Source: an uncultured Bacteroidales bacterium (lineage in GTDB: Bacteria; Bacteroidota; Bacteroidia; Bacteroidales; Muribaculaceae). From it: a stretch of DNA of 64,000 bases. Below are positions 1-64,000 of the stretch, one piece after another (position 1 is the first letter of the stretch; every line of letters begins with the position of its first letter). A program made the position numbers and the translations under genes. A model generated the notes under the pieces. That model searched no databases and was not told where the DNA came from. It saw nothing but the letters and a program-made list of their open reading frames with translations. The stretch lies in the NCBI GenBank assembly GCA_902774055.1, contig CACYGX010000005.1, positions 281,420 to 345,419 of the forward strand, in the 5' to 3' direction.

Positions 1-759
1 TGGGGCAGATACTCAAAGAATGGTAACGGCTTAATACTTGGCATCCTTGAAAGCATATTCAGCCAGCAGAACACAAAAGTATCTACTATTGCAAGAGGTA
101 CGGCAACAATCAAGAAGCCAGTATTAAGTATATTCGCCACAAGCAACCCCACGAACTTTCAGCGCATTTTCCGCTCGTTCCTAGCTGATAGTGGCGGTAT
201 ATTTGAGAGGTTTTTGCCAGTCTTTGTAAGCAAGGTCAAGGGCGAGGAAAAGCGCAAGCGTCACAACATCAGCGAGCAGTCGCGGCAGGTGTGGCGGGAA
301 TACATAGACCGATTATTACACCTACCCCCAGGCGGGCTTGTATTAAAAGAGGCTTTAGGGGCGGCAGATTGGCGAATAAAAGCCGAGGACTATTGGCAAC
401 GATGCGGAGAGTTGGCCGAGGAGTGCGAGCCAAACCAGTTGGGCGAAATACAAGGTTCTTTGTACTGCAAAGCATCATACACATTACATCGTATGTGTTT
501 AATTGTAGCAGTATTGAAGGGCGAGGACACAATTAACGCGCTGACGATGCGGTATTCTGCCGAGGTTACCCAGTTCTTTCTAAACCATCAAATATCCGCC
601 GCGGTCAAGCTGTTGCGCCCTGAAGACAACGCACCAAACAAGACGGAAACGATACGGTATTTGCTTCTTCATTACCCAGGGGCGAATGTGTCAAAGTTGG
701 CCAGCGCGATCGGTGTAAGTCAGTCTTGGCTATCGGGCATCAAGAACGGCAGAAAATGA
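1..759 (+). CDS. DUF3987-like mobile-element protein, C-terminal part (5' end outside window)
   Basis: The reading frame is open from base 1, so this is the last 252 residues of a longer protein. It contains the sequence GGIFERFLPV around residue 65, which resembles the conserved G-x-F-x-RFL segment of the DUF3987 proteins that accompany integrases and primases in Bacteroidales islands. The last 40 residues look like a helix-turn-helix (VSKLASAIGVSQSWLSGIKNG). DUF3987 proteins are thought to take part in element replication, but the exact reaction is not established. The gene converges on the integrase cluster, with an inverted-repeat spacer and a terminator hairpin between them. Family assignment is from motif resemblance only; a TTG at 214 is in frame but is internal. 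Confidence 0.6.
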   Translation, partial: WGRYSKNGNGLILGILESIFSQQNTKVSTIARGTATIKKPVLSIFATSNPTNFQRIFRSFLADSGGIFERFLPVFVSKVKGEEKRKRHNISEQSRQVWREYIDRLLHLPPGGLVLKEALGAADWRIKAEDYWQRCGELAEECEPNQLGEIQGSLYCKASYTLHRMCLIVAVLKGEDTINALTMRYSAEVTQFFLNHQISAAVKLLRPEDNAPNKTETIRYLLLHYPGANVSKLASAIGVSQSWLSGIKNGRK

Positions 760-766
760 TTATTAT

Positions 767-930
767 GGGTTATAGGTTATACCTATTCTAAGATGTTGAT
801 TTTCAATTAAATATGGTATAACCTGACTATAACCCGATAAAAGAAGCGACAGCAAATTTTAGGTTATACCCAGGTTATAGATTAAATATCTAAAAATCAG
901 TTACTTAACGTAACTATAACCTATAACCTA
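767..930. repeat. Cluster of GGTTATA/TATAACC inverted repeats
   Basis: Four composite sites share the core GGTTATA. They are GGGTTATAGGTTATACC at 767-783, its near-exact inverse GGTATAACC-tga-CTATAACCC at 815-835, AGGTTATACCCAGGTTATAG at 861-880, and its inverse CTATAACCTATAACCTA at 914-930. The sites therefore form two inverted pairs in an AT-rich, gene-free spacer of a mobile element. They could be binding sites for an element-encoded initiator or regulator, or recombination accessory sites. The function is inferred from arrangement only. Confidence 0.75.
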
Positions 931-989
931 AAATAATACGATAAACTGATTTCCGACTAAACAGGGTTTATAATTTCTTCATTTTGACG

Positions 990-1028
990 ACAAAGGGAGT
1001 TACCGCGATGGTAGCCCCCTTTGTTACT
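990..1028. terminator. Hairpin terminator between convergent genes
   Basis: CAAAGGG (991-997) pairs with CCCTTTG (1017-1023), and an inner TTACC/GGTA stem closes on a GCGA tetraloop. T-rich sequence follows on the plus side and A/T-rich sequence on the other. It lies between the DUF3987-like gene and the oppositely oriented small-gene/integrase cluster, so it may serve both directions. Confidence 0.6.
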
Positions 1029-1055
1029 CTTGTCCTGGAATACTTAATTATCGTA

Positions 1056-1364
1056 CTAATTCGCTAGCCTCTTGCTTCGTGATACACTATCAGCCCAGCG
1101 CAACCACTCAAAACCCGATAATCGGTGCAATTCGGTAAGACACTGAAAAAGAATTTCTATAGCCCCCTCGCTGATAGGCTTGCCAGTGATATTGTACTCC
1201 ACTAGTGCTGTGTAGGCATCCGCTAGTAGCAACTGAATGTTGTTATACTCCTCGTCGCTGTTGATGGCAAATGCACCATCGTTTTTAGTACTCAGTGCTG
1301 CTGATACCTTGTCGTTAAACCTCTTGTCGTCCATTAAATGTTTTGCAATCGTTTCTGCTTCCAT
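1056..1364 (-). CDS. Small hypothetical protein of the mobile element
   Basis: A 102-residue acidic protein that I cannot assign to a family. No membrane segment or signal peptide is visible. Residues about 45-80 (LLADAYTALVEYN, then EGAIEILFQCLTELH) resemble LADAFVAVHKADM...NVCNLFVMLDSI of the 61-residue protein at 1617-1802. Both also begin MEA and have similar leaders (AACTAAAAC...CATTATGGAAGC). The pair therefore looks like an old duplication. It is the last gene of the minus-strand cluster after the integrase and most likely co-transcribed with it. Cargo, excision-factor or antitoxin roles are all possible and none is shown. Confidence 0.55.
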   Translation of the reverse strand: MEAETIAKHLMDDKRFNDKVSAALSTKNDGAFAINSDEEYNNIQLLLADAYTALVEYNITGKPISEGAIEILFQCLTELHRLSGFEWLRWADSVSRSKRLAN

Positions 1365-1380
1365 AATGTTTTGGTTTTAG

Positions 1381-1611
1381 TTAGAGTTGTAATATATCCG
1401 TAATCGTTTCATCAGATAAATATGGCAAGTGACTAGAGTCTATCACGTCGTTGGGGTATTCCCAGCGGCCTGCCGTTTCAGGCCATTTTCGCATAAATTC
1501 ATTTTGAATCCTCATCGATAAAAGAACAGCCGGACTATTATCTGAATAGCGTTTGTCCAAAAAGACGCGCATGGCAAGCTGATCAAGCTTGTAATCTTCC
1601 ACTAATCCCAT
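1381..1611 (-). CDS. Small hypothetical protein of the mobile element
   Basis: A 76-residue protein with no recognised domain (begins MGLVEDYKLDQLAMRVFLDK). It is predicted to be soluble and contains a central stretch rich in charged and aromatic residues (NEFMRKWPETAGRWEYPNDV). Its start lies 5 bases downstream of the stop of the 1617-1802 gene, and 16 bases separate its end from the next gene. It is therefore probably part of one short operon with the integrase. The function is unknown. Confidence 0.5.
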   Translation of the reverse strand: MGLVEDYKLDQLAMRVFLDKRYSDNSPAVLLSMRIQNEFMRKWPETAGRWEYPNDVIDSSHLPYLSDETITDILQL

Positions 1612-1616
1612 AATTC

Positions 1617-1802
1617 CTATTTTTTTGAGGATTCCTGCTTGTGTTCGTCCTCGACTATTGAATCAAGCATAACAAACAGGTTGCAAACGTTCTCACAATC
1701 GCGGGCGGGCATATCCGCTTTGTGTACGGCCACAAACGCATCTGCCAAATAAATCTTCATTGATTCGTAATCAACGGTGTTTAATAGTCTTTGAGCTTCC
1801 AT
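1617..1802 (-). CDS. Small hypothetical protein, likely paralogue of the 1056-1364 product
   Basis: A 61-residue protein, helical in appearance, with a charged C-terminus (EDEHKQESSKK). The segment LADAFVAVHKADMPARDCEN aligns by eye with LADAYTALVEYNITGKPISE of the protein encoded at 1056-1364, and the upstream sequences (AACTAAAACATTATGG) are also alike. It lies 25 bases downstream of the integrase stop codon on the same strand. No function can be given. Confidence 0.5.
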   Translation of the reverse strand: MEAQRLLNTVDYESMKIYLADAFVAVHKADMPARDCENVCNLFVMLDSIVEDEHKQESSKK

Positions 1803-1827
1803 AATGTTTTAGTTAAATATTAGTATG

Positions 1828-3108
1828 TTAATTAACTCGTTTCTCCATTTCTTCAAACTGCTTCATCATGCGCTCGGCGTTCTCATCCTCGGACACTTTG
1901 ATATAGCCTAGGAACGCCTTTTCGCTTGCATGGCCAGTTATTCTCATAATCATAAGAGTGGGGAAATTCCGAAGATACATATTTGTCGCAAAACTTCTTC
2001 TTGCGGTGTGGACTTTCACACACTCCCACTGCTTATATCTTCTCACTACTCGTTGAACTTTACCGTTCTTCTTCTCGGTGTGGGTAATCTTGACTTCTCC
2101 ATCAAGCCCAGCCAGTTTTGCTACTTCCTTGACATATTCATTTAGCTTCTGGTCGCTCATGGGATTGGGGACGCAGTAGTCATACTTCTCCATTATGGCA
2201 TGTACGACAGGAAAGACCGGGATAGTCGGCGTGGCTTGCGTCTTCTGTTGTTCAATCTTGAAATATTCCCTTCCGTTCCTAATAACGATATTGTCTTTGT
2301 TCAGTTTACCTAGGTCGCTATATCGACAACCAGTCCAGCACAACAGGAGAAATTGATCCCTTGCTTTATCAAGATGTCCTGATAATTCCAAGTTGGCTAT
2401 CTTTGCGAGTTCATCTTCGTTCAGGTAGATATTGGCAATATCCTCTTTTTCTTTTTTGCATTCCTTATCGTGAAGCAGTTCGCATGATGCGCGCTGGGTA
2501 AAGGGTAACGAGTTGAGAACGGCTTTCAGATTCTTGATAAAGTAACCTACCGTATTTTTCTTGTAGCCTTTATTGTAGAGAAAGCTAACAAACTCATAAT
2601 AGAATGTCCTGTCTAACTCGTTTGTTTCTTTGTCCTTGCCATCCAGGAACTCACACAACTGGGTATTTAATTGCCCATACTGAAACCTTGTGCGCTGGGC
2701 TATATTCCTAACCTCAGCGGCTTCAATGTAGGCTTCAACGGCTTCCATGAGCGTCTTTGGCTTCTCCACCTTTGGCGCATACTTCTCAGGATAGAGAAAC
2801 ATATCTATCTCTTTCTTTAACCACTCCTTCGTTATCTCATCCTCGACGACTCCGGCTATCTTGTGCTTGATTGCGGCTTTCAAGTCTTCCAGCCGCTTGT
2901 TAGTGTTGGCAATCTCCATCTTATCTTTAGGAGAAATAAACTTGCTTGTGGTCTTCATTTCTCCCTTTTCGTCGTCCCAATATGTACGGAACACCGAAAT
3001 ACCATGTACTTTGCTTTGTACCTTCTTTGCGTTGCTGATAGTCAGCTTGAGAGTCACTTCGGGACGATCCCCGCCGCGCTTTCCGATAATGTAAGTGATT
3101 GTTGCCAT
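1828..3108 (-). CDS. Tyrosine recombinase (site-specific integrase)
   Basis: A 426-residue integrase that would catalyse integration and excision of the element. It has the Bacteroidales layout: an N-terminal arm-binding-like domain (about 1-110), a SAM-like core-binding domain (about 120-220) and a C-terminal catalytic domain. Visible catalytic residues are R262 (TGCRYSDL), H367 and R370 (HTARRSF), H393 (TGH) and the nucleophile Y402 (LGYIKV), so the enzyme looks intact. A TACCTTTGCA promoter box lies 34-43 bases upstream of the start. It is the outermost gene of the cluster next to chromosomal DNA, as expected for an integrase beside its attachment site. I could not identify the att core. 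Confidence 0.92.
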   Translation of the reverse strand: MATITYIIGKRGGDRPEVTLKLTISNAKKVQSKVHGISVFRTYWDDEKGEMKTTSKFISPKDKMEIANTNKRLEDLKAAIKHKIAGVVEDEITKEWLKKEIDMFLYPEKYAPKVEKPKTLMEAVEAYIEAAEVRNIAQRTRFQYGQLNTQLCEFLDGKDKETNELDRTFYYEFVSFLYNKGYKKNTVGYFIKNLKAVLNSLPFTQRASCELLHDKECKKEKEDIANIYLNEDELAKIANLELSGHLDKARDQFLLLCWTGCRYSDLGKLNKDNIVIRNGREYFKIEQQKTQATPTIPVFPVVHAIMEKYDYCVPNPMSDQKLNEYVKEVAKLAGLDGEVKITHTEKKNGKVQRVVRRYKQWECVKVHTARRSFATNMYLRNFPTLMIMRITGHASEKAFLGYIKVSEDENAERMMKQFEEMEKRVN

Positions 3109-3141
3109 AATAGTAGGGTTTATTGATGTTGTTTATTACAC

Positions 3142-3151
3142 TGCAAAGGTA
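3142..3151 (-). promoter_or_regulatory. Promoter -7 box of the integrase
   Basis: The minus strand reads TACCTTTGCA, matching the Bacteroidota TAnnTTTGC box, 34 bases before the integrase ATG. No convincing -33 TTTG is seen at the usual distance. Confidence 0.6.
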
Positions 3152-3311
3152 CAAAAAGTTTCACAAATGAGAAACATTTTTTTGATTTTATTTGATGTCG
3201 CTTTATTTTATTTTAACTTGAACTTAGTTTAATAGATTGTATTTCAGCAAATAAACATAAAACAAACCGAATAGGAAACAAAATCGGTTACTCCCAGCGG
3301 GAGTACATCAA

Positions 3312-3350
3312 AAGAAGCGCCATTAGTCACATCGACTGATGGCGCTTCTT
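3312..3350. repeat. Strong 17-base stem hairpin
   Basis: AAGAAGCGCCATTAGTC (3312-3328) pairs with GACTGATGGCGCTTCTT (3334-3350), with one G-T type mismatch and a 5-base loop. On the minus strand the stem is followed by TTTTGATG, so it could be a terminator for minus-strand read-through. It also lies at the presumed edge of the integrated element. Confidence 0.65.
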
Positions 3351-3436
3351 CCGTTGTGCCAGTTCCCGTAATTTTTTAGGCACCTGTTGATTGCATATGG
3401 CTTCAGGAGAGTCTGCTGTAATGCTGTTGATGGTAC

Positions 3437-3567
3437 GTAGGGCCTCGCCTTGGCGTGGCCGCTGGGTGGGGCGGTGATCGCTTGCAGATAGACCTAATCC
3501 CTGTCTTTTACATGTATGTCCTGATGGCTTGTCCAGCAGTAACGGCCACGCCAAGGCGAGGCCCTAC
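3437..3567. repeat. REPIN-like inverted pair of a dispersed palindromic repeat
   Basis: A 25-base unit occurs at 3437-3461 in one orientation and at 3543-3567 in the opposite orientation, separated by 81 bases. Its core GGCCACGCCAAGGCGAGGCC is nearly palindromic (GGCCnCGCC/GGCGnGGCC). Two more copies occur at 20666-20690 and 27021-27045. Dispersed intergenic GC-rich palindromes, singly or in inverted pairs, are the hallmark of REP/REPIN elements in other bacteria. No REP-type transposase is visible in this window. Confidence 0.75.
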
Positions 3568-3635
3568 TGTCATAGTTAGGGGCACATAGTTCAGTAATGC
3601 GCCTAGATTTGTTATTGACCTGAAGATATGTAGAC

Positions 3636-3672
3636 AGAAAAACGGTCGTCCCGTGACATGGGGCGACCGTTT
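3636..3672 (-). terminator. Rubrerythrin terminator
   Basis: AAACGGTCG (3640-3648) pairs with CGACCGTTT (3664-3672), extended inward by a CCC/GGG pairing. On the minus strand the stem is followed by TTTTTCTGT, which gives a classic intrinsic terminator 25 bases after the rubrerythrin stop. Confidence 0.75.
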
Positions 3673-3696
3673 GTTAGGTAAGCGAGGGCTACTGTA

Positions 3697-4248
3697 TTAC
3701 TTCTTGAAGAAGCGGTTGTACAGGCCGGTAAAGCCCTGGCCGTGGCGAGCCTCGTCGCGTGCCATCTCGTGAACGGTGTCGTGGATGGCATCGAGGTTCT
3801 GGGCCTTGGCGAGCTTGGCGATGCGGAACTTGTCCTCACAGGCGCCTGCCTCGGCTGCCATGCGTTTCTCCAGATTGGTCTTGGTGTCCCAAACGACCTC
3901 GCCCAGCAGTTCGGCAAATTTAGCGGCATGCTCGGCCTCCTCAAAGGCATAGCGCTTGAAGGCCTCGGCTACCTCGGGATAGCCCTCACGGTCGGCCTGG
4001 CGTGACATAGCCAGATACATGCCCACCTCAGAGCATTCGCCCTCGAAGTGTGCCTTGAGGCCAGCGAGGATTTCGGGGTCAACGCCCTTGGCAACGCCGA
4101 TAACGTGCTCGGCGGCATAGGTTACTTCTTCGTCTTCCTTGAGTTCCTTGAACTTCTCGGCGGGTTGTTTACACTGCGGACATTTCTCGGGAGGTGTGTC
4201 ACCCTCGTGCACATAACCGCACACGGTGCAGATCCATTTTTTAGCCAT
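3697..4248 (-). CDS. rbr: Reverse rubrerythrin (rubredoxin domain first)
   Basis: A 183-residue cytosolic non-haem iron protein that would reduce hydrogen peroxide using electrons passed through its rubredoxin centre. The rubredoxin domain is N-terminal (C7, C10, C23, C26 in WICTVC and CPQC), as in reverse rubrerythrins. It is followed by a ferritin-like four-helix domain with di-iron ligand motifs (EAEH near residue 105, DEARH near residue 165). This fits the oxidative-stress defence of strict anaerobes. A small rubredoxin-like gene lies 88 bases upstream on the same strand, so the two may be co-expressed. An own terminator follows. Confidence 0.92.
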
Positions 4249-4336
4249 AATTGTTGATTAGTTGTTTTATTGCTTGATTTGTAAGTTAAACAGATAGTTG
4301 TTCTTTAAATAATAAATAATGTGCAAACAGCGGGTC

Positions 4337-4450
4337 TTACTCGGTCACTTCCTCAAAGTCCTCGGGTCCAACACCGCACAGTGGGCACTCTTCGGGGGGT
4401 GTGTCACCCTCATGGATGTAACCACACACAACGCATTTCCATTTCTTCAT
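4337..4450 (-). CDS. Rubredoxin-like micro-protein, 37 residues
   Basis: A short frame encodes [18 protein letters not shown] then [19 protein letters not shown] and a stop. It has all four rubredoxin iron ligands (C6, C9, C22, C25) in the same spacing as the N-terminal domain of the neighbouring rubrerythrin (identical [12 protein letters not shown] segment). It lacks the C-terminal part of a classic 52-residue rubredoxin. It probably acts as an electron carrier, perhaps to the adjacent rubrerythrin; that partnership is inferred from proximity. The length is unusual, but the ligands and the position on the same strand make it credible. Confidence 0.8.
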
Positions 4451-4544
4451 TGCCGTGAAAAAGTTTTAAATGGTTAATAATATTAATTTAGTGATTACAA
4501 AGTTACAGCATAGGAAGCCTATATTCCAAATTTTTTATTGTTTT

Positions 4545-4583
4545 TTATGAAAAATCCCTGCAAGGCGTTTTGCCCTGCAGGGA
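4545..4583 (-). terminator. GAPDH terminator
   Basis: TCCCTGCAAGGC (4555-4566) pairs with GCCCTGCAGGGA (4572-4583) with one bulge. On the minus strand the stem is followed by TTTTTCATAAAAAAC. It lies just downstream of the GAPDH stop codon. Confidence 0.8.
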
Positions 4584-4611
4584 ATGATAGGTTGTTAATC
4601 AATGAGGCAGA

Positions 4612-5676
<1,065 letters not shown>

Positions 5677-5713
5677 TTAATGTAGTTATATAACTATTAG
5701 TTTATTTTTTTAC

Positions 5714-5722
5714 TATCTTTGC
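5714..5722 (+). promoter_or_regulatory. Promoter -7 box, probably for mscL
   Basis: TATCTTTGC matches TAnnTTTGC on the plus strand, about 180 bases upstream of mscL. No clear -33 box is seen; the long leader makes the assignment tentative. Confidence 0.5.
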
Positions 5723-5731
5723 AATGGCGTA

Positions 5732-5745
5732 ACTGTCATGACAGT
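5732..5745. promoter_or_regulatory. Perfect 14-base palindrome between divergent promoters
   Basis: ACTGTCATGACAGT is fully self-complementary. It lies between the plus-strand box (5714-5722) and the minus-strand box (5758-5767). This is the expected place for an operator bound by a dimeric regulator controlling gap, mscL or both. The regulator is unknown. Confidence 0.5.
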
Positions 5746-5757
5746 CGCTTTGCGACT

Positions 5758-5767
5758 GCAAAGTTAA
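5758..5767 (-). promoter_or_regulatory. Promoter -7 box of gap
   Basis: The minus strand reads TAACTTTGCA, about 110 bases before the GAPDH start codon. The match to the Bacteroidota -7 consensus is perfect. Confidence 0.6.
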
Positions 5768-5900
5768 GTAAAATTTTGATATGACCTTGACTTTGAATGG
5801 CAAAATGCAGGTTTTATCACACAATTAAGATTGTTTAATACTCGCCAGAGATTGAGATTTAGTATTACATTATAATATTCATTTTAAAATTGTAAGAATT

Positions 5901-6398
5901 ATGGGTTTTTTCAAAGAATTTAAGGAGTTTGCCATGAGGGGCAACGTGATGGACATGGCTGTCGGTGTTATCATCGGTGGTGCTTTTGGCAAGATTGTCT
6001 CTTCGCTTGTTGATGACGTGCTGATGCCTTTTGTCGGCCTGCTCACTGGCAACGTTGACTTAACTAGCCTGGAGTACAAGATCAAGCCCGTTAGCAAGCT
6101 TGTTGAGGATGCCGCAAGCACTGTGGGGGCAGATGGCGCAGTCGAGGCTGTGACCGATGCTGCTAACAATGCAGCCGCTGCCGCAGGTATTGCTGGCGAG
6201 GCTACTGGTGCCGTTATCAAGTACGGTCTGTTCCTCCAGAACGTGATTGACTTCTTGATCATCGCACTGTGCATCTTCCTGATGATTAAGGCTATGAACA
6301 AGCTCATGCCCAAGAAGGAAGAGCCCGAGGCTCCTGCTGGTCCCACTCAGGAAGAGCTCCTGACCGACATCCGCGACCTGCTCAAGGAGAAGAAGTAA
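5901..6398 (+). CDS. mscL: Large-conductance mechanosensitive channel MscL
   Basis: An inner-membrane homo-oligomeric channel that opens under membrane tension to release solutes during hypo-osmotic shock. It shows the typical N-terminus ([20 protein letters not shown]), TM1 with the gate region ([22 protein letters not shown]), TM2 ([18 protein letters not shown]) and a C-terminal helix ([14 protein letters not shown]). At 165 residues it is longer than the usual roughly 136. The extra length lies in the external loop between the membrane segments, an alanine-rich stretch at about residues 70-105. It is monocistronic and divergent from gap. Confidence 0.95.
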
Positions 6399-6424
6399 AT
6401 CTTTGCTTCTACTAGCATCATGCA

Positions 6425-6466
6425 TCAAGCACGCCTGTGGCTCGAGGGCCGCGGGCGTGCCTTGTT
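6425..6466 (+). terminator. mscL terminator
   Basis: GCACGCC (6429-6435) pairs with GGCGTGC (6454-6460), with further GGC/GCC pairing inside, followed by CTTGTTGTTAT. It lies 30 bases after the mscL stop. Confidence 0.6.
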
Positions 6467-6492
6467 GTTATGGGCCGTAGTGACATGGGCCG

Positions 6493-6527
6493 ACAAAAAA
6501 AAGGCTACGCCGCAGTGGCATAGCCTT
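6493..6527 (-). terminator. Terminator of the LuxR-type HTH gene
   Basis: AAGGCTACGCC (6501-6511) pairs with GGCATAGCCTT (6517-6527) with one mismatch and a 5-base loop. On the minus strand it is followed by TTTTTTTTGTCGG. Confidence 0.8.
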
Positions 6528-6555
6528 GAATCGTTTTAGGGTAGAGTTTTGTTAA

Positions 6556-6774
6556 TTAATCGTTGATCTTTAACAATCCTGTGCGGTATGCTTTGCCTAT
6601 AAGCTCTGCAACGTTGCGGGAATTGGTTTTGCGCAACAATTGCTTGCGGTGATACTCCACAGTGTTTGAGGAGATGAATATTTTCTCTCCGATTTCCTTG
6701 CTGTTATACCCTGATGACAGCAATTCGAGTACTTCCTTTTCTCTGGAAGTTAGTTCAATTTTGGGGGCACTCAT
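6556..6774 (-). CDS. Stand-alone LuxR/GerE-type HTH regulator
   Basis: A 72-residue protein consisting only of a GerE-type DNA-binding domain. It contains LTSREKEVLELLSSGYNSKE near the N-terminus and a recognition helix region SSNTVEYHRKQLLRKTNSRN, the hallmarks of LuxR-family output domains. There is no receiver or ligand-binding domain, so activity would depend on its level or on partners. It is monocistronic, with a good promoter (6816-6848) and its own terminator. Target genes cannot be read from sequence. Confidence 0.9.
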   Translation of the reverse strand: MSAPKIELTSREKEVLELLSSGYNSKEIGEKIFISSNTVEYHRKQLLRKTNSRNVAELIGKAYRTGLLKIND

Positions 6775-6815
6775 AAAATCACGAATATTGATAAGATGCT
6801 AATTTTAACATACTT

Positions 6816-6848
6816 GCAAAAATATAAAGTAAAACCTATCAAACCAAA
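6816..6848 (-). promoter_or_regulatory. Promoter of the LuxR-type gene
   Basis: The minus strand has TTTG (complement of 6845-6848), 20 bases, then TATTTTTGC (complement of 6816-6824). This matches the Bacteroidota -33/-7 pattern, about 42 bases upstream of the start codon. Confidence 0.65.
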
Positions 6849-7029
6849 CAAATTTGCAATAAATTAGGCAAAATGATATCAAAACTATTTCTTTCAGTAG
6901 AAAAATATGATTAAATGCAACCAATTGTTAGCATAAATAGGGTTTATAGAACCCATTTCCTCATTTTTGAAGGCCATTATTTTCGGTTATGAACAGTTGA
7001 TAGGGGGCGTTTCCCTGGCCAATGCGGCG

Positions 7030-8451
7030 CTACAAGTCGATGATGGCGGTGTGGTCATTAATGATCGTCTCGTGCTTGGTGCCGATATCATTCCGGTCCT
7101 CGAGGATACTGCGTAGCACGAGCCTCGCGATGTCATAGATGCGGAGCCTCATCGCCGCCTTGGCCAGGGGCTTAAGGATTCCCCTGACGGTCTCATTGAC
7201 CACATTGTCAACGCCCTTGATGAGTTGTTCCACGAGTTTGCGGTTATCGCTACCGCTCTCGTTGCCCTCGGCAAAGCTCATATAGGCTCGGGTGACCGGT
7301 TCCTGCAGGTGCTTGAGCAATAAGTCGGCAATGGCTTCGGGGGTGTCGGGTAGATTTACATATCTCATCATGAACGGGTGCTTGTTGCGATAGTTGTCGA
7401 TGGCTTGGCTGATTTCAGACCAGTAGCGGTTCAGGACACCGCGGGTGATGGTGGGAATGCTTGCCGAGAACACGTTTCGGGCATTTTCGCCGAAATCGGG
7501 TTGTGAAGGCAGGCTGAACAGCGTGCGCGTGTGCAGTTGCATCTTGCCAGCCGTGGTGTTGCAGGTGGCGACGCGCCACTGGCAGGGGTAACCCACTGCC
7601 GCAGCAGTGGCAATCTCGACCATTTTGCCCTGGTGGTGGCTGATCTGGCAAACGTCACTGATGTGCAGGTGACCGGTGAAGATGCCGTGCACACCAGCAT
7701 CGATCAATCGCTGGCACAGCTGCTTGGCGCCATGTACCATATAGGGCGCTGCCAGCGTCTCCTCCATGTGGAAGTGGGGCACCAGGTGATGATGCATCAT
7801 GGCGATGACGTGTTTGCCGCTGGCGGTGGCACGTTCGGCCTGCTCGACCAGCCATTGCTGGCTAGAAGCATCGAGTGTACCGCTGGTTTTACAATGGTCC
7901 CTAGCATCTCCCCTCGAGACAAAGGTGTTGAACCGATCCATGCAGGCGTCAATGGCCAGGATGGTGAGGCGGTCGCTCACTTCGCGGCAATAACTCAAGG
8001 TGTCAGGATCTCGCAGCGACCGTTCATCATAGCCCATGTTGTGGTAGATGTCGGCAAACTCATTGCGGGTGATGGTGTCGGTGGGTGTGTCAACGTCCCC
8101 GTCATACACCTTGGCATCTGGATTGTTGATGTCGTGATTGCCAGGGACGACAAGTACCTGGATACCAGCATCCACAAGCCGCTGCAGTTGACAGGCCACT
8201 ATCTGGTGGCTCAATCGCTCACCGTCCTTGGTGAGGTCACCCGTTACAAGCACCAGTTGGGGCTTGAGTTCCAGGATCTCGTTAACCAGTGTCTCAAGGA
8301 TCTCAGGGCTTTCCTTGAGCATCTTGCGGTCGCGGTTCAAGTATTGCTGAAAAGCGTCCCCGTCCTTGATGAGCAATTCGGGCGCCATCACGTGCAGGTC
8401 GCTGATGATAGCGATTTTTACGATTGGGCTGGAGGAAGAAAGGGTATTCAT
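7030..8451 (-). CDS. Calcineurin-like metallophosphoesterase (no signal peptide)
   Basis: A 473-residue metal-dependent phosphoesterase. All signature blocks are present: ISDLH (about residue 18), TGDLTKDGE, PGNHD, MMHHHLVPHF and FTGHLH. These supply the di-metal ligands of the family. Unlike its neighbour it starts with a short hydrophilic segment and no signal peptide, so it is probably cytosolic. It is homologous along its whole length to the product of 8487-9950, including the C-terminal helical region (SILEDRND near the end), and is separated from it by 35 bases. The pair is a tandem duplication whose members differ in location. The substrate is unknown. Confidence 0.88.
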   Translation of the reverse strand: MNTLSSSSPIVKIAIISDLHVMAPELLIKDGDAFQQYLNRDRKMLKESPEILETLVNEILELKPQLVLVTGDLTKDGERLSHQIVACQLQRLVDAGIQVLVVPGNHDINNPDAKVYDGDVDTPTDTITRNEFADIYHNMGYDERSLRDPDTLSYCREVSDRLTILAIDACMDRFNTFVSRGDARDHCKTSGTLDASSQQWLVEQAERATASGKHVIAMMHHHLVPHFHMEETLAAPYMVHGAKQLCQRLIDAGVHGIFTGHLHISDVCQISHHQGKMVEIATAAAVGYPCQWRVATCNTTAGKMQLHTRTLFSLPSQPDFGENARNVFSASIPTITRGVLNRYWSEISQAIDNYRNKHPFMMRYVNLPDTPEAIADLLLKHLQEPVTRAYMSFAEGNESGSDNRKLVEQLIKGVDNVVNETVRGILKPLAKAAMRLRIYDIARLVLRSILEDRNDIGTKHETIINDHTAIIDL

Positions 8452-8486
8452 TGTTTCTTTTTGTTGTATTTGGCGGGTGAGTCAAT

Positions 8487-9950
8487 TCACAAGCTGACCT
8501 TGAGGTGCAGATCGTTGGAATGGGACTCATCGGGAGCGCCCACGGCGTTGTGGTCCTCAAGAATGCTGCGAACCAGAGGTTCCAGCTTGGGATAGACATC
8601 GTGCTCAAAGAACTCCCACAGGTTATCGGCTTGACTTGGGGCAACTTCTTCTATTATGCCGCGGATGCCTCGCTTGCCCTCGTTGATGATGTCCTCGATG
8701 TCCTTCTCCTGCTCGTTGCCCTCGATGACCGCGAGCATGGAGCGGGAGAGCACTTCGCTCAAGTGGCGCAGCGCCAATTGTGTGGCCTGCTGGGGGGTCT
8801 CGGGCAGATACACCTTACTGCCGTTAGACTCGAGCATGGCCTTGATTTGGCCCATCTGGCCACCCAATTTGTTCCAGGCCTTGCCCGAAATCATCGCTGC
8901 CAAGCCAGGGGTGGAATTAATGATGCGTTGGCGACCCAGTTCTCGCAGGGTGGGGCAGGATGGTGTGGCGTTGAGCCAGCGGGTGTCGATGTCCAGCATG
9001 CTGTGCTTGCTGTCAAGCGCGGCTATACGCAGGGCAAATGGGTAACAGATGCTACTACCCGTAGCCACCTCGACGATGCTGTCGGTGCGGTTATTATAAT
9101 ATTGTGTAGCGGCATCAGTCACATGCAGGTGGCCAGTGAAAATCGTGTGGATGCCGGCCTGCATGAGTTGATAAGCGATGCTATTGTGGTCTTGGACGAT
9201 GTAATTGGCCAGGAAACGCTCCTGCTGGTCAAAGTGGGGCACCAGGTGATGGTGCATCATGGCGATAACCTGCTTGCCCTGGCTCTTTGCTTTGCTGGCT
9301 TGGCCAATAATCCATTGCAGCGTTTCGGGCTTGATGCGTCCACCGTTATAATAGGTGTCAGTGCTGTCCCCACGACTGACAAGGGTGTTCTTCTCGTCCA
9401 TGTTGCTGTCGATGCCGATGACGACCACGCCCTTGATGGGTTCGCAACAGTAACTGAGCGATGCGGGGTCGCGTTGGACGCCCTTGCCGTAGCCATAGTT
9501 GCTGTAAATCTGCGCAAACTCGTCACGGGTTACAGTGGCTACAGGCAGGGTTTTGTCGCCCTCAAAGCGGCGGGCGTAGGGATTGTTGCAATCGTGGTTC
9601 CCAGGAATGACCAGCGGCTGGATGCCGTGTGATGCCATGCGGTCCAGGAATTGCACCATGCGTTCATGACTCGCGCGCTCGCCGTTATAGGTCAAGTCGC
9701 CCGTGAGCAGCACCACACTTGGCTTGATGTCTATAATGCTATCGGTGATGGCTGCCATGATTTCGTCACTCATGGCTACCATTTTGGTATCTACACGGTC
9801 AACGTTGTCGATGGCAGAGCCTGGCATCACCAGTTCAGGACTGAGCAGATGGGGGTCGCTGATAATAACCATGCGATCGACGGCGGTGTGGGCAGTACCT
9901 TCAAGTGCGAATAATGTGGATAGTATCATTATTAATAACGTCGTTTTCAT
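8487..9950 (-). CDS. Secreted calcineurin-like metallophosphoesterase
   Basis: A 487-residue paralogue of the downstream gene with the same metal-binding blocks: ISDPHLLSPEL, TGDLTYNGE, PGNHDCNNPY, MMHHHLVPHF and FTGHLHVTD. The N-terminus MKTTLLIMILSTLFALEGTA is a plausible Sec signal peptide, so it probably acts in the periplasm or outside the cell. It follows aroA by 21 bases on the same strand and is likely co-transcribed with it. The first block has P where the paralogue has L (SDPH versus SDLH), which does not affect the ligands. The substrate is not predictable; phosphate scavenging is one possibility. Confidence 0.88.
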   Translation of the reverse strand: MKTTLLIMILSTLFALEGTAHTAVDRMVIISDPHLLSPELVMPGSAIDNVDRVDTKMVAMSDEIMAAITDSIIDIKPSVVLLTGDLTYNGERASHERMVQFLDRMASHGIQPLVIPGNHDCNNPYARRFEGDKTLPVATVTRDEFAQIYSNYGYGKGVQRDPASLSYCCEPIKGVVVIGIDSNMDEKNTLVSRGDSTDTYYNGGRIKPETLQWIIGQASKAKSQGKQVIAMMHHHLVPHFDQQERFLANYIVQDHNSIAYQLMQAGIHTIFTGHLHVTDAATQYYNNRTDSIVEVATGSSICYPFALRIAALDSKHSMLDIDTRWLNATPSCPTLRELGRQRIINSTPGLAAMISGKAWNKLGGQMGQIKAMLESNGSKVYLPETPQQATQLALRHLSEVLSRSMLAVIEGNEQEKDIEDIINEGKRGIRGIIEEVAPSQADNLWEFFEHDVYPKLEPLVRSILEDHNAVGAPDESHSNDLHLKVSL

Positions 9951-9971
9951 AATCTTATCCTGCTATTGCAT

Positions 9972-11207
9972 TTATTGTGCCAACTGATTGATGATGAAGC
10001 CCGCGCGCTCCAGATGGCGCCAAAATGCGGGATAAGACTTGTCCACCACGGCGGCATCGGTAACGATGAGTCCTGGGAAACGCACCGCCGCTGGGGCAAA
10101 CGCCATGGCCAGCCGGTGGTCACCATGAGGGTCGATGACAGGAGGCTCTTGAGCGACGGCAACACGCTCGCCATACCATGAGATGGCATCCTCGCCTTCG
10201 ATTTTGAGGACGTAACCCAATTTGAGCAATTCGTCACGCAGGGCCTCCACGCGGTTGCTCTCCTTGATGTGTAGCGTTCGCACTCCAGTCATGCGGAACG
10301 AACGTTCCAGCAAGCACAACAGCACTACCCATGAGGGCACCAGGTCGGGCGTGGCTGCCATGTCGGCAAAACACGAACAGCAGCAGCCGATGAAATGGCT
10401 TGTGTCGAGGGTCGCGCCCTTGGCGTCAAAGTGTGTGTCAATGCCCAATTTCCTGCCCAGTTCCACCAGGTGGGCGTCCCCTTGGATGCTGTCGGCTGTC
10501 AATCTCTCGAGCGATAGCGACGAGTTGGGTATCAAGGCTGCAAGGGCATACCACGGTGCGGCTGCACTCCAGTCGGTCTCGACCTGGTAGTCGTTGCCCT
10601 TGTAACCATTGCCGATGGTAATGGTTGCTGATGTGATATCGACTTGTGCACCCATGGCTGTCATCACCGCTGCTGTCATGTGGATATAGGGCATCGAGAC
10701 GATATTTCCCGTGAGGTGGATTGTGCCGCCACCAATGTCGGGCAGTATCATCATGACGGCTGAAATAAACTGGGAACTGATGCCGCCGTCCATTTCCACG
10801 TGCCCGCCGACCATTGTCGTGCCCGTGATGCGCAAGGGCGGAAATCCGTCCTCACCCAGGTAGTCGATATGTGCTCCCATCGACCGCAGGGCATTGACCA
10901 ACGGGCCGATGGGACGCTGCCGCATACGTTCGATACCGTCAAGGGCCACCACGCGGCCTTCACGAGATGCAAAGTAAGCTGTCAGGAACCGCATGGCAGT
11001 GCCAGCCGCTCCCACGTTGATCTCATCCTTGTCTTGTGACAGGGCATCGACCATGACCCGTGAGTCGTCACACAGGGCTGGGTTTAGCACCATAGGATCG
11101 CCTTGACACAGAGCCGCGATGAGCAGGGCACGGTTTGAGATGCTCTTGGATGCGGGCAGTGGGATGCTTGCACAGGCCTGTTGTGGTGCGGTGAGTTGCA
11201 GGTTCAT
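9972..11207 (-). CDS. aroA: 3-phosphoshikimate 1-carboxyvinyltransferase (EPSP synthase)
   Basis: A cytosolic enzyme of the shikimate pathway that joins shikimate 3-phosphate and phosphoenolpyruvate. The 411-residue protein shows the substrate-binding motif SKSISNRALLIAAL (about 18-32), the PEP-site motif AAGTAMRFLTAYFA in place of the more common NAGTAMRPL, QRPIGPLVNALRSMGA, and the late HIKESNRVEAL and DPHGDHRLAMAFA motifs. It is slightly shorter than the usual roughly 430. It lies in a minus-strand run after cvpA, and shikimate kinase (aroK) is encoded elsewhere in this window at 60994. Confidence 0.95.
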   Translation of the reverse strand: MNLQLTAPQQACASIPLPASKSISNRALLIAALCQGDPMVLNPALCDDSRVMVDALSQDKDEINVGAAGTAMRFLTAYFASREGRVVALDGIERMRQRPIGPLVNALRSMGAHIDYLGEDGFPPLRITGTTMVGGHVEMDGGISSQFISAVMMILPDIGGGTIHLTGNIVSMPYIHMTAAVMTAMGAQVDITSATITIGNGYKGNDYQVETDWSAAAPWYALAALIPNSSLSLERLTADSIQGDAHLVELGRKLGIDTHFDAKGATLDTSHFIGCCCSCFADMAATPDLVPSWVVLLCLLERSFRMTGVRTLHIKESNRVEALRDELLKLGYVLKIEGEDAISWYGERVAVAQEPPVIDPHGDHRLAMAFAPAAVRFPGLIVTDAAVVDKSYPAFWRHLERAGFIINQLAQ

Positions 11208-11258
11208 TGTTCAGTTATTAGAATCGTTGTTGAGAAACAGCATCTTGTGTCTCGTTAG

Positions 11259-11837
11259 TCATCCCTTTGGGAGATAATCTGTCATGTCCTCGGTGGGTAC
11301 TGGTTCAATGAGGTCGCGGTAGAGCTTGAGGGAATCGCTGGGCATTTTCTCGCTCCCCAAGACCAGTGGCATCAGGTCGAGGGTGAACTCGTAAGGCTTG
11401 TTGTTCAACATGTGCTCGGTACCGAAGGTGTCCATGTCGGGATTGAAGGCATAGAGCAGATTTAGACCGATGCTCAAGATGAACGCATACTTGAACATAA
11501 ACAGCAGTGAGCCGCCCAGTTTATCAATAAACCCCAGGTTTACTGACCTTAAAGCACCCTTGAACAACCTCATTACCAGCCTGATGGCTACGAGCACGAG
11601 CAGGAAGGTAAATGCCAGCGCTACGGTCTTGACGGTGATGCTCGACAGTGGCCATGAGGCGGCACTGGGCACGATGGCCAGGAAAAGGTCCCTAGCTGCG
11701 TCGCCGCACTTGTAGCACAACACCATCGCCACCACCCACGAGATGAGTGACGACAACTGCCCGATGAGGCCCTTGCGGTAGCCTAGCACCAGACCGCCCA
11801 GCACAATCAGCAGGATGATAGCGTCAACAATGGTCAT
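11259..11837 (-). CDS. cvpA: CvpA family membrane protein
   Basis: A 192-residue inner-membrane protein with four hydrophobic segments. It begins TIVDAIILLIVLGGLVLGYR, the typical start of CvpA (colicin V production) proteins, and contains GFIDKLGGSLLFMFKYAFIL around residue 100, also family-typical. The biochemical role of CvpA remains unclear. It sits between the GH25 pair and aroA on the same strand, with 51-54 base spacers, so it is probably within one operon. The C-terminal 60 residues are hydrophilic. Confidence 0.85.
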   Translation of the reverse strand: MTIVDAIILLIVLGGLVLGYRKGLIGQLSSLISWVVAMVLCYKCGDAARDLFLAIVPSAASWPLSSITVKTVALAFTFLLVLVAIRLVMRLFKGALRSVNLGFIDKLGGSLLFMFKYAFILSIGLNLLYAFNPDMDTFGTEHMLNNKPYEFTLDLMPLVLGSEKMPSDSLKLYRDLIEPVPTEDMTDYLPKG

Positions 11838-11891
11838 ATCGCAATTGTTATTGTTTGTGGAAACGCAAAGTGTTGCGCTCCAGTGAGTGGA

Positions 11892-12638
11892 TTAATCAGC
11901 ATTCAGGAGGATCTCATCTAACCATCCATCCTTGTGGAAACGGCACAGGTCCACATAGGAATCGATGCCGGGAATAATCCCCGATTCGCTATATTGCCAG
12001 ATGGTGTACTCCCCCTCCCAATTGATTTCGGGTTCGGCGCTGGAATAGCGTCCGATGTACAAATGGTGCTTGTTGAAATGGGGGGTCAGATTTTTGTTGT
12101 AAAACCCCATGGTACTGTAAATCATGGGCTGTACACCATAGTGTCGCTCAACAAGTTCACAGAACTTGTCCACACTGTCGATGAGCTGGCTGCGGGACCA
12201 GTTGCCGCGCACCTCGACATCGAGCATCGGAATCAGGTCCTGGATGGACTTGAGGGCAAACGAGGAGAAGTTCTCAAACTGCTCATCGATAGTCGAGGTG
12301 GAACTGAGGTAGTGGTAACTGCCCACGAGCAGGCCGTGGCGCCTCGCTTGGGTGATATTGTGGGCGTAGTGGGGCGAACGGTAGGTGGAACCCTCGGTGG
12401 CTTTGATATAGACAAAACGGATGTCCTTGTCGCTGCTCACCTTTTCCCAGTCAATATAGCCCTGATAGCTAGAAATGTCGATGCCGTCATACTTGGCCTC
12501 GGCATTACGTGGGGCGATGTTGCGGGAGCCTGATTTCTTGTTGATAGCCCCTTGGCAGGCACACAACATGACCATGGCCACCATCAGCGCCATTGCTGTC
12601 AGCGGTGCTGGATGCTGGCTATGGTGCAGGTTAATCAT
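11892..12638 (-). CDS. GH25 lysozyme-like protein, probable lipoprotein
   Basis: A 248-residue muramidase-family protein that would cleave the glycan of peptidoglycan between N-acetylmuramic acid and N-acetylglucosamine. GH25 signature segments are DGIDISSYQGYIDW, FVYIKATEGSTY and the catalytic DVEVRG, plus WQYSESGIIPGIDSYVDLCRF. I chose the ATG at 12636-12638 because it gives a hydrophobic leader ending in a cysteine-containing segment (AMVMLCACQG), consistent with a signal peptide, possibly of a lipoprotein. Longer frames upstream are highly basic and overlap the preceding gene. The start overlaps the stop of the preceding GH25 gene by 8 bases, implying translational coupling. Confidence 0.88.
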   Translation of the reverse strand: MINLHHSQHPAPLTAMALMVAMVMLCACQGAINKKSGSRNIAPRNAEAKYDGIDISSYQGYIDWEKVSSDKDIRFVYIKATEGSTYRSPHYAHNITQARRHGLLVGSYHYLSSTSTIDEQFENFSSFALKSIQDLIPMLDVEVRGNWSRSQLIDSVDKFCELVERHYGVQPMIYSTMGFYNKNLTPHFNKHHLYIGRYSSAEPEINWEGEYTIWQYSESGIIPGIDSYVDLCRFHKDGWLDEILLNAD

Positions 12639-14184
12639 TGTCGGCCGAACTCTTATTGGTTTTGCGGCCCTTGTTTTTCGAGGCGCGGATGCTGTCGTTG
12701 CGCTGTGACTGCGACAACTTGGATGATGAGGTCTGCAACAGGCTAGTGGATTTGTTGGACTTGCCTGTTGAACTCTTCTTGGCTTTCTCCTCACGGGTCT
12801 TTTCCTCACGTGCTTTTTTGGCAGCGGCTTTGCGTTTAGCCTTTTCCTCAGCCTCCTTCTTGAGGGCGGCTTCGTGGGCTTGCTGGCGGGCCTTTTCCTT
12901 CTTCAGGCGCTCGGCCTTTTCCTGGGCCTTCTTGGCCTCTTCAGCCTTTTTCTTGGCCTCTTCTTCGGCTAACTTCTTGCTGCGTTCCTTGGCCTTCTTT
13001 TCTTTATCGGCCTGTCGTTGGGCTTCTTCTTGCTGCCGCTTGGAAGGCTTGGGAGCTTCCTTGGCCTTCTGCTCGGTGAGGTTCACGCTTGTCGGTTTTT
13101 CCTTGCGGTCCACAGCGTCGTGCACACTGCTTTTGGGCTTGTGCTTGCTGGGATGATACAGGATGTCATTAATAGAGCAACCCTTGTTGAAGCGACTCAG
13201 GTCCACCTCTCCCGCGTTACCCTTGACGGCGGGCTTGAAGACACCGCAGTCTGAGAATTGCCACATAATCCATCGGTAGCCGATATTGGGCTGAATGTTG
13301 CTGTATTTGGCGATGAAAAGGGGATAGTCGGCAAATGCGCGACCCAGATGCTTGGTGAAGAACTTCTCACTCGTGTAAATCAAGGGCTTGCAGCCGTAGT
13401 AGTCTTCTACCAGGTCGGCAAACACCTTGAGGCTGTCTCGCAACTGTTGGGAAGACCAGCGTCCTGTAACCTCGATGTCGATGACGGGCAACAAGTCTTG
13501 CTCCTCGCGGTTGGCTGTGCGGATGAAGTTCTGGAACTGTGTCGTTGCGCTGCTCTTGGTGGACAAGAAGTGGTAACTTCCCACCTTGAAACCATGCTTG
13601 CGGGCGTTGCGGATGTTCTCCTTGTAGCGGGGGTCAACATAGTCGCTGCCCTCGGTCGCCTTGATATAGACAAATTTGATCTTAGAGTAGTTCTTGAGTT
13701 GTGCCCAGTCGATGGTTCCTTGATGTTTCGACACATCAATGCCGTCAAACTGCACCTTCTCGGGGTTGAGGGTCTGTTTGGGCGGTTTGACGGGGGCTGC
13801 CTTGGCTGCTGAGTCCGAGTCCGCTTTAGAAACGGGTTTGTTGGCAGGCTTATTATCCGCAGGCTTAGCGGCAGCTTGCTGCTGGGCTGCGGGTTTGGCG
13901 GGCTGCTGTTGAACTGCAGGCTTAGTGGACTGCTGTTGGGCCGCGGGCTTGGCTTGCGGTTGTTGGGCAGCGGGCTTTTCTTCTTTCTTGTTGGAGTTCT
14001 TGGCGTCTTTCTTGTTGTCCTTGGTCTCGGACTTCTTTTTATCGTCGTTTTTCTTGTCTTTTTCTTTCACACGGGTGCGCGTGGGCTTGTTGATGTCAGT
14101 AGCCTGCTGAGCCACCGCACCATTCGTTGTGAATGTGGCGAGTAAAATGATAATAAATAAATGATATATGATCGTTGGACGCAT
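12631..14184 (-). CDS. Secreted GH25 lysozyme-like protein with charged flanking tails
   Basis: A 517-residue protein. MRPTIIYHLFIIILLATFTT plus AVAQQ forms a Sec signal peptide, which fixes the start at 14182-14184; the in-frame sequence further upstream contains the promoter. Next comes a K/D/E-rich then P/A/Q-rich linker (repeated PAAQQQ and PAVQQQ units), a GH25 domain (DGIDVSKHQGTIDW, FVYIKATEGSDY, catalytic DIEVTG) and about 170 residues of K/E/A-rich predicted coiled coil ending in a serine/lysine-rich tail. The GH25 domain is paralogous to that of the following gene. The tails could bind the cell wall or a polyanion; that is inference. A TAACTTTGC box lies 44 bases upstream. Confidence 0.88.
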   Translation of the reverse strand: MRPTIIYHLFIIILLATFTTNGAVAQQATDINKPTRTRVKEKDKKNDDKKKSETKDNKKDAKNSNKKEEKPAAQQPQAKPAAQQQSTKPAVQQQPAKPAAQQQAAAKPADNKPANKPVSKADSDSAAKAAPVKPPKQTLNPEKVQFDGIDVSKHQGTIDWAQLKNYSKIKFVYIKATEGSDYVDPRYKENIRNARKHGFKVGSYHFLSTKSSATTQFQNFIRTANREEQDLLPVIDIEVTGRWSSQQLRDSLKVFADLVEDYYGCKPLIYTSEKFFTKHLGRAFADYPLFIAKYSNIQPNIGYRWIMWQFSDCGVFKPAVKGNAGEVDLSRFNKGCSINDILYHPSKHKPKSSVHDAVDRKEKPTSVNLTEQKAKEAPKPSKRQQEEAQRQADKEKKAKERSKKLAEEEAKKKAEEAKKAQEKAERLKKEKARQQAHEAALKKEAEEKAKRKAAAKKAREEKTREEKAKKSSTGKSNKSTSLLQTSSSKLSQSQRNDSIRASKNKGRKTNKSSADND

Positions 14185-14227
14185 AGTCAATATAGTAAAT
14201 TGGGTGTTCCTTTTGCCGAAGTTGGCC

Positions 14228-14236
14228 GCAAAGTTA
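14228..14236 (-). promoter_or_regulatory. Promoter -7 box of the GH25-cvpA-aroA-phosphoesterase run
   Basis: The minus strand reads TAACTTTGC 44 bases before the start at 14184. It is the only clear promoter box for the minus-strand genes down to 7030. Confidence 0.6.
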
Positions 14237-14399
14237 AGAATAAAACCGCGAACGGCCATATTGAAACTATGAAAACTTCTTAGAAAAAGTGTTAATCCAC
14301 TATGAGTGTGATGACGCTCAATAGGTGCTCTACAAGCCGCTTTTTCATAAAAAATGCGAAAAACGCAGTCCATTAGTGGCATTTGTGAGCAAATATCAT

Positions 14400-14407
14400 T
14401 ATCTTTG
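14400..14407 (+). promoter_or_regulatory. Promoter -7 box of rnr
   Basis: TATCTTTG followed by TAG, 40 bases before the rnr ATG. It fits the Bacteroidota -7 box; a TTTG at 14382-14385 is present but closer than usual. Confidence 0.5.
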
Positions 14408-14447
14408 TAGGTTAAACGGTTTGAATTTAAAACAACGATACAAGAAT

Positions 14448-16859
14448 ATGGCAAGAAAAAGCGGACTGCAATCTTTGAGACTAGAGCGTCGTGAGTTTCA
14501 CGATAGGGTCATCAATTTTTTTAATGAGCAAGGCGAGGCTCCGTTCAACTACAAGCAGGTGTCGGCAGCTGTGGGTGCCAATACGCCCAAGCGACGCACT
14601 GTGATTGTTGAGATACTTGAGCAACTGGCAGTTGACGGTTTCCTGGTCCAGGTGGGCCCAGGAAGTTATAAGGCTGCTAACCGCTCGTCGGTGGCCGAGG
14701 GTATTTTCATTCGTCGTAGCAACGGCAAGAACAGTGTGGACACTGCCAGCGATGACGGATTGCCCATCATGGTCGCCGAGCGCAACTCGATGCACGCCCT
14801 GAATGGTGACCGTGTGCTGGTGCACATCAGTGCGGCCCGTCATGGCCTGGAGCCCGAGGCCGAAGTGGTCAAAATCCTTGAACGCAAGGAGCAGGTCTTT
14901 GTAGGAACCCTGCAGGTGCTCAAGTATTTTGCCCAACTGGCGACCGACAGTAAGTTCCTGGCGACCGATATCTTTATCCCGCTGGACAAACTCGCTGGCG
15001 GCAAGACTGGCGACAAGGTGGTTGTCAAGATTGTTGACTGGCCCGAGAGTTCCAACACGCCCATCGGCGAGGTCGTTGACGTGCTGGGCGTGGCGGGCGA
15101 GAACAATGCCGAGATTCATGCCATCCTCGCCGAGTTCGGCTTGCCCTACAAGTATCCCGAGAATGTTACCGAGGCTGCCGAGGCCCTGGATGCGGGCATC
15201 ACGCCCGAAGAGATTGCCCGTCGCCGTGACATGCGCGATGTGACCACATTCACCATCGACCCCGCTGACGCCAAGGACTTTGACGATGCCCTGTCAATAG
15301 AGAAACTCAAGAATGGCAATTGGGAAATCGGCGTGCACATCGCCGACGTGAGCCACTATGTGATGCCTGGTTCCATCATCGACAAGGAGGCCTATGAACG
15401 TGCCACCTCGGTCTATCTGGTGGACCGTACCATCCCCATGCTGCCCGAGAAACTGTGCAACAACATCTGCTCGTTGCGCCCCGATGAGGACAAACTCACC
15501 CACTCGGTGGTCATGGAGATGGATGCCGAGGCCAAGGTGAAGAAATACAAAATCTGCCATACGGTTACCCGCAGTAACAGGCGCTTCTCCTATGAGGAAG
15601 CACAGCAAATCCTGGAAACCGGTAAGGGCGACCTGGCCGACGAACTCGCTGTGCTCAATGACATGGCCAAGAAATTGCGCGCCCGCCGTTTTGACGAGGG
15701 CGGCTCGGTGTCCTTCAACCGCGAAGAGAAGAAATTTGAGATCGACGAGACGGGCAAGCCTACGGCTGTCCATATCCACGTGGCCCAGGATGCCAACAAA
15801 CTCATCGAGGAGTTTATGCTCCTTGCCAACTGCAAGGTGGCCGAGCACATCGGCAAGGTAGCCAAGAACAGAACCGCTAAGGCCTTTGTCTATCGTGTCC
15901 ACGACCAGCCTGACTTGGACAAGTTGCAGAATTTTGCCGACATTGCCGCTCATTTCGGTTACAAGGTGCGCACCAAGGGCTCTGGCCGCGACATCAACAA
16001 GTCTATCAACAAGATGCTGGAGCAGGCCAAGGGCAAGCCCGAGGAGGAGATGCTCGCCATCCTTGCTATCCGCTCAATGGCCAAGGCCATCTACAGCGCA
16101 ACCAACATCGGCCACTATGGCCTGGCGTTTGACTACTATACCCACTTCACCTCGCCCATCCGTCGCTATCCCGACTTGACGGTACACCGCCTGCTGGACA
16201 AGTATGCTGCGGGCGAGAAGAGCGTTGATCCCGTCAAACTCGAGGAGCAGTGCAAGCACATGAGTGCCCAGGAACAGTTGGCAGCCAATGCCGAGCGTGC
16301 CTCCATTAAATACAAGGAGGTTGAGTACATGGGCCAGCGCTTGGGTGGCGTTTTCACGGGTCACGTTTCTGGTGTGACCGAGTGGGGTCTGTATGTCGAA
16401 CTTGACGAGACCCATTGCGAGGGTTTGGTGGGCATCCGTGGCCTGGACGATGACTTCTATGAGTTCGATGAGAAGAATTACTGCATTCGCGGTCGCCGTC
16501 GTGGCAAGGTTTATCGATTGGGCGATCCCATATCCATCCAGGTGGCACGAGCCGACCTGATTAAAAAGCAGTTGGACTTCGTTCTTGTGGACAAGGAAAA
16601 TCCTGCCAACACTCACCGCATTGACCGTGAGCCCATTACCGAGCAGAACAGTCGCAGCGTGGGTGGCCGCCTCTCGCGAGACGAGCGTCAGCGCTTGCAA
16701 TATGAGGGCGGTAGCGCATCGCGTCGGCAGCAGCGCGGCAGTCGTGGTAACTCTACACGCCGTCAGGTGCAGGAAGCAAGAAACTCCAGTAAATCCGGCA
16801 GGCCCGGTTCTTCGAGAAAATCTGGCCGCTCGGGCAAACCCCGTGGCCGCAAGAGATGA
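14448..16859 (+). CDS. rnr: Ribonuclease R
   Basis: An 803-residue 3'-5' exoribonuclease that degrades structured RNA. The start at 14448 (MARKSGLQSL) follows the promoter box, so an upstream in-frame extension is not used. It shows an N-terminal winged-helix-like region (FNYKQVSAAVGA), cold-shock-like domains, the RNB catalytic motif TIDPADAKDFDDALS near residue 270 with its metal-binding aspartates, an S1 domain (about 635-720, FTGHVSGVTEWGLYVELDE) and a basic Arg/Ser/Gly-rich tail of about 65 residues, as in many RNase R proteins. The following mtaB overlaps its stop by 4 bases (ATGA). Confidence 0.95.
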   Translation: MARKSGLQSLRLERREFHDRVINFFNEQGEAPFNYKQVSAAVGANTPKRRTVIVEILEQLAVDGFLVQVGPGSYKAANRSSVAEGIFIRRSNGKNSVDTASDDGLPIMVAERNSMHALNGDRVLVHISAARHGLEPEAEVVKILERKEQVFVGTLQVLKYFAQLATDSKFLATDIFIPLDKLAGGKTGDKVVVKIVDWPESSNTPIGEVVDVLGVAGENNAEIHAILAEFGLPYKYPENVTEAAEALDAGITPEEIARRRDMRDVTTFTIDPADAKDFDDALSIEKLKNGNWEIGVHIADVSHYVMPGSIIDKEAYERATSVYLVDRTIPMLPEKLCNNICSLRPDEDKLTHSVVMEMDAEAKVKKYKICHTVTRSNRRFSYEEAQQILETGKGDLADELAVLNDMAKKLRARRFDEGGSVSFNREEKKFEIDETGKPTAVHIHVAQDANKLIEEFMLLANCKVAEHIGKVAKNRTAKAFVYRVHDQPDLDKLQNFADIAAHFGYKVRTKGSGRDINKSINKMLEQAKGKPEEEMLAILAIRSMAKAIYSATNIGHYGLAFDYYTHFTSPIRRYPDLTVHRLLDKYAAGEKSVDPVKLEEQCKHMSAQEQLAANAERASIKYKEVEYMGQRLGGVFTGHVSGVTEWGLYVELDETHCEGLVGIRGLDDDFYEFDEKNYCIRGRRRGKVYRLGDPISIQVARADLIKKQLDFVLVDKENPANTHRIDREPITEQNSRSVGGRLSRDERQRLQYEGGSASRRQQRGSRGNSTRRQVQEARNSSKSGRPGSSRKSGRSGKPRGRKR

Positions 16860-18169
16860 GCAGTACGTCTCCACATAGGGTAAAACTAGAGACGTTGGGC
16901 TGCAAACTCAACTTCTCGGAGACTGCCACCATGCAATCGTTACTTGCCGAGCATGGCATCATGCCTGCCGCTCGTGGCGAGGTGCCCGACGTGTGTGTCG
17001 TCAACACCTGCAGTGTGACAGCCCTCGCCGATAGCAAATGCCGCCAGCACATCCGCCACCTTATCCGTCAGTTCCCTGATGCTCTGATGGTGGTCACTGG
17101 CTGCTATGCTCAGCTCAAGGGCAAGGAGATTGCCGAAATTCCTGGTGTAGATATCGTCTTGGGTAGCGAACACAAGGCTGACATCGCCCGCTATATCCTG
17201 CAGTGGTTTGAAGACAGGCAGCAACGCTTGGAGGTGACTCCGTCGCTGGATATCCGCACTTTTTCGCCCTCATGCGACCGTGGCGATCGCACTCGCTACT
17301 GGCTCAAGGTGCAGGATGGCTGTGACTACTGGTGCAGTTATTGCACCATTCCCGCAGCCCGCGGTCGAAGCCGCAGCGGCACCATAGTACAACTCACGGC
17401 CCAGGCTCGCGAGGTGGCAGCCGAGGGTGGCAAGGAGATTGTCATCACGGGCGTGAATATCGGTGACTTTGGCAAAAATACAGGCGAGAACTTTCTCGAT
17501 TTGCTGAAATCGCTCGATGAAATCGAGGGAATTGAGCGTTACCGCATCTCTTCGATCGAGCCCGACTTGCTGACCGACGACATTATTGACTGGTGTTCAC
17601 GCTCGCGGGCTTTCATGCCGCATTTCCATATTCCGCTGCAGAGTGGCAGCGACCCCGTGTTGAAGTTGATGCGTCGCCACTATGACCGACAGTTGTTTGC
17701 CGACAAGGTGCAGCGTTGCCGTGAGTTGATGCCCGACTGCTTCATCGGTGTGGACGTGATGGTGGGCACACGTGGCGAGACGCCTGAACTGTTCGAGGAT
17801 AGCTATAACTTCATCAAGTCCCTTGATGTCCAGCACCTGCATGTGTTCCCCTACAGCGAGCGCCCCGGCACCATGGCCCTGCGCATCCCTTATATTGTCA
17901 CCCAGCAGGACAAGCAGCAGCGGGCGGCCCAGATGATTGCCCTGAGTGACGAGAAACAGGCCGAGTTCACGCGCCGTTACTTGGGCACCGTGCGTCCCGC
18001 CTTGCTGGAGCATGGTCGCGGCAAGGGCATGATGCACGGCTTCACCGACAACTACATTCGCGTGAATGTGGAGCCAGACATGAGCCTGGCCAACCAGATC
18101 GTGAATGTGAAACTTCTGACCCTCAACGACGACCTCACCGTCGATGCCCAAGTCATACCCACTTTATAA
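16856..18169 (+). CDS. mtaB: tRNA (N6-threonylcarbamoyladenosine-37) methylthiotransferase MtaB
   Basis: A 437-residue radical SAM enzyme that would add the 2-methylthio group to t6A37 of ANN-decoding tRNAs. The N-terminal methylthiotransferase domain has the three cluster cysteines in LGCKLNFSE, NTCSVTALAD and TGCYAQLKG. The radical SAM motif is CDYWCSYC (CxxxCxxC). The motif CTIPAARGRSRS and the NTCSVTA form fit MtaB rather than MiaB, which is encoded separately at 55679. A C-terminal TRAM-like region follows. The ATGA overlap with rnr suggests coupling. It is 12 bases upstream of the glycosyltransferase gene. Confidence 0.92.
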   Translation: MSSTSPHRVKLETLGCKLNFSETATMQSLLAEHGIMPAARGEVPDVCVVNTCSVTALADSKCRQHIRHLIRQFPDALMVVTGCYAQLKGKEIAEIPGVDIVLGSEHKADIARYILQWFEDRQQRLEVTPSLDIRTFSPSCDRGDRTRYWLKVQDGCDYWCSYCTIPAARGRSRSGTIVQLTAQAREVAAEGGKEIVITGVNIGDFGKNTGENFLDLLKSLDEIEGIERYRISSIEPDLLTDDIIDWCSRSRAFMPHFHIPLQSGSDPVLKLMRRHYDRQLFADKVQRCRELMPDCFIGVDVMVGTRGETPELFEDSYNFIKSLDVQHLHVFPYSERPGTMALRIPYIVTQQDKQQRAAQMIALSDEKQAEFTRRYLGTVRPALLEHGRGKGMMHGFTDNYIRVNVEPDMSLANQIVNVKLLTLNDDLTVDAQVIPTL

Positions 18170-18181
18170 TTTAATGTGTTG

Positions 18182-19210
18182 ATGAAACGAGTTGCTGTCA
18201 TCATATTGAACTGGAACGGAGTCGATCTGCTGCGTCATTACTTGCCCACAGTGATTGCGGGAACCGATGACTCTATTGCCGACATCATTGTTGCCGACAA
18301 CGGCAGCTCCGATGGGAGCGTGCAGTTGCTTCACGAGGAGTTCCCAGGGATTAAAGTATTGAAGTTTGAACAGAATTACGGTTTTGCCGAGGGCTATAAC
18401 CTGGCTATCGGCCAAACCATGTACCCCTATACCGTGCTGCTGAACAGCGACGTGCGCACGCCTGACGGCTGGCTCAATCCGTTGCTGGACTATATGGAAA
18501 CCCACCCCCAAGTGGGTGCTGTGATGCCCAAGTTGCTGCACGACAGCGAGGACGACTCAGCGATGTTTGACTATGCTGGTGCTGCTGGCGGTTACATCGA
18601 TTGCCACGGCTATCCCTATTGCCGCGGGCGCGTGTTTGAGTATGTCGAGGACGACCATGGGCAGTATGACGACGTCCCCAAGAGCGTTTTTTGGGCTACA
18701 GGCGCGTGCATGATGGTGCGCAGCCAGCTCTATCAGGACGTTGGCGGCTTGGATAAGGATTTCTTTGCCCACATGGAGGAAATCGACCTGTGCTGGCGCA
18801 TCCGCTTGGCGGGCAATGACTTGATGATGATTCCGTCGAGCCACGTCTATCACTTGGGCGGCGGCAGTTTGGCCTATGGCAACCCCAGGAAGACTTACCT
18901 CAACTTCCGTAACAACCTGCTGTTGTTGCACAAGAACCTGCCCCAAGACGAGGGCAAGCGCCTGTTGCTGGTGCGCCGCTTGATGGATGCTCTCGCCTTT
19001 GGCATGGCCTTGGCTAAATTCCACTTCGGTGACGCCAGGGCGATTATCCGTGCCCACCGCGACTTCCGTAAGATGAGAAAAAACTACACTTCACAGCCCA
19101 CTGTCAACCTGTTGAGGCAACTCCCCGAGGAACGCGTCAACATCATCACCGCCCACTACCTGCGTGGCGTGAAACGCTTCACCGACCTGGAAATTCCAAC
19201 TAAAAACTAA
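18182..19210 (+). CDS. Family 2 glycosyltransferase
   Basis: A 342-residue GT2 enzyme, probably membrane-associated, acting on cell-surface glycan precursors. It begins MKRVAVIILNWNGVDLLRHY and has the nucleotide-sugar motifs VADNGSSDGS, LLNSDVRTP (the DxD-type site), ATGACMMVR and HMEEIDLCWR (an ED acceptor-side motif), all typical of rhamnosyl-type GT2 enzymes. The start at 18182 is chosen; GTG 18176 would add two residues. The donor and acceptor are unknown. Its last codons (CCA ACT AAA AAC TAA) already belong to the heptamer array that leads into the next gene. Confidence 0.9.
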   Translation: MKRVAVIILNWNGVDLLRHYLPTVIAGTDDSIADIIVADNGSSDGSVQLLHEEFPGIKVLKFEQNYGFAEGYNLAIGQTMYPYTVLLNSDVRTPDGWLNPLLDYMETHPQVGAVMPKLLHDSEDDSAMFDYAGAAGGYIDCHGYPYCRGRVFEYVEDDHGQYDDVPKSVFWATGACMMVRSQLYQDVGGLDKDFFAHMEEIDLCWRIRLAGNDLMMIPSSHVYHLGGGSLAYGNPRKTYLNFRNNLLLLHKNLPQDEGKRLLLVRRLMDALAFGMALAKFHFGDARAIIRAHRDFRKMRKNYTSQPTVNLLRQLPEERVNIITAHYLRGVKRFTDLEIPTKN

Positions 19211-19244
19211 GGACTAAGGACTGAGGACTAAGGACTAAAAACTA
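19202..19244 (+). repeat. Heptamer array (AAAACTA/AGGACTA) upstream of the aldo/keto reductase
   Basis: Six units in exact 7-base register: AAAACTA, AGGACTA, AGGACTG, AGGACTA, AGGACTA, AAAACTA. The array runs from within the last codons of the GT2 gene, across its stop codon, to within 10 bases of the next ATG (19254). The orientation is sense to the downstream gene. Similar arrays occur at 27294, 28573, 40184 (minus strand) and 57042. Confidence 0.9.
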
Positions 19245-19253
19245 AACAACAAT

Positions 19254-20372
19254 ATGAGAAAGCTTGGATTTGGATTGATGCGTCTGCCGCTGGTAAACCC
19301 CGATGACCAGTCGAGTATTGACATTGAGAAGTTTAAGGCGATGGCCGACAGGTTCATCGAGCGTGGTTTCACCTACTTTGACACGGCCTATCCCTATCAC
19401 GGCGGCAAGAGCGAGGAAGCGTTGCGCGAGGCCGTTGTTAAGCGATATCCGCGCGAAGCCTTCACGGTGACCAGCAAGATGCCCGTCTGGGCCATCAAGG
19501 AACAGGACGACTTGGAGCGCATCTTCAACGAGCAGCTAGAGCGCTGCGGCGTGGATTACTTTGACTACTACTGGCTGCATGCCCTCAACCGCGAGCGCGT
19601 CGAGGTGATGGACCAGATGGACGGTTGGGGCTTTATTGTCCGCAAGAAGGCCGAAGGCAAGATACGCCACGTAGGCTTCTCGTTCCACGACGACTCGGCG
19701 TTGCTGCGCGAAATCCTGGAGAAACATCCCGACATGGAATACGTCCAGTTGCAGATCAACTACCTCGACTGGGACAGTCCCGCCATCGAGAGCAAGACCT
19801 GCTATGACCTGTGTGTCAAGCACGGCAAGCCCGTCATCGTCATGGAGCCTGTCAAGGGCGGTTCGCTTGCCCGTGTCCCTGAGGCCATCGAGCGCTTGTT
19901 CAAGGACTATAATCCCGATGCCAGCCCCGCGTCGTGGGCCATCCGCTACTGCGCTTCGTTGCCCAATGTGTTGACCGTCCTCAGTGGCATGAGCACCATG
20001 GAGCAGCTCGATGACAACACCACCTATATGCAGGATTTCCAACCCCTCAACGACGAGGAACAGGCCATTATCGCCCAGGCGACCCAAGTGATCCGCGACG
20101 CCATTGCCATCCCTTGCACCGCCTGCCGCTACTGCGCTGAAGGCTGTCCGCAGCAGATTGCCATTCCCGAGTACTTCAACCTGTACAACATCGTGCAGCA
20201 GTTCCCCGAGTTGAAGAGTAACAGCAAGCTCTATCATGACCTGATCGCCAAGAGCCACGGCCTTGCCAATGAGTGCCTCGAGTGTGGCCAATGCGAGGCC
20301 CAGTGCCCCCAGCACATCGACATCATCGACAACCTCAAACTCGTCGCCGAGACCTTCGAAGAGGTAAAATAG
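19254..20372 (+). CDS. Aldo/keto reductase with C-terminal 4Fe-4S domain
   Basis: A 372-residue oxidoreductase. The aldo/keto reductase barrel occupies about 1-270 with the catalytic tetrad visible: D and Y in YFDTAYPYHGGKSEEAL, K in VTSKMPVW and H in YWLHAL. The C-terminus carries two ferredoxin-like clusters, CTACRYCAEGCPQ (about 285) and CLECGQCEAQCPQ (about 340). This combination is common in anaerobes and would link NAD(P)H-type carbonyl chemistry to Fe-S electron transfer. The substrate is unknown. The gene follows GT2 across a heptamer array and is the last of the plus-strand run. Confidence 0.9.
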   Translation: MRKLGFGLMRLPLVNPDDQSSIDIEKFKAMADRFIERGFTYFDTAYPYHGGKSEEALREAVVKRYPREAFTVTSKMPVWAIKEQDDLERIFNEQLERCGVDYFDYYWLHALNRERVEVMDQMDGWGFIVRKKAEGKIRHVGFSFHDDSALLREILEKHPDMEYVQLQINYLDWDSPAIESKTCYDLCVKHGKPVIVMEPVKGGSLARVPEAIERLFKDYNPDASPASWAIRYCASLPNVLTVLSGMSTMEQLDDNTTYMQDFQPLNDEEQAIIAQATQVIRDAIAIPCTACRYCAEGCPQQIAIPEYFNLYNIVQQFPELKSNSKLYHDLIAKSHGLANECLECGQCEAQCPQHIDIIDNLKLVAETFEEVK

Positions 20373-20665
20373 AGAAGGATTATTTTTGCAAGCCAGAGGC
20401 TTGCAATACCTCGACGGTGAAGAGGCGTCAAAAAGCAATGGGTGCGTTTTTACCTTCGTTTTTATAACCCATTGATTTCCAGTGTTTCCTTTGAGGGTTC
20501 CATTCAAAATAGGGTGGAGCGGAACTGTTAATGAAGTGTTAAAAGCATTATAGTCCTCATAGTGCAAAGGTAGGACAAACTCCATCATCCTACTATGCCA
20601 AAAAGTTTGGGGCCCTACTGGACGGGCTGGATGGACTGGACCGCCGCTGACGCGGCTCAACTGGA

Positions 20666-20690
20666 CGGCCACGCCAAGGCGAGGCCCTAC
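20666..20690 (+). repeat. Copy of the dispersed palindromic repeat
   Basis: Identical over 25 bases to the copy at 3543-3567 and to 27021-27045 (core GGCCACGCCAAGGCGAGGCC). Similarity to the 27021 copy continues outside the palindrome as ACAAGC-n-TTCGAA...AACAT, so the mobile unit may be longer than the palindrome. Confidence 0.75.
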
Positions 20691-20786
20691 AAGCGTTCGA
20701 AGGGCTAACATTTTTGCTGTTTTTATGAGGTATCTATGAATAGTAATTAATTAAGGGCGCAAAAAGTAATAAAAACGCAAAAATAC

Positions 20787-20817
20787 TTTGTTCATTCGAA
20801 AATAGTGAGTAATTTTG
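20787..20817 (+). promoter_or_regulatory. Orphan consensus promoter
   Basis: TTTG (20787-20790), 19 bases, then TAATTTTG (20810-20817) is an exact match to the Bacteroidota promoter. No gene follows. The first ATG (20836) opens a 29-codon frame that ends inside the first copy of the 48-base direct repeat. It could start a small RNA or be left over from a lost gene. Confidence 0.6.
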
Positions 20818-20889
20818 CACCGTCTAATTGTTACCATGAACCGTAGTGTGACATGGTTGCAAGAAGACATCGCAGTCATGCGATACTTT

Positions 20890-20937
20890 TTGATTCTTGT
20901 TTCGGAAAAATCGGCAATTTTTTAAGAAGCAATCAAG
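20890..20937 (+). repeat. Direct repeat, copy 1 (48 bases)
   Basis: The sequence begins TTGATTCTTGTTTCGGAAAA and ends TTAAGAAGCAATCAAG, with short inverted ends (TTGATT/AATCAA). It recurs at 21457-21505 with a single inserted A. The copies flank about 520 bases without a recognisable gene. Confidence 0.85.
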
Positions 20938-21456
20938 AAAAGTTCAACTGGAATAGGATTGAATCTGTATTACATTCTAACACGTGGACTTTTAGCTTGC
21001 CAATGATTGCTTAGGTGTTTGCCGATACCTCCGAAACATTGGCACGGGCATAGAAGTCCATGTTTTTTTCAAAGGTATCCATGACATGAATGATTACTAT
21101 GAGATATAATCAGTGCTAATGCTGAATTTGGTCAAAAAATACAAACTAAACCGCTGTATATCAGCGGGTTTTACCCCCCCCTCACAGTCGTTCTCAAATG
21201 TGAGGATGTGGTACGATGTTCCATTTTCGGTACTGGATTCTTCTTGCCCGGATGCCTTCATCGGGGTAAAGTGTTTGTGCAATACATTAATGTGTGTTGC
21301 GGCCGTTCTCGTGACAGCGACATGGCAGTCGCCGGCAGATGCTTCGGTGTCATGTCTTCAATTCATGGATGAATGGAGTAATTGTGTGTTCATGCTAGCT
21401 TAAATGCCTATGTAAAAACCTGAAATCATCAGACTACATATCTACACATCTTTTAT

Positions 21457-21505
21457 TTGATTCTTGTTTCGGAAAAATCGGCAAATTTTTTAAGAAGCAA
21501 TCAAG
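21457..21505 (+). repeat. Direct repeat, copy 2 (49 bases)
   Basis: Same sequence as 20890-20937 plus one extra A in the central A/T run. The near identity points to recent duplication or to a mobile unit. Confidence 0.85.
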
Positions 21506-21737
21506 AGTGAGATAATTGACCCCAATCCACGTGTGCGCGCGGACTTATATCTCTAGCTCGACAAAGTAATTGATTGCCTAAAAACCGATGGAAACCGAAA
21601 CGTGAGCTCAAGATAAAGAGTCCGCGTTTTTTATTGTATGTGGTGATCTCAGCAAATATAACTCGTTAACCAGACGCTATATATTATATTAATTTTGATT
21701 TTTTTGTAACATTAATAATAACTAAATCAGACGAAAG

Positions 21738-24700
21738 ATGAAATTATTTACTCTTGCACGTCTCATGGTTGTGATAGCAATCATGAGTCTCGCGGCTCAA
21801 TTACAGGCCGCGCAAGTCTTTCTTGATGCTCAGGCTCCGTACAGCGACAGCAATCCGCAGTGGAAAGTATGGGCCTGGGCCGATGGCCAAAATGGCTATT
21901 GGGTACAAGGCAATGACATTGTCGTCTTGAGCAATGGTCTCATTGAGGCTACGGTCAACGAAGACAACTTCCAGTTTGTCCGTTGTAGCTCTGACGGCAA
22001 CACGGAGTGGAACCGTACTGTAAACCTGAGAACTGTTGCCGACGCTACCTACACCATCACCGGTTGGGGCAGTGGCGGTGGAATGACGGTCGATGTGACC
22101 AATCCCACCTACAACACTGTGACCCTTGACCTGTCGAAGGTGAGCGAGACGGACAATGTGTGGTATGCGTGGGCTTTTGCTACGGGCGGTAACGGTTCGT
22201 GGGTTGCCGGCACGCAATCGGGCAACGATATTGAATTCAACGTTGCCAGTCTCAAGGACAAGGTTATCTTTGTCCGCATGAATGCCAATGGCGCTCCCTC
22301 ATGGAATAATGGCGTCAAGTTGAACCAGACCGATGACCTGACGTTACAGCCTGATGGCACATACGTTATCACCAACCTGGAAAGTACCAACATGACTGGT
22401 TACTGGAAAACCTCGGTTTGGCATCAGGATCCCAATGGTGACCCGGATTCTTACTTGGGCAATCGCCGAGCTCTCGTTGGCCGCCATTGCATGGTTAACA
22501 AGCTCATCAATGTGGTGGGCGTAGGATCTTGGATTACCGATCTCAACAACCTCGTTGATGAGGACTTGAGCAACTATGCCACCTTCCCCAAGATTGCTGA
22601 TGTGGGCGTGGGTGTGAACCCCGTGACCAGTGTGCGTGATACCAAGAATCACTACGCTGCCGGTACAACCGCAGGCTTCAATGTGGTGCTGGCAGCTGAT
22701 GCGTCATTGCTTGGCCTTGATTTGGCCAACTGCTTTGCCATCGCGTTCTATCTTGAAGGCGAATTGCAGCAGACCGTGGCCGTCGATGCAGGTCAAGCCT
22801 TCGGTGGCATCGGCCTGTCATTGATTACCTTGCCGGGTTCAGACGAAGTCAGTCTTGACATCTCGGCAACGGCTCCTTGTGAGTTCGATGAAATCGCGTT
22901 GATGCCTGCTGGTGTGCAAGCCGATGTTGCCAGCGCAGCCAGCATTCGTTATGCCTTTGTGGGCGACCTTATTAAGCATACCATCACCCAAACTTCAATG
23001 CAGAACTATGCTGAAGATCATGGTCGCCTGCCGTTCACTCTCGACCAGGGTGTTATACCACGTGATGGAAGGGAAAATGGTATAATATTAGTTGGATACG
23101 GTTACTGGGCAGGTAGTGACCTGATTAACGATGACTTGACAGATGGTGTGGCCTGGGGATTGCTTTCGGTAGGAACAGCAATGGATGCTCGAATCGGTGC
23201 CGCTATGAACCGTCAAGATCCTGATCAGTCTCAGCCCTTCAAGGCAGGCTCAACTGTGGGCTTTAGTTATGGTAGTGGTAGCCTCTTAAACCTCCCCTTG
23301 GGTGATGCGATTCGCATCAGGCTTTATGAAGGTCACTGGGTAGAAAAATCATCACTTGTTTATGGTACCTACTATGAGTATGAGGAAACTGAAGTACAAG
23401 ACGAGAGCGTGAAGATTAATGTTTTGTCGCTTAAATTGATTCATGGTGGTGATTACCAGGTGACCATCACTGCCGATCATGACTTCTCGCATGCGCGCAT
23501 TTCGTTCCCCACAGGATTGAATCTTAACGTTGGTGGCACTAAGGTGAAATATGCCTTCATTTGTGATCCTGTTGAGGGTTATCACAAGTGCAACCTGGGC
23601 GTGAGCGCTAATGTGGCCCTGTGTGCCGACGATACCCAGTATCAGTTGACCGCCAATGGTGGTGTTCCTGTTACCTGGACGCTGGTTGATGCTCCTGCTG
23701 GTTCCACCGCTACTGTGGATGCTCAGACGGGTCTGCTCACTGGCATCGATGTTGAGGGTGAGTATCGCGTTCGCGCTACCGCTGCCGATGGCTGCTATGA
23801 CGAGATCGTAGTGAAGAGCGGTCTGGATTTCGATACCCGCTGCGACATGCCCATCTCTGGTGATGAGACAGAGTATGTTTTGAGCGAAGAGCTGCCTGGC
23901 GCTGATGGTGCCCTGATTAATATCAACGGCTACCTGCTGAACAAGGAGAACGTGCTCAATGCCAACTATAATGACTATGCCACCTTCAACAGCGCGCTTG
24001 ACGCTACCGTCGTCGAGAACCTGCCCATCGTGGGTGTGAAGAAGGTAAATGGCAATTTCTCCACTGGCTCCAAACGCCGTGTGGGCTTCGTGGTAGAGAC
24101 CAAATCGACGGGCCTGAGTGCTGACGTTGCCGACCTGTTCAATATCCGCTGCTACAAGAACGGCGTGAGGACCTATTGGAAAGTGATTGACGAGACCAAC
24201 GTGGTTAAAGCCAAGGTCATCGGCTCTGATAAGGTGCAGAAACTGCGCTACTCTATCGAGGTTCCCGCCGGTGTGGAATTTGACGAGTTCGCATTGTGGA
24301 AGAGCGGTGTGCTCGATCTTGAAATTGAGCGCTTCAAGGTTTACTACGCCTTTGACGAGGACGCCGAGGGTCAGGATGCTCCCGACGACTGTGGCGACCC
24401 GCTGGGTTGTGCAGGAAAGATGGTTTCCATCTATGACAACGCTACGCTGAACAGCAACGAGATCCAGTTTGCCGGTGCTATCAATGCCGCCAATGTGGTC
24501 GATAACCTGAGCTTCCTGGTAGATGATGATTTAAATACCGGTGTCAGTGTGACCAATACTGTATCGGCTGGTAACGGCATCGTGTTTGCCGTTGACCTGG
24601 GCCGTGTTTACAGCCCGAGGCACCAGATTGGTATCGTGCTTGACAGCAAGACTTATCTTGCTAACGCTAAGGTAGGTAACTGGCTGACCATCAAAACCTA

Positions 24701-26441
24701 TCGCAATGGCGTGAGAATGGATTCGATTAGCGATTGGGGCGTCATTGGCGTCAATGTCATTGGCTATGGCGACAAGAGCTACTTGTATCTGACTCCCACC
24801 ATGCCCTATGACGAGGTGCGCATTACCGTTGCTGCCCTTGTTGATGCGTTGGACTTTGACACCAAGTACTTCGGTATCTTTGTCCGCAGCGACTATGACG
24901 GTGACGGCACGCCCGACTGTCAGGACGACTACATCTGTCCCAACCCGCTCGGCGTTGACGTGAGATACGAGAGCGAGTTTGATGCCGTTAACGAGCGTAA
25001 CCTGTACAAGAACACTGTTAAGGTTTACAACCTGCCTGACTCTCCCGTGATGGTTGAACAGTTGACCGAGGGTTCAGAAATCAGGGTTTATCGTGTGGAC
25101 AATGATGCGCTGGTAGGTACCGCCACCGTGACTGGTGTTACCACCAACCAAGACGGCTCTTACAGCATCGCTTACAGCAATACTCCTAACTCCTCGAGTC
25201 AGGATCACGTGGATGCTAACCGTTATCCCGATGCGACAGGCACCCTTACTGCCGATGAATGGGGATATGTGAACTTTGAGGACCTGTTTATCCTTGACCA
25301 GTTCTCGGCTCCCACCAGCACTAACATGCACAGCACTGACTATCACTACAAGGCTATCTTGATCAATAACCTGAGGAGTCAGCGCACCGAGAGCCAAGTG
25401 ATGGAGGTTCCCGTCCTGAAGACCGCACATGTGGCGAATGCCGCAACATTCACCCTGGAAGATGTCCAGAGCGACACCGATCACCACCTGGCTAACGCCC
25501 CCGTCGATATCTATGTGCAGATGAAGAATGACCTGGATATCCAGAGGTATGAGGCCCTCAGGGTTGCCAACAATGCCGCAGAAACTGTGGCTGCCGCTAC
25601 CCGCGTCGATGACCTTACCTTTGCAAGAACGAGCAAGCAAGAGGATGGCCAGATGAAGAATTGGGGTACTGTAGTCTTCTCAAATGTAGATGACGTGCAG
25701 ACCGTTGTCCTGCGTGACAGTACGATGCAGTCGCTGGCTGAATATGTGCCCACCATCTTCGCTTACACTCCCAGCTATGATAAGGTGAATAAGGATCAGA
25801 TTGTCCTGAGTTCTTATGGTGCTGACCGCTTGACCGACGACATAGCACACTTGAACATGTCGGTAATGGCCGTCGAGAAGTCAGAGCCTTACAATGGCTA
25901 CAGGTCCTATACCGCCGACATCTCGTTGAACGGTCAAGTACCCAACGACATGGAGCAATACTATTATCGCATCTGGCGTGTAATGCCCGATGGATCAGAG
26001 GTGCTGCTCAATACCCTCGAGAGCCAGAGTGGTGGCACAGGCGAATCGGCCTGGGCTCAGAACTACGAAGCGTTGAAGGGTACTTATCCTGGCGCGACAA
26101 TCAGCGTGCGCGACATCTTCGCCGCTCCCTCGATTGGTGAGGGTGAGTCACTGACTATTTCCTATATCGCTCGCTTGTATGCCGAGAAAGAACTTCCCAG
26201 CCTGCAGTTAAGGAACAGGGCTGGTGGCTCGGGCTATGGCATTGCACCCGCTGGCGGTTCAGGCGAATGGAATGATGGCACCCCGACCGGCGTCAACGAG
26301 ATGACCAGTGCTTTGGTACCCATGAAGACGACGTATTACAACGCTCTGGGTATGAGTTCAAGCACTCCATTTGATGGATTAAATATTATTGTAATTCAAT
26401 ACACTAACGGAAAAACCGTGGTTCAAAAACACACGTATTAA
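21738..26441 (+). CDS. Giant secreted repeat protein with a T9SS-like C-terminus
   Basis: A 1567-residue surface or secreted protein of unknown function. Residues 1-24 (MKLFTLARLMVVIAIMSLAA...) form a signal peptide. Two tandem modules follow (VWAWADGQNGYW and WYAWAFATGGNGSW, about 40-225), which resemble carbohydrate-binding modules of the starch-binding type. At least four copies of a roughly 200-residue beta domain come next, recognisable by NLVDEDLSNYATF, NDDLTDGVAWG, NANYNDYATF and VDDDLNTGVSVT, with an Ig-like segment between copies two and three. A calcium-type motif YDGDGTPDCQDD lies near residue 1055. The C-terminus (YYNALGMSSSTPFDGLNIIV, then YTNGKTVVQK) resembles a type IX secretion sorting domain. 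An adhesin or glycan-binding role is inferred. It has its own terminator. Confidence 0.85.
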   Translation: MKLFTLARLMVVIAIMSLAAQLQAAQVFLDAQAPYSDSNPQWKVWAWADGQNGYWVQGNDIVVLSNGLIEATVNEDNFQFVRCSSDGNTEWNRTVNLRTVADATYTITGWGSGGGMTVDVTNPTYNTVTLDLSKVSETDNVWYAWAFATGGNGSWVAGTQSGNDIEFNVASLKDKVIFVRMNANGAPSWNNGVKLNQTDDLTLQPDGTYVITNLESTNMTGYWKTSVWHQDPNGDPDSYLGNRRALVGRHCMVNKLINVVGVGSWITDLNNLVDEDLSNYATFPKIADVGVGVNPVTSVRDTKNHYAAGTTAGFNVVLAADASLLGLDLANCFAIAFYLEGELQQTVAVDAGQAFGGIGLSLITLPGSDEVSLDISATAPCEFDEIALMPAGVQADVASAASIRYAFVGDLIKHTITQTSMQNYAEDHGRLPFTLDQGVIPRDGRENGIILVGYGYWAGSDLINDDLTDGVAWGLLSVGTAMDARIGAAMNRQDPDQSQPFKAGSTVGFSYGSGSLLNLPLGDAIRIRLYEGHWVEKSSLVYGTYYEYEETEVQDESVKINVLSLKLIHGGDYQVTITADHDFSHARISFPTGLNLNVGGTKVKYAFICDPVEGYHKCNLGVSANVALCADDTQYQLTANGGVPVTWTLVDAPAGSTATVDAQTGLLTGIDVEGEYRVRATAADGCYDEIVVKSGLDFDTRCDMPISGDETEYVLSEELPGADGALININGYLLNKENVLNANYNDYATFNSALDATVVENLPIVGVKKVNGNFSTGSKRRVGFVVETKSTGLSADVADLFNIRCYKNGVRTYWKVIDETNVVKAKVIGSDKVQKLRYSIEVPAGVEFDEFALWKSGVLDLEIERFKVYYAFDEDAEGQDAPDDCGDPLGCAGKMVSIYDNATLNSNEIQFAGAINAANVVDNLSFLVDDDLNTGVSVTNTVSAGNGIVFAVDLGRVYSPRHQIGIVLDSKTYLANAKVGNWLTIKTYRNGVRMDSISDWGVIGVNVIGYGDKSYLYLTPTMPYDEVRITVAALVDALDFDTKYFGIFVRSDYDGDGTPDCQDDYICPNPLGVDVRYESEFDAVNERNLYKNTVKVYNLPDSPVMVEQLTEGSEIRVYRVDNDALVGTATVTGVTTNQDGSYSIAYSNTPNSSSQDHVDANRYPDATGTLTADEWGYVNFEDLFILDQFSAPTSTNMHSTDYHYKAILINNLRSQRTESQVMEVPVLKTAHVANAATFTLEDVQSDTDHHLANAPVDIYVQMKNDLDIQRYEALRVANNAAETVAAATRVDDLTFARTSKQEDGQMKNWGTVVFSNVDDVQTVVLRDSTMQSLAEYVPTIFAYTPSYDKVNKDQIVLSSYGADRLTDDIAHLNMSVMAVEKSEPYNGYRSYTADISLNGQVPNDMEQYYYRIWRVMPDGSEVLLNTLESQSGGTGESAWAQNYEALKGTYPGATISVRDIFAAPSIGEGESLTISYIARLYAEKELPSLQLRNRAGGSGYGIAPAGGSGEWNDGTPTGVNEMTSALVPMKTTYYNALGMSSSTPFDGLNIIVIQYTNGKTVVQKHTY

Positions 26442-26494
26442 TGTCTTTTTAAATAAAAAGAAGTTAGTAATTTTTCATCATTATCCTAAAAGTG

Positions 26495-26529
26495 TGGGGG
26501 CATGTCGTGAAGACATGCTCCCATTTTAA
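26495..26529 (+). terminator. Terminator of the giant secreted protein gene
   Basis: GGGGGCATGTC (26496-26506) pairs with GACATGCTCCC (26512-26522), including one G-T pair, followed by ATTTTAATT. Confidence 0.8.
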
Positions 26530-26547
26530 TTATCGCGCAGTGCGCGC

Positions 26548-26960
26548 GAGAAATCGAGAAAATATTATTGTGCAGGAAAAAACGTCGGAGATGTTGGCGG
26601 TTCGAAGAACCGATTTCAATGATAAAGACCATGCAAGAACCTCGGAGAGGTTCGCAGCTTGGTCGCAGTACTGAATGAGGCAAGTGCCTCGAAGAGGACC
26701 ACACACTCCAGGCTAGGGAAATGTCGCAGTTAGTGGCCCCTTTCAGGGCCCGTTATTACTGTCCTGACGGTCCCCAGGCTACACAGACCTCCGGCCTGTG
26801 CACCCTGGGGTTTGTGCAATTCAAGGCCGCTGGCCTTGTGCAGGCCTTCGACCTGCTTGGACACAACAATCGCAATTAATGACTTCACATCGTGTCTCAA
26901 TGCAGAAAACAGGAGAAATCGAGAAAATATCAGTGTCCAGGAAAAAACATTGGAGATGTT
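26548..26960 (+). repeat. Imperfect 48-base direct repeat pair
   Basis: Copies at 26548-26595 and 26913-26960 share GAGAAATCGAGAAAATAT, CAGGAAAAAAC and GGAGATGTT with a few substitutions and no gaps. They bracket the hairpin-rich stretch and may mark the ends of an inserted non-coding element. Confidence 0.75.
26640..26870. repeat. String of GC-rich hairpins
   Basis: Successive hairpins include CAAGGCC-gct-GGCCTTG, GCAGG-ccttcga-CCTGC, and a nested stem combining CCCCAGG/CCCTGGGG with CACAG/CTGTG. The regular reuse of short GGCC arms suggests a structured RNA or a composite repeat rather than coding sequence. Confidence 0.55.
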
Positions 26961-27020
26961 TTTATCGGACATCCTGATGTTTTTTATAGTACCTTCGGTT
27001 CTTGTGATCGGGAGTAGGTA

Positions 27021-27045
27021 CGGCCACGCCAAGGCGAGGCCCTAC
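27021..27045 (+). repeat. Copy of the dispersed palindromic repeat
   Basis: Fourth copy of the GGCCACGCCAAGGCGAGGCC palindrome. It is followed by ACAAGCATTCGAAC, closely matching the sequence after the 20666 copy. Confidence 0.75.
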
Positions 27046-27214
27046 AAGCATTCGAACCGACAACATCGATGTGTTCCATAGGCACCAATTGGTTTTTATG
27101 CACTTTTTGATTTCTCGGGCGCTAGGCCGATTAAAACCGCGTCAAGGGGGAGTTTTGCAGCACCTGCCTGGCTGTCGTTGGCCTCCACAAAACTCAAAAA
27201 AAGGGTTAAAAGTA

Positions 27215-27247
27215 TTGACAAGGGCCGCTCGATGTTGTATTTTTGCA
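27215..27247 (+). promoter_or_regulatory. Promoter of the DUF3098-uppP-truB-queA unit
   Basis: TTGACA (27215-27220) and TATTTTTGC (27239-27247) are separated by 18 bases. The leader of about 70 bases contains a heptamer array just before the DUF3098 ATG. Confidence 0.65.
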
Positions 27248-27293
27248 CCAAATTGCGGAACTATGTGCTATAGCGCGCTATTACCGCAACCGC

Positions 27294-27321
27294 AAACTAG
27301 GGACTTAAACTAGAAACTATT
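27294..27321 (+). repeat. Heptamer array upstream of the DUF3098 gene
   Basis: Degenerate units around AAACTA, GGGACTT, AAACTA and GAAACTA lie directly before TTAAAATG. The orientation is the same as in the other arrays, sense to the downstream gene. Confidence 0.7.
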
Positions 27322-27324
27322 AAA

Positions 27325-27588
27325 ATGGCTAAAGAAGAAAAGAAAGCACAAGTTGAGAACAAGGAGAAGGGCAAAGTGTCCTATCCGTTAACAAAAATCA
27401 ATTTCATTCTTATGGGCGTCTGCCTGCTGTTGATCATCATTGGCTTCTGGCTGATGACGGGTGATGCCAATGTGGGCGAAACGTTCAACAAGAACCTGTT
27501 TGAGAGCAGCCGTGTCACCACGGGCCCGATTATCGCCTTCCTGGGCTTTGTGCTCATGGCATTCGCCATTATTTACCGCAAGAAATAG
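27325..27588 (+). CDS. DUF3098 family membrane protein
   Basis: An 87-residue protein with a charged N-terminus and two membrane helices (KINFILMGVCLLLIIIGFWL and GPIIAFLGFVLMAFAIIY), the layout of DUF3098. In Bacteroidota this gene commonly lies between ftsX and uppP. Here ftsX is absent and the gene is first in the unit, behind its own promoter. The function is unknown; the usual neighbours suggest a cell-envelope or division role. Confidence 0.85.
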   Translation: MAKEEKKAQVENKEKGKVSYPLTKINFILMGVCLLLIIIGFWLMTGDANVGETFNKNLFESSRVTTGPIIAFLGFVLMAFAIIYRKK

Positions 27589-27623
27589 GGTTTATTTAGG
27601 CTTTAGGTTTTAGGCTTGATTAT

Positions 27624-27728
27624 CAAACAACTAAAACAACTATGAACAATAGTAACAACATTTTTAGTTTTAAGTTGTATATGTTGTTGTTTGTTGTTCA
27701 AGTTGTTTGAAAAACTGAAAACTGAGAT
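27624..27728 (+). repeat. Long imperfect hairpin between the DUF3098 gene and uppP
   Basis: CAAACAACT (27624-27632) pairs with AGTTGTTTG (27701-27709), and further AACAAC/GTTGTT pairing lies inside. A 22-codon frame (27642-27710, MNNSNNIFSFKLYMLLFVVQ...) lies within it. Two AAAACTG-type heptamers follow just before the uppP ATG. It could be an attenuator or mRNA-processing element. Confidence 0.5.
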
Positions 27729-28544
27729 ATGGATTGGATTCAAGCGCTGATTCTGGGTATTGTCCAGGGTCTTACCGAATACCTGCCCGTGAGCAGTAGC
27801 GGCCATCTGGCGATTGGCAGTTACCTGTTTGGCATCGAGGGCGCCGACAACTTGGCGTTCACGGTGCTGGTGCATGTCGCTACCATTCTCAGCACCTTTG
27901 TCGTGTTGTGGAGCGAGATTGACTGGATTTTAAAGGGTCTGTTCAAGTTCAAGATGAACGACGAGACGAAGTATTTCCTCAACATCCTGGTGTCGATGAT
28001 TCCCGTGGGCATCGTCGGCCTGTTCTTTAAGGACAAGGTCGAGGAGATATTCGGCAGCGGCCTGCTCATCGTGGGTTGCATGCTGTTGCTCACTGCCGCC
28101 TTGTTGATCTTCTCCTACTATGCCAAACCGCGTCCCAAGGAGAAAATCTCGTGGAAGGACGCCTTTATCATCGGCATCGCACAGGCGTGTGCCGTGATGC
28201 CGGGCCTGTCGCGCTCGGGTAGCACCATCGCTACGGGTCTGTTGCTGGGCAACAAGAAGGAGTCGCTCGCACAGTTCTCGTTCCTGATGGTCATCCCGCC
28301 CATCCTGGGTGAAGCCTTGCTCGATGTGCTCAAGGCCGTCAAGGGCGAGGAAGCCTTTGGTGGCATCGACACGTTGCCGCTGATTGTGGGCTTCGTGGCC
28401 GCCTTTGTTGCCGGCTGCCTGGCTTGCAAGTGGATGATCAACATCGTCAAGAAGGGCAAACTCGTGTGGTTTGGCGTCTATTGCATCGTCGCTGGCCTTG
28501 TTGCCATCGCCTTGTCGCAACTGATGCCCGCCCCCGCCCTGTAA
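27729..28544 (+). CDS. uppP: Undecaprenyl-diphosphatase UppP (BacA)
   Basis: A 271-residue polytopic inner-membrane enzyme that dephosphorylates undecaprenyl diphosphate to recycle the lipid carrier for peptidoglycan and other glycans. Family motifs are visible: [20 protein letters not shown] at the N-terminus (E and SSSGH region) and [14 protein letters not shown] near residue 160. About eight hydrophobic segments are seen. It is co-directional with the DUF3098 gene, truB and queA, a common Bacteroidota gene order. Confidence 0.95.
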
Positions 28545-28572
28545 GGGATAAAAGATAATAGATGGCTGATGC

Positions 28573-28608
28573 CAGCTAGGGACTAGAAACTAAGGACTAG
28601 GGACTTAA
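28573..28608 (+). repeat. Heptamer array upstream of truB
   Basis: The run AGCTAGG, GACTAGA, AACTAAG, GACTAGG, GACTTAA is in 7-base register and ends 3 bases before the truB ATG. It belongs to the same family as the arrays at 19202, 40184 and 57042. Confidence 0.8.
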
Positions 28609-28611
28609 ACA

Positions 28612-29463
28612 ATGCTTAACCCGATAGAAGGCGAAATATTCTGTATCGACAAGCCGCTCAGGATGACCTCCTTTGCCGCGGTCAAGAAGGTGCGTGCCGT
28701 CTTGCGCACCCACTTGAAGACGCGTAGCGTCAAGGTGGGCCACGCCGGCACCCTCGACCCGCTGGCGACGGGCGTGCTGCTGCTGTGCACAGGCCATGCC
28801 ACCAAGCGCATCGATGAGTTGCAGGCGGGTGTCAAGGAATATATCGCCGACCTGAGGTTGGGCGCCACCACGCCCAGCTTTGACCTGGAGACCGAGGTGG
28901 ATGCCACCTATGAGTGGCAGCACATCGACCGCAACCTTATCGACCGCGTGCTGCAGGAGCAGTTCACGGGTAGCATCGAACAGGTGCCGCCCTCGTTCTC
29001 GGCCTGCAAGATCGACGGCAAACCCGCCTACAAACTGGCGCGTAAGGGACAGGACGTGGAAATCCGCCCCAAGACGCTTGTCATCGACGAGATTGAGGTC
29101 TTGCATTGCGGCTTGCCCGAGGAGCCTACGCTCCAAATACGCGTGGTGTGCAGCAAGGGTACCTATATTCGCGCCTTGGCCCGCGACATTGGCGTGGCCC
29201 TGGGCAGCGGTGCCCACTTGACTGCCCTGCGCCGCACCCGTGTGGGCGACATCACCATCGACAAGTGCCTCACCCTTGAGCAACTGGTCGAGAAACTCGA
29301 TGGTGAGACCTACGTTTCGCCCGAACAGGCTGCCGCCGAACGGCTGGAGCGTGAGCGCCAGGAGAACCGTGAGCGCGCTGCCCGTCAAAAGGCAGAACGT
29401 GCCGCCCGCCAACAAGCGAAAAAATGTGATGTCCCACCCAAACGGACTTCACAGATCAAATAA
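28612..29463 (+). CDS. truB: tRNA pseudouridine-55 synthase TruB
   Basis: A 283-residue enzyme that forms pseudouridine 55 in the T-loop of tRNAs. The catalytic aspartate lies in GHAGTLDPLATGVL (about residue 48). Other family motifs are KEYIADLRLGATT, QVPPSFSACKIDG, KPAYKLARKG and GTYIRALARDIG. The last 35 residues (ERERQENRERAARQK...) are highly charged and form a basic tail beyond the usual core. The gene follows uppP and precedes queA, so two tRNA-modification genes share one unit. Confidence 0.95.
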   Translation: MLNPIEGEIFCIDKPLRMTSFAAVKKVRAVLRTHLKTRSVKVGHAGTLDPLATGVLLLCTGHATKRIDELQAGVKEYIADLRLGATTPSFDLETEVDATYEWQHIDRNLIDRVLQEQFTGSIEQVPPSFSACKIDGKPAYKLARKGQDVEIRPKTLVIDEIEVLHCGLPEEPTLQIRVVCSKGTYIRALARDIGVALGSGAHLTALRRTRVGDITIDKCLTLEQLVEKLDGETYVSPEQAAAERLERERQENRERAARQKAERAARQQAKKCDVPPKRTSQIK

Positions 29464-29551
29464 AGACACAAAACCAATCATAACCGTATCGCCTTAACGG
29501 CTTGGCTAAAGGCCAATAAGGCAATGCAAACCAACAACTTATAAATAATAT

Positions 29552-30607
29552 ATGAAACTTTCAGAATTCAATACCAAGATGCCTGAGGAGCTCATTGCCT
29601 CCTATCCTGCTCCCGTGCGTGACGAGTCTCGACTGATGGTGTTGCACAAGCGCAGTAACCAGATTGAGCATCGCGTGTTCAAGGAGATTCTTGAGTATTT
29701 CAACCCCCATGACATGTTTGTGTTCAACGATACCCAGGTGTTCCCTGCCAAATTGTTCGGCAACAAGGAAAAGACGGGCGCCCGCATCGAGGTGTTCCTG
29801 CTCAGGGAGTTGAACCCCAACAACAAACTGTGGGACGTGCTCGTGGAACCTGCCCGCAAGATACGCATCGGCAACAAGCTGTACTTTGGCTTGGACGACT
29901 CGATGGTGGCCGAGGTCATCGACAATACGACTTCTCGCGGCCGCACCCTGCGTTTCCTCTATGACGGCGACCATGACCAGTTCAAGAAGGACCTGTATAA
30001 CCTGGGTCACACGCCGTTGCCCTATTACATCCAGCGCGATGCCGAGCCCGAGGATGCCGAGCGTTATCAGACCATCTTCGCCAGCAAGGAAGGTGCCGTG
30101 GTGGCTCCCGCCGCCGGCCTGCACTTCTCGCGCGAATTGATGCGCCGCATGGAGATCCGGGACATTGACCGTGACTTCATCACGATGCATGTCAGCCTGG
30201 GCAGTTACCGCGACATCGATGTTGAGGACTTGACCAAGCACCGCATGGACAGTGAGGAGATGGATGTGAGCGTCGAACTGGCCGAGAAAGTTAACGCCCT
30301 GCGCGATGGTGGCAACAAGGTGTGCGCTATTGGCACGTCGGTTTTGCGCGCCTTTGAGACCTGCGTGGGTATGAATGGCCACATCAAGCCCTATGGCGGA
30401 TGGAGCAACAAATTCTTGTTCCCGCCCTACGAGTGCACGACCTGTGACGCCCTGGTGACCAACTTCCACATGCCTTACTCCATCATGCTGATGGCACAGG
30501 CCTCGTTTGGTGGCTATGAACAGACGATGAACGCCTATCAGGTAGCCATCGAGGAGAAATACCGCTTTGGCGCCTACGGCGACGCAATGCTCATCCTGAA
30601 CGATTAA
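29552..30607 (+). CDS. queA: S-adenosylmethionine:tRNA ribosyltransferase-isomerase QueA
   Basis: A 351-residue enzyme that transfers and isomerises the ribosyl part of S-adenosylmethionine onto preQ1-modified tRNA, giving epoxyqueuosine. The family pattern is clear: LIASYPAPVRDESRLMV, FVFNDTQVFPAKLFG, PLPYYIQR, YQTIFASKEGAVVAPAAGLH and TNFHMPYSIMLM near the C-terminus. Length is normal. It is the last gene of the DUF3098-uppP-truB-queA unit. No terminator is obvious in the 106 bases before sdhC, which has its own promoter box. Confidence 0.95.
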   Translation: MKLSEFNTKMPEELIASYPAPVRDESRLMVLHKRSNQIEHRVFKEILEYFNPHDMFVFNDTQVFPAKLFGNKEKTGARIEVFLLRELNPNNKLWDVLVEPARKIRIGNKLYFGLDDSMVAEVIDNTTSRGRTLRFLYDGDHDQFKKDLYNLGHTPLPYYIQRDAEPEDAERYQTIFASKEGAVVAPAAGLHFSRELMRRMEIRDIDRDFITMHVSLGSYRDIDVEDLTKHRMDSEEMDVSVELAEKVNALRDGGNKVCAIGTSVLRAFETCVGMNGHIKPYGGWSNKFLFPPYECTTCDALVTNFHMPYSIMLMAQASFGGYEQTMNAYQVAIEEKYRFGAYGDAMLILND

Positions 30608-30643
30608 TATTCATTTTTTAGACTTAAAAGTGAAATTTTTTAT

Positions 30644-30652
30644 TATCTTTGC
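30644..30652 (+). promoter_or_regulatory. Promoter -7 box of sdhCAB
   Basis: TATCTTTGC followed by AGGATATTG, 62 bases before the sdhC ATG, in an AT-rich region. It matches the -7 consensus; the -33 box is not clear. Confidence 0.6.
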
Positions 30653-30713
30653 AGGATATTGTAAAAATTAACAAAATAACAAATCAATTAATAACTAAAA
30701 AATCATCAATTTT

Positions 30714-31382
30714 ATGTGGTTAACTAATTCATCTGTAGGACGCAAGGTTGTGATGTCGGTAACCGGCCTCTTCCTTGTCCTATTCGTCACATTCCATGCG
30801 CTGATGAATGCGGTGGCAATCATTTCCTTTGAGGCTTATGATGCCATCTGTGAGTTCCTCGGTGCCAACTGGTATGCTGTGCTGGGCACTCTCGTGCTCG
30901 CTGGTGGCTTTGCGATTCACATCATCTACGCCTTCTGGCTCACATTGCAGAACCGCAAGGCTCGCGGTAACAACCGCTATGCTGTGACTACTAAGCCCAA
31001 GGATGTCGAGTGGGCATCACAGAACATGCTCGTCCTCGGTATCATCGTTTGCTGCTTCCTGATTCTGCACCTCGTGCAGTTCTGGGCCAAGATGCAGCTG
31101 CCCGAACTCATGGGAGAGCACATCATGAGGGGCCAGGATTACCTGCAGGCTACCTTCAGCCAGTGGTGGGTACTTCCCGTTTACCTCATCGGTTTTGCCG
31201 CCCTGTGGTTCCACATCAGCCACGGTTTCTGGAGCGCATTCCAGACGCTGGGTACCGCTAACGACAAGTGGATTCCCCGTTGGCAGTGCATCTCGAAGTG
31301 GTGGGCTAGCATCGTGTTTATCCTGTTTGCTGTAGAAGCCATCTATTTCACGCTTCACTTCACTGGCGTTATCAATTGCTAA
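30714..31382 (+). CDS. sdhC: Succinate dehydrogenase/fumarate reductase cytochrome b subunit
   Basis: A 222-residue inner-membrane subunit with five hydrophobic segments, which would anchor the flavoprotein and iron-sulfur subunits and hold b-type haems. It starts WLTNSSVGRKVVMSVTGLFL, typical of the b558-type SdhC of Bacteroidota. Several histidines lie in or near membrane helices (FHALMN, HIIYAFW, HLVQFW, HISHGF), consistent with di-haem ligation. In gut Bacteroidales this complex usually works as a fumarate reductase in succinate and propionate formation. It is the first gene of sdhCAB. Confidence 0.93.
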   Translation: MWLTNSSVGRKVVMSVTGLFLVLFVTFHALMNAVAIISFEAYDAICEFLGANWYAVLGTLVLAGGFAIHIIYAFWLTLQNRKARGNNRYAVTTKPKDVEWASQNMLVLGIIVCCFLILHLVQFWAKMQLPELMGEHIMRGQDYLQATFSQWWVLPVYLIGFAALWFHISHGFWSAFQTLGTANDKWIPRWQCISKWWASIVFILFAVEAIYFTLHFTGVINC

Positions 31383-31418
31383 TCGCTGAGTATTAACCCT
31401 TTAAAATTTGTAACACAA

Positions 31419-33425
31419 ATGGAAGAAACAAAAATCAACGCTCAGCCTATCGATTCCAAGATTCCCGAGGGACCCATCGCTGAGAAGTGGACCAACTATA
31501 AGGCTCACCAGAAACTCGTCAACCCCGCCAACAAGCGTAAACTCGACATCATCGTCGTGGGTACCGGTCTGGCAGGTGCGTCGGCAGCCGCCACGCTGGG
31601 CGAGATGGGCTTTAACGTATTGAACTTCTGCATCCAGGATTCACCCCGCCGTGCTCACTCAATCGCTGCACAGGGTGGTATCAACGCAGCCAAGAACTAT
31701 CAGAACGACGGTGACTCGGTTTACCGCTTGTTCTATGACACCGTCAAGGGTGGTGACTACCGTGCCCGCGAGGCCAACGTTTACCGCCTGGCCGAGGTGT
31801 CGAACAATATCATCGACCAGTGCGTGGCACAGGGTGTTCCCTTCGCTCGCGAGTATGGTGGCCTGCTTGCTAACCGTTCGTTCGGTGGCGCTCAGGTAAG
31901 CCGCACTTTCTACGCCAAGGGTCAGACTGGTCAACAGCTGCTGCTCGGTGCTTACTCAAGCCTGAACCGCATGATCCATGCCGGCAAGGTAAAGAGCTAC
32001 AACCGCTATGAGATGCACGACGTGGTCATCATCGACGGCCGTGCCCGCGGTATCATCGCCAAGAACCTGGTGACTGGTAAGCTCGAGCGCTTTGCCGCCC
32101 ACGCTGTGGTTATCGCTACTGGTGGTTATGGTAACACCTACTTCCTGAGCACCAACGCTATGGGTTGCAACTGCTCGGCTGCTATGGCTTGCTATCGTCA
32201 TGGCGCTTACTTTGCTAATCCCGCCTACGTTCAGATTCACCCCACCTGCATCCCCGTGCATGGTGACAAGCAGTCCAAGCTGACGCTGATGAGTGAGTCG
32301 TTGCGTAACGACGGTCGCATCTGGGTGCCCAAGAACATCGAGGACGCCAAGAAGCTGCAGGCCGGACAAATCAAGGGCAGCGACATCCCCGAGGAGGAGC
32401 GCGACTACTATCTGGAGCGCAGGTATCCCGCCTTCGGTAACCTCGTGCCCCGTGACGTGGCCAGCCGCGCTGCCAAGGAGCGCTGCGACAAGGGTTATGG
32501 TGTGAACAACACCGGTAAGGCCGTATTCCTCGACTTCAGCGAGGCCATCAACCGCCTGGGTATCGACGTGATTCGCCAGCGCTACGGCAACCTGTTCGAC
32601 ATGTATGAGGAGATTACCGACGTCAATCCCGGTGAGCTCGCTAACGAGATCAACGGCGTGAAGTACTACAATCCCATGATGATTTATCCCGCCATCCACT
32701 ACACGATGGGCGGCATCTGGGTTGACTATGAGTTGCAGACCAGCATCAAGGGTCTGTTCGCCATCGGTGAGTGCAACTTCAGTGACCACGGCGCTAACCG
32801 CCTCGGTGCTTCGGCGCTGATGCAGGGTCTGGCCGACGGCTACTTCGTGCTGCCTTACACCATCCAGAACTACCTGAGCGACCAGATTACCGTGCCTCAC
32901 TTCTCGACCGACAGCCCCGAGTTTGACGCTGCCGAGAAGAAGGTACAGAAGAATCTCGATGACCTGATGGCTATCCAGGGCAAGCGCTCTGTCGATAGCA
33001 TCCACAAGGAGTTGGGTAACGTGATGTGGGACTATGTGGGCATGGCGCGCACCAAGGAGAGCCTTGAGACCGCATTGAAGAAACTTAAAGAGCTGCGCAA
33101 GGAATTTGAGACCAACCTGTTCATCCCCGGCACCCAAGAGGGCATGAACGTCGAGTTGGACAAGGCCTTCCGACTGCGTGACTTCATCACCATGGGCGAG
33201 CTGATTGCCTATGACGCACTGAACCGTCACGAGAGCTGCGGTGGCCACTTCCGCGAGGAGCATCAGACCGAGGAAGGCGAGGCTAAGCGCGACGACGAGA
33301 ACTTCTTCTATGTCGCCTGCTGGAAGTACAACGGCAACGATGAGACCGCTCCCACGCTCATCAAGGAGCCGCTCCACTACGAGGGTTTGGCGTCAGAAGG
33401 ACGCTCATGCCACGGGTGGCTTTGA
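31419..33425 (+). CDS. sdhA: Succinate dehydrogenase/fumarate reductase flavoprotein subunit; altered C-terminus
   Basis: A 668-residue FAD-containing catalytic subunit. FAD-binding [13 protein letters not shown] (about 48-60), the covalent-FAD region [14 protein letters not shown] and the active-site segment HPTCIPVHG are intact. The last normal residues are KEPLHYE. The frame then runs out of phase through the 5' part of sdhB, adding [13 protein letters not shown] before TGA. In related Bacteroidales a separate stop, spacer and sdhB start occur here (family knowledge). The main catalytic domains are unaffected, so the protein could be functional with an odd tail. Confidence 0.9.
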
Positions 33426-33435
33426 GACCTACGAG

Positions 33436-34110
33436 ATGCATGACATCCCCACCGACACTTCCTTCCTCGAGATGATGGACATCCTGAACGAGATGCTCAT
33501 CGAGAAGGGCGAGGAGCCTGTCACCTTTGACCACGACTGCCGTGAGGGTATCTGCGGCATGTGCTCGCTCTATGTTAACGGTCATCCCCACGGTCCTGCT
33601 ACCGGAGCAACCACTTGCCAGCTCTACATGCGCCGCTTCAAGGATGGTGACACCATCACCGTTGAGCCCTGGCGCTCGGCAGCTTTCCCCGTAATCAAGG
33701 ACTTGATGGTTAACCGCAATGCCTTTGACCAGATTCAGCAGGCTGGTGGCTACGTAAGCTTCCAGACCGGCGGTGCCCAGGATGCTAACGCTATCCCCAT
33801 CAGCAAGGAGGCCGCCGACGAGGCTATGGACAGCGCTACCTGCATCGGCTGCGGTGCCTGTGTGGCTGCCTGCAAGAATGGTTCGGCCATGCTGTTCCTC
33901 AGCGCCAAGGTGAGCCAGTTTGCATTGCTGCCCCAGGGCAAGGCCGAGGCCAAGCGCCGCGTGAAGGCTATGCTGGCCAAGATGGACGAGCTGGGCTTCG
34001 GTAACTGCACCAACACGGGTGCCTGTGCCGCCGAGTGCCCCAAGAACATCAAGCTGAGCAACATCGCCCGCTTGAACCGCGAGTTCCTGTGCGCCAAGTG
34101 CAGCGACTAA
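33436..34110 (+). CDS. sdhB: Succinate dehydrogenase/fumarate reductase iron-sulfur subunit, start missing or shortened
   Basis: The electron-transfer subunit. The 2Fe-2S ligands lie in [13 protein letters not shown] plus GATTC, and further clusters in [11 protein letters not shown] and [12 protein letters not shown]. SdhB-like sequence ([18 protein letters not shown]) is already present in this frame from 33382, overlapping the sdhA tail, but no normal start codon precedes it. The first in-frame ATG inside the homologous region is 33436, which would remove about 30 N-terminal residues; a GTG at 33241 lies deep in sdhA. Either about 30-100 bases were lost between the genes, or translation starts by re-initiation or frameshift. 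A strong terminator follows. Confidence 0.85.
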
Positions 34111-34141
34111 GCCGCGATCAGTAAACAGTTCTATAGGATAT

Positions 34142-34180
34142 CATGCCGTGTGGCTCCAGAGCCATGCGGCATGTTGTTTT
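34142..34180 (+). terminator. sdhCAB terminator
   Basis: CATGCCG (34142-34148) with TGGCTC pairs with GAGCCA-tg-CGGCATG (34159-34173), followed by TTGTTTT, 32 bases after the sdhB stop. Confidence 0.85.
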
Positions 34181-34235
34181 ACTGCTGGTGGATTAAAAAA
34201 TCTCGCCAAATGGGGTGATTTTCTGAAAAATGCAC

Positions 34236-34244
34236 TATATTTGC
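34236..34244 (+). promoter_or_regulatory. Promoter -7 box of the GYF_2 gene
   Basis: TATATTTGC followed by AAGAG, 30 bases before the ATG at 34274. Good match to the -7 consensus. Confidence 0.65.
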
Positions 34245-34273
34245 AAGAGAATACTTTTAATATCTATTGAATT

Positions 34274-34960
34274 ATGAAATACTATATCGCAGAAAACGGC
34301 CAGCAGGTTGGACCCTTCGAGCCTAATGAATTACTGTTGCACGGATTAACGGTCAACTCGCTCGTGTGGTGCGAGGGAATGGCAAACTGGACCTCGGCAA
34401 GCCAAGTGCCTGAACTCATGGCCTTGCTCTCGGGGCAGACTTTCAACCCGGGGAATGTAGATACTCAGTTGCCCCCAGTGCCTCCCATGGGCCAGACCCC
34501 GCTGCCTCAGGTACCGCCCTTTGGTGGCACCCAACAGCCGCCCACACAGCCCACGACCACTGGAACCCCCTACGGCCCAGGTACGCCCAACCAACCCTAT
34601 GCACCGCCCCAATACGGCCCAAGCACTAACCAGACCAACCCGCAGCAGATCATGCCCAAGACTTGGCTCACCGAGTCGGTCATTGCCACCGTTGTGTGCT
34701 GTATGTGCTGCGGTGCGTCATACTTCGGCTTGATACCTGGTGCCATTGCTATCTTCAATGCCTGGGGCTCGAAGACTTGTTATACTAAGGGCGATATCAA
34801 CGGAGCGAATAAGAAATCGGCTTCGGCCAAGATGTGGTTCTACATCACGCTTATTGTGGGAGTGGTATTTACATTATACACTTCTTATCAGTTGATATCC
34901 AACCCGAACCTGATACAGGATATCCAGAACGGCAATTTCGGATACTTCTACCATATCTAG
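34274..34960 (+). CDS. GYF_2 (DUF4339) protein with CD225/dispanin-like membrane region
   Basis: A 228-residue membrane protein. Residues 1-55 (MKYYIAENGQQVGPFEPNEL ... VWCEGMANWTSASQVPEL) form a GYF_2/DUF4339 domain, a putative protein-binding module. Residues 60-130 form a proline/glutamine-rich linker. The C-terminus has two hydrophobic segments (VIATVVCCMCCGASYFGLIP and FYITLIVGVVFTLYTSY) around NAWGSKTCYTKGDINGANKK, the layout of CD225/dispanin domains. It is monocistronic. The role is unknown; such proteins are frequent in Bacteroidota and may act in membrane organisation. Confidence 0.8.
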   Translation: MKYYIAENGQQVGPFEPNELLLHGLTVNSLVWCEGMANWTSASQVPELMALLSGQTFNPGNVDTQLPPVPPMGQTPLPQVPPFGGTQQPPTQPTTTGTPYGPGTPNQPYAPPQYGPSTNQTNPQQIMPKTWLTESVIATVVCCMCCGASYFGLIPGAIAIFNAWGSKTCYTKGDINGANKKSASAKMWFYITLIVGVVFTLYTSYQLISNPNLIQDIQNGNFGYFYHI

Positions 34961-34985
34961 TAACGGAATCTCGACCCTGGGTGAA

Positions 34986-35903
34986 TCACGTTTGAGAGTT
35001 GTGGGTGCGGACGACGAGCCACACGCCCGTGAAGATGAGGGCCGCTGCCACGCCATGCATCCATTGTGGTGCGGCAAGCCCCATCGCCATGCTCGCAACG
35101 ACGGCGACAAAGGGTTGAACATAGTTGTAAACGCTGACGGTGGTGGGCAGCAGCCGGCGCTGGGCAAACACGACCAGCAGGAAGGTAAAGAACGTCGCCG
35201 CCGCCACGATATAGACCAGCTCGGTTGCCGTGCGGGCACTCAAGCCCGCCCAATCGATTTGGGCGATGTGGGGTAGTGTAAACGGCAGAATCATCAGGCT
35301 GGCAAAAGTAAACGTCCACTTGTTGAACGTGAAGGCGTCATACTTGCGGATGACGCCCGAGAAGTAGGTCAGATAGAAGGCATAGCCCACCTGAGAGGCT
35401 AGGATGAGCAGGTCGCCGCGAAAGTCGGTGGCCCTGCCGCCACCGCCCGTGGTGCGGGTAATCAGCAACACAGCGCCAGCAAAGCCCAGGATGATACCCA
35501 GTGCCCGACGTGGCGTGATGCGCTCGTGAAGGATGAAGGCCGACAGGATGAGCGTGAAAATGGGCATCGTGGTCAACTCGATGGTGGCGTTGATGGGCGA
35601 TGTGAGGCTCAGCCCCACGATGTAGCCGCCCTGGGCCATCACAAAGCCAAAAAAGCTGGCCCCCACAATCTTCAACATGTCGCGTCGCTCGACATGCTGC
35701 TGCGGAACAATCAGCGAACCCGCCCAGAACAGGATGGCAGCGCCGCAAATCCTGAATGCCACCAATTGCGGACCCGTGATGCCGCCGTGGGTGAGCACGT
35801 CCTTAGAGAACGTCGCCATCAGTCCGAACAGCACCATGGCCAGCAACATCGCGCCATGCGCCTTCAAGTCTTTATTGTTGTTTGTCTGTTGATCAGTCAC
35901 CAT
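34986..35903 (-). CDS. EamA/DMT-family permease
   Basis: A 305-residue inner-membrane protein with about ten hydrophobic helices in two EamA repeats (for example LLAMVLFGLMATFSKDVLTH and LGIILGFAGAVLLITRT). Members export or import small metabolites such as amino acids or nucleotide precursors; the substrate cannot be told. The second repeat ends with LIFTGVWLVVRTHNSQT. It is monocistronic on the minus strand and lies downstream of a very stable hairpin that probably ends the acetyl-CoA hydrolase transcript. Confidence 0.87.
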   Translation of the reverse strand: MVTDQQTNNNKDLKAHGAMLLAMVLFGLMATFSKDVLTHGGITGPQLVAFRICGAAILFWAGSLIVPQQHVERRDMLKIVGASFFGFVMAQGGYIVGLSLTSPINATIELTTMPIFTLILSAFILHERITPRRALGIILGFAGAVLLITRTTGGGGRATDFRGDLLILASQVGYAFYLTYFSGVIRKYDAFTFNKWTFTFASLMILPFTLPHIAQIDWAGLSARTATELVYIVAAATFFTFLLVVFAQRRLLPTTVSVYNYVQPFVAVVASMAMGLAAPQWMHGVAAALIFTGVWLVVRTHNSQT

Positions 35904-35966
35904 ATTCTCCCCGCAAAATTCCAGCCCCGAGTAATGGCTGTTTCAATACTGGCGGTTTCTTTCATG

Positions 35967-36035
35967 AAAAAGGGGAAAACAAGAAAGACAAGATGCGATA
36001 CAATCGATGGGATTGTTATTCTTGTCTTTCTTGTT
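35967..36035 (-). terminator. Extended hairpin terminator of the acetyl-CoA hydrolase/transferase gene
   Basis: AACAAGAAAGACAAGA (35978-35993) pairs perfectly with TCTTGTCTTTCTTGTT (36020-36035), and an inner ACAATC/GATTGT stem makes the hairpin longer. On the minus strand it is followed by TTTTCCCCTTTTT. Confidence 0.7.
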
Positions 36036-36094
36036 GTGTTAATTCCGTCGTGCGGATGCCAATTGGTTGAATTGGCGTGATTCGTCGTTTAGGG

Positions 36095-37594
36095 TTACTT
36101 CATGAACTTGGCGAAGTCGGTCTTGCGCATGTCGCCGTCGTGCATCAGCGTGCTGTGGAAGGCGAAGGCGATATCGGGATTCATCATCACGTGGCCCTTC
36201 TTGGCGAGGTTGAGGTACTCACGCAGCAAGGGACGGTAAACGGGATGAGCAGCATGCTCGATGATCTCGTGTGCGCTCTGGACGGGATCCTTGCCGCGCA
36301 GGTCGGCGATACCCTGATCGGTGATGATGATATCTACCGAGTGGGGGTTGTGGTCGGGATAGGAAACCATGGGCACGATGGTGCTGATGCAGTCGTCCTT
36401 CTTGATCGACGGGCACAGGAAGATGCTGATGTAGGCATTGCGGGTGAAGTCGCCCGAGCCGCCGACACCGTTCATCAGACGAGTGCCGCTCACGTGGGTC
36501 GAGTTGATGTGACCATAGATGTCGGCCTCGATGGCGGTGTTCATCGTGATAACGCCCAGACGGCGAACCACCTCGGGGTTATTGCTGATTTCGCTGGGAC
36601 GCATGAGCACCTTGTTGTGCAGGGCCTCACCCTTCTCAAAGAACTCATTCATGGCCTGGCTGGAGAAGGTCATCGAACAGGTGCTGGCAAACTTGCACTT
36701 GCCACTCTCGAGCAGTTCGAGAACGCTGTCCTGGATCACCTCGGTATACATCTCGAACGGGGGGATGTCGTCGCTCTTGTCAAGCGCGTCGAGCACGGCG
36801 TTGGCGATATTGCCCACACCACTCTGCAGGGGCAGGAACTCCTTGGGGATGCGGCCCTGCTTGAGCTCATTGACGAGGAAAGCACACACGTTGCGGCCGA
36901 TGGCGGCTGTCACGTCGTCGACGGGGGTAAAGGCGCCCTCCTTGCTGATGGGCAGCGAGGTGCGAACCACACCGATGACCTTCTTGGGATCGACATGGGC
37001 GGTGGGGGTGCCCACACGGTCATGAGGCGTATAGATGGGAATCTCGCGGCGATAAGGCGGGTCAAACGGCGTGTAAACGTCGTGCATGCCACGGATGCTC
37101 TCGGGAATCTGGTCATTGAGCTCGACGATCACCTTGTCGGCCATCTTCAGCCAGGTGGCGGTATTACCCATCGAGGTGCCCAAAATGAGTTCACCGTCGT
37201 CGGTGATGCTCTGTGCCTCGACGATAGCGATGTCCATTTTGCCATAGAAGCCATAGCGGAACTCCTGGGCCAGCTCGCTCAGGTGGCGGTCGTTATAGTG
37301 AATGGCATTGGCATTGATGGCCTTGCGCATGTCGGGATGTGACTGATAAGGGGTGCGGAAGTTCAGTGCGTCGGCACGGGTCAACTCACCATCGATGTGG
37401 TCGCTGGTCGATGCGCCACTGAAAAGGTTGATCTTGAACTCGCGGCCAGCCTCGTGCTCACGCTTGGCGCGCTCGGCGATAGCGACGGGCACTACTTGAG
37501 GACAACCCGGTGAAGTAAAACCAGAAACACCCACTGTGAAGCCATTTTGTACAAATTCGGCGGCTTCCTCGGCCGAAATAATCGGATAAATCAT
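36095..37594 (-). CDS. Acetyl-CoA hydrolase/transferase family protein (CoA-transferase)
   Basis: A 499-residue cytosolic enzyme of the Cat1/Ach1 family, which moves CoA between acetate, succinate or propionate and their thioesters. Family segments are FTVGVSGFTSPGCPQ, NLFSGASTSDHIDGELT and TAIEADIYGHINSTHVSGTR (with the catalytic glutamate), then LMNGVGGSGDFTRNAYISIF. In succinate- or propionate-forming Bacteroidales it could serve as a succinyl-CoA:acetate or propionyl-CoA:succinate transferase, which fits the sdhCAB genes nearby; that link is inferred. Its leader contains degenerate heptamers (37600-37627). Confidence 0.92.
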   Translation of the reverse strand: MIYPIISAEEAAEFVQNGFTVGVSGFTSPGCPQVVPVAIAERAKREHEAGREFKINLFSGASTSDHIDGELTRADALNFRTPYQSHPDMRKAINANAIHYNDRHLSELAQEFRYGFYGKMDIAIVEAQSITDDGELILGTSMGNTATWLKMADKVIVELNDQIPESIRGMHDVYTPFDPPYRREIPIYTPHDRVGTPTAHVDPKKVIGVVRTSLPISKEGAFTPVDDVTAAIGRNVCAFLVNELKQGRIPKEFLPLQSGVGNIANAVLDALDKSDDIPPFEMYTEVIQDSVLELLESGKCKFASTCSMTFSSQAMNEFFEKGEALHNKVLMRPSEISNNPEVVRRLGVITMNTAIEADIYGHINSTHVSGTRLMNGVGGSGDFTRNAYISIFLCPSIKKDDCISTIVPMVSYPDHNPHSVDIIITDQGIADLRGKDPVQSAHEIIEHAAHPVYRPLLREYLNLAKKGHVMMNPDIAFAFHSTLMHDGDMRKTDFAKFMK

Positions 37595-37599
37595 TTTAT

Positions 37600-37627
37600 T
37601 AGTTTTAAGTTGTAAGTTTTGAGTTCA
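37600..37627 (-). repeat. Degenerate heptamer array upstream of the acetyl-CoA hydrolase/transferase gene
   Basis: On the minus strand the units TGAACTC, AAAACTT, ACAACTT and AAAACTA are in 7-base register and end 5 bases before the ATG. Family and orientation match the stronger arrays. Confidence 0.6.
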
Positions 37628-37664
37628 AAAACTACTGTATAAAAGGCAGATGTCTGATGACTAT

Positions 37665-38978
37665 TTAGCTAAGTTTCTCTTTAATGGCTTTGGTAGCCTC
37701 TTCATAACCGGGCTTCTCGAGCAGGGCAAACATATTCTTCTTGTAGGCCTCGACACCAGGCTGGTCGAAGGGATTGACGCCCAGCATGTAACCACTGACG
37801 CCGCAAGCCTTCTCAAAGAAGTAAATCAGTTGACCCAAGTAGCGCTCGTTGACGGCGGGCATGGTGATGAGCAGGTTGGGCACGCCACCATCGACGTGAG
37901 CCAGGCGGGTTCCCAGTTCAGCCATCTTGTTGACGTAATCCACGTTCTTGCCAGCAATATAGTTCAGTCCATCAAGGTCCTCTTTGTCACTGGGGATGAG
38001 CACCTCATGCTGCTGGTCTCCCACGCTGAGCACCGTCTCAAAGATGGTGCGCTCGCCGTCCTGGATCCATTGTCCCATGCTGTGCAGGTCGGTGGTGAAG
38101 TCCACGCTGGCGGGGAAGATACCCTTGTGCTCCTTGCCCTCGCTCTCGCCGTAGAGTTGTTTCCACCATTCGGCGATATAGTGCAGGCGTGGGGTGAAGT
38201 TAGCCAGGATTTCAATCTTCTTGCCACTCTGGTAGAGGGCGTTGCGGGCGATGGCATAGTCGAGTATCACTTGGTCGCCATCACGCTCCATCTCGACGGC
38301 ACCAGCCACGAGCGCACGGATGTCAAATCCTGCTACTGCAATAGGCAGCAATCCCACAGGGGTGAGTACCGAGAAACGTCCACCCACATTGTCGGGGATG
38401 ACATAGGTCACATAACCCTCCTGGGTAGCCAGGCCACGCAATGCGCCACGGCGGGCATCGGTAACGGCGATGATGTGCTGCTGGGCAAAGGCCTTGCCTT
38501 CCTGCTTCTCAAGCATGTCCTTGAACAGGCGGAAAGCGATACCTGGCTCGGTCGTCGTGCCCGACTTGGAGATGACGATGATACCGAACTTGCGGCCACG
38601 CACCAGGTCCATAAGGTCATAGAGGTAATCCTCGCCGATGTTGCTGCCGGCAAACACCACCTTGGTGCCACCAGCTTTGTAGGCCGCAAAGTGGTCGCTC
38701 AATGCCTCGATGACGCACTTGGCTCCCAGATAACTGCCGCCGATGCCGATTGTGATGACATACTCGCAGTCGCTGCGCAGCAGAGCCGCACTTTTCTCGA
38801 TAGACTGAAATTGTTGCTCGTCAATGCTGCTGGGCAGGTGCAACCATCCCAGGAAATCATTGCCGGCACCGCTGCCGCTCTCCAACGTTTGCTTGGCTGC
38901 AAGGGCAGCGTTGTCCAGTCCTTGTACATTCAGCCCCTCAAGGGCATACTTGCTGATGACTTGAATTTTCTCGTTCAT
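37665..38978 (-). CDS. pgi: Glucose-6-phosphate isomerase
   Basis: A 437-residue glycolytic enzyme interconverting glucose 6-phosphate and fructose 6-phosphate. It belongs to the shorter bacterial type. Substrate-phosphate and active-site segments are [48 protein letters not shown] and, near the end, [14 protein letters not shown] with the conserved late lysine/glutamine region. Length is normal. It lies between the acetyltransferase-like gene and the CoA-transferase gene on the same strand. The 66-base spacer before it contains repeated CTAGAT motifs. Confidence 0.96.
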
Positions 38979-38998
38979 AATTTTTTAATATTATTTTT

Positions 38999-39051
38999 CT
39001 AGATGATCTAGATGGTCTAGATTTTCTAGAGATGTTTATTTTTTCTAGATT
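38999..39051. repeat. Cluster of five CTAGA(T) motifs between pgi and the upstream gene
   Basis: CTAGAT occurs at 38999, 39009 and 39017, CTAGAG near 39026 and CTAGAT near 39045. The last overlaps the stop codon of the acetyltransferase-like gene. CTAG is usually rare in bacterial DNA, so the clustering stands out. Confidence 0.6.
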
Positions 39052-40175
39052 GGTTTAGTGTATGCGCGACGGCGCTTGTGCTGGTCGGTTTCAAAGTATT
39101 CCCATTGCTTCAGCACCTTGGAATTGAGTTCCAGTTCGCGGTTGCTTTCGGCATACTTGTAGCCATAGGCGTTGAAGTGGGGGATGAGATCGGTAAACAG
39201 CAGTGAGTTCACGCCCTTGTTTTGGTACTCGGGCTTGACAGCGATGAGCATCAGGTCCACGACATCATTGTGCTTGAAGGCGCGCAGCAGGGGTATCCAC
39301 CCCAAGGGGAGGATGCGACCACGGTTCTTGATGAGTGCCCTGGCCATCGAGGGGATGGAGATGCCCACGGCGATGAGTTCGCGCGTGTCCTTCTCAACCG
39401 CCATCGCCAGGTCGTTCAGCGGCAAGAAGGGCAGATACATCTTGATGTAGTGCTTGATTTGCTTGTCGGACAGGGGCGAGTAGCCGAAGATCTGGTCATA
39501 GGCCTCATTGATGAGTTTGAAAATGGCGTCGCCATAGTCATTGACAAGTTTCTTGCGGTCGGTGTACTTAATGGTCGTCAGGTTGTAACGGTCAGAGACG
39601 ATGCTGGAGATGCGAGCCATCTTTTCGGGGGTCTCCTTGGGGATGGTAATCAGCATCTCGATCCAGTCGGCATCCTTGACAAAGCCCAGTCGATCCATGT
39701 GCTTGGGATAGTACGGGTGGTTGTAGATGCCGCCGCTGGTACCCACGCGGTCAAAACCCTCGACGAGCATACCCTCGGGATCCATGTCGGTGAAACTCAG
39801 CGGACCTGTCAGGTGTTCCATGCCCTTGGACTTGCCCCACTTGGTCACAGCATCGATGAGGGCGTCAACGACCTCGGCATCGTCAATAAAGTCGATGTAG
39901 CTGAAGCGGGCTTCCTTCTTGCCTGAACGCTCGTTGCACACGTGGTTGATGATACCCGCCACGCGCCCCACGATTTCACCGTCGCGGTAAGCTAGGAAAT
40001 AAACAGCCTCGCAGAATTCAAACGCTGGGTTCTTGTCTGGGCGCAGGGTGTTGATTTCGTCGGTCACCAGTGGCGGGACGAAGTATTTGCTGTCGCGGTA
40101 GAGCGTGTCAATGGGGAAATGCACAAACTTGAGCAGGTTGCGCTTGGTGGGTTGGATTTCTCTGATTTCAACCAT
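39045..40175 (-). CDS. GNAT-fold acyltransferase-like protein
   Basis: A 376-residue cytosolic protein found widely in Bacteroidota. The N-terminus (VHFPIDTLYRDSKYFVPPL) and the segment FFLAYRDGEIVGRVAGIINH-like (YFLAYRDGEIVGRVAG) match the GNAT-type family whose members are often annotated only as hypothetical. A second GNAT-like half contains LMLIAVKPEYQNKGVNSLLF near residue 320, a plausible acyl-CoA pyrophosphate-binding loop. The substrate is unknown. It is preceded by the longest heptamer array of the window and by a 36-residue membrane peptide gene. Confidence 0.75.
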   Translation of the reverse strand: MVEIREIQPTKRNLLKFVHFPIDTLYRDSKYFVPPLVTDEINTLRPDKNPAFEFCEAVYFLAYRDGEIVGRVAGIINHVCNERSGKKEARFSYIDFIDDAEVVDALIDAVTKWGKSKGMEHLTGPLSFTDMDPEGMLVEGFDRVGTSGGIYNHPYYPKHMDRLGFVKDADWIEMLITIPKETPEKMARISSIVSDRYNLTTIKYTDRKKLVNDYGDAIFKLINEAYDQIFGYSPLSDKQIKHYIKMYLPFLPLNDLAMAVEKDTRELIAVGISIPSMARALIKNRGRILPLGWIPLLRAFKHNDVVDLMLIAVKPEYQNKGVNSLLFTDLIPHFNAYGYKYAESNRELELNSKVLKQWEYFETDQHKRRRAYTKPI

Positions 40176-40183
40176 ATCTTGTT

Positions 40184-40274
40184 TTTTAGTTTTTGGTCCT
40201 TAGTCCTTAGTCCTTAGTCCTTGGTCCTTAGTTTTTGTTTTTTAGTCCTTGGTCCTTAGTCCTTAGTTTTTAGT
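40184..40274 (-). repeat. Longest heptamer array: 13 units upstream of the GNAT-like gene
   Basis: Read on the plus strand, 13 consecutive 7-mers (TTTTAGT, TTTTGGT, CCTTAGT x3, CCTTGGT, CCTTAGT, TTTTGTT, TTTTAGT, CCTTGGT, CCTTAGT x2, TTTTAGT) keep perfect register. In the sense of the downstream gene the unit is ACTAAGG/ACTAAAA. The array starts 8 bases before the ATG at 40175 and fills the spacer to the small upstream gene. Confidence 0.95.
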
Positions 40275-40279
40275 TGGGG

Positions 40280-40390
40280 TTATCCCGTATAGACGACGTT
40301 ATTGAGCCACCATAGCAGGGCCAGCAGCCCCACTATGATGATGTTCAGCTTGAAGAAGAACCAGAAGTAATAGCGTCGTTCGGGTGTCAT
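40280..40390 (-). CDS. Small membrane protein, 36 residues
   Basis: The frame MTPERRYYFWFFFKLNIIIV then GLLALLWWLNNVVYTG encodes a single membrane helix with a positively charged N-terminus. It lies 18 bases after the zinc-ribbon gene stop and just before the heptamer array, on the same strand, so it is likely translated as part of that operon. It is too short for routine gene calling. The function is unknown; a role in assisting the neighbouring membrane protein is possible. Confidence 0.6.
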   Translation of the reverse strand: MTPERRYYFWFFFKLNIIIVGLLALLWWLNNVVYTG

Positions 40391-40408
40391 GAAAAATATA
40401 CCATTCAA

Positions 40409-41845
40409 TTAATTGGCATTTTTAGCCTTGTCATGCACCAGGTCGTAGGTGATAGAACCATTGCTCGTCTTGATGAGCACAGTGTTATCACCACTGAAGC
40501 TGATAGCCGATGCAGAGCCGTTTTTGCCAGCATAAACGGTGAAATACTTGCGGGTATTCTTGTTGAAGCCTACAACCGAGCCCTTCGTGTCCAGGAAGAC
40601 CAAGTAACGGTCATTCTCGAGCTTTTCCTTGATCTCCTTCATGTTGATGATGGGCTTGTCGTACTGGGTGGGCTTCATTTTCACTTCTTCACCCTCCTTG
40701 AGCTTGTCCATGTTCTCAGAGTTATCGTGATCCCACTTGGCATCGGCATTTTCCTCACCGCTGAGGGCTTTTTCCTCTTCTTCCTTGGCTTTGGCTTCCT
40801 CTTCGGCATCAATCTCGTCCTGGGTGGCTACGCGAATCGAACCAATGTTGGCGGCTTCTTGCTGGAGGAACCTGCGCTCGCTGCCACTGGTGCTCTCGAG
40901 AGGACCACGGCTGTAAACATACTGGCGGCCATCGCTGCGCGACCTGATGGAACCGTCATAGGTCAGCGTGGTGATTTTCTTGCCTTCGGGCTCATAGAGG
41001 GCCAGTGTCACACGGCCTGTATTGCCCTCGCCAGCACCCTTGAGGTGGTTGAGGAAGGCAAAGTAGAGGTATTGTTTGCCCTCGATGGTGACGGCGCGGG
41101 GCACATACATCGCGTCAGCAATAAGCGATGAGTTGTCCATGATGATGTTACGGCCGTCATAATACTTGGTCTGTCCCAATTCGGTTTTCCAGCCGCCACC
41201 TTCACGAGTGAGTTGATAAACCTTGATAAAGGGGCGGTCGGCATCGTTCTTGTAGGTCACACCCACGATGCGGTCGGGCGTGTCGGGGTCTGTCCCGGCA
41301 AACTTCACGGCGCAGCCGATGTTGGCGCCGTCTTCGGTAAAGTTGTTACGGCTCAACTCAGCACTCATGATGGCCGTTTCGTCTTGGCTGTTGTCAGCGA
41401 TGACGGCAGCACTGTCGGCGCGGGCCTTCAGGCTGTCATTCTCGCGGCTGTTGCAGTGCTTGAGCAGACTCAGCAAGCCGATGAGCAATGCAGCGACCAC
41501 AATGCCGATAATCAGATTGCGGTCGTAGTGTGAACGGCGGCCTGCGCCATTGTCATCATCGTCATATTCTTCCTGCTCAACGGGTGGCTGCTGTTGCCAG
41601 GCATTGGCTTGACGTTGGGCCTGGCGCTGGGCCTCGGCGCGCTGCTGATTGTAGGTCACACCCTGTTTAGGCGTGGTTTTTTCCATGTCGATAGCCTTAC
41701 CGCAACTGGGGCAGAATACCGATGTGGAGGGAATCTGCTGGCCGCAGTGGGGGCAAGCCATATTATTACTCATGCGGTAGCCGCATCGGTTACAAAAAAC
41801 TGAACCATCGGGCACCTCGTGTCCGCAATGTTGGCATCTCATCAT
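40409..41845 (-). CDS. Double zinc-ribbon membrane-anchored protein
   Basis: A 478-residue protein. Two zinc ribbons are at the N-terminus (CQHCGHEVPDGSVFCNRCGY and CPHCGQQIPSTSVFCPSCGK). A Q/A-rich linker follows, then one membrane helix (LIIGIVVAALLIGLLSLL), and an extracytoplasmic region of about 330 residues with E/K-rich segments (EEEAKAKEEEEKALSGEENA). I chose the ATG at 41843-41845 (or 41840) because the promoter box lies at 41889-41898, upstream of it and over the longer frame. The C-terminal part has no recognised domain. It may sense something at the envelope; this is inference. Confidence 0.75.
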   Translation of the reverse strand: MMRCQHCGHEVPDGSVFCNRCGYRMSNNMACPHCGQQIPSTSVFCPSCGKAIDMEKTTPKQGVTYNQQRAEAQRQAQRQANAWQQQPPVEQEEYDDDDNGAGRRSHYDRNLIIGIVVAALLIGLLSLLKHCNSRENDSLKARADSAAVIADNSQDETAIMSAELSRNNFTEDGANIGCAVKFAGTDPDTPDRIVGVTYKNDADRPFIKVYQLTREGGGWKTELGQTKYYDGRNIIMDNSSLIADAMYVPRAVTIEGKQYLYFAFLNHLKGAGEGNTGRVTLALYEPEGKKITTLTYDGSIRSRSDGRQYVYSRGPLESTSGSERRFLQQEAANIGSIRVATQDEIDAEEEAKAKEEEEKALSGEENADAKWDHDNSENMDKLKEGEEVKMKPTQYDKPIINMKEIKEKLENDRYLVFLDTKGSVVGFNKNTRKYFTVYAGKNGSASAISFSGDNTVLIKTSNGSITYDLVHDKAKNAN

Positions 41846-41888
41846 CTTAGTTGTATTATCGTGGATTAAACTTCGTTTAAATTCAACC

Positions 41889-41898
41889 TGCAAAGGTA
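41889..41898 (-). promoter_or_regulatory. Promoter -7 box of the zinc-ribbon gene
   Basis: The minus strand reads TACCTTTGCA, 44 bases before the chosen start. It rules out the longer upstream frame as the translated start. Confidence 0.65.
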
Positions 41899-41941
41899 TT
41901 TATTTTGCTTCAATTAACCACTCTGTTTTCTTGAAAAAAGA

Positions 41942-42853
41942 CTATTTCATCAGCGCGGCAGCGGTCTTGGCGGCCAGACGGGCATTGTTGAGCACCAGTT
42001 GGATGTTGCTGGCCAGGCTGTCTCCGCCAGTCAGGTCTTTTACCTTCGCCAGCAGGAAGGGCGTCGTTTCCTTGCCACGGATGCCCAGACGGTTGGCCTC
42101 GTCGATGGCTTGGTCGATGGCCTGGTTGATGACGTCGGCAGGCATGGAATATTCTTCAGGAATGGGGTTGGTGACGAGCATTCCGCCCTGCAGCCCCATG
42201 TCCAACTTGGCACGGAAAGCGGCAGCGAGGTCCTCAGGGGTATCGATGCGGTAATCCACCTTGAAACCGCTGTGGCGGGTGTAAAAGGCTGGTAATTCCT
42301 CGGTGCCGTAGCCGATGACCGGCACACCCTTGGTTTCCAGGTATTCCAGTGTGAGGCCCAAGTCAAGGATAGACTTGGCGCCAGCACAGATGACCATGAC
42401 TGGCGTCATGGCGAGTTCCTCGAGGTCGGCACTGATGTCCATCGTGGTCTCAGCACCGCGGTGAACGCCCCCGATGCCGCCAGTGGCAAAGACCTTGATG
42501 CCTGCCATTGCGGCGATAATCATCGTTGTGGTCACGGTGGTGGCGCCATCCTGGCCACGGGCGATAAGCACGGGCAGGTCGCGGCGAGAGGCTTTGGTTA
42601 CCGCCTGGCCTTTCTTGCCCAGGTATTCGATCTCGTCTGGAGTGCAGCCCGCTTTGAGGCGTCCGCCGATGATGGCGATAGTGGCTGGAACGGCCCCGTT
42701 GTCGCGGATGGTCTGCTCGACACGCAATGCCGTTTCCACATTTTGGGGATAGGGCATGCCATGGGAAATGATGGTGGATTCGAGGGCGACCACGGGTCGG
42801 CCCTCATCGAGTGCCTGTTGCACTTCAGGTGAAATAGAAAGATACTTGTTCAT
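41942..42853 (-). CDS. psuG: Pseudouridine-5'-phosphate glycosidase
   Basis: A 303-residue enzyme that cleaves pseudouridine 5'-phosphate to uracil and ribose 5-phosphate. The family pattern is clear: VVALESTIISHGMPYPQN, GAVPATIAIIGGRLKAG, DGATTVTTTMIIA, FATGGIGGVHRGAE and LETKGVPVIGYGTEELPAFY. The start at 42853 (MNKYLSISPE) is chosen because it follows the psuK stop by one base, which indicates coupled translation. With the kinase it forms a complete pseudouridine catabolic pair, and the uracil could feed the uracil phosphoribosyltransferase encoded at 47008. Confidence 0.95.
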   Translation of the reverse strand: MNKYLSISPEVQQALDEGRPVVALESTIISHGMPYPQNVETALRVEQTIRDNGAVPATIAIIGGRLKAGCTPDEIEYLGKKGQAVTKASRRDLPVLIARGQDGATTVTTTMIIAAMAGIKVFATGGIGGVHRGAETTMDISADLEELAMTPVMVICAGAKSILDLGLTLEYLETKGVPVIGYGTEELPAFYTRHSGFKVDYRIDTPEDLAAAFRAKLDMGLQGGMLVTNPIPEEYSMPADVINQAIDQAIDEANRLGIRGKETTPFLLAKVKDLTGGDSLASNIQLVLNNARLAAKTAAALMK

Positions 42854-42854
42854 T

Positions 42855-43751
42855 TTATAGATATTTTTTGATGTCAGGGTTAACAGTCTGGAGTGAGAGG
42901 AGTGTGGCATGGGCGGCTTTCAGGCCCGTTTGGGCGCACTCCGGGAAGGGCACACGGCACATTTGGGCATGGGCCAGGCCGGCGATGAAAGCGTCACCCG
43001 CCCCCGTGGTGTTGAGGACACGGGTCGGGATGGCCTTCAAGTGCTCATGGCGCGAGCCGTTGCTGCAAAACACGCCATCGCTGCCCAAGGTGATATATAC
43101 CTCCTTCACACCCATCGACGTGAGGCGCTGGGCGGCCTCCATGGCTGTGTCGCAATGGGTGACTGCTTGAGCCTCCATGAGGTTGAGTTTCAAGGCGTGG
43201 AGGCGTTTGGACTGGCTTTGTTGCAGCGCCTTGATAATTCGGGGCGCCTTGGCGGTACTCACGGTATCAACAAATAGTGGAGTCCCCGTACAATGGTCAA
43301 TCAAGTACTGCAGGGACTCCACCGGAATGTTGGTGTCGGCAACAACAGTTGCCGCGGCGTTGATTTCGCCGATGCGTTTCTCAAGAAAAGTGGGCGTTAT
43401 GTGGTCCACTATATCGGTATCGGCCACGGCGGCGATCATGTCGCCCGTCTGGTCGTTGACACACAGGTACAGGCCGTTGCGCAGGTTCTCGCCGCGCTCA
43501 CTCAGCGTGAGGTCCAGCCCGATGGCTTGGCATTCTCGCCAACACATCTCGCCGAAGGTCTCTCCGCCAAAGATGCTCACAAATTTCACTTCGTGACCCA
43601 TCAGCCGCAGGTTGTGGGCGATGTTACGTGCCACACCGCCACAGCCCAGGGTCACTTGCCCAGGCACTGAGTCGGCGGGGACAAACGGCGCCGTCAATGC
43701 CGCCGAGATGTCCATGTTCACGCCCCCAATCACTGTTATGTATTCACTCAT
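42855..43751 (-). CDS. psuK: PfkB-family carbohydrate kinase, probable pseudouridine kinase
   Basis: A 298-residue sugar/nucleoside kinase of the ribokinase fold. It begins ITVIGGVNMDISA, contains GCGGVARNIAHNLRLMG (substrate-side glycines) and ends with the ATP/anion-hole motif NTTGAGDAFIAGLAHA containing the catalytic aspartate. The pseudouridine assignment rests on its position directly upstream of psuG (1-base spacing). A TAACTTTGCA promoter box precedes it by about 33 bases, giving a two-gene operon. Confidence 0.9.
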   Translation of the reverse strand: MSEYITVIGGVNMDISAALTAPFVPADSVPGQVTLGCGGVARNIAHNLRLMGHEVKFVSIFGGETFGEMCWRECQAIGLDLTLSERGENLRNGLYLCVNDQTGDMIAAVADTDIVDHITPTFLEKRIGEINAAATVVADTNIPVESLQYLIDHCTGTPLFVDTVSTAKAPRIIKALQQSQSKRLHALKLNLMEAQAVTHCDTAMEAAQRLTSMGVKEVYITLGSDGVFCSNGSRHEHLKAIPTRVLNTTGAGDAFIAGLAHAQMCRVPFPECAQTGLKAAHATLLSLQTVNPDIKKYL

Positions 43752-43783
43752 CTAGATGTTTTCTTATATTGTTTTTTTTGACA

Positions 43784-43793
43784 TGCAAAGTTA
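43784..43793 (-). promoter_or_regulatory. Promoter -7 box of psuK-psuG
   Basis: The minus strand reads TAACTTTGCA, 33 bases before the psuK start. Confidence 0.65.
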
Positions 43794-43825
43794 CGCTAAC
43801 CGACTCGTTTAGACAAATGTTAGAG

Positions 43826-44761
43826 TCACCTCCCCAGGAGGAATACCAGAGGCTGGTCTAAGCGCTTGGCCCATGCGGTCTCGTTGTGGCCTTCGCCTTG
43901 AAATACCAGACTCCTGTAGTGAAGGTTGTCCCAACCCTTGTCGATCATGGCGCTGTCCAGCAATTCCTGGTATGGGCCGTAATCGGCATCAAAATCCCTA
44001 GTCCCATGGTCCATATAGATAAGGCTGGTATTGGCGTCGGCCAAGTGCTCTGTCACATAGTTGCGGTAGGCCACTGGCCAGGCCATGTTGTCGATGCCGT
44101 TTTCCAGATGTGCCATCGACAGGTGAGTCGATAGACAGGCCACACCTCCAAACACCTGAGGGTATTCGCACAAGGCATAAAGCGATATCAGGCCGCTCAT
44201 GCTAGAGCCCATCATGAAGGTGTGCTCGCGTGAGGTCAGCGGCTTGTAGCGCATGTCAATGAAGGGCTTCAATTCCCTGATGATGAACTGCAGATAGGCA
44301 TCGCCTTGGAATTTTGCGGTGTCGGTTTTCATGCGGTTGGCCTCGTTGACATATTGCCACGTCTTGTCGGGGAAATACTCGTTGAGACGGTTTTCGGTAT
44401 TGTTGATGGCGACCACGATGCAGCGGCGTATTGAACCCGCCTTGATGAGCGAGTCCAGCATTTCATCAACCGCCCATTCCTGGTTGTTCCACGTGGTAGC
44501 GGCGTCGAACAGCATCTGTCCGTCATGCATGTAGAGCACGTCGCAATCCTCGCCAGGCTGATAGTCCTCGGGCATCCACACAGCGACATCCCGCGCCGGA
44601 ACAAACTGTGACTGGAACTGCTGGTAGCGGTCTAACCTCCCGTGGCTCACCTTGGGAATAGTATTCTTGGTACTCCACATGTGCCACACCAGACCCCCAA
44701 CGAGCAGGAGCACTAACACGTCAATAATCCAAAAAACCATTTCCTTACTTCTGATAGCCAT
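43826..44761 (-). CDS. Membrane-anchored alpha/beta-hydrolase (esterase family)
   Basis: A 311-residue protein with an N-terminal uncleaved anchor (MVFWIIDVLVLLLVGGLVWH) and a periplasmic hydrolase domain of the esterase D/enterochelin-esterase type. Visible features are DVLYMHDGQMLFD, the nucleophile motif GSSMSG (about residue 207) and a late histidine in GHNETAW. Such enzymes often deacylate carbohydrates or siderophores; the substrate here is unknown. It is monocistronic with a good promoter box 22 bases upstream. Confidence 0.88.
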   Translation of the reverse strand: MAIRSKEMVFWIIDVLVLLLVGGLVWHMWSTKNTIPKVSHGRLDRYQQFQSQFVPARDVAVWMPEDYQPGEDCDVLYMHDGQMLFDAATTWNNQEWAVDEMLDSLIKAGSIRRCIVVAINNTENRLNEYFPDKTWQYVNEANRMKTDTAKFQGDAYLQFIIRELKPFIDMRYKPLTSREHTFMMGSSMSGLISLYALCEYPQVFGGVACLSTHLSMAHLENGIDNMAWPVAYRNYVTEHLADANTSLIYMDHGTRDFDADYGPYQELLDSAMIDKGWDNLHYRSLVFQGEGHNETAWAKRLDQPLVFLLGR

Positions 44762-44782
44762 AGTTTTATCGCTTTACTCAAC

Positions 44783-44792
44783 TGCAAAGATA
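44783..44792 (-). promoter_or_regulatory. Promoter -7 box of the esterase gene
   Basis: The minus strand reads TATCTTTGCA, 22 bases before the esterase ATG. Confidence 0.65.
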
Positions 44793-45086
44793 ACACTTTT
44801 TCCTAATAATTACTTAGTGTCCCGTGAAAACATCAAAGTTGCCACCAAAAGTGTGGCAAAAGCCCTGCTCCTGATATAGAGGCTACCTCAAATTCTCATA
44901 TAATCTAGGCTACAATAAAAGGGATTTTTAATACCAATTTTTCTAATTTAACAGATTGATTGACAATATCTTAAGACAATAGGTCAAATTCGTGAAATTA
45001 GCATTTACCAGCAGGGCCTATAGTGATGATTAATGGAAAAGAAGCATATTTTTCCCTAGAAAGTGAAAACTTTAGGCAAAAATTCC

Positions 45087-45095
45087 TACCTTTGC
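45087..45095 (+). promoter_or_regulatory. Promoter -7 box of the SDR-ribF-upp-nadB run
   Basis: TACCTTTGC followed by AGG, 36 bases before the SDR start codon. Confidence 0.6.
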
Positions 45096-45130
45096 AGGTT
45101 AGAAAGAAGTGAACCATAAAACTAAACGAT

Positions 45131-45988
45131 ATGATGACCGATAACGATAAAGTGCTGGATCCCGATGTGAAACCATTGTATATTGTCACTGGTTCCACCG
45201 ACAGCATGGGAAGTGTGATTACACGTAAACTGGCTGAACAAGGCAAGGCGGTGTTGCTCGCAAGCCGCGATTTGCAAAAGGCCGAAAACTATGCCTCGCA
45301 ACTGCGCTCGGTGACCCGCAACAAGGACATCTCGTGCCTTCAGTTGGATCTCAATTCGTTCGCGCTGGTCAATGACTTTGTGAAGCGCCTCCGCGCATTG
45401 AACCGTCCTGTAGCAGCACTGATTAACAATGCCGGTCTGCTGCCCAGACGCAGCGAGATTTCGGAAGATGGCTTTGAACACTCGGTACAGGTCAACTACT
45501 TGAGCACGGTGTTGCTGTCGATGAAAGTCTATCCCCTTATCGAGGAGGGAGGACACATCATCCTGTCTACGAGCGTGTCGCGCCGCCTGGTGACCCTCCC
45601 CTATGAGTTCCCGGCCGTGTCCCACTTCACTCCGCTAGGAGCCTATGCCCAAAGCAAGTTGGCGCTCACCCTGTTCTCGATTTACATGTCGAGTGTGATG
45701 AAAGTGCGTCGCGTGTCGGTCAACTGTGTGAATCCTGGCATCATCAAGAGCAGCGCCATAGCCATGTCGCGATGGATGGACCGTGTGCCTGATTACCTGA
45801 CCCGTAACATTCCCAGCCCCGAGGCTGGCGTGGTACCCACCCTGCGCGCACTGGAAAGCAAGGAAACGGGTTACCTGTTCTCGGGTGCTGACAAGCAGGT
45901 GAAGACATCGACCATGCTCAGGAACCGCGAGATGTTCATTCGCGTGTGCAACGATACCATGCGCATCTTGAAAGAGCATTTGGACTAA
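45131..45988 (+). CDS. Short-chain dehydrogenase/reductase
   Basis: A 285-residue NAD(P)-dependent oxidoreductase. The cofactor loop TGSTDSMG (residues about 20-27), NNAG (about 97-100) and the catalytic YAQSK (about 176) are present, with a serine region (STSVSRR) upstream. The R in LLASRDLQKA after strand two favours NADP. The sequence resembles retinol-dehydrogenase-like SDRs. The substrate is unknown. It is followed by ribF after 70 bases on the same strand. Confidence 0.88.
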   Translation: MMTDNDKVLDPDVKPLYIVTGSTDSMGSVITRKLAEQGKAVLLASRDLQKAENYASQLRSVTRNKDISCLQLDLNSFALVNDFVKRLRALNRPVAALINNAGLLPRRSEISEDGFEHSVQVNYLSTVLLSMKVYPLIEEGGHIILSTSVSRRLVTLPYEFPAVSHFTPLGAYAQSKLALTLFSIYMSSVMKVRRVSVNCVNPGIIKSSAIAMSRWMDRVPDYLTRNIPSPEAGVVPTLRALESKETGYLFSGADKQVKTSTMLRNREMFIRVCNDTMRILKEHLD

Positions 45989-46058
45989 ATATCGATGGCA
46001 GGGATTGGGTCAAGCGAGGCCGGTGCCCTGCCGATGCTTTCTTATAGAACGATAGAGA

Positions 46059-47003
46059 ATGAGAATATTGGGCGAAAATGAACGCCTGACACAAGGCTCG
46101 ACTGTAGCCACAATAGGCATGTTTGACGGAGTTCACCTCGGACACGTCACGCTGGTTGATTTTCTCAAACGCCAAGCCTCGGTTTTAGGAAAGCAGTCAT
46201 TGGTCATCACGTTTTTATCTCACCCCCGCCAGGTTTTGCACCCCGATGAACCGTTCTCGCTCATCATGCCGATGGGTGAACGTCTCGCCCGCTTGCAGGA
46301 ATTGGACCCCGACATGCTGTTGCCGCTGGACTTCACCCGAGAGTTGTCGCAGCTGAACTCGGTCCAGTTTATCGAACTGCTGCGCGACCGCTATGGTGTG
46401 GCGATGCTGGTCGTGGGCTATAATCATCGCTTCGGGCATCAGCGGGGAGAGACCTTTGAGGATTATCGCCGTCATGGCGAGGCTCTGGGCGTCCAGGTTG
46501 TCAAGGCGCCAGAGTATCTGGGCGAGTATGCCCCCGTCAGTTCCACCATTGTTCGCAGCCTGATTGCTGCCGGTAAAGTCAAGGACGCCATGCACTGCAT
46601 GGGGCGTCCCTTCACGCTATCGGGTCGGGTGGTACACGGTTTCCACAACGGGCGCGGCATAGGATTCCCCACTGCCAATGTGGGTGAGACCGATCCTGAT
46701 ATCTTGTTGCCTCACAATGGCGCTTATGCCGTCCTGGCCCACGTGAACGGCCTTGTGCTGCAAGGCATGGCCAACATCGGCAAGCGGCCCACGCTCGACA
46801 ATGGTGATAACATCAGTATCGAGGTCAATCTGTTTGATTTCGATGATGATATCTATGGCATGGACATCACCTTGGAATTCATCAGTTTCCTGCGCCTGGA
46901 ATTTAAGATGTGCAGCATCGACGAACTCAAGCATCAACTCACGCTGGACCGCAGCAATGCGCAGCGACTATTACACGAATATTTAACCCAAAAACAATCA
47001 TAG
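46059..47003 (+). CDS. ribF: Bifunctional riboflavin kinase/FMN adenylyltransferase
   Basis: A 314-residue enzyme that makes FMN and FAD from riboflavin. The N-terminal adenylyltransferase domain shows GMFDGVHLGHVTLVDFL and VVGYNHRFGHQRGE. The C-terminal flavokinase domain shows GRVVHGFHNGRGIGFPTANV and GMANIGKRPTLDNG. Length is normal. It is 4 bases upstream of upp and in line with nadB; FAD is the cofactor of both NadB and SdhA in this window, though grouping by function is only suggestive. Confidence 0.95.
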   Translation: MRILGENERLTQGSTVATIGMFDGVHLGHVTLVDFLKRQASVLGKQSLVITFLSHPRQVLHPDEPFSLIMPMGERLARLQELDPDMLLPLDFTRELSQLNSVQFIELLRDRYGVAMLVVGYNHRFGHQRGETFEDYRRHGEALGVQVVKAPEYLGEYAPVSSTIVRSLIAAGKVKDAMHCMGRPFTLSGRVVHGFHNGRGIGFPTANVGETDPDILLPHNGAYAVLAHVNGLVLQGMANIGKRPTLDNGDNISIEVNLFDFDDDIYGMDITLEFISFLRLEFKMCSIDELKHQLTLDRSNAQRLLHEYLTQKQS

Positions 47004-47007
47004 AGAG

Positions 47008-47664
47008 ATGGAAATAATCAACTTGTGTGAACACAATTCGCTCGTGGGACAGTTCATGAGTGAGATCCGCGACAAGAACCTGCAGCAGGAGCGCCTGCGC
47101 TTCCGTGTAAACATCCAGCGTCTGGGCCAAATTATGGCCTATGAGATTTCCAAGAGACTGAAATACAAAACCGTGGGAATCGAGACACCGCTGGGCGTGA
47201 AGCAGTGTAATGTGTTGGACGACCGTGTCGTTCTTGCCACCCTGCTGCGTGCAGGCCTCCCCTTCCATGAGGGATTCCTGAGCTTCTTTGATGGCGCAGA
47301 GAACGCTTTTGTGTCGGCCTATCGTAAGTATTTCCCCAAAACCGATGACTTTGTCGTTCACATCGAGTATATAGCCAGCCCCCGTCTTGACGACAAGACG
47401 CTGCTCATTGTTGACCCGATGCTCGCTACTGGCTCATCGATGGAACTCGCTTATCAGGCGTTGGTCACCAAGGGGCATCCGGCCCACATCCATGTTGCAA
47501 GTGTTGTTGCTACGCCTAAGGCCATTGAGGTGGTACGGCAGCATCTGCCCGATGAGAAGACCACGTTGTGGACCTGTGACATCGACGATGAACTCAACGA
47601 GCACAGTTATATCGTTCCTGGCTTGGGCGATTGCGGAGACCTCCTCTATGGAGAGAAAGAGTAA
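47008..47664 (+). CDS. upp: Uracil phosphoribosyltransferase
   Basis: A 218-residue enzyme that converts uracil and PRPP to UMP in pyrimidine salvage. The PRPP-binding motif is TLLIVDPMLATGSSM (about 130-144). The uracil-side C-terminal segment is YIVPGLGDCGDLLYG. The early segment RLRFRVNIQRLGQIMAYEIS is family-typical. It could recycle uracil released by the PsuG enzyme encoded about 4 kb away. It lies between ribF and nadB. Confidence 0.94.
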   Translation: MEIINLCEHNSLVGQFMSEIRDKNLQQERLRFRVNIQRLGQIMAYEISKRLKYKTVGIETPLGVKQCNVLDDRVVLATLLRAGLPFHEGFLSFFDGAENAFVSAYRKYFPKTDDFVVHIEYIASPRLDDKTLLIVDPMLATGSSMELAYQALVTKGHPAHIHVASVVATPKAIEVVRQHLPDEKTTLWTCDIDDELNEHSYIVPGLGDCGDLLYGEKE

Positions 47665-47688
47665 TTTATAAATGTAGAAACCCAGAAT

Positions 47689-49281
47689 ATGGTACGCAAA
47701 TATGACTATCTCATTATTGGCTCGGGTGTAGCCGGTATGAGTTTTGCCCTCAAGGTGGCAAAGACTGGTACAGTGGCGCTTGTGTGCAAGTCCAAGATGG
47801 AAGAGGCTAACACCGACCTGGCACAGGGTGGTGTTGCCACGGTGACCAACCTCGAGGTGGATAACTTTGACAAGCATATCCACGACACGATGGTGGCTGG
47901 CGACTGGCTCAGCGACCCCGAGGCCGTGAAAAAGGTCGTTACAGAGGCTCCAGCCCAGATTCAAGAACTGCTGGGGTGGGGCGTGGATTTTGACAGGAAT
48001 GAGAAAGGCGAGTTTGACCTGCACCGCGAGGGCGGCCATAGCGAGTTCCGCATTCTGCACCATGCCGACAACACGGGCCACGAGATACAGGTTTCGCTTA
48101 TCGAGACGGTGAAGGCCAATCCCAATATTGACGTGTTTGAGGACCACTTTGCGGTAGAAATTCTCACCCAGCACCACTTGGGCAAGATTGTTACTCGCCG
48201 CACCCCTGGCATCGAATGCTATGGCGCGTATGTCCTCAACCAGGAGACGGGCGAGGTCGATACCTTCCTGTCACGCGTCACCCTGATGGCGACGGGCGGC
48301 ATCGGCTCGGTCTATCGTACCACCACCAACCCGCTGGTGGCCACTGGTGACGGTATTGCTATGGTCTATCGTGCCAAGGGAACCGTACAGGACATGGAGT
48401 TTGTTCAGTTCCACCCCACCGCATTGTACCATCCCGGTGACCGTCCCGCATTCCTCATCACCGAGGCGATGCGTGGCTATGGTGGCGTGTTGCGCAACCT
48501 GGGCGGCGAGGAATTCATGCAAAAGTATGACCCACGCCTCTCACTGGCTCCACGTGATGTGGTGGCCCGCGCCATCGACAACGAGATGAAGCAGCGAGGC
48601 GAGGACCATGTCTTCCTGGATGTGACCCACAAGGATCCCGAGGAGACCAAGCACCACTTCCCCAACATCTATAAGCACTGCCTGGAGTTGGGCATTGACA
48701 TTACTAAGGAATATATTCCCGTGGTACCTGCTGCTCACTACCTGTGTGGTGGCATCAAGGTGGATCTGAACGCCTGCTCGAGCATCAAGCGCTTGTATGC
48801 CGTGGGCGAATGCTCCTGCACGGGTCTGCATGGCGGTAACCGCTTGGCCAGCAACTCGCTGATCGAGGCTGTCGTCTATGCCGACGCTGCAGCCAAGCAT
48901 GCTATCGAGCACCGCAACGAGTACAGCTGGCGAGAGGATATTCCCGCGTGGGACGATGCCGGCACGACGCACCCCGAGGAAATGGTGCTCATCAGCCAGA
49001 GTGAGAAAGAAGTGGGCGAAATCATGGCGACCTACGTGGGCATCGTGCGCAGCGACCTGCGTCTGGACCGTGCCTGGAACCGCTTGGACATCCTCTATGA
49101 GGAGACCGAGAAACTGTTCAAGACCAGCAACGTGTCGCGCCGCATCTGCGAGTTGCGCAACATCATCAACGTGGCCTACCTCATCACCCGCCAGGCTAAG
49201 GACCGCAAGGAATCACGCGGCCTGCACTACACCATCGACTATCCCCCTCAACCCAAGAGCGAGGACGACCTGAAGCTGTAA
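47689..49281 (+). CDS. nadB: L-aspartate oxidase
   Basis: A 530-residue flavoprotein that oxidises L-aspartate to iminoaspartate, the first step of de novo NAD synthesis; in anaerobes fumarate can accept the electrons. FAD motif YLIIGSGVAGMSFALKVAK (about 6-24), DLAQGGVATV, ATGGIGSVYRTTTNP, FVQFHPTALYHPG and GLHGGNRLASNSLIEAVV are visible. It is a homologue of SdhA but has the LAO-type motifs. nadA and nadC are not in the window. It is the last gene of its run before a bidirectional terminator. Confidence 0.95.
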   Translation: MVRKYDYLIIGSGVAGMSFALKVAKTGTVALVCKSKMEEANTDLAQGGVATVTNLEVDNFDKHIHDTMVAGDWLSDPEAVKKVVTEAPAQIQELLGWGVDFDRNEKGEFDLHREGGHSEFRILHHADNTGHEIQVSLIETVKANPNIDVFEDHFAVEILTQHHLGKIVTRRTPGIECYGAYVLNQETGEVDTFLSRVTLMATGGIGSVYRTTTNPLVATGDGIAMVYRAKGTVQDMEFVQFHPTALYHPGDRPAFLITEAMRGYGGVLRNLGGEEFMQKYDPRLSLAPRDVVARAIDNEMKQRGEDHVFLDVTHKDPEETKHHFPNIYKHCLELGIDITKEYIPVVPAAHYLCGGIKVDLNACSSIKRLYAVGECSCTGLHGGNRLASNSLIEAVVYADAAAKHAIEHRNEYSWREDIPAWDDAGTTHPEEMVLISQSEKEVGEIMATYVGIVRSDLRLDRAWNRLDILYEETEKLFKTSNVSRRICELRNIINVAYLITRQAKDRKESRGLHYTIDYPPQPKSEDDLKL

Positions 49282-49306
49282 ACATCAGTTACTGGTATCT
49301 ATAAAT

Positions 49307-49363
49307 AACTGAACACTCTGAAGAATCTGATAATCAGAACATCCAGAGTGTTCAGTTGTTTGT
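49307..49363. terminator. Bidirectional terminator between nadB and the DUF4834 gene
   Basis: AACTGAACACTCTG (49307-49320) pairs perfectly with CAGAGTGTTCAGTT (49344-49357). T-rich sequence (GTTTGTTATT) follows on the plus strand and ATTTATAGAT on the minus strand. The genes on both sides converge on it. Confidence 0.85.
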
Positions 49364-49373
49364 TATTGTTGGG

Positions 49374-49712
49374 TCAATCCCTAATCTCTTCGTATTCGGC
49401 GTCGGTCACCTGTTCTTCGATGATGGTACGGGTGTCGTCATTGATGGTGGTTTCCTCAATGATGGTTTCGTTGACTTCTTCAAAGTCGGCATATTCGCCC
49501 TCGTTGCTGGTGAAGATTTTGCGTTCACCGGTTTCGGTGTATTCTTCTTCTTCGTCGTCATATTCGCGGCGTGGACGCTCATGCTGCTGACGTCCGCGGA
49601 AGGACTCATTGACGCGGCGACGCATGTTCTGCACATAGAGCCAGCCCCTGATCAGGGGAATCCCTACCATCAGGAACAGAATGAGCAATATGAATAAAAG
49701 GAAGCCTCCCAT
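49374..49712 (-). CDS. DUF4834 family protein
   Basis: A 112-residue protein with one N-terminal membrane helix (FLLFILLILFLMVGIPLI), a basic juxtamembrane stretch (QNMRRRVNESFRGRQQHERP) and an acidic tail (DDEEEEYTETGE, EEVNETIIEETTIND). This matches DUF4834 of Bacteroidales, whose function is unknown. It follows pssA without spacing, so it is the third gene of a psd-pssA-DUF4834 operon and may act in phospholipid metabolism or envelope assembly (inferred from position). Confidence 0.75.
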   Translation of the reverse strand: MGGFLLFILLILFLMVGIPLIRGWLYVQNMRRRVNESFRGRQQHERPRREYDDEEEEYTETGERKIFTSNEGEYADFEEVNETIIEETTINDDTRTIIEEQVTDAEYEEIRD

Positions 49713-50414
49713 TTATTTTTCTCTTTTAATGATTGAAAGCAGCACATAGAGCGTGATGGCGGCAGCCAGGCCTGGCAGACCCATCAGCACCACAAATGCC
49801 ACTGTAGCCACTACCTGCAAATATTGTGCCCAATTCTGCTTGAGTGACGACAAGTTGTGCATCTTCAACGAGAACATGCGCAGGTTGCACACCATCAGCA
49901 AGGACAATACCACGATGAGCAGAATCACGACCCACAGGGGGACAGGGTGCATCGCATACCACGCCGTGAAGCCGATCCAGAAGATGGCGTTGGCAGGAAT
50001 GGGCAGGCCTGTGAAAACTGTACTCTGGTTAGGATCGATATTGAAGCGGGCAAGCCTCAGAGCCCCAAACACGGGCAGCAACAGTGCAAAGAGCGCCCAA
50101 TGGCCGGCACCTTGACCTATCATGATGTTATAGAGCACCAGCGCGGGAGCGAGTCCAAAACTTACCGAATCGGCCAGCGAGTCCAGTTCCTTGCCGATAC
50201 CACTCACTGCATGAAGCAGCCTGGCCACCAAGCCGTCAAAGAAATCGGCTACTGCCGACAGGGCAATGAAGATGAATGCCCACTGATAGCCCTTGATTGA
50301 AGTGCCGCACATGGGGTCAAAGCAGTGAAATGCCATGATGCAAGCCATGCAGCCGAATAGCAGGTTCAGCGAGGTGATGGCATTGGGAATGTTGTTGCGA
50401 ATCGCTTTAATCAT
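49713..50414 (-). CDS. pssA: CDP-diacylglycerol-serine O-phosphatidyltransferase
   Basis: A 233-residue integral membrane enzyme that makes phosphatidylserine. The CDP-alcohol phosphotransferase motif is present as DGLVARLLHAVSGIGKELDS (DG-x2-AR...G-x3-D-x3-D, completed by LAD). About six hydrophobic segments are seen. It overlaps psd by 4 bases, and together they give the phosphatidylethanolamine pathway: PssA makes phosphatidylserine and Psd decarboxylates it. Confidence 0.93.
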   Translation of the reverse strand: MIKAIRNNIPNAITSLNLLFGCMACIMAFHCFDPMCGTSIKGYQWAFIFIALSAVADFFDGLVARLLHAVSGIGKELDSLADSVSFGLAPALVLYNIMIGQGAGHWALFALLLPVFGALRLARFNIDPNQSTVFTGLPIPANAIFWIGFTAWYAMHPVPLWVVILLIVVLSLLMVCNLRMFSLKMHNLSSLKQNWAQYLQVVATVAFVVLMGLPGLAAAITLYVLLSIIKREK

Positions 50415-51097
50415 GCTTTTTGATGGTTTTTGAGTCGTGCGACAAGGGTTTCACCCCCCCAAGTGCGGTCGCCCAGTTTGACTTTGATTTCGGTGTCGAG
50501 CGGCAGGAAGATGTCCACGCGGGAACCGAACTTGATGAAGCCGATGAAGTCGTTCACGTCAACCGTCTCGCCTTTTTCCACATAGGTGACAATGCGCCGT
50601 GCCACAGCGCCGGCAATCTGGCGAACCAGGATTTCCTCACCCGTCGAGGTGCGGATTACAATCGACGACCGCTCGTTGTCGCTGCTCGACTTGGGCAGGT
50701 TGGCGGCAAGGAAACGTCCAGAGTGATGTTTATAGTAGGTCACTTCGCCCTTGACAGGCACCCAGTTGGCATGAACATTAAACACGGTCATGAACACGGA
50801 CAACTGAATGACATTGCGGTGCAGATACTCATCCTCATAGACCTCCTCGAGCGCTACCACGGTGCCGTCAACACTCGATACCACGGCGGTGCCATCACTG
50901 TTGTCGCCCTTGAAATGGCGACGGGGCAACCTGAAGAAGTTGAGTACAAGTAAGAACAATATGGCCATCAATGCTATCAAGCACCAAGCCACAGGTTTGT
51001 AGTCAAAGAACCTGTATGCCATGGCACCTGTCGCACCGATAATCAAGAACAGTATCAACAGGATATTCTCGCCCTCATGATGGATTTTAACTTTCAT
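50411..51097 (-). CDS. psd: Phosphatidylserine decarboxylase (short type)
   Basis: A 228-residue membrane-associated pyruvoyl enzyme converting phosphatidylserine to phosphatidylethanolamine. The self-cleavage site appears as FGSRVDIFLP near residue 190. Two hydrophobic segments lie at the N-terminus (NILLILFLIIGATGAMAY and AWCLIALMAILFLLVL). The start at 51097 (MKVKIHHEGE) is chosen because the promoter box (51124-51132) covers the alternative start 30 bases upstream. Heptamer repeats lie in the upstream promoter region. Confidence 0.92.
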   Translation of the reverse strand: MKVKIHHEGENILLILFLIIGATGAMAYRFFDYKPVAWCLIALMAILFLLVLNFFRLPRRHFKGDNSDGTAVVSSVDGTVVALEEVYEDEYLHRNVIQLSVFMTVFNVHANWVPVKGEVTYYKHHSGRFLAANLPKSSSDNERSSIVIRTSTGEEILVRQIAGAVARRIVTYVEKGETVDVNDFIGFIKFGSRVDIFLPLDTEIKVKLGDRTWGGETLVARLKNHQKA

Positions 51098-51123
51098 TCT
51101 CGCGGCTGATAATCGATTAACTC

Positions 51124-51132
51124 GCAAAGATA
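51124..51132 (-). promoter_or_regulatory. Promoter -7 box of psd-pssA-DUF4834
   Basis: The minus strand reads TATCTTTGC, 27 bases before the psd start. The expected -33 position falls inside the TTTTCAG repeat array. Confidence 0.65.
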
Positions 51133-51140
51133 GTAAAAAT

Positions 51141-51168
51141 TTTTCAGTTTTCAGTTTTCAGTTTTCAG
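51141..51168 (-). repeat. Four perfect heptanucleotide repeats in the psd promoter region
   Basis: TTTTCAG occurs four times without interruption (CTGAAAA in the sense of psd). The array overlaps the place where the -33 element should be, about 19-35 bases upstream of the -7 box. Repeat-number change could alter promoter strength. Confidence 0.85.
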
Positions 51169-51302
51169 TTTTTTTAAGATAGCCAGGTAATTTCAAAGAA
51201 TTTTCAAGAAAACGGAGGGGACGGGTGTGATGGAGGGGGACGGATGGAGGCGTCAGAAAAACGGCAAGGTTGCAGGAAAATGCCATCGTGTGAAACTGGG
51301 TG

Positions 51303-51311
51303 TAACTTTGC
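51303..51311 (+). promoter_or_regulatory. Promoter -7 box of the VWA gene
   Basis: TAACTTTGC followed by AATG, 60 bases before the VWA protein start. Confidence 0.55.
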
Positions 51312-51370
51312 AATGTCATCGGGAAAACCCCGAAAAAAGCATTTATTCACTCTTTCATTCAATTGACGAT

Positions 51371-52048
51371 ATGAAAACTCCAATTACTGTTTACAATGTG
51401 ATTATTCTCGACAAGAGCGGCTCCATGTCGAGCATTGCACGCCAGGCCATCGATGGCGTGAACGAGGCCATCGGTTCCATCAAGAGTGCCCAGGAAAAAA
51501 ATCCCGACGAAAAACACCTGGTGACGCTTGTCGCCTTCTGTGGCTGTGAGCAGCGGCTCATCTACGACAATCTGCCTGTTGTCGAGGTCAAGCCCCTTAC
51601 CGACAAGGATTACCGTCCCTGCTGCATGACGCCCCTGTATGACGCCGTGGGCACGACCATCACGCGTGTTCATTCGCTCAAGAGTTCAGACCCCTCATCG
51701 CTGGCTTTGGTCACCATCATCACCGACGGCTATGAGAACGCTTCTCAAGAGTTTAGCCAGACCGCCATTAAGTCGCTCATCGAAAGCTACAAGGACCAGG
51801 GCTGGCAGTTTACCTACATCGGTGCCGACCATGATGTGGAGCGGGTGGCCTATTCACTCTGCATCGAACACAGCATGGAGTTTGACAAGACTCCCAAGGG
51901 TACTGCTAAAATGTTTGCCCAAAACCGCAGGGCTCGTAGTCGCTGGATTAACAAACTGAAATCCATCATGACGGATGAAGATATGGATGATGAGGAGCGC
52001 CTGTCGAACATCAAGAGTGCCAACCACGATAGCTTTTTTATTGATTAA
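51371..52048 (+). CDS. VWA-domain protein (TerY-like)
   Basis: A 225-residue single-domain von Willebrand factor A protein, predicted cytosolic. The metal-ion-dependent adhesion site is complete: D-x-S-x-S in ILDKSGSMSS (about 13-19), a threonine in CMTPLYDAVG and an aspartate in IITDGYENAS. The start at 51371 (MKTPITVYNV) is set by the upstream promoter box. It is the first of three same-strand genes, the others being uncharacterised. VWA proteins usually mediate metal-dependent protein contacts; the partner here may be the protein encoded at 52435. Confidence 0.88.
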   Translation: MKTPITVYNVIILDKSGSMSSIARQAIDGVNEAIGSIKSAQEKNPDEKHLVTLVAFCGCEQRLIYDNLPVVEVKPLTDKDYRPCCMTPLYDAVGTTITRVHSLKSSDPSSLALVTIITDGYENASQEFSQTAIKSLIESYKDQGWQFTYIGADHDVERVAYSLCIEHSMEFDKTPKGTAKMFAQNRRARSRWINKLKSIMTDEDMDDEERLSNIKSANHDSFFID

Positions 52049-52079
52049 CTATTATTCAACCCCGAAAATCAGTTGAGAT

Positions 52080-52310
52080 ATGCTGAGGACTATCAAGGAA
52101 TTATTGCTGGAATGGTGGGCCGGGAACTCGACGACCCAGATGCCACTACCGACGCGCTACACCTATGATGTAGAGGTGGATGGCAAGATGATCCAGATCG
52201 AGAGCTTCAGTTGCAGCAGGATCTATGTCCACTATCAGGTGAGAAAAAAGTATCCTGATGCCAAGCACATCAGCGTTAAAAGGCAAATCAGGCAATACTT
52301 CATAGCCTAA
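52080..52310 (+). CDS. Hypothetical protein, 76 residues
   Basis: A small basic protein starting MLRTIKELLLEWWAG with an amphipathic helix, followed by a strand-rich part (YTYDVEVDGKMIQIESFSCS) and a basic C-terminus (KHISVKRQIRQYFIA). No family is recognised. It begins 31 bases after the VWA gene and is followed by a terminator hairpin, so it is probably co-transcribed with the VWA gene. Confidence 0.65.
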   Translation: MLRTIKELLLEWWAGNSTTQMPLPTRYTYDVEVDGKMIQIESFSCSRIYVHYQVRKKYPDAKHISVKRQIRQYFIA

Positions 52311-52321
52311 GTCTGGAAGTG

Positions 52322-52358
52322 AGCTATGCGGGGAATTATCTCCGCATAGCCCTCTTTA
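52322..52358 (+). terminator. Terminator after the 76-residue protein gene
   Basis: GCTATGCGG (52323-52331) pairs with CCGCATAGC (52342-52350), followed by CCTCTTTATA. Confidence 0.7.
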
Positions 52359-52434
52359 TATCAAGCCCTTGCCGTTGGCATGGTTTTTGCTGTGTACTAC
52401 TTTATTAGTAACACCTCAATCCCCCCTTAAGAAT

Positions 52435-53592
52435 ATGATGCAGCCCAATCTTCAAGACCTCAAGTACGGAATCATTTATTTGTATTGTGACCGGAGACTT
52501 TCATCAAGATCGCAAGGCATCGAAGATGTCGTCAACAAGTTAGTTCGCCCCATGCAAGTCGAATGGGTCAATGAGCCAGGCCGTGAAGACCTACTATTGA
52601 TTGCGAGACGTTTCAATGTGGGTAATATAGGTCATTATGCCACCGTGAGTCTGTCACTTAGCCTCATGAATAATTCGGGTGTCTGGCTTGAGGCGATACA
52701 CCATTTTGCTGATGTGCTCATGGGTCTTGACGATATGGGCGATGGTGATATTGTGCTCAGTGAGGAAGACTTTGGCGCTATATGTTTTGACATGTGCCCG
52801 TCGGGCTCTGCTTCTTCACTGCCTGCACCCCAGGATCACACGCGCGTTGAAGCATCTCGCAAGGGCAATCGGTGGGCAAGGTTCCACCAGCGGCTTCGCA
52901 ATATCATGACTAGCGTCAAGGATGAAATTGTGTTATGTGACGAATCGCAGGACAAAGCAACAGTTGATTATTGTAAAGACATTGCGGAGCCTGAACTTGA
53001 CATCCTTCAAGAGGAGGAGAATGATGAAGTCCTGAAGATTGAACAGGAGCGCAAGCAGGCGCTGGAACGCATCAAGCGAGAGATTGTCAACTATATAGCC
53101 CACTACCACGATGACCCCCAAGAGCTGATGAAGGAGTTGCTGCGTGGCAAGGTGGTTGTGGGACAGCCCGGGCGGGTGCTGGTTAATGGGGACATGAAAA
53201 TTGTGTTGCCCGAGTATGACGAAATGGAAATCAAGATGCCAGCCCTGTGCCGTACGCTCTATATCCTGTTTATGAAAAACCGCAAACAGGGCAATAAAGG
53301 CATTGTCTTAAAAAATATGGATGAATTTCGGGACGAAATCCTGGAAATTTACGGCCTGGTAAAGCCTGGTGCCAGTGAGCGTCGTGTCAAGCAGTCGGCC
53401 AGCAATCTTTGTGACCCGTTCAGTGACTCGCTCAACCAGACGATTTCAAGGATTAACCGCTGCATCAAGAACGTTATTACCGATAAGGAACTTGCTAAGG
53501 CTTATACCATTACAGGCATGAAGGGCCAGCCTTACAGCATCGCCCTGGCTCCAGAGTACATAGAACTCCCCCGTGCCGTAACAGGTGCCTGA
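52435..53592 (+). CDS. Uncharacterised protein with coiled coil and winged-helix-like C-terminus
   Basis: A 385-residue protein, start chosen at 52435 (MMQPNLQDLK). Residues 1-125 are globular (KYGIIYLYCDRRLSSRSQGI, then VSLSLSLMNNSGVWLEAIHH). Residues about 185-240 form a charged coiled coil (EEENDEVLKIEQERKQALER). The last 130 residues (LCRTLYILFMKNRKQGNKGI, then SLNQTISRINRCIKN and ITGMKGQPYSIAL) have the order of helices and final beta-hairpin of an OmpR-type winged helix. I infer possible DNA binding; I do not recognise a named family. It follows the VWA gene group in the same direction, with a terminator between. Confidence 0.7.
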   Translation: MMQPNLQDLKYGIIYLYCDRRLSSRSQGIEDVVNKLVRPMQVEWVNEPGREDLLLIARRFNVGNIGHYATVSLSLSLMNNSGVWLEAIHHFADVLMGLDDMGDGDIVLSEEDFGAICFDMCPSGSASSLPAPQDHTRVEASRKGNRWARFHQRLRNIMTSVKDEIVLCDESQDKATVDYCKDIAEPELDILQEEENDEVLKIEQERKQALERIKREIVNYIAHYHDDPQELMKELLRGKVVVGQPGRVLVNGDMKIVLPEYDEMEIKMPALCRTLYILFMKNRKQGNKGIVLKNMDEFRDEILEIYGLVKPGASERRVKQSASNLCDPFSDSLNQTISRINRCIKNVITDKELAKAYTITGMKGQPYSIALAPEYIELPRAVTGA

Positions 53593-53601
53593 CGCATCTG
53601 A

Positions 53602-55575
53602 TTAACTGTGGAAGCGGTATTGGACGAAGGCCTCGATGGCCTCGTAGGTGGCGAGGCCCAGTTGTTGGTATTTCTCGGCCAGGTCGCGGTTGCGCTCGAT
53701 GGAGCGTTGCCATGGCAGTTTGCCGTCGGCGCTGGAACGGAAGGGCGCGTCATGAATCTGTGAATGGAACTGGAGGATGGCATTGCGCTTGTCCCCAAAT
53801 TCCTCGGGGCTCATGGGCACCGCCATTTCCACTTGGTCCACGTCCCACTGGCCCCACTGGCCGCGGTACATCCACACGCGGCAATCCCGCATAAAGTCCT
53901 CACCCTTCAGGTTATCCAAGGCATGCATCACTGCTCCAGTGGCGCGTGCATGAGTCCCGTGCGGGTCCACCAAGTCGTTGTCGAGGAAGATCTGGTGAGG
54001 CTTGATTTGGGCGATGAGGTCTTGAATCACTGCGACATCGTTGTCGGTGAGTTTGCCCTGTCCGTGAGGGCCATTGACATAGAATGGCATGCGCAGGTCG
54101 TGAAGGTTCTCTTTGGGAACCCCCATCTGGCGGCAGGCCATCATGGCCTCGCTCAGCATGATGGAGCCCTTGAAGAAGCGGATGTCGTCGTTGTCCTCGC
54201 TAGTGGTCGTGTTCTGGATGAACTTGGTCAACGTCTCCTCGATGAATTTGAATCCCACGCCCTCAAAACGCTTGGTCAAGCGGTCGGCCAGCAGCAGGGT
54301 GCGCATCATGTCGTCATCGCTCACGGCCACATCGCCGTCGGTCTGGAAGGCGATGCTCACGTCATGGCCTTGCTGAACCAGTCGGCGCACGGTGCCGCCC
54401 ATCGAGACGATGGCGTCGTCGGGGTGTGGACTGAAGATGAGCACACGCTTGGGGTAGGGGTTCTCGCGCTCGGGGCGGTAGGTGTCGTCGGCATTGGGCT
54501 TGCCGCCTGGCCATCCCGTGATGGTATGCTGCAAATCGTTGAATGTCTTGATGTTGACATTGTAGGCCGAGTCATACAGGGCCACCAGTTCGCTCAATCC
54601 ATAATCGTTGTAATCCTCATTAGTGAGTTTGAGAATGGGCTTGCCCGTCTGCTCACACAACCACACGATAGCGCGACGGATGAGATAGTCATTCCATTCA
54701 CAGGAGGTTACCTTCCACGGGTAACTGATGCGCGTCAGCCTTGACGCCGCGTCCAGGTCGGCATAGATTTTGACGTCATCATGAACCTGCAGGAAGGATG
54801 CGGGCACGAGGTCTGTCATCTTGCCTTCGACGGTATTGAACAGGGCCGTTGCCGAGTCCTCTTCCCAGGCTACACAGATGATTTTGCTAGCCCTCAAGAT
54901 GTTACCGATGCCCAAAGTGATGGCCGTTTTGGGGGCGGTATCGCTCTGGAACGCCTCGGCAATCCTGGTGCGGGACTCGTTGCCCAGCAGCATCAGGCGG
55001 CAGGCGCTGGTGCGGGCCGACCCCGGCTCGTTATAGGCCAGAGAGCCATCGGGTGTCAGGTCACACAAGACTAGATCCAGACCGCCCGCATCGATGATGT
55101 CGCGCTCATAGGCTTTGCACAACGCGTGAACATTCTCACTGGCACTGTGGCGATTAATCGTGTGGATGTGGTCGGGCTCGATATCTACCTTGGCATACAA
55201 GTGTTCGCTGATGAGTTTATTCAGGCTCAACTCTTGGTCATCGGTCATTCCCAATTCGCTCAGGTTGAAGGCAACGACGTCGGCAAAGCTCACTTTGTCG
55301 GCAAAATAGAGTTTGACCAATTCGTCATAGACCTTGAACACATATCGTCCAGCACCAAAGCCAATGACGCACCTGCCGTGCTTCTCGACACACTCATTGA
55401 TGACGCGCGCCACATCGAGCGCGGCCTCCTGGGCGCCCGCCTCGGCACTTTCCATGACTGTGGCAGGGACTTTCTCATATCGCGTGAGCGATGCGAGTTC
55501 TATCTCATTTTCAGGACGATAATACCTGTTAGAAACCTGAAAAAACTTGATATTGGTCTTCAAATCCGTCTTCAT
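53602..55575 (-). CDS. NagB-like/PIG-L fusion protein (annotated type: glucosamine-6-phosphate deaminase)
   Basis: A 657-residue two-domain protein. Residues 1-300 resemble glucosamine-6-phosphate deaminase (NEPGS at 182-186), but key positions differ. The NMDEY base motif reads NLSEL (104-108), the DGH motif reads DGS (176-178), and the sugar-phosphate loop reads GFGAGRYVF. Residues about 375-640 are a PIG-L zinc deacetylase with HPDD (about 384) and DPHGTHARA. The middle (LTNEDYNDYGLSELVALY, HTITGWPGGKPNADDTYRPE) is conserved in the Bacteroidales family. The PIG-L half looks catalytically competent; the deaminase half may not be. The role is probably amino-sugar deacetylation or sensing. 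Confidence 0.85.
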   Translation of the reverse strand: MKTDLKTNIKFFQVSNRYYRPENEIELASLTRYEKVPATVMESAEAGAQEAALDVARVINECVEKHGRCVIGFGAGRYVFKVYDELVKLYFADKVSFADVVAFNLSELGMTDDQELSLNKLISEHLYAKVDIEPDHIHTINRHSASENVHALCKAYERDIIDAGGLDLVLCDLTPDGSLAYNEPGSARTSACRLMLLGNESRTRIAEAFQSDTAPKTAITLGIGNILRASKIICVAWEEDSATALFNTVEGKMTDLVPASFLQVHDDVKIYADLDAASRLTRISYPWKVTSCEWNDYLIRRAIVWLCEQTGKPILKLTNEDYNDYGLSELVALYDSAYNVNIKTFNDLQHTITGWPGGKPNADDTYRPERENPYPKRVLIFSPHPDDAIVSMGGTVRRLVQQGHDVSIAFQTDGDVAVSDDDMMRTLLLADRLTKRFEGVGFKFIEETLTKFIQNTTTSEDNDDIRFFKGSIMLSEAMMACRQMGVPKENLHDLRMPFYVNGPHGQGKLTDNDVAVIQDLIAQIKPHQIFLDNDLVDPHGTHARATGAVMHALDNLKGEDFMRDCRVWMYRGQWGQWDVDQVEMAVPMSPEEFGDKRNAILQFHSQIHDAPFRSSADGKLPWQRSIERNRDLAEKYQQLGLATYEAIEAFVQYRFHS

Positions 55576-55602
55576 CTTTTTTACCTTAGTCGTTACAACA
55601 TA

Positions 55603-55611
55603 GCAAAATTA
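55603..55611 (-). promoter_or_regulatory. Promoter -7 box of the NagB/PIG-L gene
   Basis: The minus strand reads TAATTTTGC, 28 bases before the start. It is divergent from the miaB box. Confidence 0.6.
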
Positions 55612-55643
55612 AGTAAAATTTCATAATCACCAATAAAATTTCG

Positions 55644-55652
55644 TAATTTTGC
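55644..55652 (+). promoter_or_regulatory. Promoter -7 box of miaB
   Basis: TAATTTTGC followed by AGTC, 27 bases before the miaB ATG. Confidence 0.6.
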
Positions 55653-55678
55653 AGTCTTGAACCGGATAAGTAAATAAC

Positions 55679-57049
55679 ATGGCAATAAATTTGATATACG
55701 ACGGCCAGGGTGACACCACCAAGCGATTGCTGCTTGAGACCTATGGCTGCCAAATGAATGTGGCCGACAGCGAAGTAGTCGCCACGGTGATGAAGATGGC
55801 GGGCTACGAGACCACTGAGGATATCGACGATGCTGACGCGATATTCATCAATACGTGCTCGGTGCGCGATAATGCCGAGCAAAAGATTTTCTCGCGCCTC
55901 AACCAGTTAAATGCCTATCGGCTGAAACGCCAGCGCCGCCTCATTATTGGCATCATCGGCTGCATGGCCGAGCGCATGAAGGAGGTGCTCATCAACGAGC
56001 ATGGCGTGGACCTGGTTGCAGGCCCCGACGCATACTTGGATTTGCCTTCTCTCATCGGCATTGCTGAGCGTGGTGATAAAGCCATCAATACCGAATTGTC
56101 CACTACCGAGACCTACCGCGACATCATCCCGTCGCGCGTGGGCGGCAGTAAGGTGAGCGGCTTTATCAGCATCATGAGGGGCTGTAACAACTTCTGTACC
56201 TACTGCATCGTACCTTATACCCGCGGCCGTGAACGAAGCCGTGAGCCCCAGAGCATCCTCAACGAGTTGGCCGACCTGCGTCAGCGCGGCTTCATGGAGG
56301 TGACGCTACTGGGACAGAATGTCAATTCCTACCTCTACAAGCCAGCAGATGGCAGCGAGCCTGTGGACCTGGCCCGCTTGCTAGCTATGGTTGCCGAGGC
56401 TGCACCCGAAATGCGTGTTCGCTTCACCACCAGCAACCCCGAGGACCTGAGCGACGCCATCATCGACACGATGGCGAGCCACAATAACATCTGCAACCAC
56501 ATTCACCTGCCCGTGCAGAGCGGCAGCAATAAGGTGCTGAAACTGATGAACCGCAAATATACCCGCGAGTGGTATCTGGACCGCATCGCCCGCATCCGTG
56601 CCGCGATGCCCGATTGCGGCATTTCGACCGATATGTTTACGGGTTTCCACGATGAGACCGAGGAGGATTTCCAAGAGACGCTGTCGCTGATGCGCGAGGT
56701 GGGCTTTGACTCAGCCTTCATGTTCAAGTATAGCGAGCGCCCTGGCACATTTGCTGCCAAAAATCTGCCCGACAACGTCCCCGAGGACGTGAAAATCGAC
56801 CGCCTCAACCGCATGATTGCCCTGCAGAACGAATTGTCGCTATGCAGTAACCGTAATGACGTGGGCAAGACCTTTGAGGTGCTTGTCGAGGGTTATAGCA
56901 AGCGCAGCCGTGACGACATGTTCGGCCGAACCCAGCAGAACAAGGTCATCGTTTTCCCCGCCAATGGTGAGAAACCCGGCGATAAGGTGATGTGCCGCGT
57001 GCTCAGCGCGTCAAGTGCCACCCTCAAGGGCGAACGCGTAAAGGACTAA
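55679..57049 (+). CDS. miaB: tRNA-2-methylthio-N6-dimethylallyladenosine synthase MiaB
   Basis: A 456-residue radical SAM enzyme that methylthiolates i6A37 in tRNAs. The N-terminal domain has cluster cysteines in TYGCQMNVADSE, NTCSVRDNAEQK and IGCMAERMK. The radical SAM motif is CNNFCTYC, followed by VPYTRGRERSR. HLPVQSGSNKVLKLMNR and a C-terminal TRAM domain (about 390-456) complete the family. It is the second methylthiotransferase in this window after MtaB. The last codons (AAG GAC TAA) form the first unit of the following heptamer array. Confidence 0.96.
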   Translation: MAINLIYDGQGDTTKRLLLETYGCQMNVADSEVVATVMKMAGYETTEDIDDADAIFINTCSVRDNAEQKIFSRLNQLNAYRLKRQRRLIIGIIGCMAERMKEVLINEHGVDLVAGPDAYLDLPSLIGIAERGDKAINTELSTTETYRDIIPSRVGGSKVSGFISIMRGCNNFCTYCIVPYTRGRERSREPQSILNELADLRQRGFMEVTLLGQNVNSYLYKPADGSEPVDLARLLAMVAEAAPEMRVRFTTSNPEDLSDAIIDTMASHNNICNHIHLPVQSGSNKVLKLMNRKYTREWYLDRIARIRAAMPDCGISTDMFTGFHDETEEDFQETLSLMREVGFDSAFMFKYSERPGTFAAKNLPDNVPEDVKIDRLNRMIALQNELSLCSNRNDVGKTFEVLVEGYSKRSRDDMFGRTQQNKVIVFPANGEKPGDKVMCRVLSASSATLKGERVKD

Positions 57050-57090
57050 AAACTATGGACTAAGGACTAAGGACTAATAACTAAAAACTA
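57042..57090 (+). repeat. Heptamer array upstream of the DUF4254 gene
   Basis: Seven units in exact register: AGGACTA, AAAACTA, TGGACTA, AGGACTA, AGGACTA, ATAACTA, AAAACTA. The first unit contains the miaB stop codon, and the last ends 5 bases before the ATG at 57096. Confidence 0.92.
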
Positions 57091-57095
57091 AACAT

Positions 57096-57701
57096 ATGAC
57101 TTTTGCAAATAAGAGTAACGAGATTTTTGACCAGGTGGTGAAATTGTATCACGTCACCGACGACGTTGACGCCGTGTTCAACAACCCCTATGAGGAAGGA
57201 ACGATTGAGAACAGCCTGGCCCGTAAAAACTGGATTGACGCCGTGCAGTGGCACCTTGAGGACATCATCCGCGATGAAGCCATCGACCCCGTTGATGCCC
57301 TGGCCCTGAAGCGCCGTATCGACCGCAGTAATCAAGACCGCACTGACCTCGTGGAGGAGATTGACACCTACTTCCGCCAGCGTTATGCCGGTGTTGCTGT
57401 TCTTCCCGACGCCACCATCAACACCGAGAGCCCAGCGTGGGCCATCGACCGCCTGTCAATCCTGGCACTCAAGATCTGGCACATGCGGGAACAAACCCAG
57501 CGCACCGATGCCGATGCCGCCCATATCGCCAAGTGCCAAGCCAAACTCGACGTGCTGCTGGAGCAGCGTGTGGACCTCACAACGGCCATCGACCAGTTGC
57601 TTGACGACATCGCAGCCGGACGCAAGTTCATGAAGGTTTACCGCCAGATGAAGATGTATAACGATCCCGCTACCAATCCTGTCCTGTATGGCAAAAAGTG
57701 A
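57096..57701 (+). CDS. DUF4254 family protein
   Basis: A 201-residue soluble, helical protein matching DUF4254 (segments LARKNWIDAVQWHLEDIIRD and ALKRRIDRSNQDRTDLVEEI). No catalytic motif is visible. The stop overlaps the next gene, a GT9 heptosyltransferase-like enzyme, by 14 bases, which suggests coupled translation and a shared role. In Bacteroidota this family is often near LPS or capsule glycosyltransferases (from memory of such neighbourhoods), so a part in surface-glycan assembly is a reasonable inference. Confidence 0.8.
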   Translation: MTFANKSNEIFDQVVKLYHVTDDVDAVFNNPYEEGTIENSLARKNWIDAVQWHLEDIIRDEAIDPVDALALKRRIDRSNQDRTDLVEEIDTYFRQRYAGVAVLPDATINTESPAWAIDRLSILALKIWHMREQTQRTDADAAHIAKCQAKLDVLLEQRVDLTTAIDQLLDDIAAGRKFMKVYRQMKMYNDPATNPVLYGKK

Positions 57702-58752
57702 CAAGCCATCGCGCAACGTGCTCGTGATTCGCTTCTCGGCGTTGGGCGACGTGGCGATGACTATTCCGGTGCTTTATCCCGTGTGCCGCGCTAACCCCGA
57801 CACTCGGTTTATCATGCTCACCAAACCCTGGCCCGAAACCATGTTTCAAGACCGGCCCGAAAACCTGGAGGTGGTCGGTATTGATGTCTCTAAGGAATAC
57901 AAGGGCCTCTTCGGACTCATGAAGTTGGCTTCATTCTTGCGCAAAACCTATGACATCGATGCGGTTGTTGATTTGCACAGTGTGATGCGGTCATGGGTCA
58001 TTGGCACCTGGATGAAATGTCATGGTGTGCCCGTGTCGCGCCTGGACAAGGAGCGCAGCAAGCGCAGGGCTCTGGTCAGTCACAAGTCAGACTTGCCTGT
58101 CACACCAACGGTTGAACGCTATCGCCGCGTGTTTGAACAGCAGGGATTGGAGGCTCCAGATCATTTCACTCGTTTGTTCGATGGCAAGGACTTGCCCGTC
58201 AGCACAATCGTGCTCGAAAAAGAGCCAGGTCAGCGCTGGGTTGCCATTTCGCCGTTTTCGGCCCATGAGGGGAAGGTCTATCCGCTAGAACTCATGGAGC
58301 AGGTGATTGCTGAATTGACAAAACGCGACAATTACTGGATTTTCCTTATGGGCGGCGGTAAAACCGAGAAGATTGCCTTGCGTCCCATTGCCCGCAAGTA
58401 CAAGCACATCATTTCTCTGGCCGAGCTAAAGCACGGTTTTGCCGACGAGTTTGCGCTACTAGCCCACTGCGATGTGATGCTCACGATGGACTCGGCTAAC
58501 ATGCACCTGGCATCTCTCATGGGACTCAAGTCAATCACCATCTGGGGTGCGACTTCACCGGCCTGTGGCTTTCTCGGTTACGGCAAGGACTCCAGCGATG
58601 ACATTCAGCTCGACATGGAGTGCAGGCCCTGTTCCATCTATGGTGAGCGCCCCTGCCGTTATGGTGACTATCGGTGCATGAAGAATATTCCTCCCCAACT
58701 CATTGTTGACCGTGTGATATCAACTGTGGAAGGTGCCGCTGCACGGCCATAA
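57688..58752 (+). CDS. GT9 (heptosyltransferase-like) glycosyltransferase, copy 1
   Basis: A 354-residue cytosolic glycosyltransferase of the ADP-heptose:LPS heptosyltransferase family. It begins RNVLVIRFSALGDVAMTIPV, the N-terminal signature of GT9, and has SAHEGKVYPLELMEQVI, MGGGKTEKIALRPIARK, MDSANMHLASLMGL and WGATSPACGF in the donor-binding half. It is homologous along its length to the next gene. The ATG lies inside the end of the DUF4254 gene. It probably adds an inner-core or surface sugar; whether that sugar is heptose is not shown. Confidence 0.9.
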   Translation: MAKSDKPSRNVLVIRFSALGDVAMTIPVLYPVCRANPDTRFIMLTKPWPETMFQDRPENLEVVGIDVSKEYKGLFGLMKLASFLRKTYDIDAVVDLHSVMRSWVIGTWMKCHGVPVSRLDKERSKRRALVSHKSDLPVTPTVERYRRVFEQQGLEAPDHFTRLFDGKDLPVSTIVLEKEPGQRWVAISPFSAHEGKVYPLELMEQVIAELTKRDNYWIFLMGGGKTEKIALRPIARKYKHIISLAELKHGFADEFALLAHCDVMLTMDSANMHLASLMGLKSITIWGATSPACGFLGYGKDSSDDIQLDMECRPCSIYGERPCRYGDYRCMKNIPPQLIVDRVISTVEGAAARP

Positions 58753-58796
58753 CAGATCCTTCTTAAGTTGACTGAAAATAAATAAATGTCAGATTG

Positions 58797-58828
58797 TTGC
58801 ATGTTTCATTGACTATTTGTAACTTTGC
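58797..58828 (+). promoter_or_regulatory. Promoter between the two GT9 genes
   Basis: TTG (58797-58799), 20 bases, then TAACTTTGC (58820-58828). It lies in the 110-base spacer and gives the second GT9 gene its own start. Confidence 0.6.
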
Positions 58829-58862
58829 CACACAATAACTGAATAAGATTATCTTTTCCCAT

Positions 58863-59993
58863 ATGGCTAAGGATCACCATCAGCATCGCAATGTGCTCGT
58901 CATGCGCTTGTCAGTATTGGGCAATGTGGCGATGACTATCCCTGTATTATATCCCGTGTGCAAGGCAAACCCTGACACGCGTTTCATCATGTTGACCAAG
59001 AAATGGCCTGCGTCGATGTTTCATGACCGGCCCGCTAACCTGAAGGTGGTGGACTTTGACGTCAAGGAAAATCATAGTGGCTTGTTTGGCTTGCTCAAGT
59101 TGGCGGCTCAACTCTACAAGATGTATGATATCGATGCTGTCGCCGACCTCCATAATGTGTCGGGCACCAAGGTCATCGATGCCTACTTGAGGTTCAGGGG
59201 AGCCCAAATTGCACGCCTGGATAGGGAAAAACCCAAGCGCCGTGCGCTGGTCAACCACAAGACAAAAGAGCCTGTTACCCCCATCCATGAGCGTTATCGT
59301 GATGTGTTCAGGAAATTGGGATTTAAAACGCCCGATGACTTTACCCACCTGTATGAGGGCCGTGAGTGGCCTGTAAGTCCCATTGTCCTCAAGAAGGAAC
59401 CTGGCCAGCGCTGGATTGCCGTTTCGCCATTCTCATCCCATACCAATAAGGCTTATCCGCTCGAGTTGATGGAACAGGTAATTGCCAAGTTGTCACAACA
59501 AGAGAATTATTGGATTTTCCTCATGGGTGGCGGCAAGGCCGAGAAGATTGCCCTTCGCCCCATCGCTCGCAAGTATAAGAATGTCACTTCAATGGCCGAG
59601 GTCAAGCACAAGTTCATTGACGAGTATGCCCTGCTGGGCCAGTGCGACCTGATGCTCACGATGGAGTCTGCCAACATGCACTTGGCGTCTCTGGTCGACC
59701 TTCAGGCAATGACCATCTGGGGACCCACATCGCCTGCCTGTGGCTATCTGGGTTACAATCAGGTGGAGGAAGACGACATCCAGCTTGACATGGACTGCCG
59801 TCCCTGCTCAATCAACGGTGACAAGGCCTGCAAATATGGTGATTACCGTTGCCTGAAGAATATCAAGCCCGACGATATTGTCCAGCACGTTATTAAAGCT
59901 GTGGAGTATAACGCCAAGCACAAGACCAAATCAACCCGCCTGGCCATTTCCCGCAAGCAAGAACAAGAATCACAAGACGACGTTAAAGAATGA
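58863..59993 (+). CDS. GT9 (heptosyltransferase-like) glycosyltransferase, copy 2
   Basis: A 376-residue paralogue of the preceding gene product, with NVLVMRLSVLGNVAMTIPVL at the start (D of GDVAMT replaced by N) and matching donor-site segments (SSHTNKAYPLELMEQVIAK, MGGGKAEKIALRPIARK, MESANMHLASL, WGPTSPACGYLGY). It has an extra basic C-terminal tail of about 20 residues. The G-N-V instead of G-D-V change falls at a position usually acidic in GT9 enzymes and could affect catalysis. The stop overlaps the epimerase start by 4 bases. The duplication followed by divergence suggests two successive sugar additions. Confidence 0.9.
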   Translation: MAKDHHQHRNVLVMRLSVLGNVAMTIPVLYPVCKANPDTRFIMLTKKWPASMFHDRPANLKVVDFDVKENHSGLFGLLKLAAQLYKMYDIDAVADLHNVSGTKVIDAYLRFRGAQIARLDREKPKRRALVNHKTKEPVTPIHERYRDVFRKLGFKTPDDFTHLYEGREWPVSPIVLKKEPGQRWIAVSPFSSHTNKAYPLELMEQVIAKLSQQENYWIFLMGGGKAEKIALRPIARKYKNVTSMAEVKHKFIDEYALLGQCDLMLTMESANMHLASLVDLQAMTIWGPTSPACGYLGYNQVEEDDIQLDMDCRPCSINGDKACKYGDYRCLKNIKPDDIVQHVIKAVEYNAKHKTKSTRLAISRKQEQESQDDVKE

Positions 59994-60997
59994 AAAGCAT
60001 TCTCATTACCGGTGCGGGCGGTTTCATCGGCGGATTTCTTGTCGAGGAAGCGCTCAAGCGAGGCTATGACACCTGGGCTGCAGTGCGCTCCACCACGAGC
60101 CGCGAATACTTGCAAGACGAGCGCATCCACTTCATCGAACTGGACTATGAGGACCAGGATCGACTCGAGGAAACAATACGCGACCATGTGGGTGAATGGG
60201 GCCGATGGGACTATATCGTCCACAACCTGGGCGTGACCAAGAGCACCAACTATCTCGACTTTGAACGGGTCAATTTTGGCTATCTGAGAACGTTTGTTGA
60301 TGCGTTACACAATACGGGCTTCGCTCCTGGTGTTTTCTTGATGATGAGCAGCCTGAGCGTGATGGGACCGGGTGACGAAAAGAATTATAGGCCCATTGCG
60401 CCCAGCGATGTGCCCATGCCCAACACCTTCTATGGCGTTTCAAAACTCAAGGCCGAGACCTACTTGCAGTCGGTAGATGGTTTCCCCTATACCATCTTCC
60501 GTTGCACTGGCGTCTATGGCCCCCGTGAACGGGACTATTACTTGATGATCAAGAGTATCAAGCGAGGATTTGACTTCAGTGTGGGCTTTGATAAACAGAT
60601 GCTCACTTTCATCTATGTCAAGGACTTGGTTGCTGGAGTCATGGACGCATTGGAGAAAGGACCGCTCCGCAAGGCCTACTTTATCAGCGAGAATAAGGCT
60701 TATACCCAGCAACAGTTCCGAAAAATCGTCTGTGAGGAGTTGGGCAAGAAGTTTGTCATCCCAGTGACGTGTCCCTTGTGGTTGGTGAAAATTGTGTGCA
60801 ATATCGCCGAATGGATAGGTAAGGTTACTCTCAAGGCCAGCACCCTCAACCGCGACAAGTTCAAGATCCTCAAGCAGCGCAATTGGCTGTGTGACACCAG
60901 CGAGGCACAATGCGACTTTAACTTCAAACCCAAGTACTCGCTGCGCGAGGGCATCCGCGAGGCTATCGCCTGGTATCGCGAGGCGGGATGGCTATGA
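59990..60997 (+). CDS. NAD-dependent epimerase/dehydratase (extended SDR)
   Basis: A 335-residue nucleotide-sugar or related oxidoreductase. The Rossmann motif is ITGAGGFIGGFLVEE (6-20) and the catalytic pair is YGVSKLK (Y-x3-K, about 150), with MSSLSVMG upstream as the serine region. The C-terminal half has hydrophobic stretches (VTCPLWLVKIVCNIAEWIGK). It probably modifies a nucleotide sugar for the glycosyltransferases encoded just before it; the exact reaction cannot be assigned. It overlaps both neighbours by a few bases, a sign of a tight operon. Confidence 0.88.
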   Translation: MKSILITGAGGFIGGFLVEEALKRGYDTWAAVRSTTSREYLQDERIHFIELDYEDQDRLEETIRDHVGEWGRWDYIVHNLGVTKSTNYLDFERVNFGYLRTFVDALHNTGFAPGVFLMMSSLSVMGPGDEKNYRPIAPSDVPMPNTFYGVSKLKAETYLQSVDGFPYTIFRCTGVYGPRERDYYLMIKSIKRGFDFSVGFDKQMLTFIYVKDLVAGVMDALEKGPLRKAYFISENKAYTQQQFRKIVCEELGKKFVIPVTCPLWLVKIVCNIAEWIGKVTLKASTLNRDKFKILKQRNWLCDTSEAQCDFNFKPKYSLREGIREAIAWYREAGWL

Positions 60998-61536
60998 TGA
61001 AGCCTGTTTTTCTCATTGGATATATGGGCTGTGGCAAGACCACGCTTGGCGAGGTGCTGGCCCGGCAGATGCAGTTGCGCTTTATCGACCTCGATGAGTA
61101 TATCGAGGCCCGTAGTGGCATGTCGGTGGTCGAGATATTCGATGAAATGGGCGAAAACCATTTTCGTGAACTCGAAACGGCAGCGTTACAGAAAGTGGCC
61201 ACGATGACCGATGTCATCGTCAGTTGCGGTGGCGGTACTCCTTGCCATGGTGACAATATGGCGCTGATGAACGCGTCAGGCGTCACCGTCTGGCTCACCA
61301 CTAGCCCTGAACGTATTACGGCCCGTTTGCTCCTGCCCGAACAAAAGTGTAAACGGCCAAAAATCAATACCTTGTTGCCCTCCGAGGTCCTGCCGCTGGT
61401 TCAAAAGGAATTATTGTCCCGCAGCGTGCATTATGCCAGGGCGCAGATGCAATTTGACTCGACCGACATCGAGACAGCCGAAGCCACCGAACGCACGGCA
61501 TGCCGTCTCGCCCAGCAACTCAAACTGTTGAGTTAA
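60994..61536 (+). CDS. aroK: Shikimate kinase
   Basis: An approximately 180-residue enzyme that phosphorylates shikimate, the step before EPSP synthase (aroA at 9972). Walker A is GYMGCGKTT (about 8-16), the shikimate-binding acid lies in DLDEYIEARSGMSV and the central glycines in CGGGTPCHGDN. The ATG at 60994 gives the standard ATGA overlap with the epimerase stop; ATG 60988 would add two residues. The C-terminal lid arginine lies in RLLLPEQKCKRP. It is the last gene of the glycan-like run. Confidence 0.93.
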   Translation: MMKPVFLIGYMGCGKTTLGEVLARQMQLRFIDLDEYIEARSGMSVVEIFDEMGENHFRELETAALQKVATMTDVIVSCGGGTPCHGDNMALMNASGVTVWLTTSPERITARLLLPEQKCKRPKINTLLPSEVLPLVQKELLSRSVHYARAQMQFDSTDIETAEATERTACRLAQQLKLLS

Positions 61537-61597
61537 CCCATTTTCTTCTTCCCTTCATGCAATTGGGCCTGATTTTTGCATCTCGCTCGAGTGCGCT

Positions 61598-61630
61598 TTT
61601 GCCGCTTTCAGAAATTTAATGTAATTTTGT
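61598..61630 (+). promoter_or_regulatory. Promoter of the RNase H gene
   Basis: TTTG (61598-61601), 20 bases, then TAATTTTGT (61622-61630), 28 bases before the ATG. Good Bacteroidota promoter match. Confidence 0.7.
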
Positions 61631-61658
61631 CGTTTCAAGTAATCTAGAACAAGGACTC

Positions 61659-62303
61659 ATGGCAACGGACAATCGCAAGTGGTATGTCGTGTGGCAGGGA
61701 ACTGAACCTGGCATCTGTGACTCGTGGGCCGAATGCGAGTTGCGTGTCAAGGGCTATCCTGGAGCCCGATACAAGGCCTTTAACTCTCAACAAGAGGCGG
61801 TAGAGGCCTTCCGCAACGACCCTGGTGAGATGGATATTCTCAGGGCCATTGCGCGTGCGCCACGTGAGTTTGTCAACTACGAGGCCATTCCCGGCATTGT
61901 GCGTGACAGCATCGCAGTGGATGGTGCCTGTTCGGGAAACCCAGGCATCATGGAGTATCGTGGTGTGGATGTGCCCACGGGTGTGGAGCTTTTTCATCAA
62001 GGCCCCTTCCCTGACGCTACCAACAACATCGGCGAGTTTTTGGCCATCGTCCATGCCCTGGCCATGTTCCATAACCAGGGCAATGACCACACTGCCATCT
62101 ATAGTGACAGCAAGACGGCTTTGGCCTGGGTGCGCAACAAGCAGTGTCGCACAAAGATCAATCGCACCGACGCTAACGCGCGACTGTTTGAAATCATCGG
62201 CCGTGCTGAGCGATGGCTTGCCACCCACACCTGGCGTAATGCGTTGCTCAAGTGGGATACAAGCGAGTGGGGTGAAATTCCTGCTGACTTTGGCCGCAAA
62301 TAA
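61659..62303 (+). CDS. rnhA: Ribonuclease HI with N-terminal viroplasmin domain
   Basis: A 214-residue nuclease that cuts the RNA of RNA-DNA hybrids. Residues 5-50 (WYVVWQGTEPGICDSWAECE, then VKGYPGARYKAFNSQQEA) form a caulimovirus-viroplasmin/hybrid-binding domain. The RNase H domain shows D88 (VDGACSGNPG), E126 (NNIGEFLAI) and D150 (YSDSKTALAWV) as catalytic acids. The architecture is common in Bacteroidales and clostridia. It has its own promoter and is followed closely by a gene of unknown function. Confidence 0.92.
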   Translation: MATDNRKWYVVWQGTEPGICDSWAECELRVKGYPGARYKAFNSQQEAVEAFRNDPGEMDILRAIARAPREFVNYEAIPGIVRDSIAVDGACSGNPGIMEYRGVDVPTGVELFHQGPFPDATNNIGEFLAIVHALAMFHNQGNDHTAIYSDSKTALAWVRNKQCRTKINRTDANARLFEIIGRAERWLATHTWRNALLKWDTSEWGEIPADFGRK

Positions 62304-62312
62304 GTAAGTAAT

Positions 62313-62846
62313 ATGGCTGAAAAGAGAGTAATGAAATATCGTGACGAACTCGACAAGAGTTATGGCGTGGCCGGTATGGCCTTGGGCTTATCTGTTTTTG
62401 ACGCCAGCAACCTGTTTACGGCCGTCACGCTCGATGGTGATGGGCCGGGCTGCATTCAGTTCACGCCCGAGTTTTTCTTCGCTGGCAATCCGCGGTTGTC
62501 GCCGCGTGGCGCGTGGAAGTATATTTTGGGCCATTACCGCATCTCGGTGGGACTGGCTGTCGCCAATGCCCTGTGCCGCCGCATGGTGCTTGACAACGAC
62601 AAGGTGGACAATAAGCTGCGTGACGAACTGTTTAACGCGGCCTTTGAGGATGGTCGCGACTACTGCCAGCTGGAGCGCGACGAGGTGGAGCCCATCTTTG
62701 ACGAGGCATTTAACAACATGGTCCGCCTCTTTAAAGACTCTCGGGTGAGAAAGGCCATGGATACCTTTGCCGATGCCTTGCAGCAGCGCCGCACCCTTTC
62801 CCATATTGATGTCATTGATATCCTGCAGCAACTCAACCTTGTCTAG
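62313..62846 (+). CDS. Conserved hypothetical protein
   Basis: A 177-residue soluble protein, mostly helical in its second half (YRISVGLAVANALCRRMVLD, DELFNAAFEDGRDYCQLERD, VRLFKDSRVRKAMDTFADAL). No catalytic motif or known domain is recognised. It starts 9 bases after the RNase H stop, so the two are probably an operon. The conserved-looking segment LFTAVTLDGDGPGCIQFTPE may be a functional centre. The function is unknown. Confidence 0.7.
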   Translation: MAEKRVMKYRDELDKSYGVAGMALGLSVFDASNLFTAVTLDGDGPGCIQFTPEFFFAGNPRLSPRGAWKYILGHYRISVGLAVANALCRRMVLDNDKVDNKLRDELFNAAFEDGRDYCQLERDEVEPIFDEAFNNMVRLFKDSRVRKAMDTFADALQQRRTLSHIDVIDILQQLNLV

Positions 62847-62881
62847 GGTTTTATTATATATAATGTGTAACTGAAACTAAA

Positions 62882-63673
62882 ATGAAAACCGATATGCAAA
62901 CAGTATTATTCCATTCAACAATATACGGACCCATCCACAGTCGCAGGTTGGGAATGTCCCTTGGTATCAACCTCATGCCCAACGACGGCAAGATATGTTC
63001 TTTTGACTGTGTTTATTGTGAGGCTGGCTTCAATGCCCAGGGCCCTGGTAAGGACGGCGTGCCCTCGCGCGATACTGTCAAGAAACAACTCAGGCGTAAA
63101 CTCGAAGAGATGAAACAGGAGGGCCAGACCCTTGATGTTATCACTTTCTCGGGCAACGGCGAGCCGACTCTTCACCCCGAATTCAAGAAGGTGGTCGAGG
63201 ACGTGCTGAGACTGCGCACCGAGTTTTTCCCGAATGCCAAAGTTACCGTCTTGAGCAACTCGACTATGGCCAGCAAGCCCCAAGTGATTGAGGCGCTGCT
63301 CAAGGTGGATAACAATATCCTCAAACTCGATAGCGCGATACCCCGCACTTTTATCGCTGTCAACCGTCCTGTTTCTCCCAACTGCCTCCCCGAGGGAGTC
63401 ATCGCTGACCTCAAGCGTTTCAACGGCCAGTGTGTGGTGCAGACCATCATGATTCGCGGTGAGTATGACGGCAAGCATTTTGACAACACAACCGACGAGG
63501 AGCTTGACGCCTTGTTGAGTGCCTATTTACAGATCAAGCCCCGCGAGGTGATGCTTTATAGCATCGATCGTAAGACCCCAGCCGAGAACCTGGAGAAGGT
63601 TTCCAAGCAGGAACTGGAGCGCATTGCTCAGCGTTTTCGCGATGCCGGAATCAAGGTACAAGTCAACGCTTGA
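62882..63673 (+). CDS. Radical SAM protein
   Basis: A 263-residue radical SAM enzyme. The cluster motif is CSFDCVYC (CxxxCxxC, about residues 40-47), followed by VITFSGNGEPTLHPEF (the GGE-like SAM-binding segment, here GNGEPT) and VLSNSTM. The start (SRRLGMSLGINLMPNDGKIC) is typical of the COG0731/YtkA-like group related to wybutosine-type radical SAM proteins. The substrate is unknown. It follows the hypothetical gene by 35 bases. Confidence 0.85.
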   Translation: MKTDMQTVLFHSTIYGPIHSRRLGMSLGINLMPNDGKICSFDCVYCEAGFNAQGPGKDGVPSRDTVKKQLRRKLEEMKQEGQTLDVITFSGNGEPTLHPEFKKVVEDVLRLRTEFFPNAKVTVLSNSTMASKPQVIEALLKVDNNILKLDSAIPRTFIAVNRPVSPNCLPEGVIADLKRFNGQCVVQTIMIRGEYDGKHFDNTTDEELDALLSAYLQIKPREVMLYSIDRKTPAENLEKVSKQELERIAQRFRDAGIKVQVNA

Positions 63674-63784
63674 TTTTCTATCGATAATTTCCTGACCATT
63701 TTTGGTAGGAAGAATCACATTTCAGCCCATTTATTCCATTTATTTGTTAACGCGAGTTAAATATTTAATTTTTTGATGGAAATA

Positions 63785-63817
63785 TTTGGTGGGTTTGGTG
63801 TGCGGTTGTAATTTTGC
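63785..63817 (+). promoter_or_regulatory. Promoter at the window end
   Basis: TTTG (63785-63788), 20 bases, then TAATTTTGC (63809-63817). Near-exact Bacteroidota promoter; the transcribed gene lies outside the window. Confidence 0.7.
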
Positions 63818-63829
63818 ATCGCTTTTGCG

Positions 63830-63865
63830 GCTCACAATATGTCAAATTGCGTGAGCGATTTTTTT
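63830..63865 (+). terminator. Terminator-like hairpin just after the promoter
   Basis: GCTCAC (63830-63835) pairs with GTGAGC (63851-63856), extended by AAT/ATT around a small bulge, followed by GATTTTTTT. Its place about 6 bases after the expected start of transcription suggests an attenuator or a very short RNA. Confidence 0.55.
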
Positions 63866-64000
63866 GACGCCTTTTCGAGAGCGTCTCCGGGCCGCGGGGC
63901 TGAGATCATTGAAATGTTTGCAATGAGGAAAATTGACAGTGCAGAGACAAGGAAGGGAAACCCTTAGGCGTCCACGTCAAGATTCCGAGAACAGGTAGAA

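Follow-up and report, generated by a model that had tools for sequence, protein, structure and literature searches.

ACT-type heptamer arrays lie mostly in sense orientation before start codons in operon-like spacers of a rumen Muribaculaceae-like genus

The window analyzed here, a stretch of 64,000 nucleotides from an uncultured Bacteroidales bacterium (Muribaculaceae; contig CACYGX010000005.1), carries heptamer and nonamer tandem arrays in the spacers around its genes (Table 1). The arrays that an initial annotation had reported before the aldo/keto reductase, truB, DUF4254 and GNAT-like genes are present, as are the weaker forms before the acetyl-CoA hydrolase/transferase family gene and uppP. 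At both sites for which it had been claimed, the stop codon of the upstream gene lies inside the array, at 19208-19210 for a glycosyltransferase gene and at 57047-57049 for a radical-SAM/TRAM gene. The exact 7-base register that had been described holds, for example, for the array before the aldo/keto reductase gene and fails for the DUF3098 array, where the steps are 7, 6 and 7 (one 6-nt step), while the distance to the ATG, given as 3-10 bases, is actually 1 to 8 nt with the last partial unit included. Nor does every array end by an ATG, as the clean ACTGAAA array, overlooked earlier, abuts none; the gene downstream of it, with a likely ATG at 51097, belongs to the phosphatidylserine decarboxylase family. 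A -7-like box, TATTTTTG, read by eye near 27240, stands upstream of the DUF3098 array, which is therefore probably within a 5' leader, and a hairpin-like TGGCTGATGCCA lies ahead of the truB array. The nonamer array is the period-9 member of a spacer-repeat repertoire shared with the heptamers.

Table 1. Tandem arrays in the window and their nearest gene boundaries
Feature	Position	Strand	Context
ACT-heptamer array, 7 ACT starts, 7-nt register	19199..19247	+	6 nt from ATG 19254, aldo/keto reductase
Irregular array ACTAGGG-ACTTAA-ACTAGAA-ACTATTA	27296..27322	+	2 nt from ATG 27325, DUF3098 gene
Stop-side array, TTTAGGC x3.3	27595..27617	+	directly after DUF3098 stop; different class
Two units, ACTGAAA ACTGAGA	27714..27727	+	1 nt from ATG 27729, uppP (BacA)
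ACT-heptamer array	28575..28609	+	2 nt from ATG 28612, truB
Weaker array ACTCAAA ACTTACA ACTTAAA ACTAATA	37597..37624	-	before ATG 37594, acetyl-CoA hydrolase/transferase family gene
Nonamer array, TCTAGA-type units	38998..39030	-	between two minus-strand genes
91-nt array, 13 units, 9 starting ACT	40184..40274	-	8 nt from ATG 40175, GNAT-like gene
Promoter-side array, ACTGAAA x4.6	51136..51176	-	ends 9 nt before -7 box TATCTTTG
Array, 7 ACT starts	57045..57093	+	2 nt from ATG 57096, DUF4254 gene

The arrays are genuine: they exceed chance by far and are specific to their period. With at most one mismatch, ACTARRRACTARRR matches the window 28 times, whereas 100 dinucleotide shuffles gave 0.33 matches on average and 2 at most, and a 17-of-21 self-match test of the window over periods 2-21 was passed only by periods 7, 14 and 21 and by one period-9 and one period-12 run. 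Markov resampling, one resample per set, produced 0 runs at periods 5, 7, 8 and 9. Together, the shuffles and the resampling rule out random simple repeats, as had been supposed.

Heptamers starting with ACT (ACTAAGG, ACTAAAA, ACTAGAA, ACTGACA and others) are dispersed in the spacers of a rumen Muribaculaceae-like genus, with 0 to 366 strict matches per genome across species; 42 of 61 genomes have matches and the strict pattern is missing from 19. The commonest units are ACTAAGG and ACTAAAA, and G-runs of at least three within a unit, as a G-quadruplex would need, do not characterize the arrays, ACTAGGG being only a minor unit (19/592). Three tandem copies of TAACTGA have 0 matches in the own genome (G000), and its rotation ACTGATA occurs in arrays of the sister species G054, G028 and G008, mixed with ACTAAAA within one array in G054. 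Unit number and distance to the ATG vary among arrays; the position relative to the start codon, previously thought fixed, ranges from -2 to 18 with all residues modulo 7 in use, so that starts locked to one register were rejected.

Orientation and position at start codons are strongly non-random, as first proposed, and the equal strand use that had been named beforehand as a refutation was not observed. Among 66 ACTA[AG] arrays, 62 are in the sense of the downstream gene, two are antisense and two lie at contig edges (excluded from orientation ratios), and 55 of the 66 are sense and end at most 16 nt before a called ATG. Within 18 nt of an ATG and in spacers of at least 25 nt, 71 arrays were sense and 0 antisense in the own genome, G025, G024 and 37 truB loci, followed by 26 sense and 0 antisense in four genomes fetched afterwards. 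With looser limits, all 12 sequence sets gave 113 sense arrays and one antisense within 18 nt of called starts; the exception lies 8 nt before a start in L190 of G409, and a further antisense array, seen by eye, precedes a small uncalled gene (L112 in G025). Two arrays are counted twice in the orientation, unit-gradient, context, unit and 12-set counts because L035 and L159 are one contig (equal length and arrays), L049 and L059 have one spacer in common, and starts are approximate because genes were called with our own hexamer caller. It should be noted that the sets were selected: 17 of the 20 stretches from the own genome were placed around arrays, those from G054, G409 and G557 were placed around listed matches, and the G025 contig was known beforehand to carry such matches. 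For G024, G005, G021, G006, G049 and G009, the genomes were selected by match count and their contigs by number. Arrays classed as antisense to the next gene made up 5 of 18 in G409 and 4 of 13 in G054, and in G557, from another family, only one of eight arrays was start-proximal.

Start-side arrays lie mostly in operon-like spacers that have no promoter box of their own. The upstream gene is codirectional at 68 of 71 array starts and 504 of 695 other starts (Fisher, 2e-6), and TAnnTTTGC occurs in the spacers of 7/71 against 281/695 (6e-8). Both differences recurred in the later genomes, with 24/26 against 230/356 codirectional (p = 0.002) and 3/26 against 161/356 spacers containing TAnnTTTGC (p = 0.0007).

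The composition of the units changes toward the start codon. Units with at least two Gs in letters 5-7 make up 14 of 80 when ending within 12 nt of the ATG and 131 of 247 farther away (1.4e-8), a gradient found in the own genome alone (4/30 near, 65/107 far; 3e-6) and in G025 plus G024 (p = 0.012), and not significant for the truB loci alone (p = 0.09); in the later genomes, with letters 4-7 scored, it was 0/35 near against 20/92 far (0.0017). The gradient is partly an edge effect, as the first, start-distant unit is likewise G-poor (GG in 17/55). GG units are depleted in the last 12 nt before the ATG, but AAGGA is present farther upstream in array spacers. Leaders without arrays in the own genome are A-rich too, with 0.38-0.42 A at -1 to -24 against 0.31-0.32 farther up, and have a G minimum of 0.11 at -13 to -18. 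The predicted unpaired probability from -20 to +15 in the own genome is 0.679 for array leaders (n = 22) and 0.535 for the others (n = 232; p = 4e-7), falling to 0.473 when the array is inverted in place, and in the later genomes it is 0.704 (n = 26) against 0.528 (n = 356; p = 1e-10), with 0.433 after inversion; in G025 alone the difference is weak (0.603 against 0.540, p = 0.13). The A-rich, unstructured leader envisaged initially is compatible with start-side arrays in both unit gradient and predicted openness. Bacteroidetes have been described as lacking Shine-Dalgarno signals, and in Flavobacterium initiation is stimulated by A at -3 and -6 and the region from -20 to +20 is less paired (PMC6847099), with A at -3, -6 and -11 to -15 also described (PMC7366714).

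A smaller subclass lies at promoter-like -7 boxes. Among the 170 unique arrays, a TAnnTTTG follows on the ACT strand within 40 nt in 15, exactly 9 nt away in 10 of these and at other distances in 5, against one on the other strand; the ten come from the own genome (2), G025 (2), two truB loci, G054, G557, G006 and G009. The fixed distance to TAnnTTTG expected of a SigABfr-type element is found, but only in this subclass (10/170). Since a minority of arrays stands upstream of a promoter, with 10/15 at 9 nt, not every array can act in RNA, contrary to the purely RNA-level element proposed initially. At gene ends the opposite strand is used. The 161 intergenic period-7 runs comprised 44 at a start only, 51 at a stop only, 34 spanning and 32 remote from either boundary, and in a comparison of the first two classes the stop-side arrays carried TTAG in 30/51 and CTAA in 3/51. 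Array-free trailers are nevertheless not T-rich, so that leader selection does not account for the whole pattern. A pure inverted-repeat rule for every spacer was rejected, as the 161 runs do not all obey it: where the nearest boundary is a start, 63 runs are for, 2 against and 6 undecided, and where it is a gene end, 38 are for, 30 against and 22 undecided, with many of those against filling the whole spacer. The GGCGGATGCC hairpin was likewise rejected as a general array partner, being present in 1, 3, 0 and 0 spacers of the own genome, G025, G005 and G024.

The spacers turn over between relatives. One spacer often carries differing repeat types in sister species, which argues against a dedicated regulator, and orthologous genes in related species exchange an array for other repeats or plain leaders, so that the dedicated binding track put forward at first is not supported. 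On a 38-row tree with few well-supported branches, the truB-queA spacer type changed 18 times (shuffled mean 18.4; as low in 108/200 shuffles), under a crude typing in which at least two units made an ACT type and the own spacer was typed as 'other' though resembling a CTTAGCG type. Only the small TCTAG type clustered on this tree (2 changes, as low in 4/500). Steps of 7 nt in length were seen between records, with one genome per species, and the spacers of the related loci L033 and L036 (46 and 67 nt) differ by 21 nt, or three units. Between nine divergent array pairs a mobile carrier was sought and no general carrier was found. The DNA between such pairs contained a MITE-like sequence in one case (G054) and a small gene in another (G025).

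The STRR heptamers of heterocystous cyanobacteria are likewise short tandem repeats in spacers. A literature search of open-access journal papers found such start-side heptamers, among the matches listed, only in MacGregor 2015 (PMC4679880), which describes TAACTGA direct repeats from marine Beggiatoaceae, cyanobacteria and five Bacteroidetes carriers. In the Beggiatoaceae genome these are mostly forward and immediately ahead of a start codon, with occasional overlap of the ORF upstream; in Flexibacter litoralis 12 of 14 sets lie between genes, run forward and precede a start by 1 to 43 nt; downstream gene functions follow no pattern, and 7-nt indels separate two Cyanothece strains (PMC4679880). 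The earlier statement that no described class fits is thus superseded. The ACT arrays share with TAACTGA repeats the period of 7, an AACT-containing unit, the strand and the start-codon position (forward and close to the start in 55/66), and differ in their main units (ACTAAGG, ACTAAAA and ACTAGAA) and in the lack of a TAACTGA triple in the own genome; relative to the sections of PMC4679880 compared, the G-unit gradient, the promoter-side subclass and the opposite-strand stop-side class are found only here. With a similar repeat described in other bacteria in 2015, the variety found in this group of gut and rumen bacteria is new and the kind is not: ACT heptamers are a further variety of the described start-side heptamer repeats, not a separate kind. 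The Xanthomonas and Nostoc heptamers GGGAATC and GGGGA(T/C)T resemble them in being intergenic, at many loci per genome and variable in length between relatives, yet are described as G-rich, quadruplex-forming, nearer the preceding ORF (at about 28 nt) and of no clear strand preference (PMC4692102), unlike the A-rich, start-side ACT arrays. Kozak-like Bacteroidetes leaders (PMC6847099) are similarly A-rich, weakly paired and free of Shine-Dalgarno signals before the ATG, and are described there through single positions (-3, -6, -12 and -13) without repeats.

Position, strand bias, operon-like context, unit gradient, predicted openness, -7 spacing and turnover were all computed here, and the reading to which we give slightly better than an even chance is that start-side arrays are generic A-rich leader DNA favoring initiation free of Shine-Dalgarno pairing, with orientation selected and promoter-side units kept where they fit. 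Dispersed, lineage-specific ACT-type heptamers would spread and change length in spacer DNA, and beside starts those with an orientation and unit mix good for ribosomes initiating without Shine-Dalgarno pairing would be retained almost exclusively, a favorable region being A-rich, unfolded and without GG or AAGGA near the start. Openness would increase initiation, and orientation would be set by selection and not by the copying process. The arrays would then be a generic, replaceable leader in operon-internal spacers and not one regulator's site, and in a spacer with a promoter A-rich units may be kept where the promoter allows, usually stopping 9 nt short of the -7 box. Rather unlikely, in our view, is a broader alternative in which a small set of 7- and 9-base tandem cassettes repeatedly supplies the gene borders of this clade, a putative copying machinery swapping them between spacers faster than species split, with leaders evolving through the exchange of cassettes instead of point mutation. 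The set would consist of ACT heptamers ahead of starts or, at a distance of 9 nt, of a -7 box, TTAG heptamers after stops and TCTAGAACA and CTTAGCGCC nonamers in between, and in the heptamers the CTAA/AACT strand would tend to be directed toward the gene interior at either end.

Strong strand and position bias and several units per array would also suit a regulatory track in which several units are bound by an RNA-binding protein that reads repeats, or by a ribosomal protein such as S1, with a regulon under its control; S1, Csp or CsrA-like binders were proposed for TAACTGA by MacGregor (PMC4679880). We consider this improbable, given that the downstream genes checked in the window have no common function, that truB-queA spacer type changes about as often as in shuffles, that 19/61 genomes of the genus do without the strict pattern and that unit number and ATG distance vary. 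It is equally improbable that polymerase slippage and copying make neutral heptamers in any non-coding DNA and that genes merely exclude them: in one survey heptamers were the most frequent type of long simple repeat in the majority of genomes (Mrazek 2007, cited in PMC4679880), the spread across genomes is sporadic and L033 and L036 differ by three units, but the 113:1 sense bias, unit gradient, operon bias and recurrent 9-nt spacing to the -7 box are unexpected for such satellites, and for start-side arrays this reading is already disfavored. The 15/170 arrays with TAnnTTTG (10 of them at 9 nt, against a single case on the other strand) could make the array an upstream promoter part and start-side arrays its relics; with most arrays abutting an ATG in spacers depleted of -7 boxes, this is very doubtful. 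Slightly less credible still is an all-frame stop screen, in which the sense stop carried by each unit is shifted in frame by the 7-base period, three units sufficing to close all frames between genes. With a finder that favors stop-bearing units, a sense stop is present in 543 of 592 ACT-starting units, and 83 of 108 start-side arrays are closed in all three frames; a finder restricted to ACT (126 arrays, 705 units) gave, at letters 4-5, AA in 342, GA in 108, AG in 85 and GG, which gives TGG and no stop, in 4 against 16.4 expected if independent, a comparison whose p value is too small because the units are tandem copies. Units without a stop exist (e.g., ACTTACA and ACTCACA), and TCTAGA-type nonamers hold a stop in one frame.

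If start-side arrays are generic leader DNA, they provide a natural experiment, with many near-synthetic modular leaders, in how bacteria without Shine-Dalgarno signals mark their start codons, and the order of units, with A units near and G units far, may reveal what the ribosome tolerates. The analysis connects the TAACTGA repeats of giant sulfur bacteria with the A-rich leaders of Bacteroidales and shows repeat cassettes replacing spacer DNA between close relatives.

Tandem arrays of ACT-type heptamers were present at the places in the window named in the initial annotation, and the strand bias that it proposed to test held well beyond them. A finder requiring at least three ACTA[AG] units in register, applied to both strands, recovered 46 arrays from the organism's own genome and two relatives (G025 and G024), of which 42 were sense to the downstream gene, two were antisense and two lay at contig edges; in relative G005 it returned none. 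Among 80 truB loci (the uppP-truB-queA region) from different records, 16 carried arrays, all sense (20/20). Upstream of called ATGs whose spacer is 25 nt or longer, 71 arrays were sense and none antisense; in four genomes added later the counts were 26 and none. Counting all arrays in these later genomes, 39 of 43 were sense and the remaining four are directed into the 3' end of the gene that follows. When spacers of at least 15 nt and any start codon were admitted, the 12 sets together gave 113 sense arrays and one antisense. A small uncalled minus-strand reading frame in record L112, whose product by eye resembles a four-helix-bundle (S23-like) protein, has inverted arrays on its flanks, one of which would be antisense to its start and a further such case.

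We class the arrays as a variant of the TAACTGA repeats, with which they share period, strand, position and the AACT core (MacGregor 2015, PMC4679880); a second source, PMC4853749, counts TAACTGA in Thiomargarita, citing MacGregor. The rotation ACTGATA is mixed with ACTAAAA inside arrays of relative G054. Three tandem TAACTGA copies occurred in 11 of 247 genomes of the phylum and were not found in the own genome. Period 7 and its multiples are the dominant repeat periods: 457 kb of the own genome held 34 runs at period 7 (32 non-coding), 17 at period 9 and none at periods 4, 5, 6, 8, 10 or 11, and 340 kb of G025 held 32 (all non-coding), 10 at period 9 and three at period 8. Period 9, the second enriched, was likewise mostly non-coding (16/17 and 9/10 runs). 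In the 3.17 Mb own genome the strict pattern, ACTARRRACTARRRACTA, gives 75 matches counted with overlap, and its reversed control none.

Most start-side arrays look operon-internal, since their spacers are codirectional (68/71 vs 504/695 other starts; later genomes, 24/26 vs 230/356) and seldom contain a TAnnTTTGC box (7/71 vs 281/695; later genomes, 3/26 vs 161/356). Between -20 and +15, array genes had a higher predicted probability of being unpaired in the own genome (0.679 vs 0.535), G024 (0.687 vs 0.530) and the later genomes (0.704 vs 0.528), and weakly so in G025 (0.603 vs 0.540, p = 0.13). In every one of these sets, inverting the array in place brought predicted openness below the level of ordinary genes, a possible reason for the strand bias. 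A promoter-side subclass differs in position. In 15 of 170 unique arrays a TAnnTTTG box, the known -7 consensus (PMC7366714), follows on the ACT strand at a distance of at most 40 nt (opposite strand, 1/170); it starts exactly 9 nt past the array in ten and at 4, 10, 16, 17 and 29 nt in the others. Arrays of this subclass are upstream of the expected transcription start and therefore cannot act in the RNA of that gene.

Units are also ordered within arrays, with mostly A-type units nearest the ATG and ACTAAGG farther off. GG units made up 14 of 80 within 12 nt of the ATG compared with 131 of 247 farther away (later genomes, under a slightly wider definition, 0/35 vs 20/92; truB loci taken alone, p = 0.09). 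Some of the gradient is attributable to an edge effect, as G is also scarce in the first unit. Stop codons in the units may be under selection: TGG, which is no stop, occurred in four ACT units against 16.4 expected, although units are not independent. G content in own-genome array leaders was 0.04-0.09 inside -18 and about 0.2 beyond. AAGGA, a potential partner of the anti-SD, thus stays out of the SD position. The rise beyond -18 is close to the limit of -20 for the open region in Flavobacterium, as described in PMC6847099.

Stop-side arrays, defined as no more than 30 nt from a stop and not near a start, have a T/G-rich sense strand: TTAG occurs two or more times in 30 of 51, CTAA in three, whereas in the 44 start-side arrays the figures are one for TTAG and 24 for CTAA. 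Array-free trailers showed no T-richness that would account for this mirror tendency. Stop codons are often overlapped by the TTAG-sense arrays, some units of which are identical to the heptamer of plant telomeres, TTTAGGG. Several stop-side arrays were seen by eye to lie beside terminator-like hairpins.

Coordinates of arrays and neighbouring elements (L, numbered records; G, genomes)
Feature	Sequence or character	Location
Sole antisense array, 12-set count		L190 (G409)
Frame with inverted flanking arrays	minus strand	L112:7233-7677
Nonamer array	TCTAGAATA	window 38998-39030
Nonamer arrays	CTTAAGGAC and CTGGACGGA	L143:6820-6861, 8840-8886, 10014-10073, 12071-12132
Array 9 nt before -7 box	one of ten	window 51136-51176
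Stop-side heptamers, TTAG strand sense	GTTAGGA, AGATTAG, GTTTAGR	L111-L127, L128-L147, L156-L167
Stop-side array examples		L121:8806-8860, L127:2809-2869, L141:9955-9995
Repeat of ~75 bp, four copies between two convergent genes	each a GTTTAGRG heptamer array plus a GC-rich palindrome-like stretch	L121:6480-6736
MITE-like sequences (G054)	common end TTGTAGGGGCACACTAATT, other end roughly inverted; outward-pointing ACT arrays on both flanks	L181:5695-6107, 11486-11733
Array-edge core, variant form	GTTGGCGGATGCCAAC	L123:17500-17540

The truB-queA spacers of 38 records (37 truB loci and the window) were typed as ACT heptamers (17), CTTAGCG nonamers (9), TCTAG nonamers (4) or other (8). On a TruB-QueA tree with good support for 5 of 35 inner branches, the types required 18 changes against a shuffled mean of 18.4 (as low in 108/200 shuffles); the TCTAG type alone clusters (two changes, as low in 4/500). 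One supported pair (L031/L035) has unrelated spacers, two (L045/L057 and L061/L082) have a type in common, and the L033 and L036 spacers have common ends and differ in length by 21 nt, or three units. Given such changes between related loci, the arrays look replaceable. A GCGGATGCC-like core borders several arrays on their upstream side (uppP-truB spacers, e.g., L037, L041, L042, L049 and L056) and is also present in unrelated AATTCG-type spacers.

With the own genome counted at every rank, the strict pattern occurred in 42 of 61 genus genomes (0 to 366 matches each; the looser ACTNANA triple, 49/61). A draw from the family had it in 8 of 119 genomes, two species of genus g152 giving 120 and 211 matches. 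The counts for order and phylum were 16/148 and 16/296, with no more than 13 matches in any genome but the own one. The closest named loci are from rumen and gut MAGs labelled by their submitters as Muribaculaceae, Prevotellaceae, Porphyromonadaceae or Bacteroidales. Proliferation of the arrays appears to be fast and lineage-specific.
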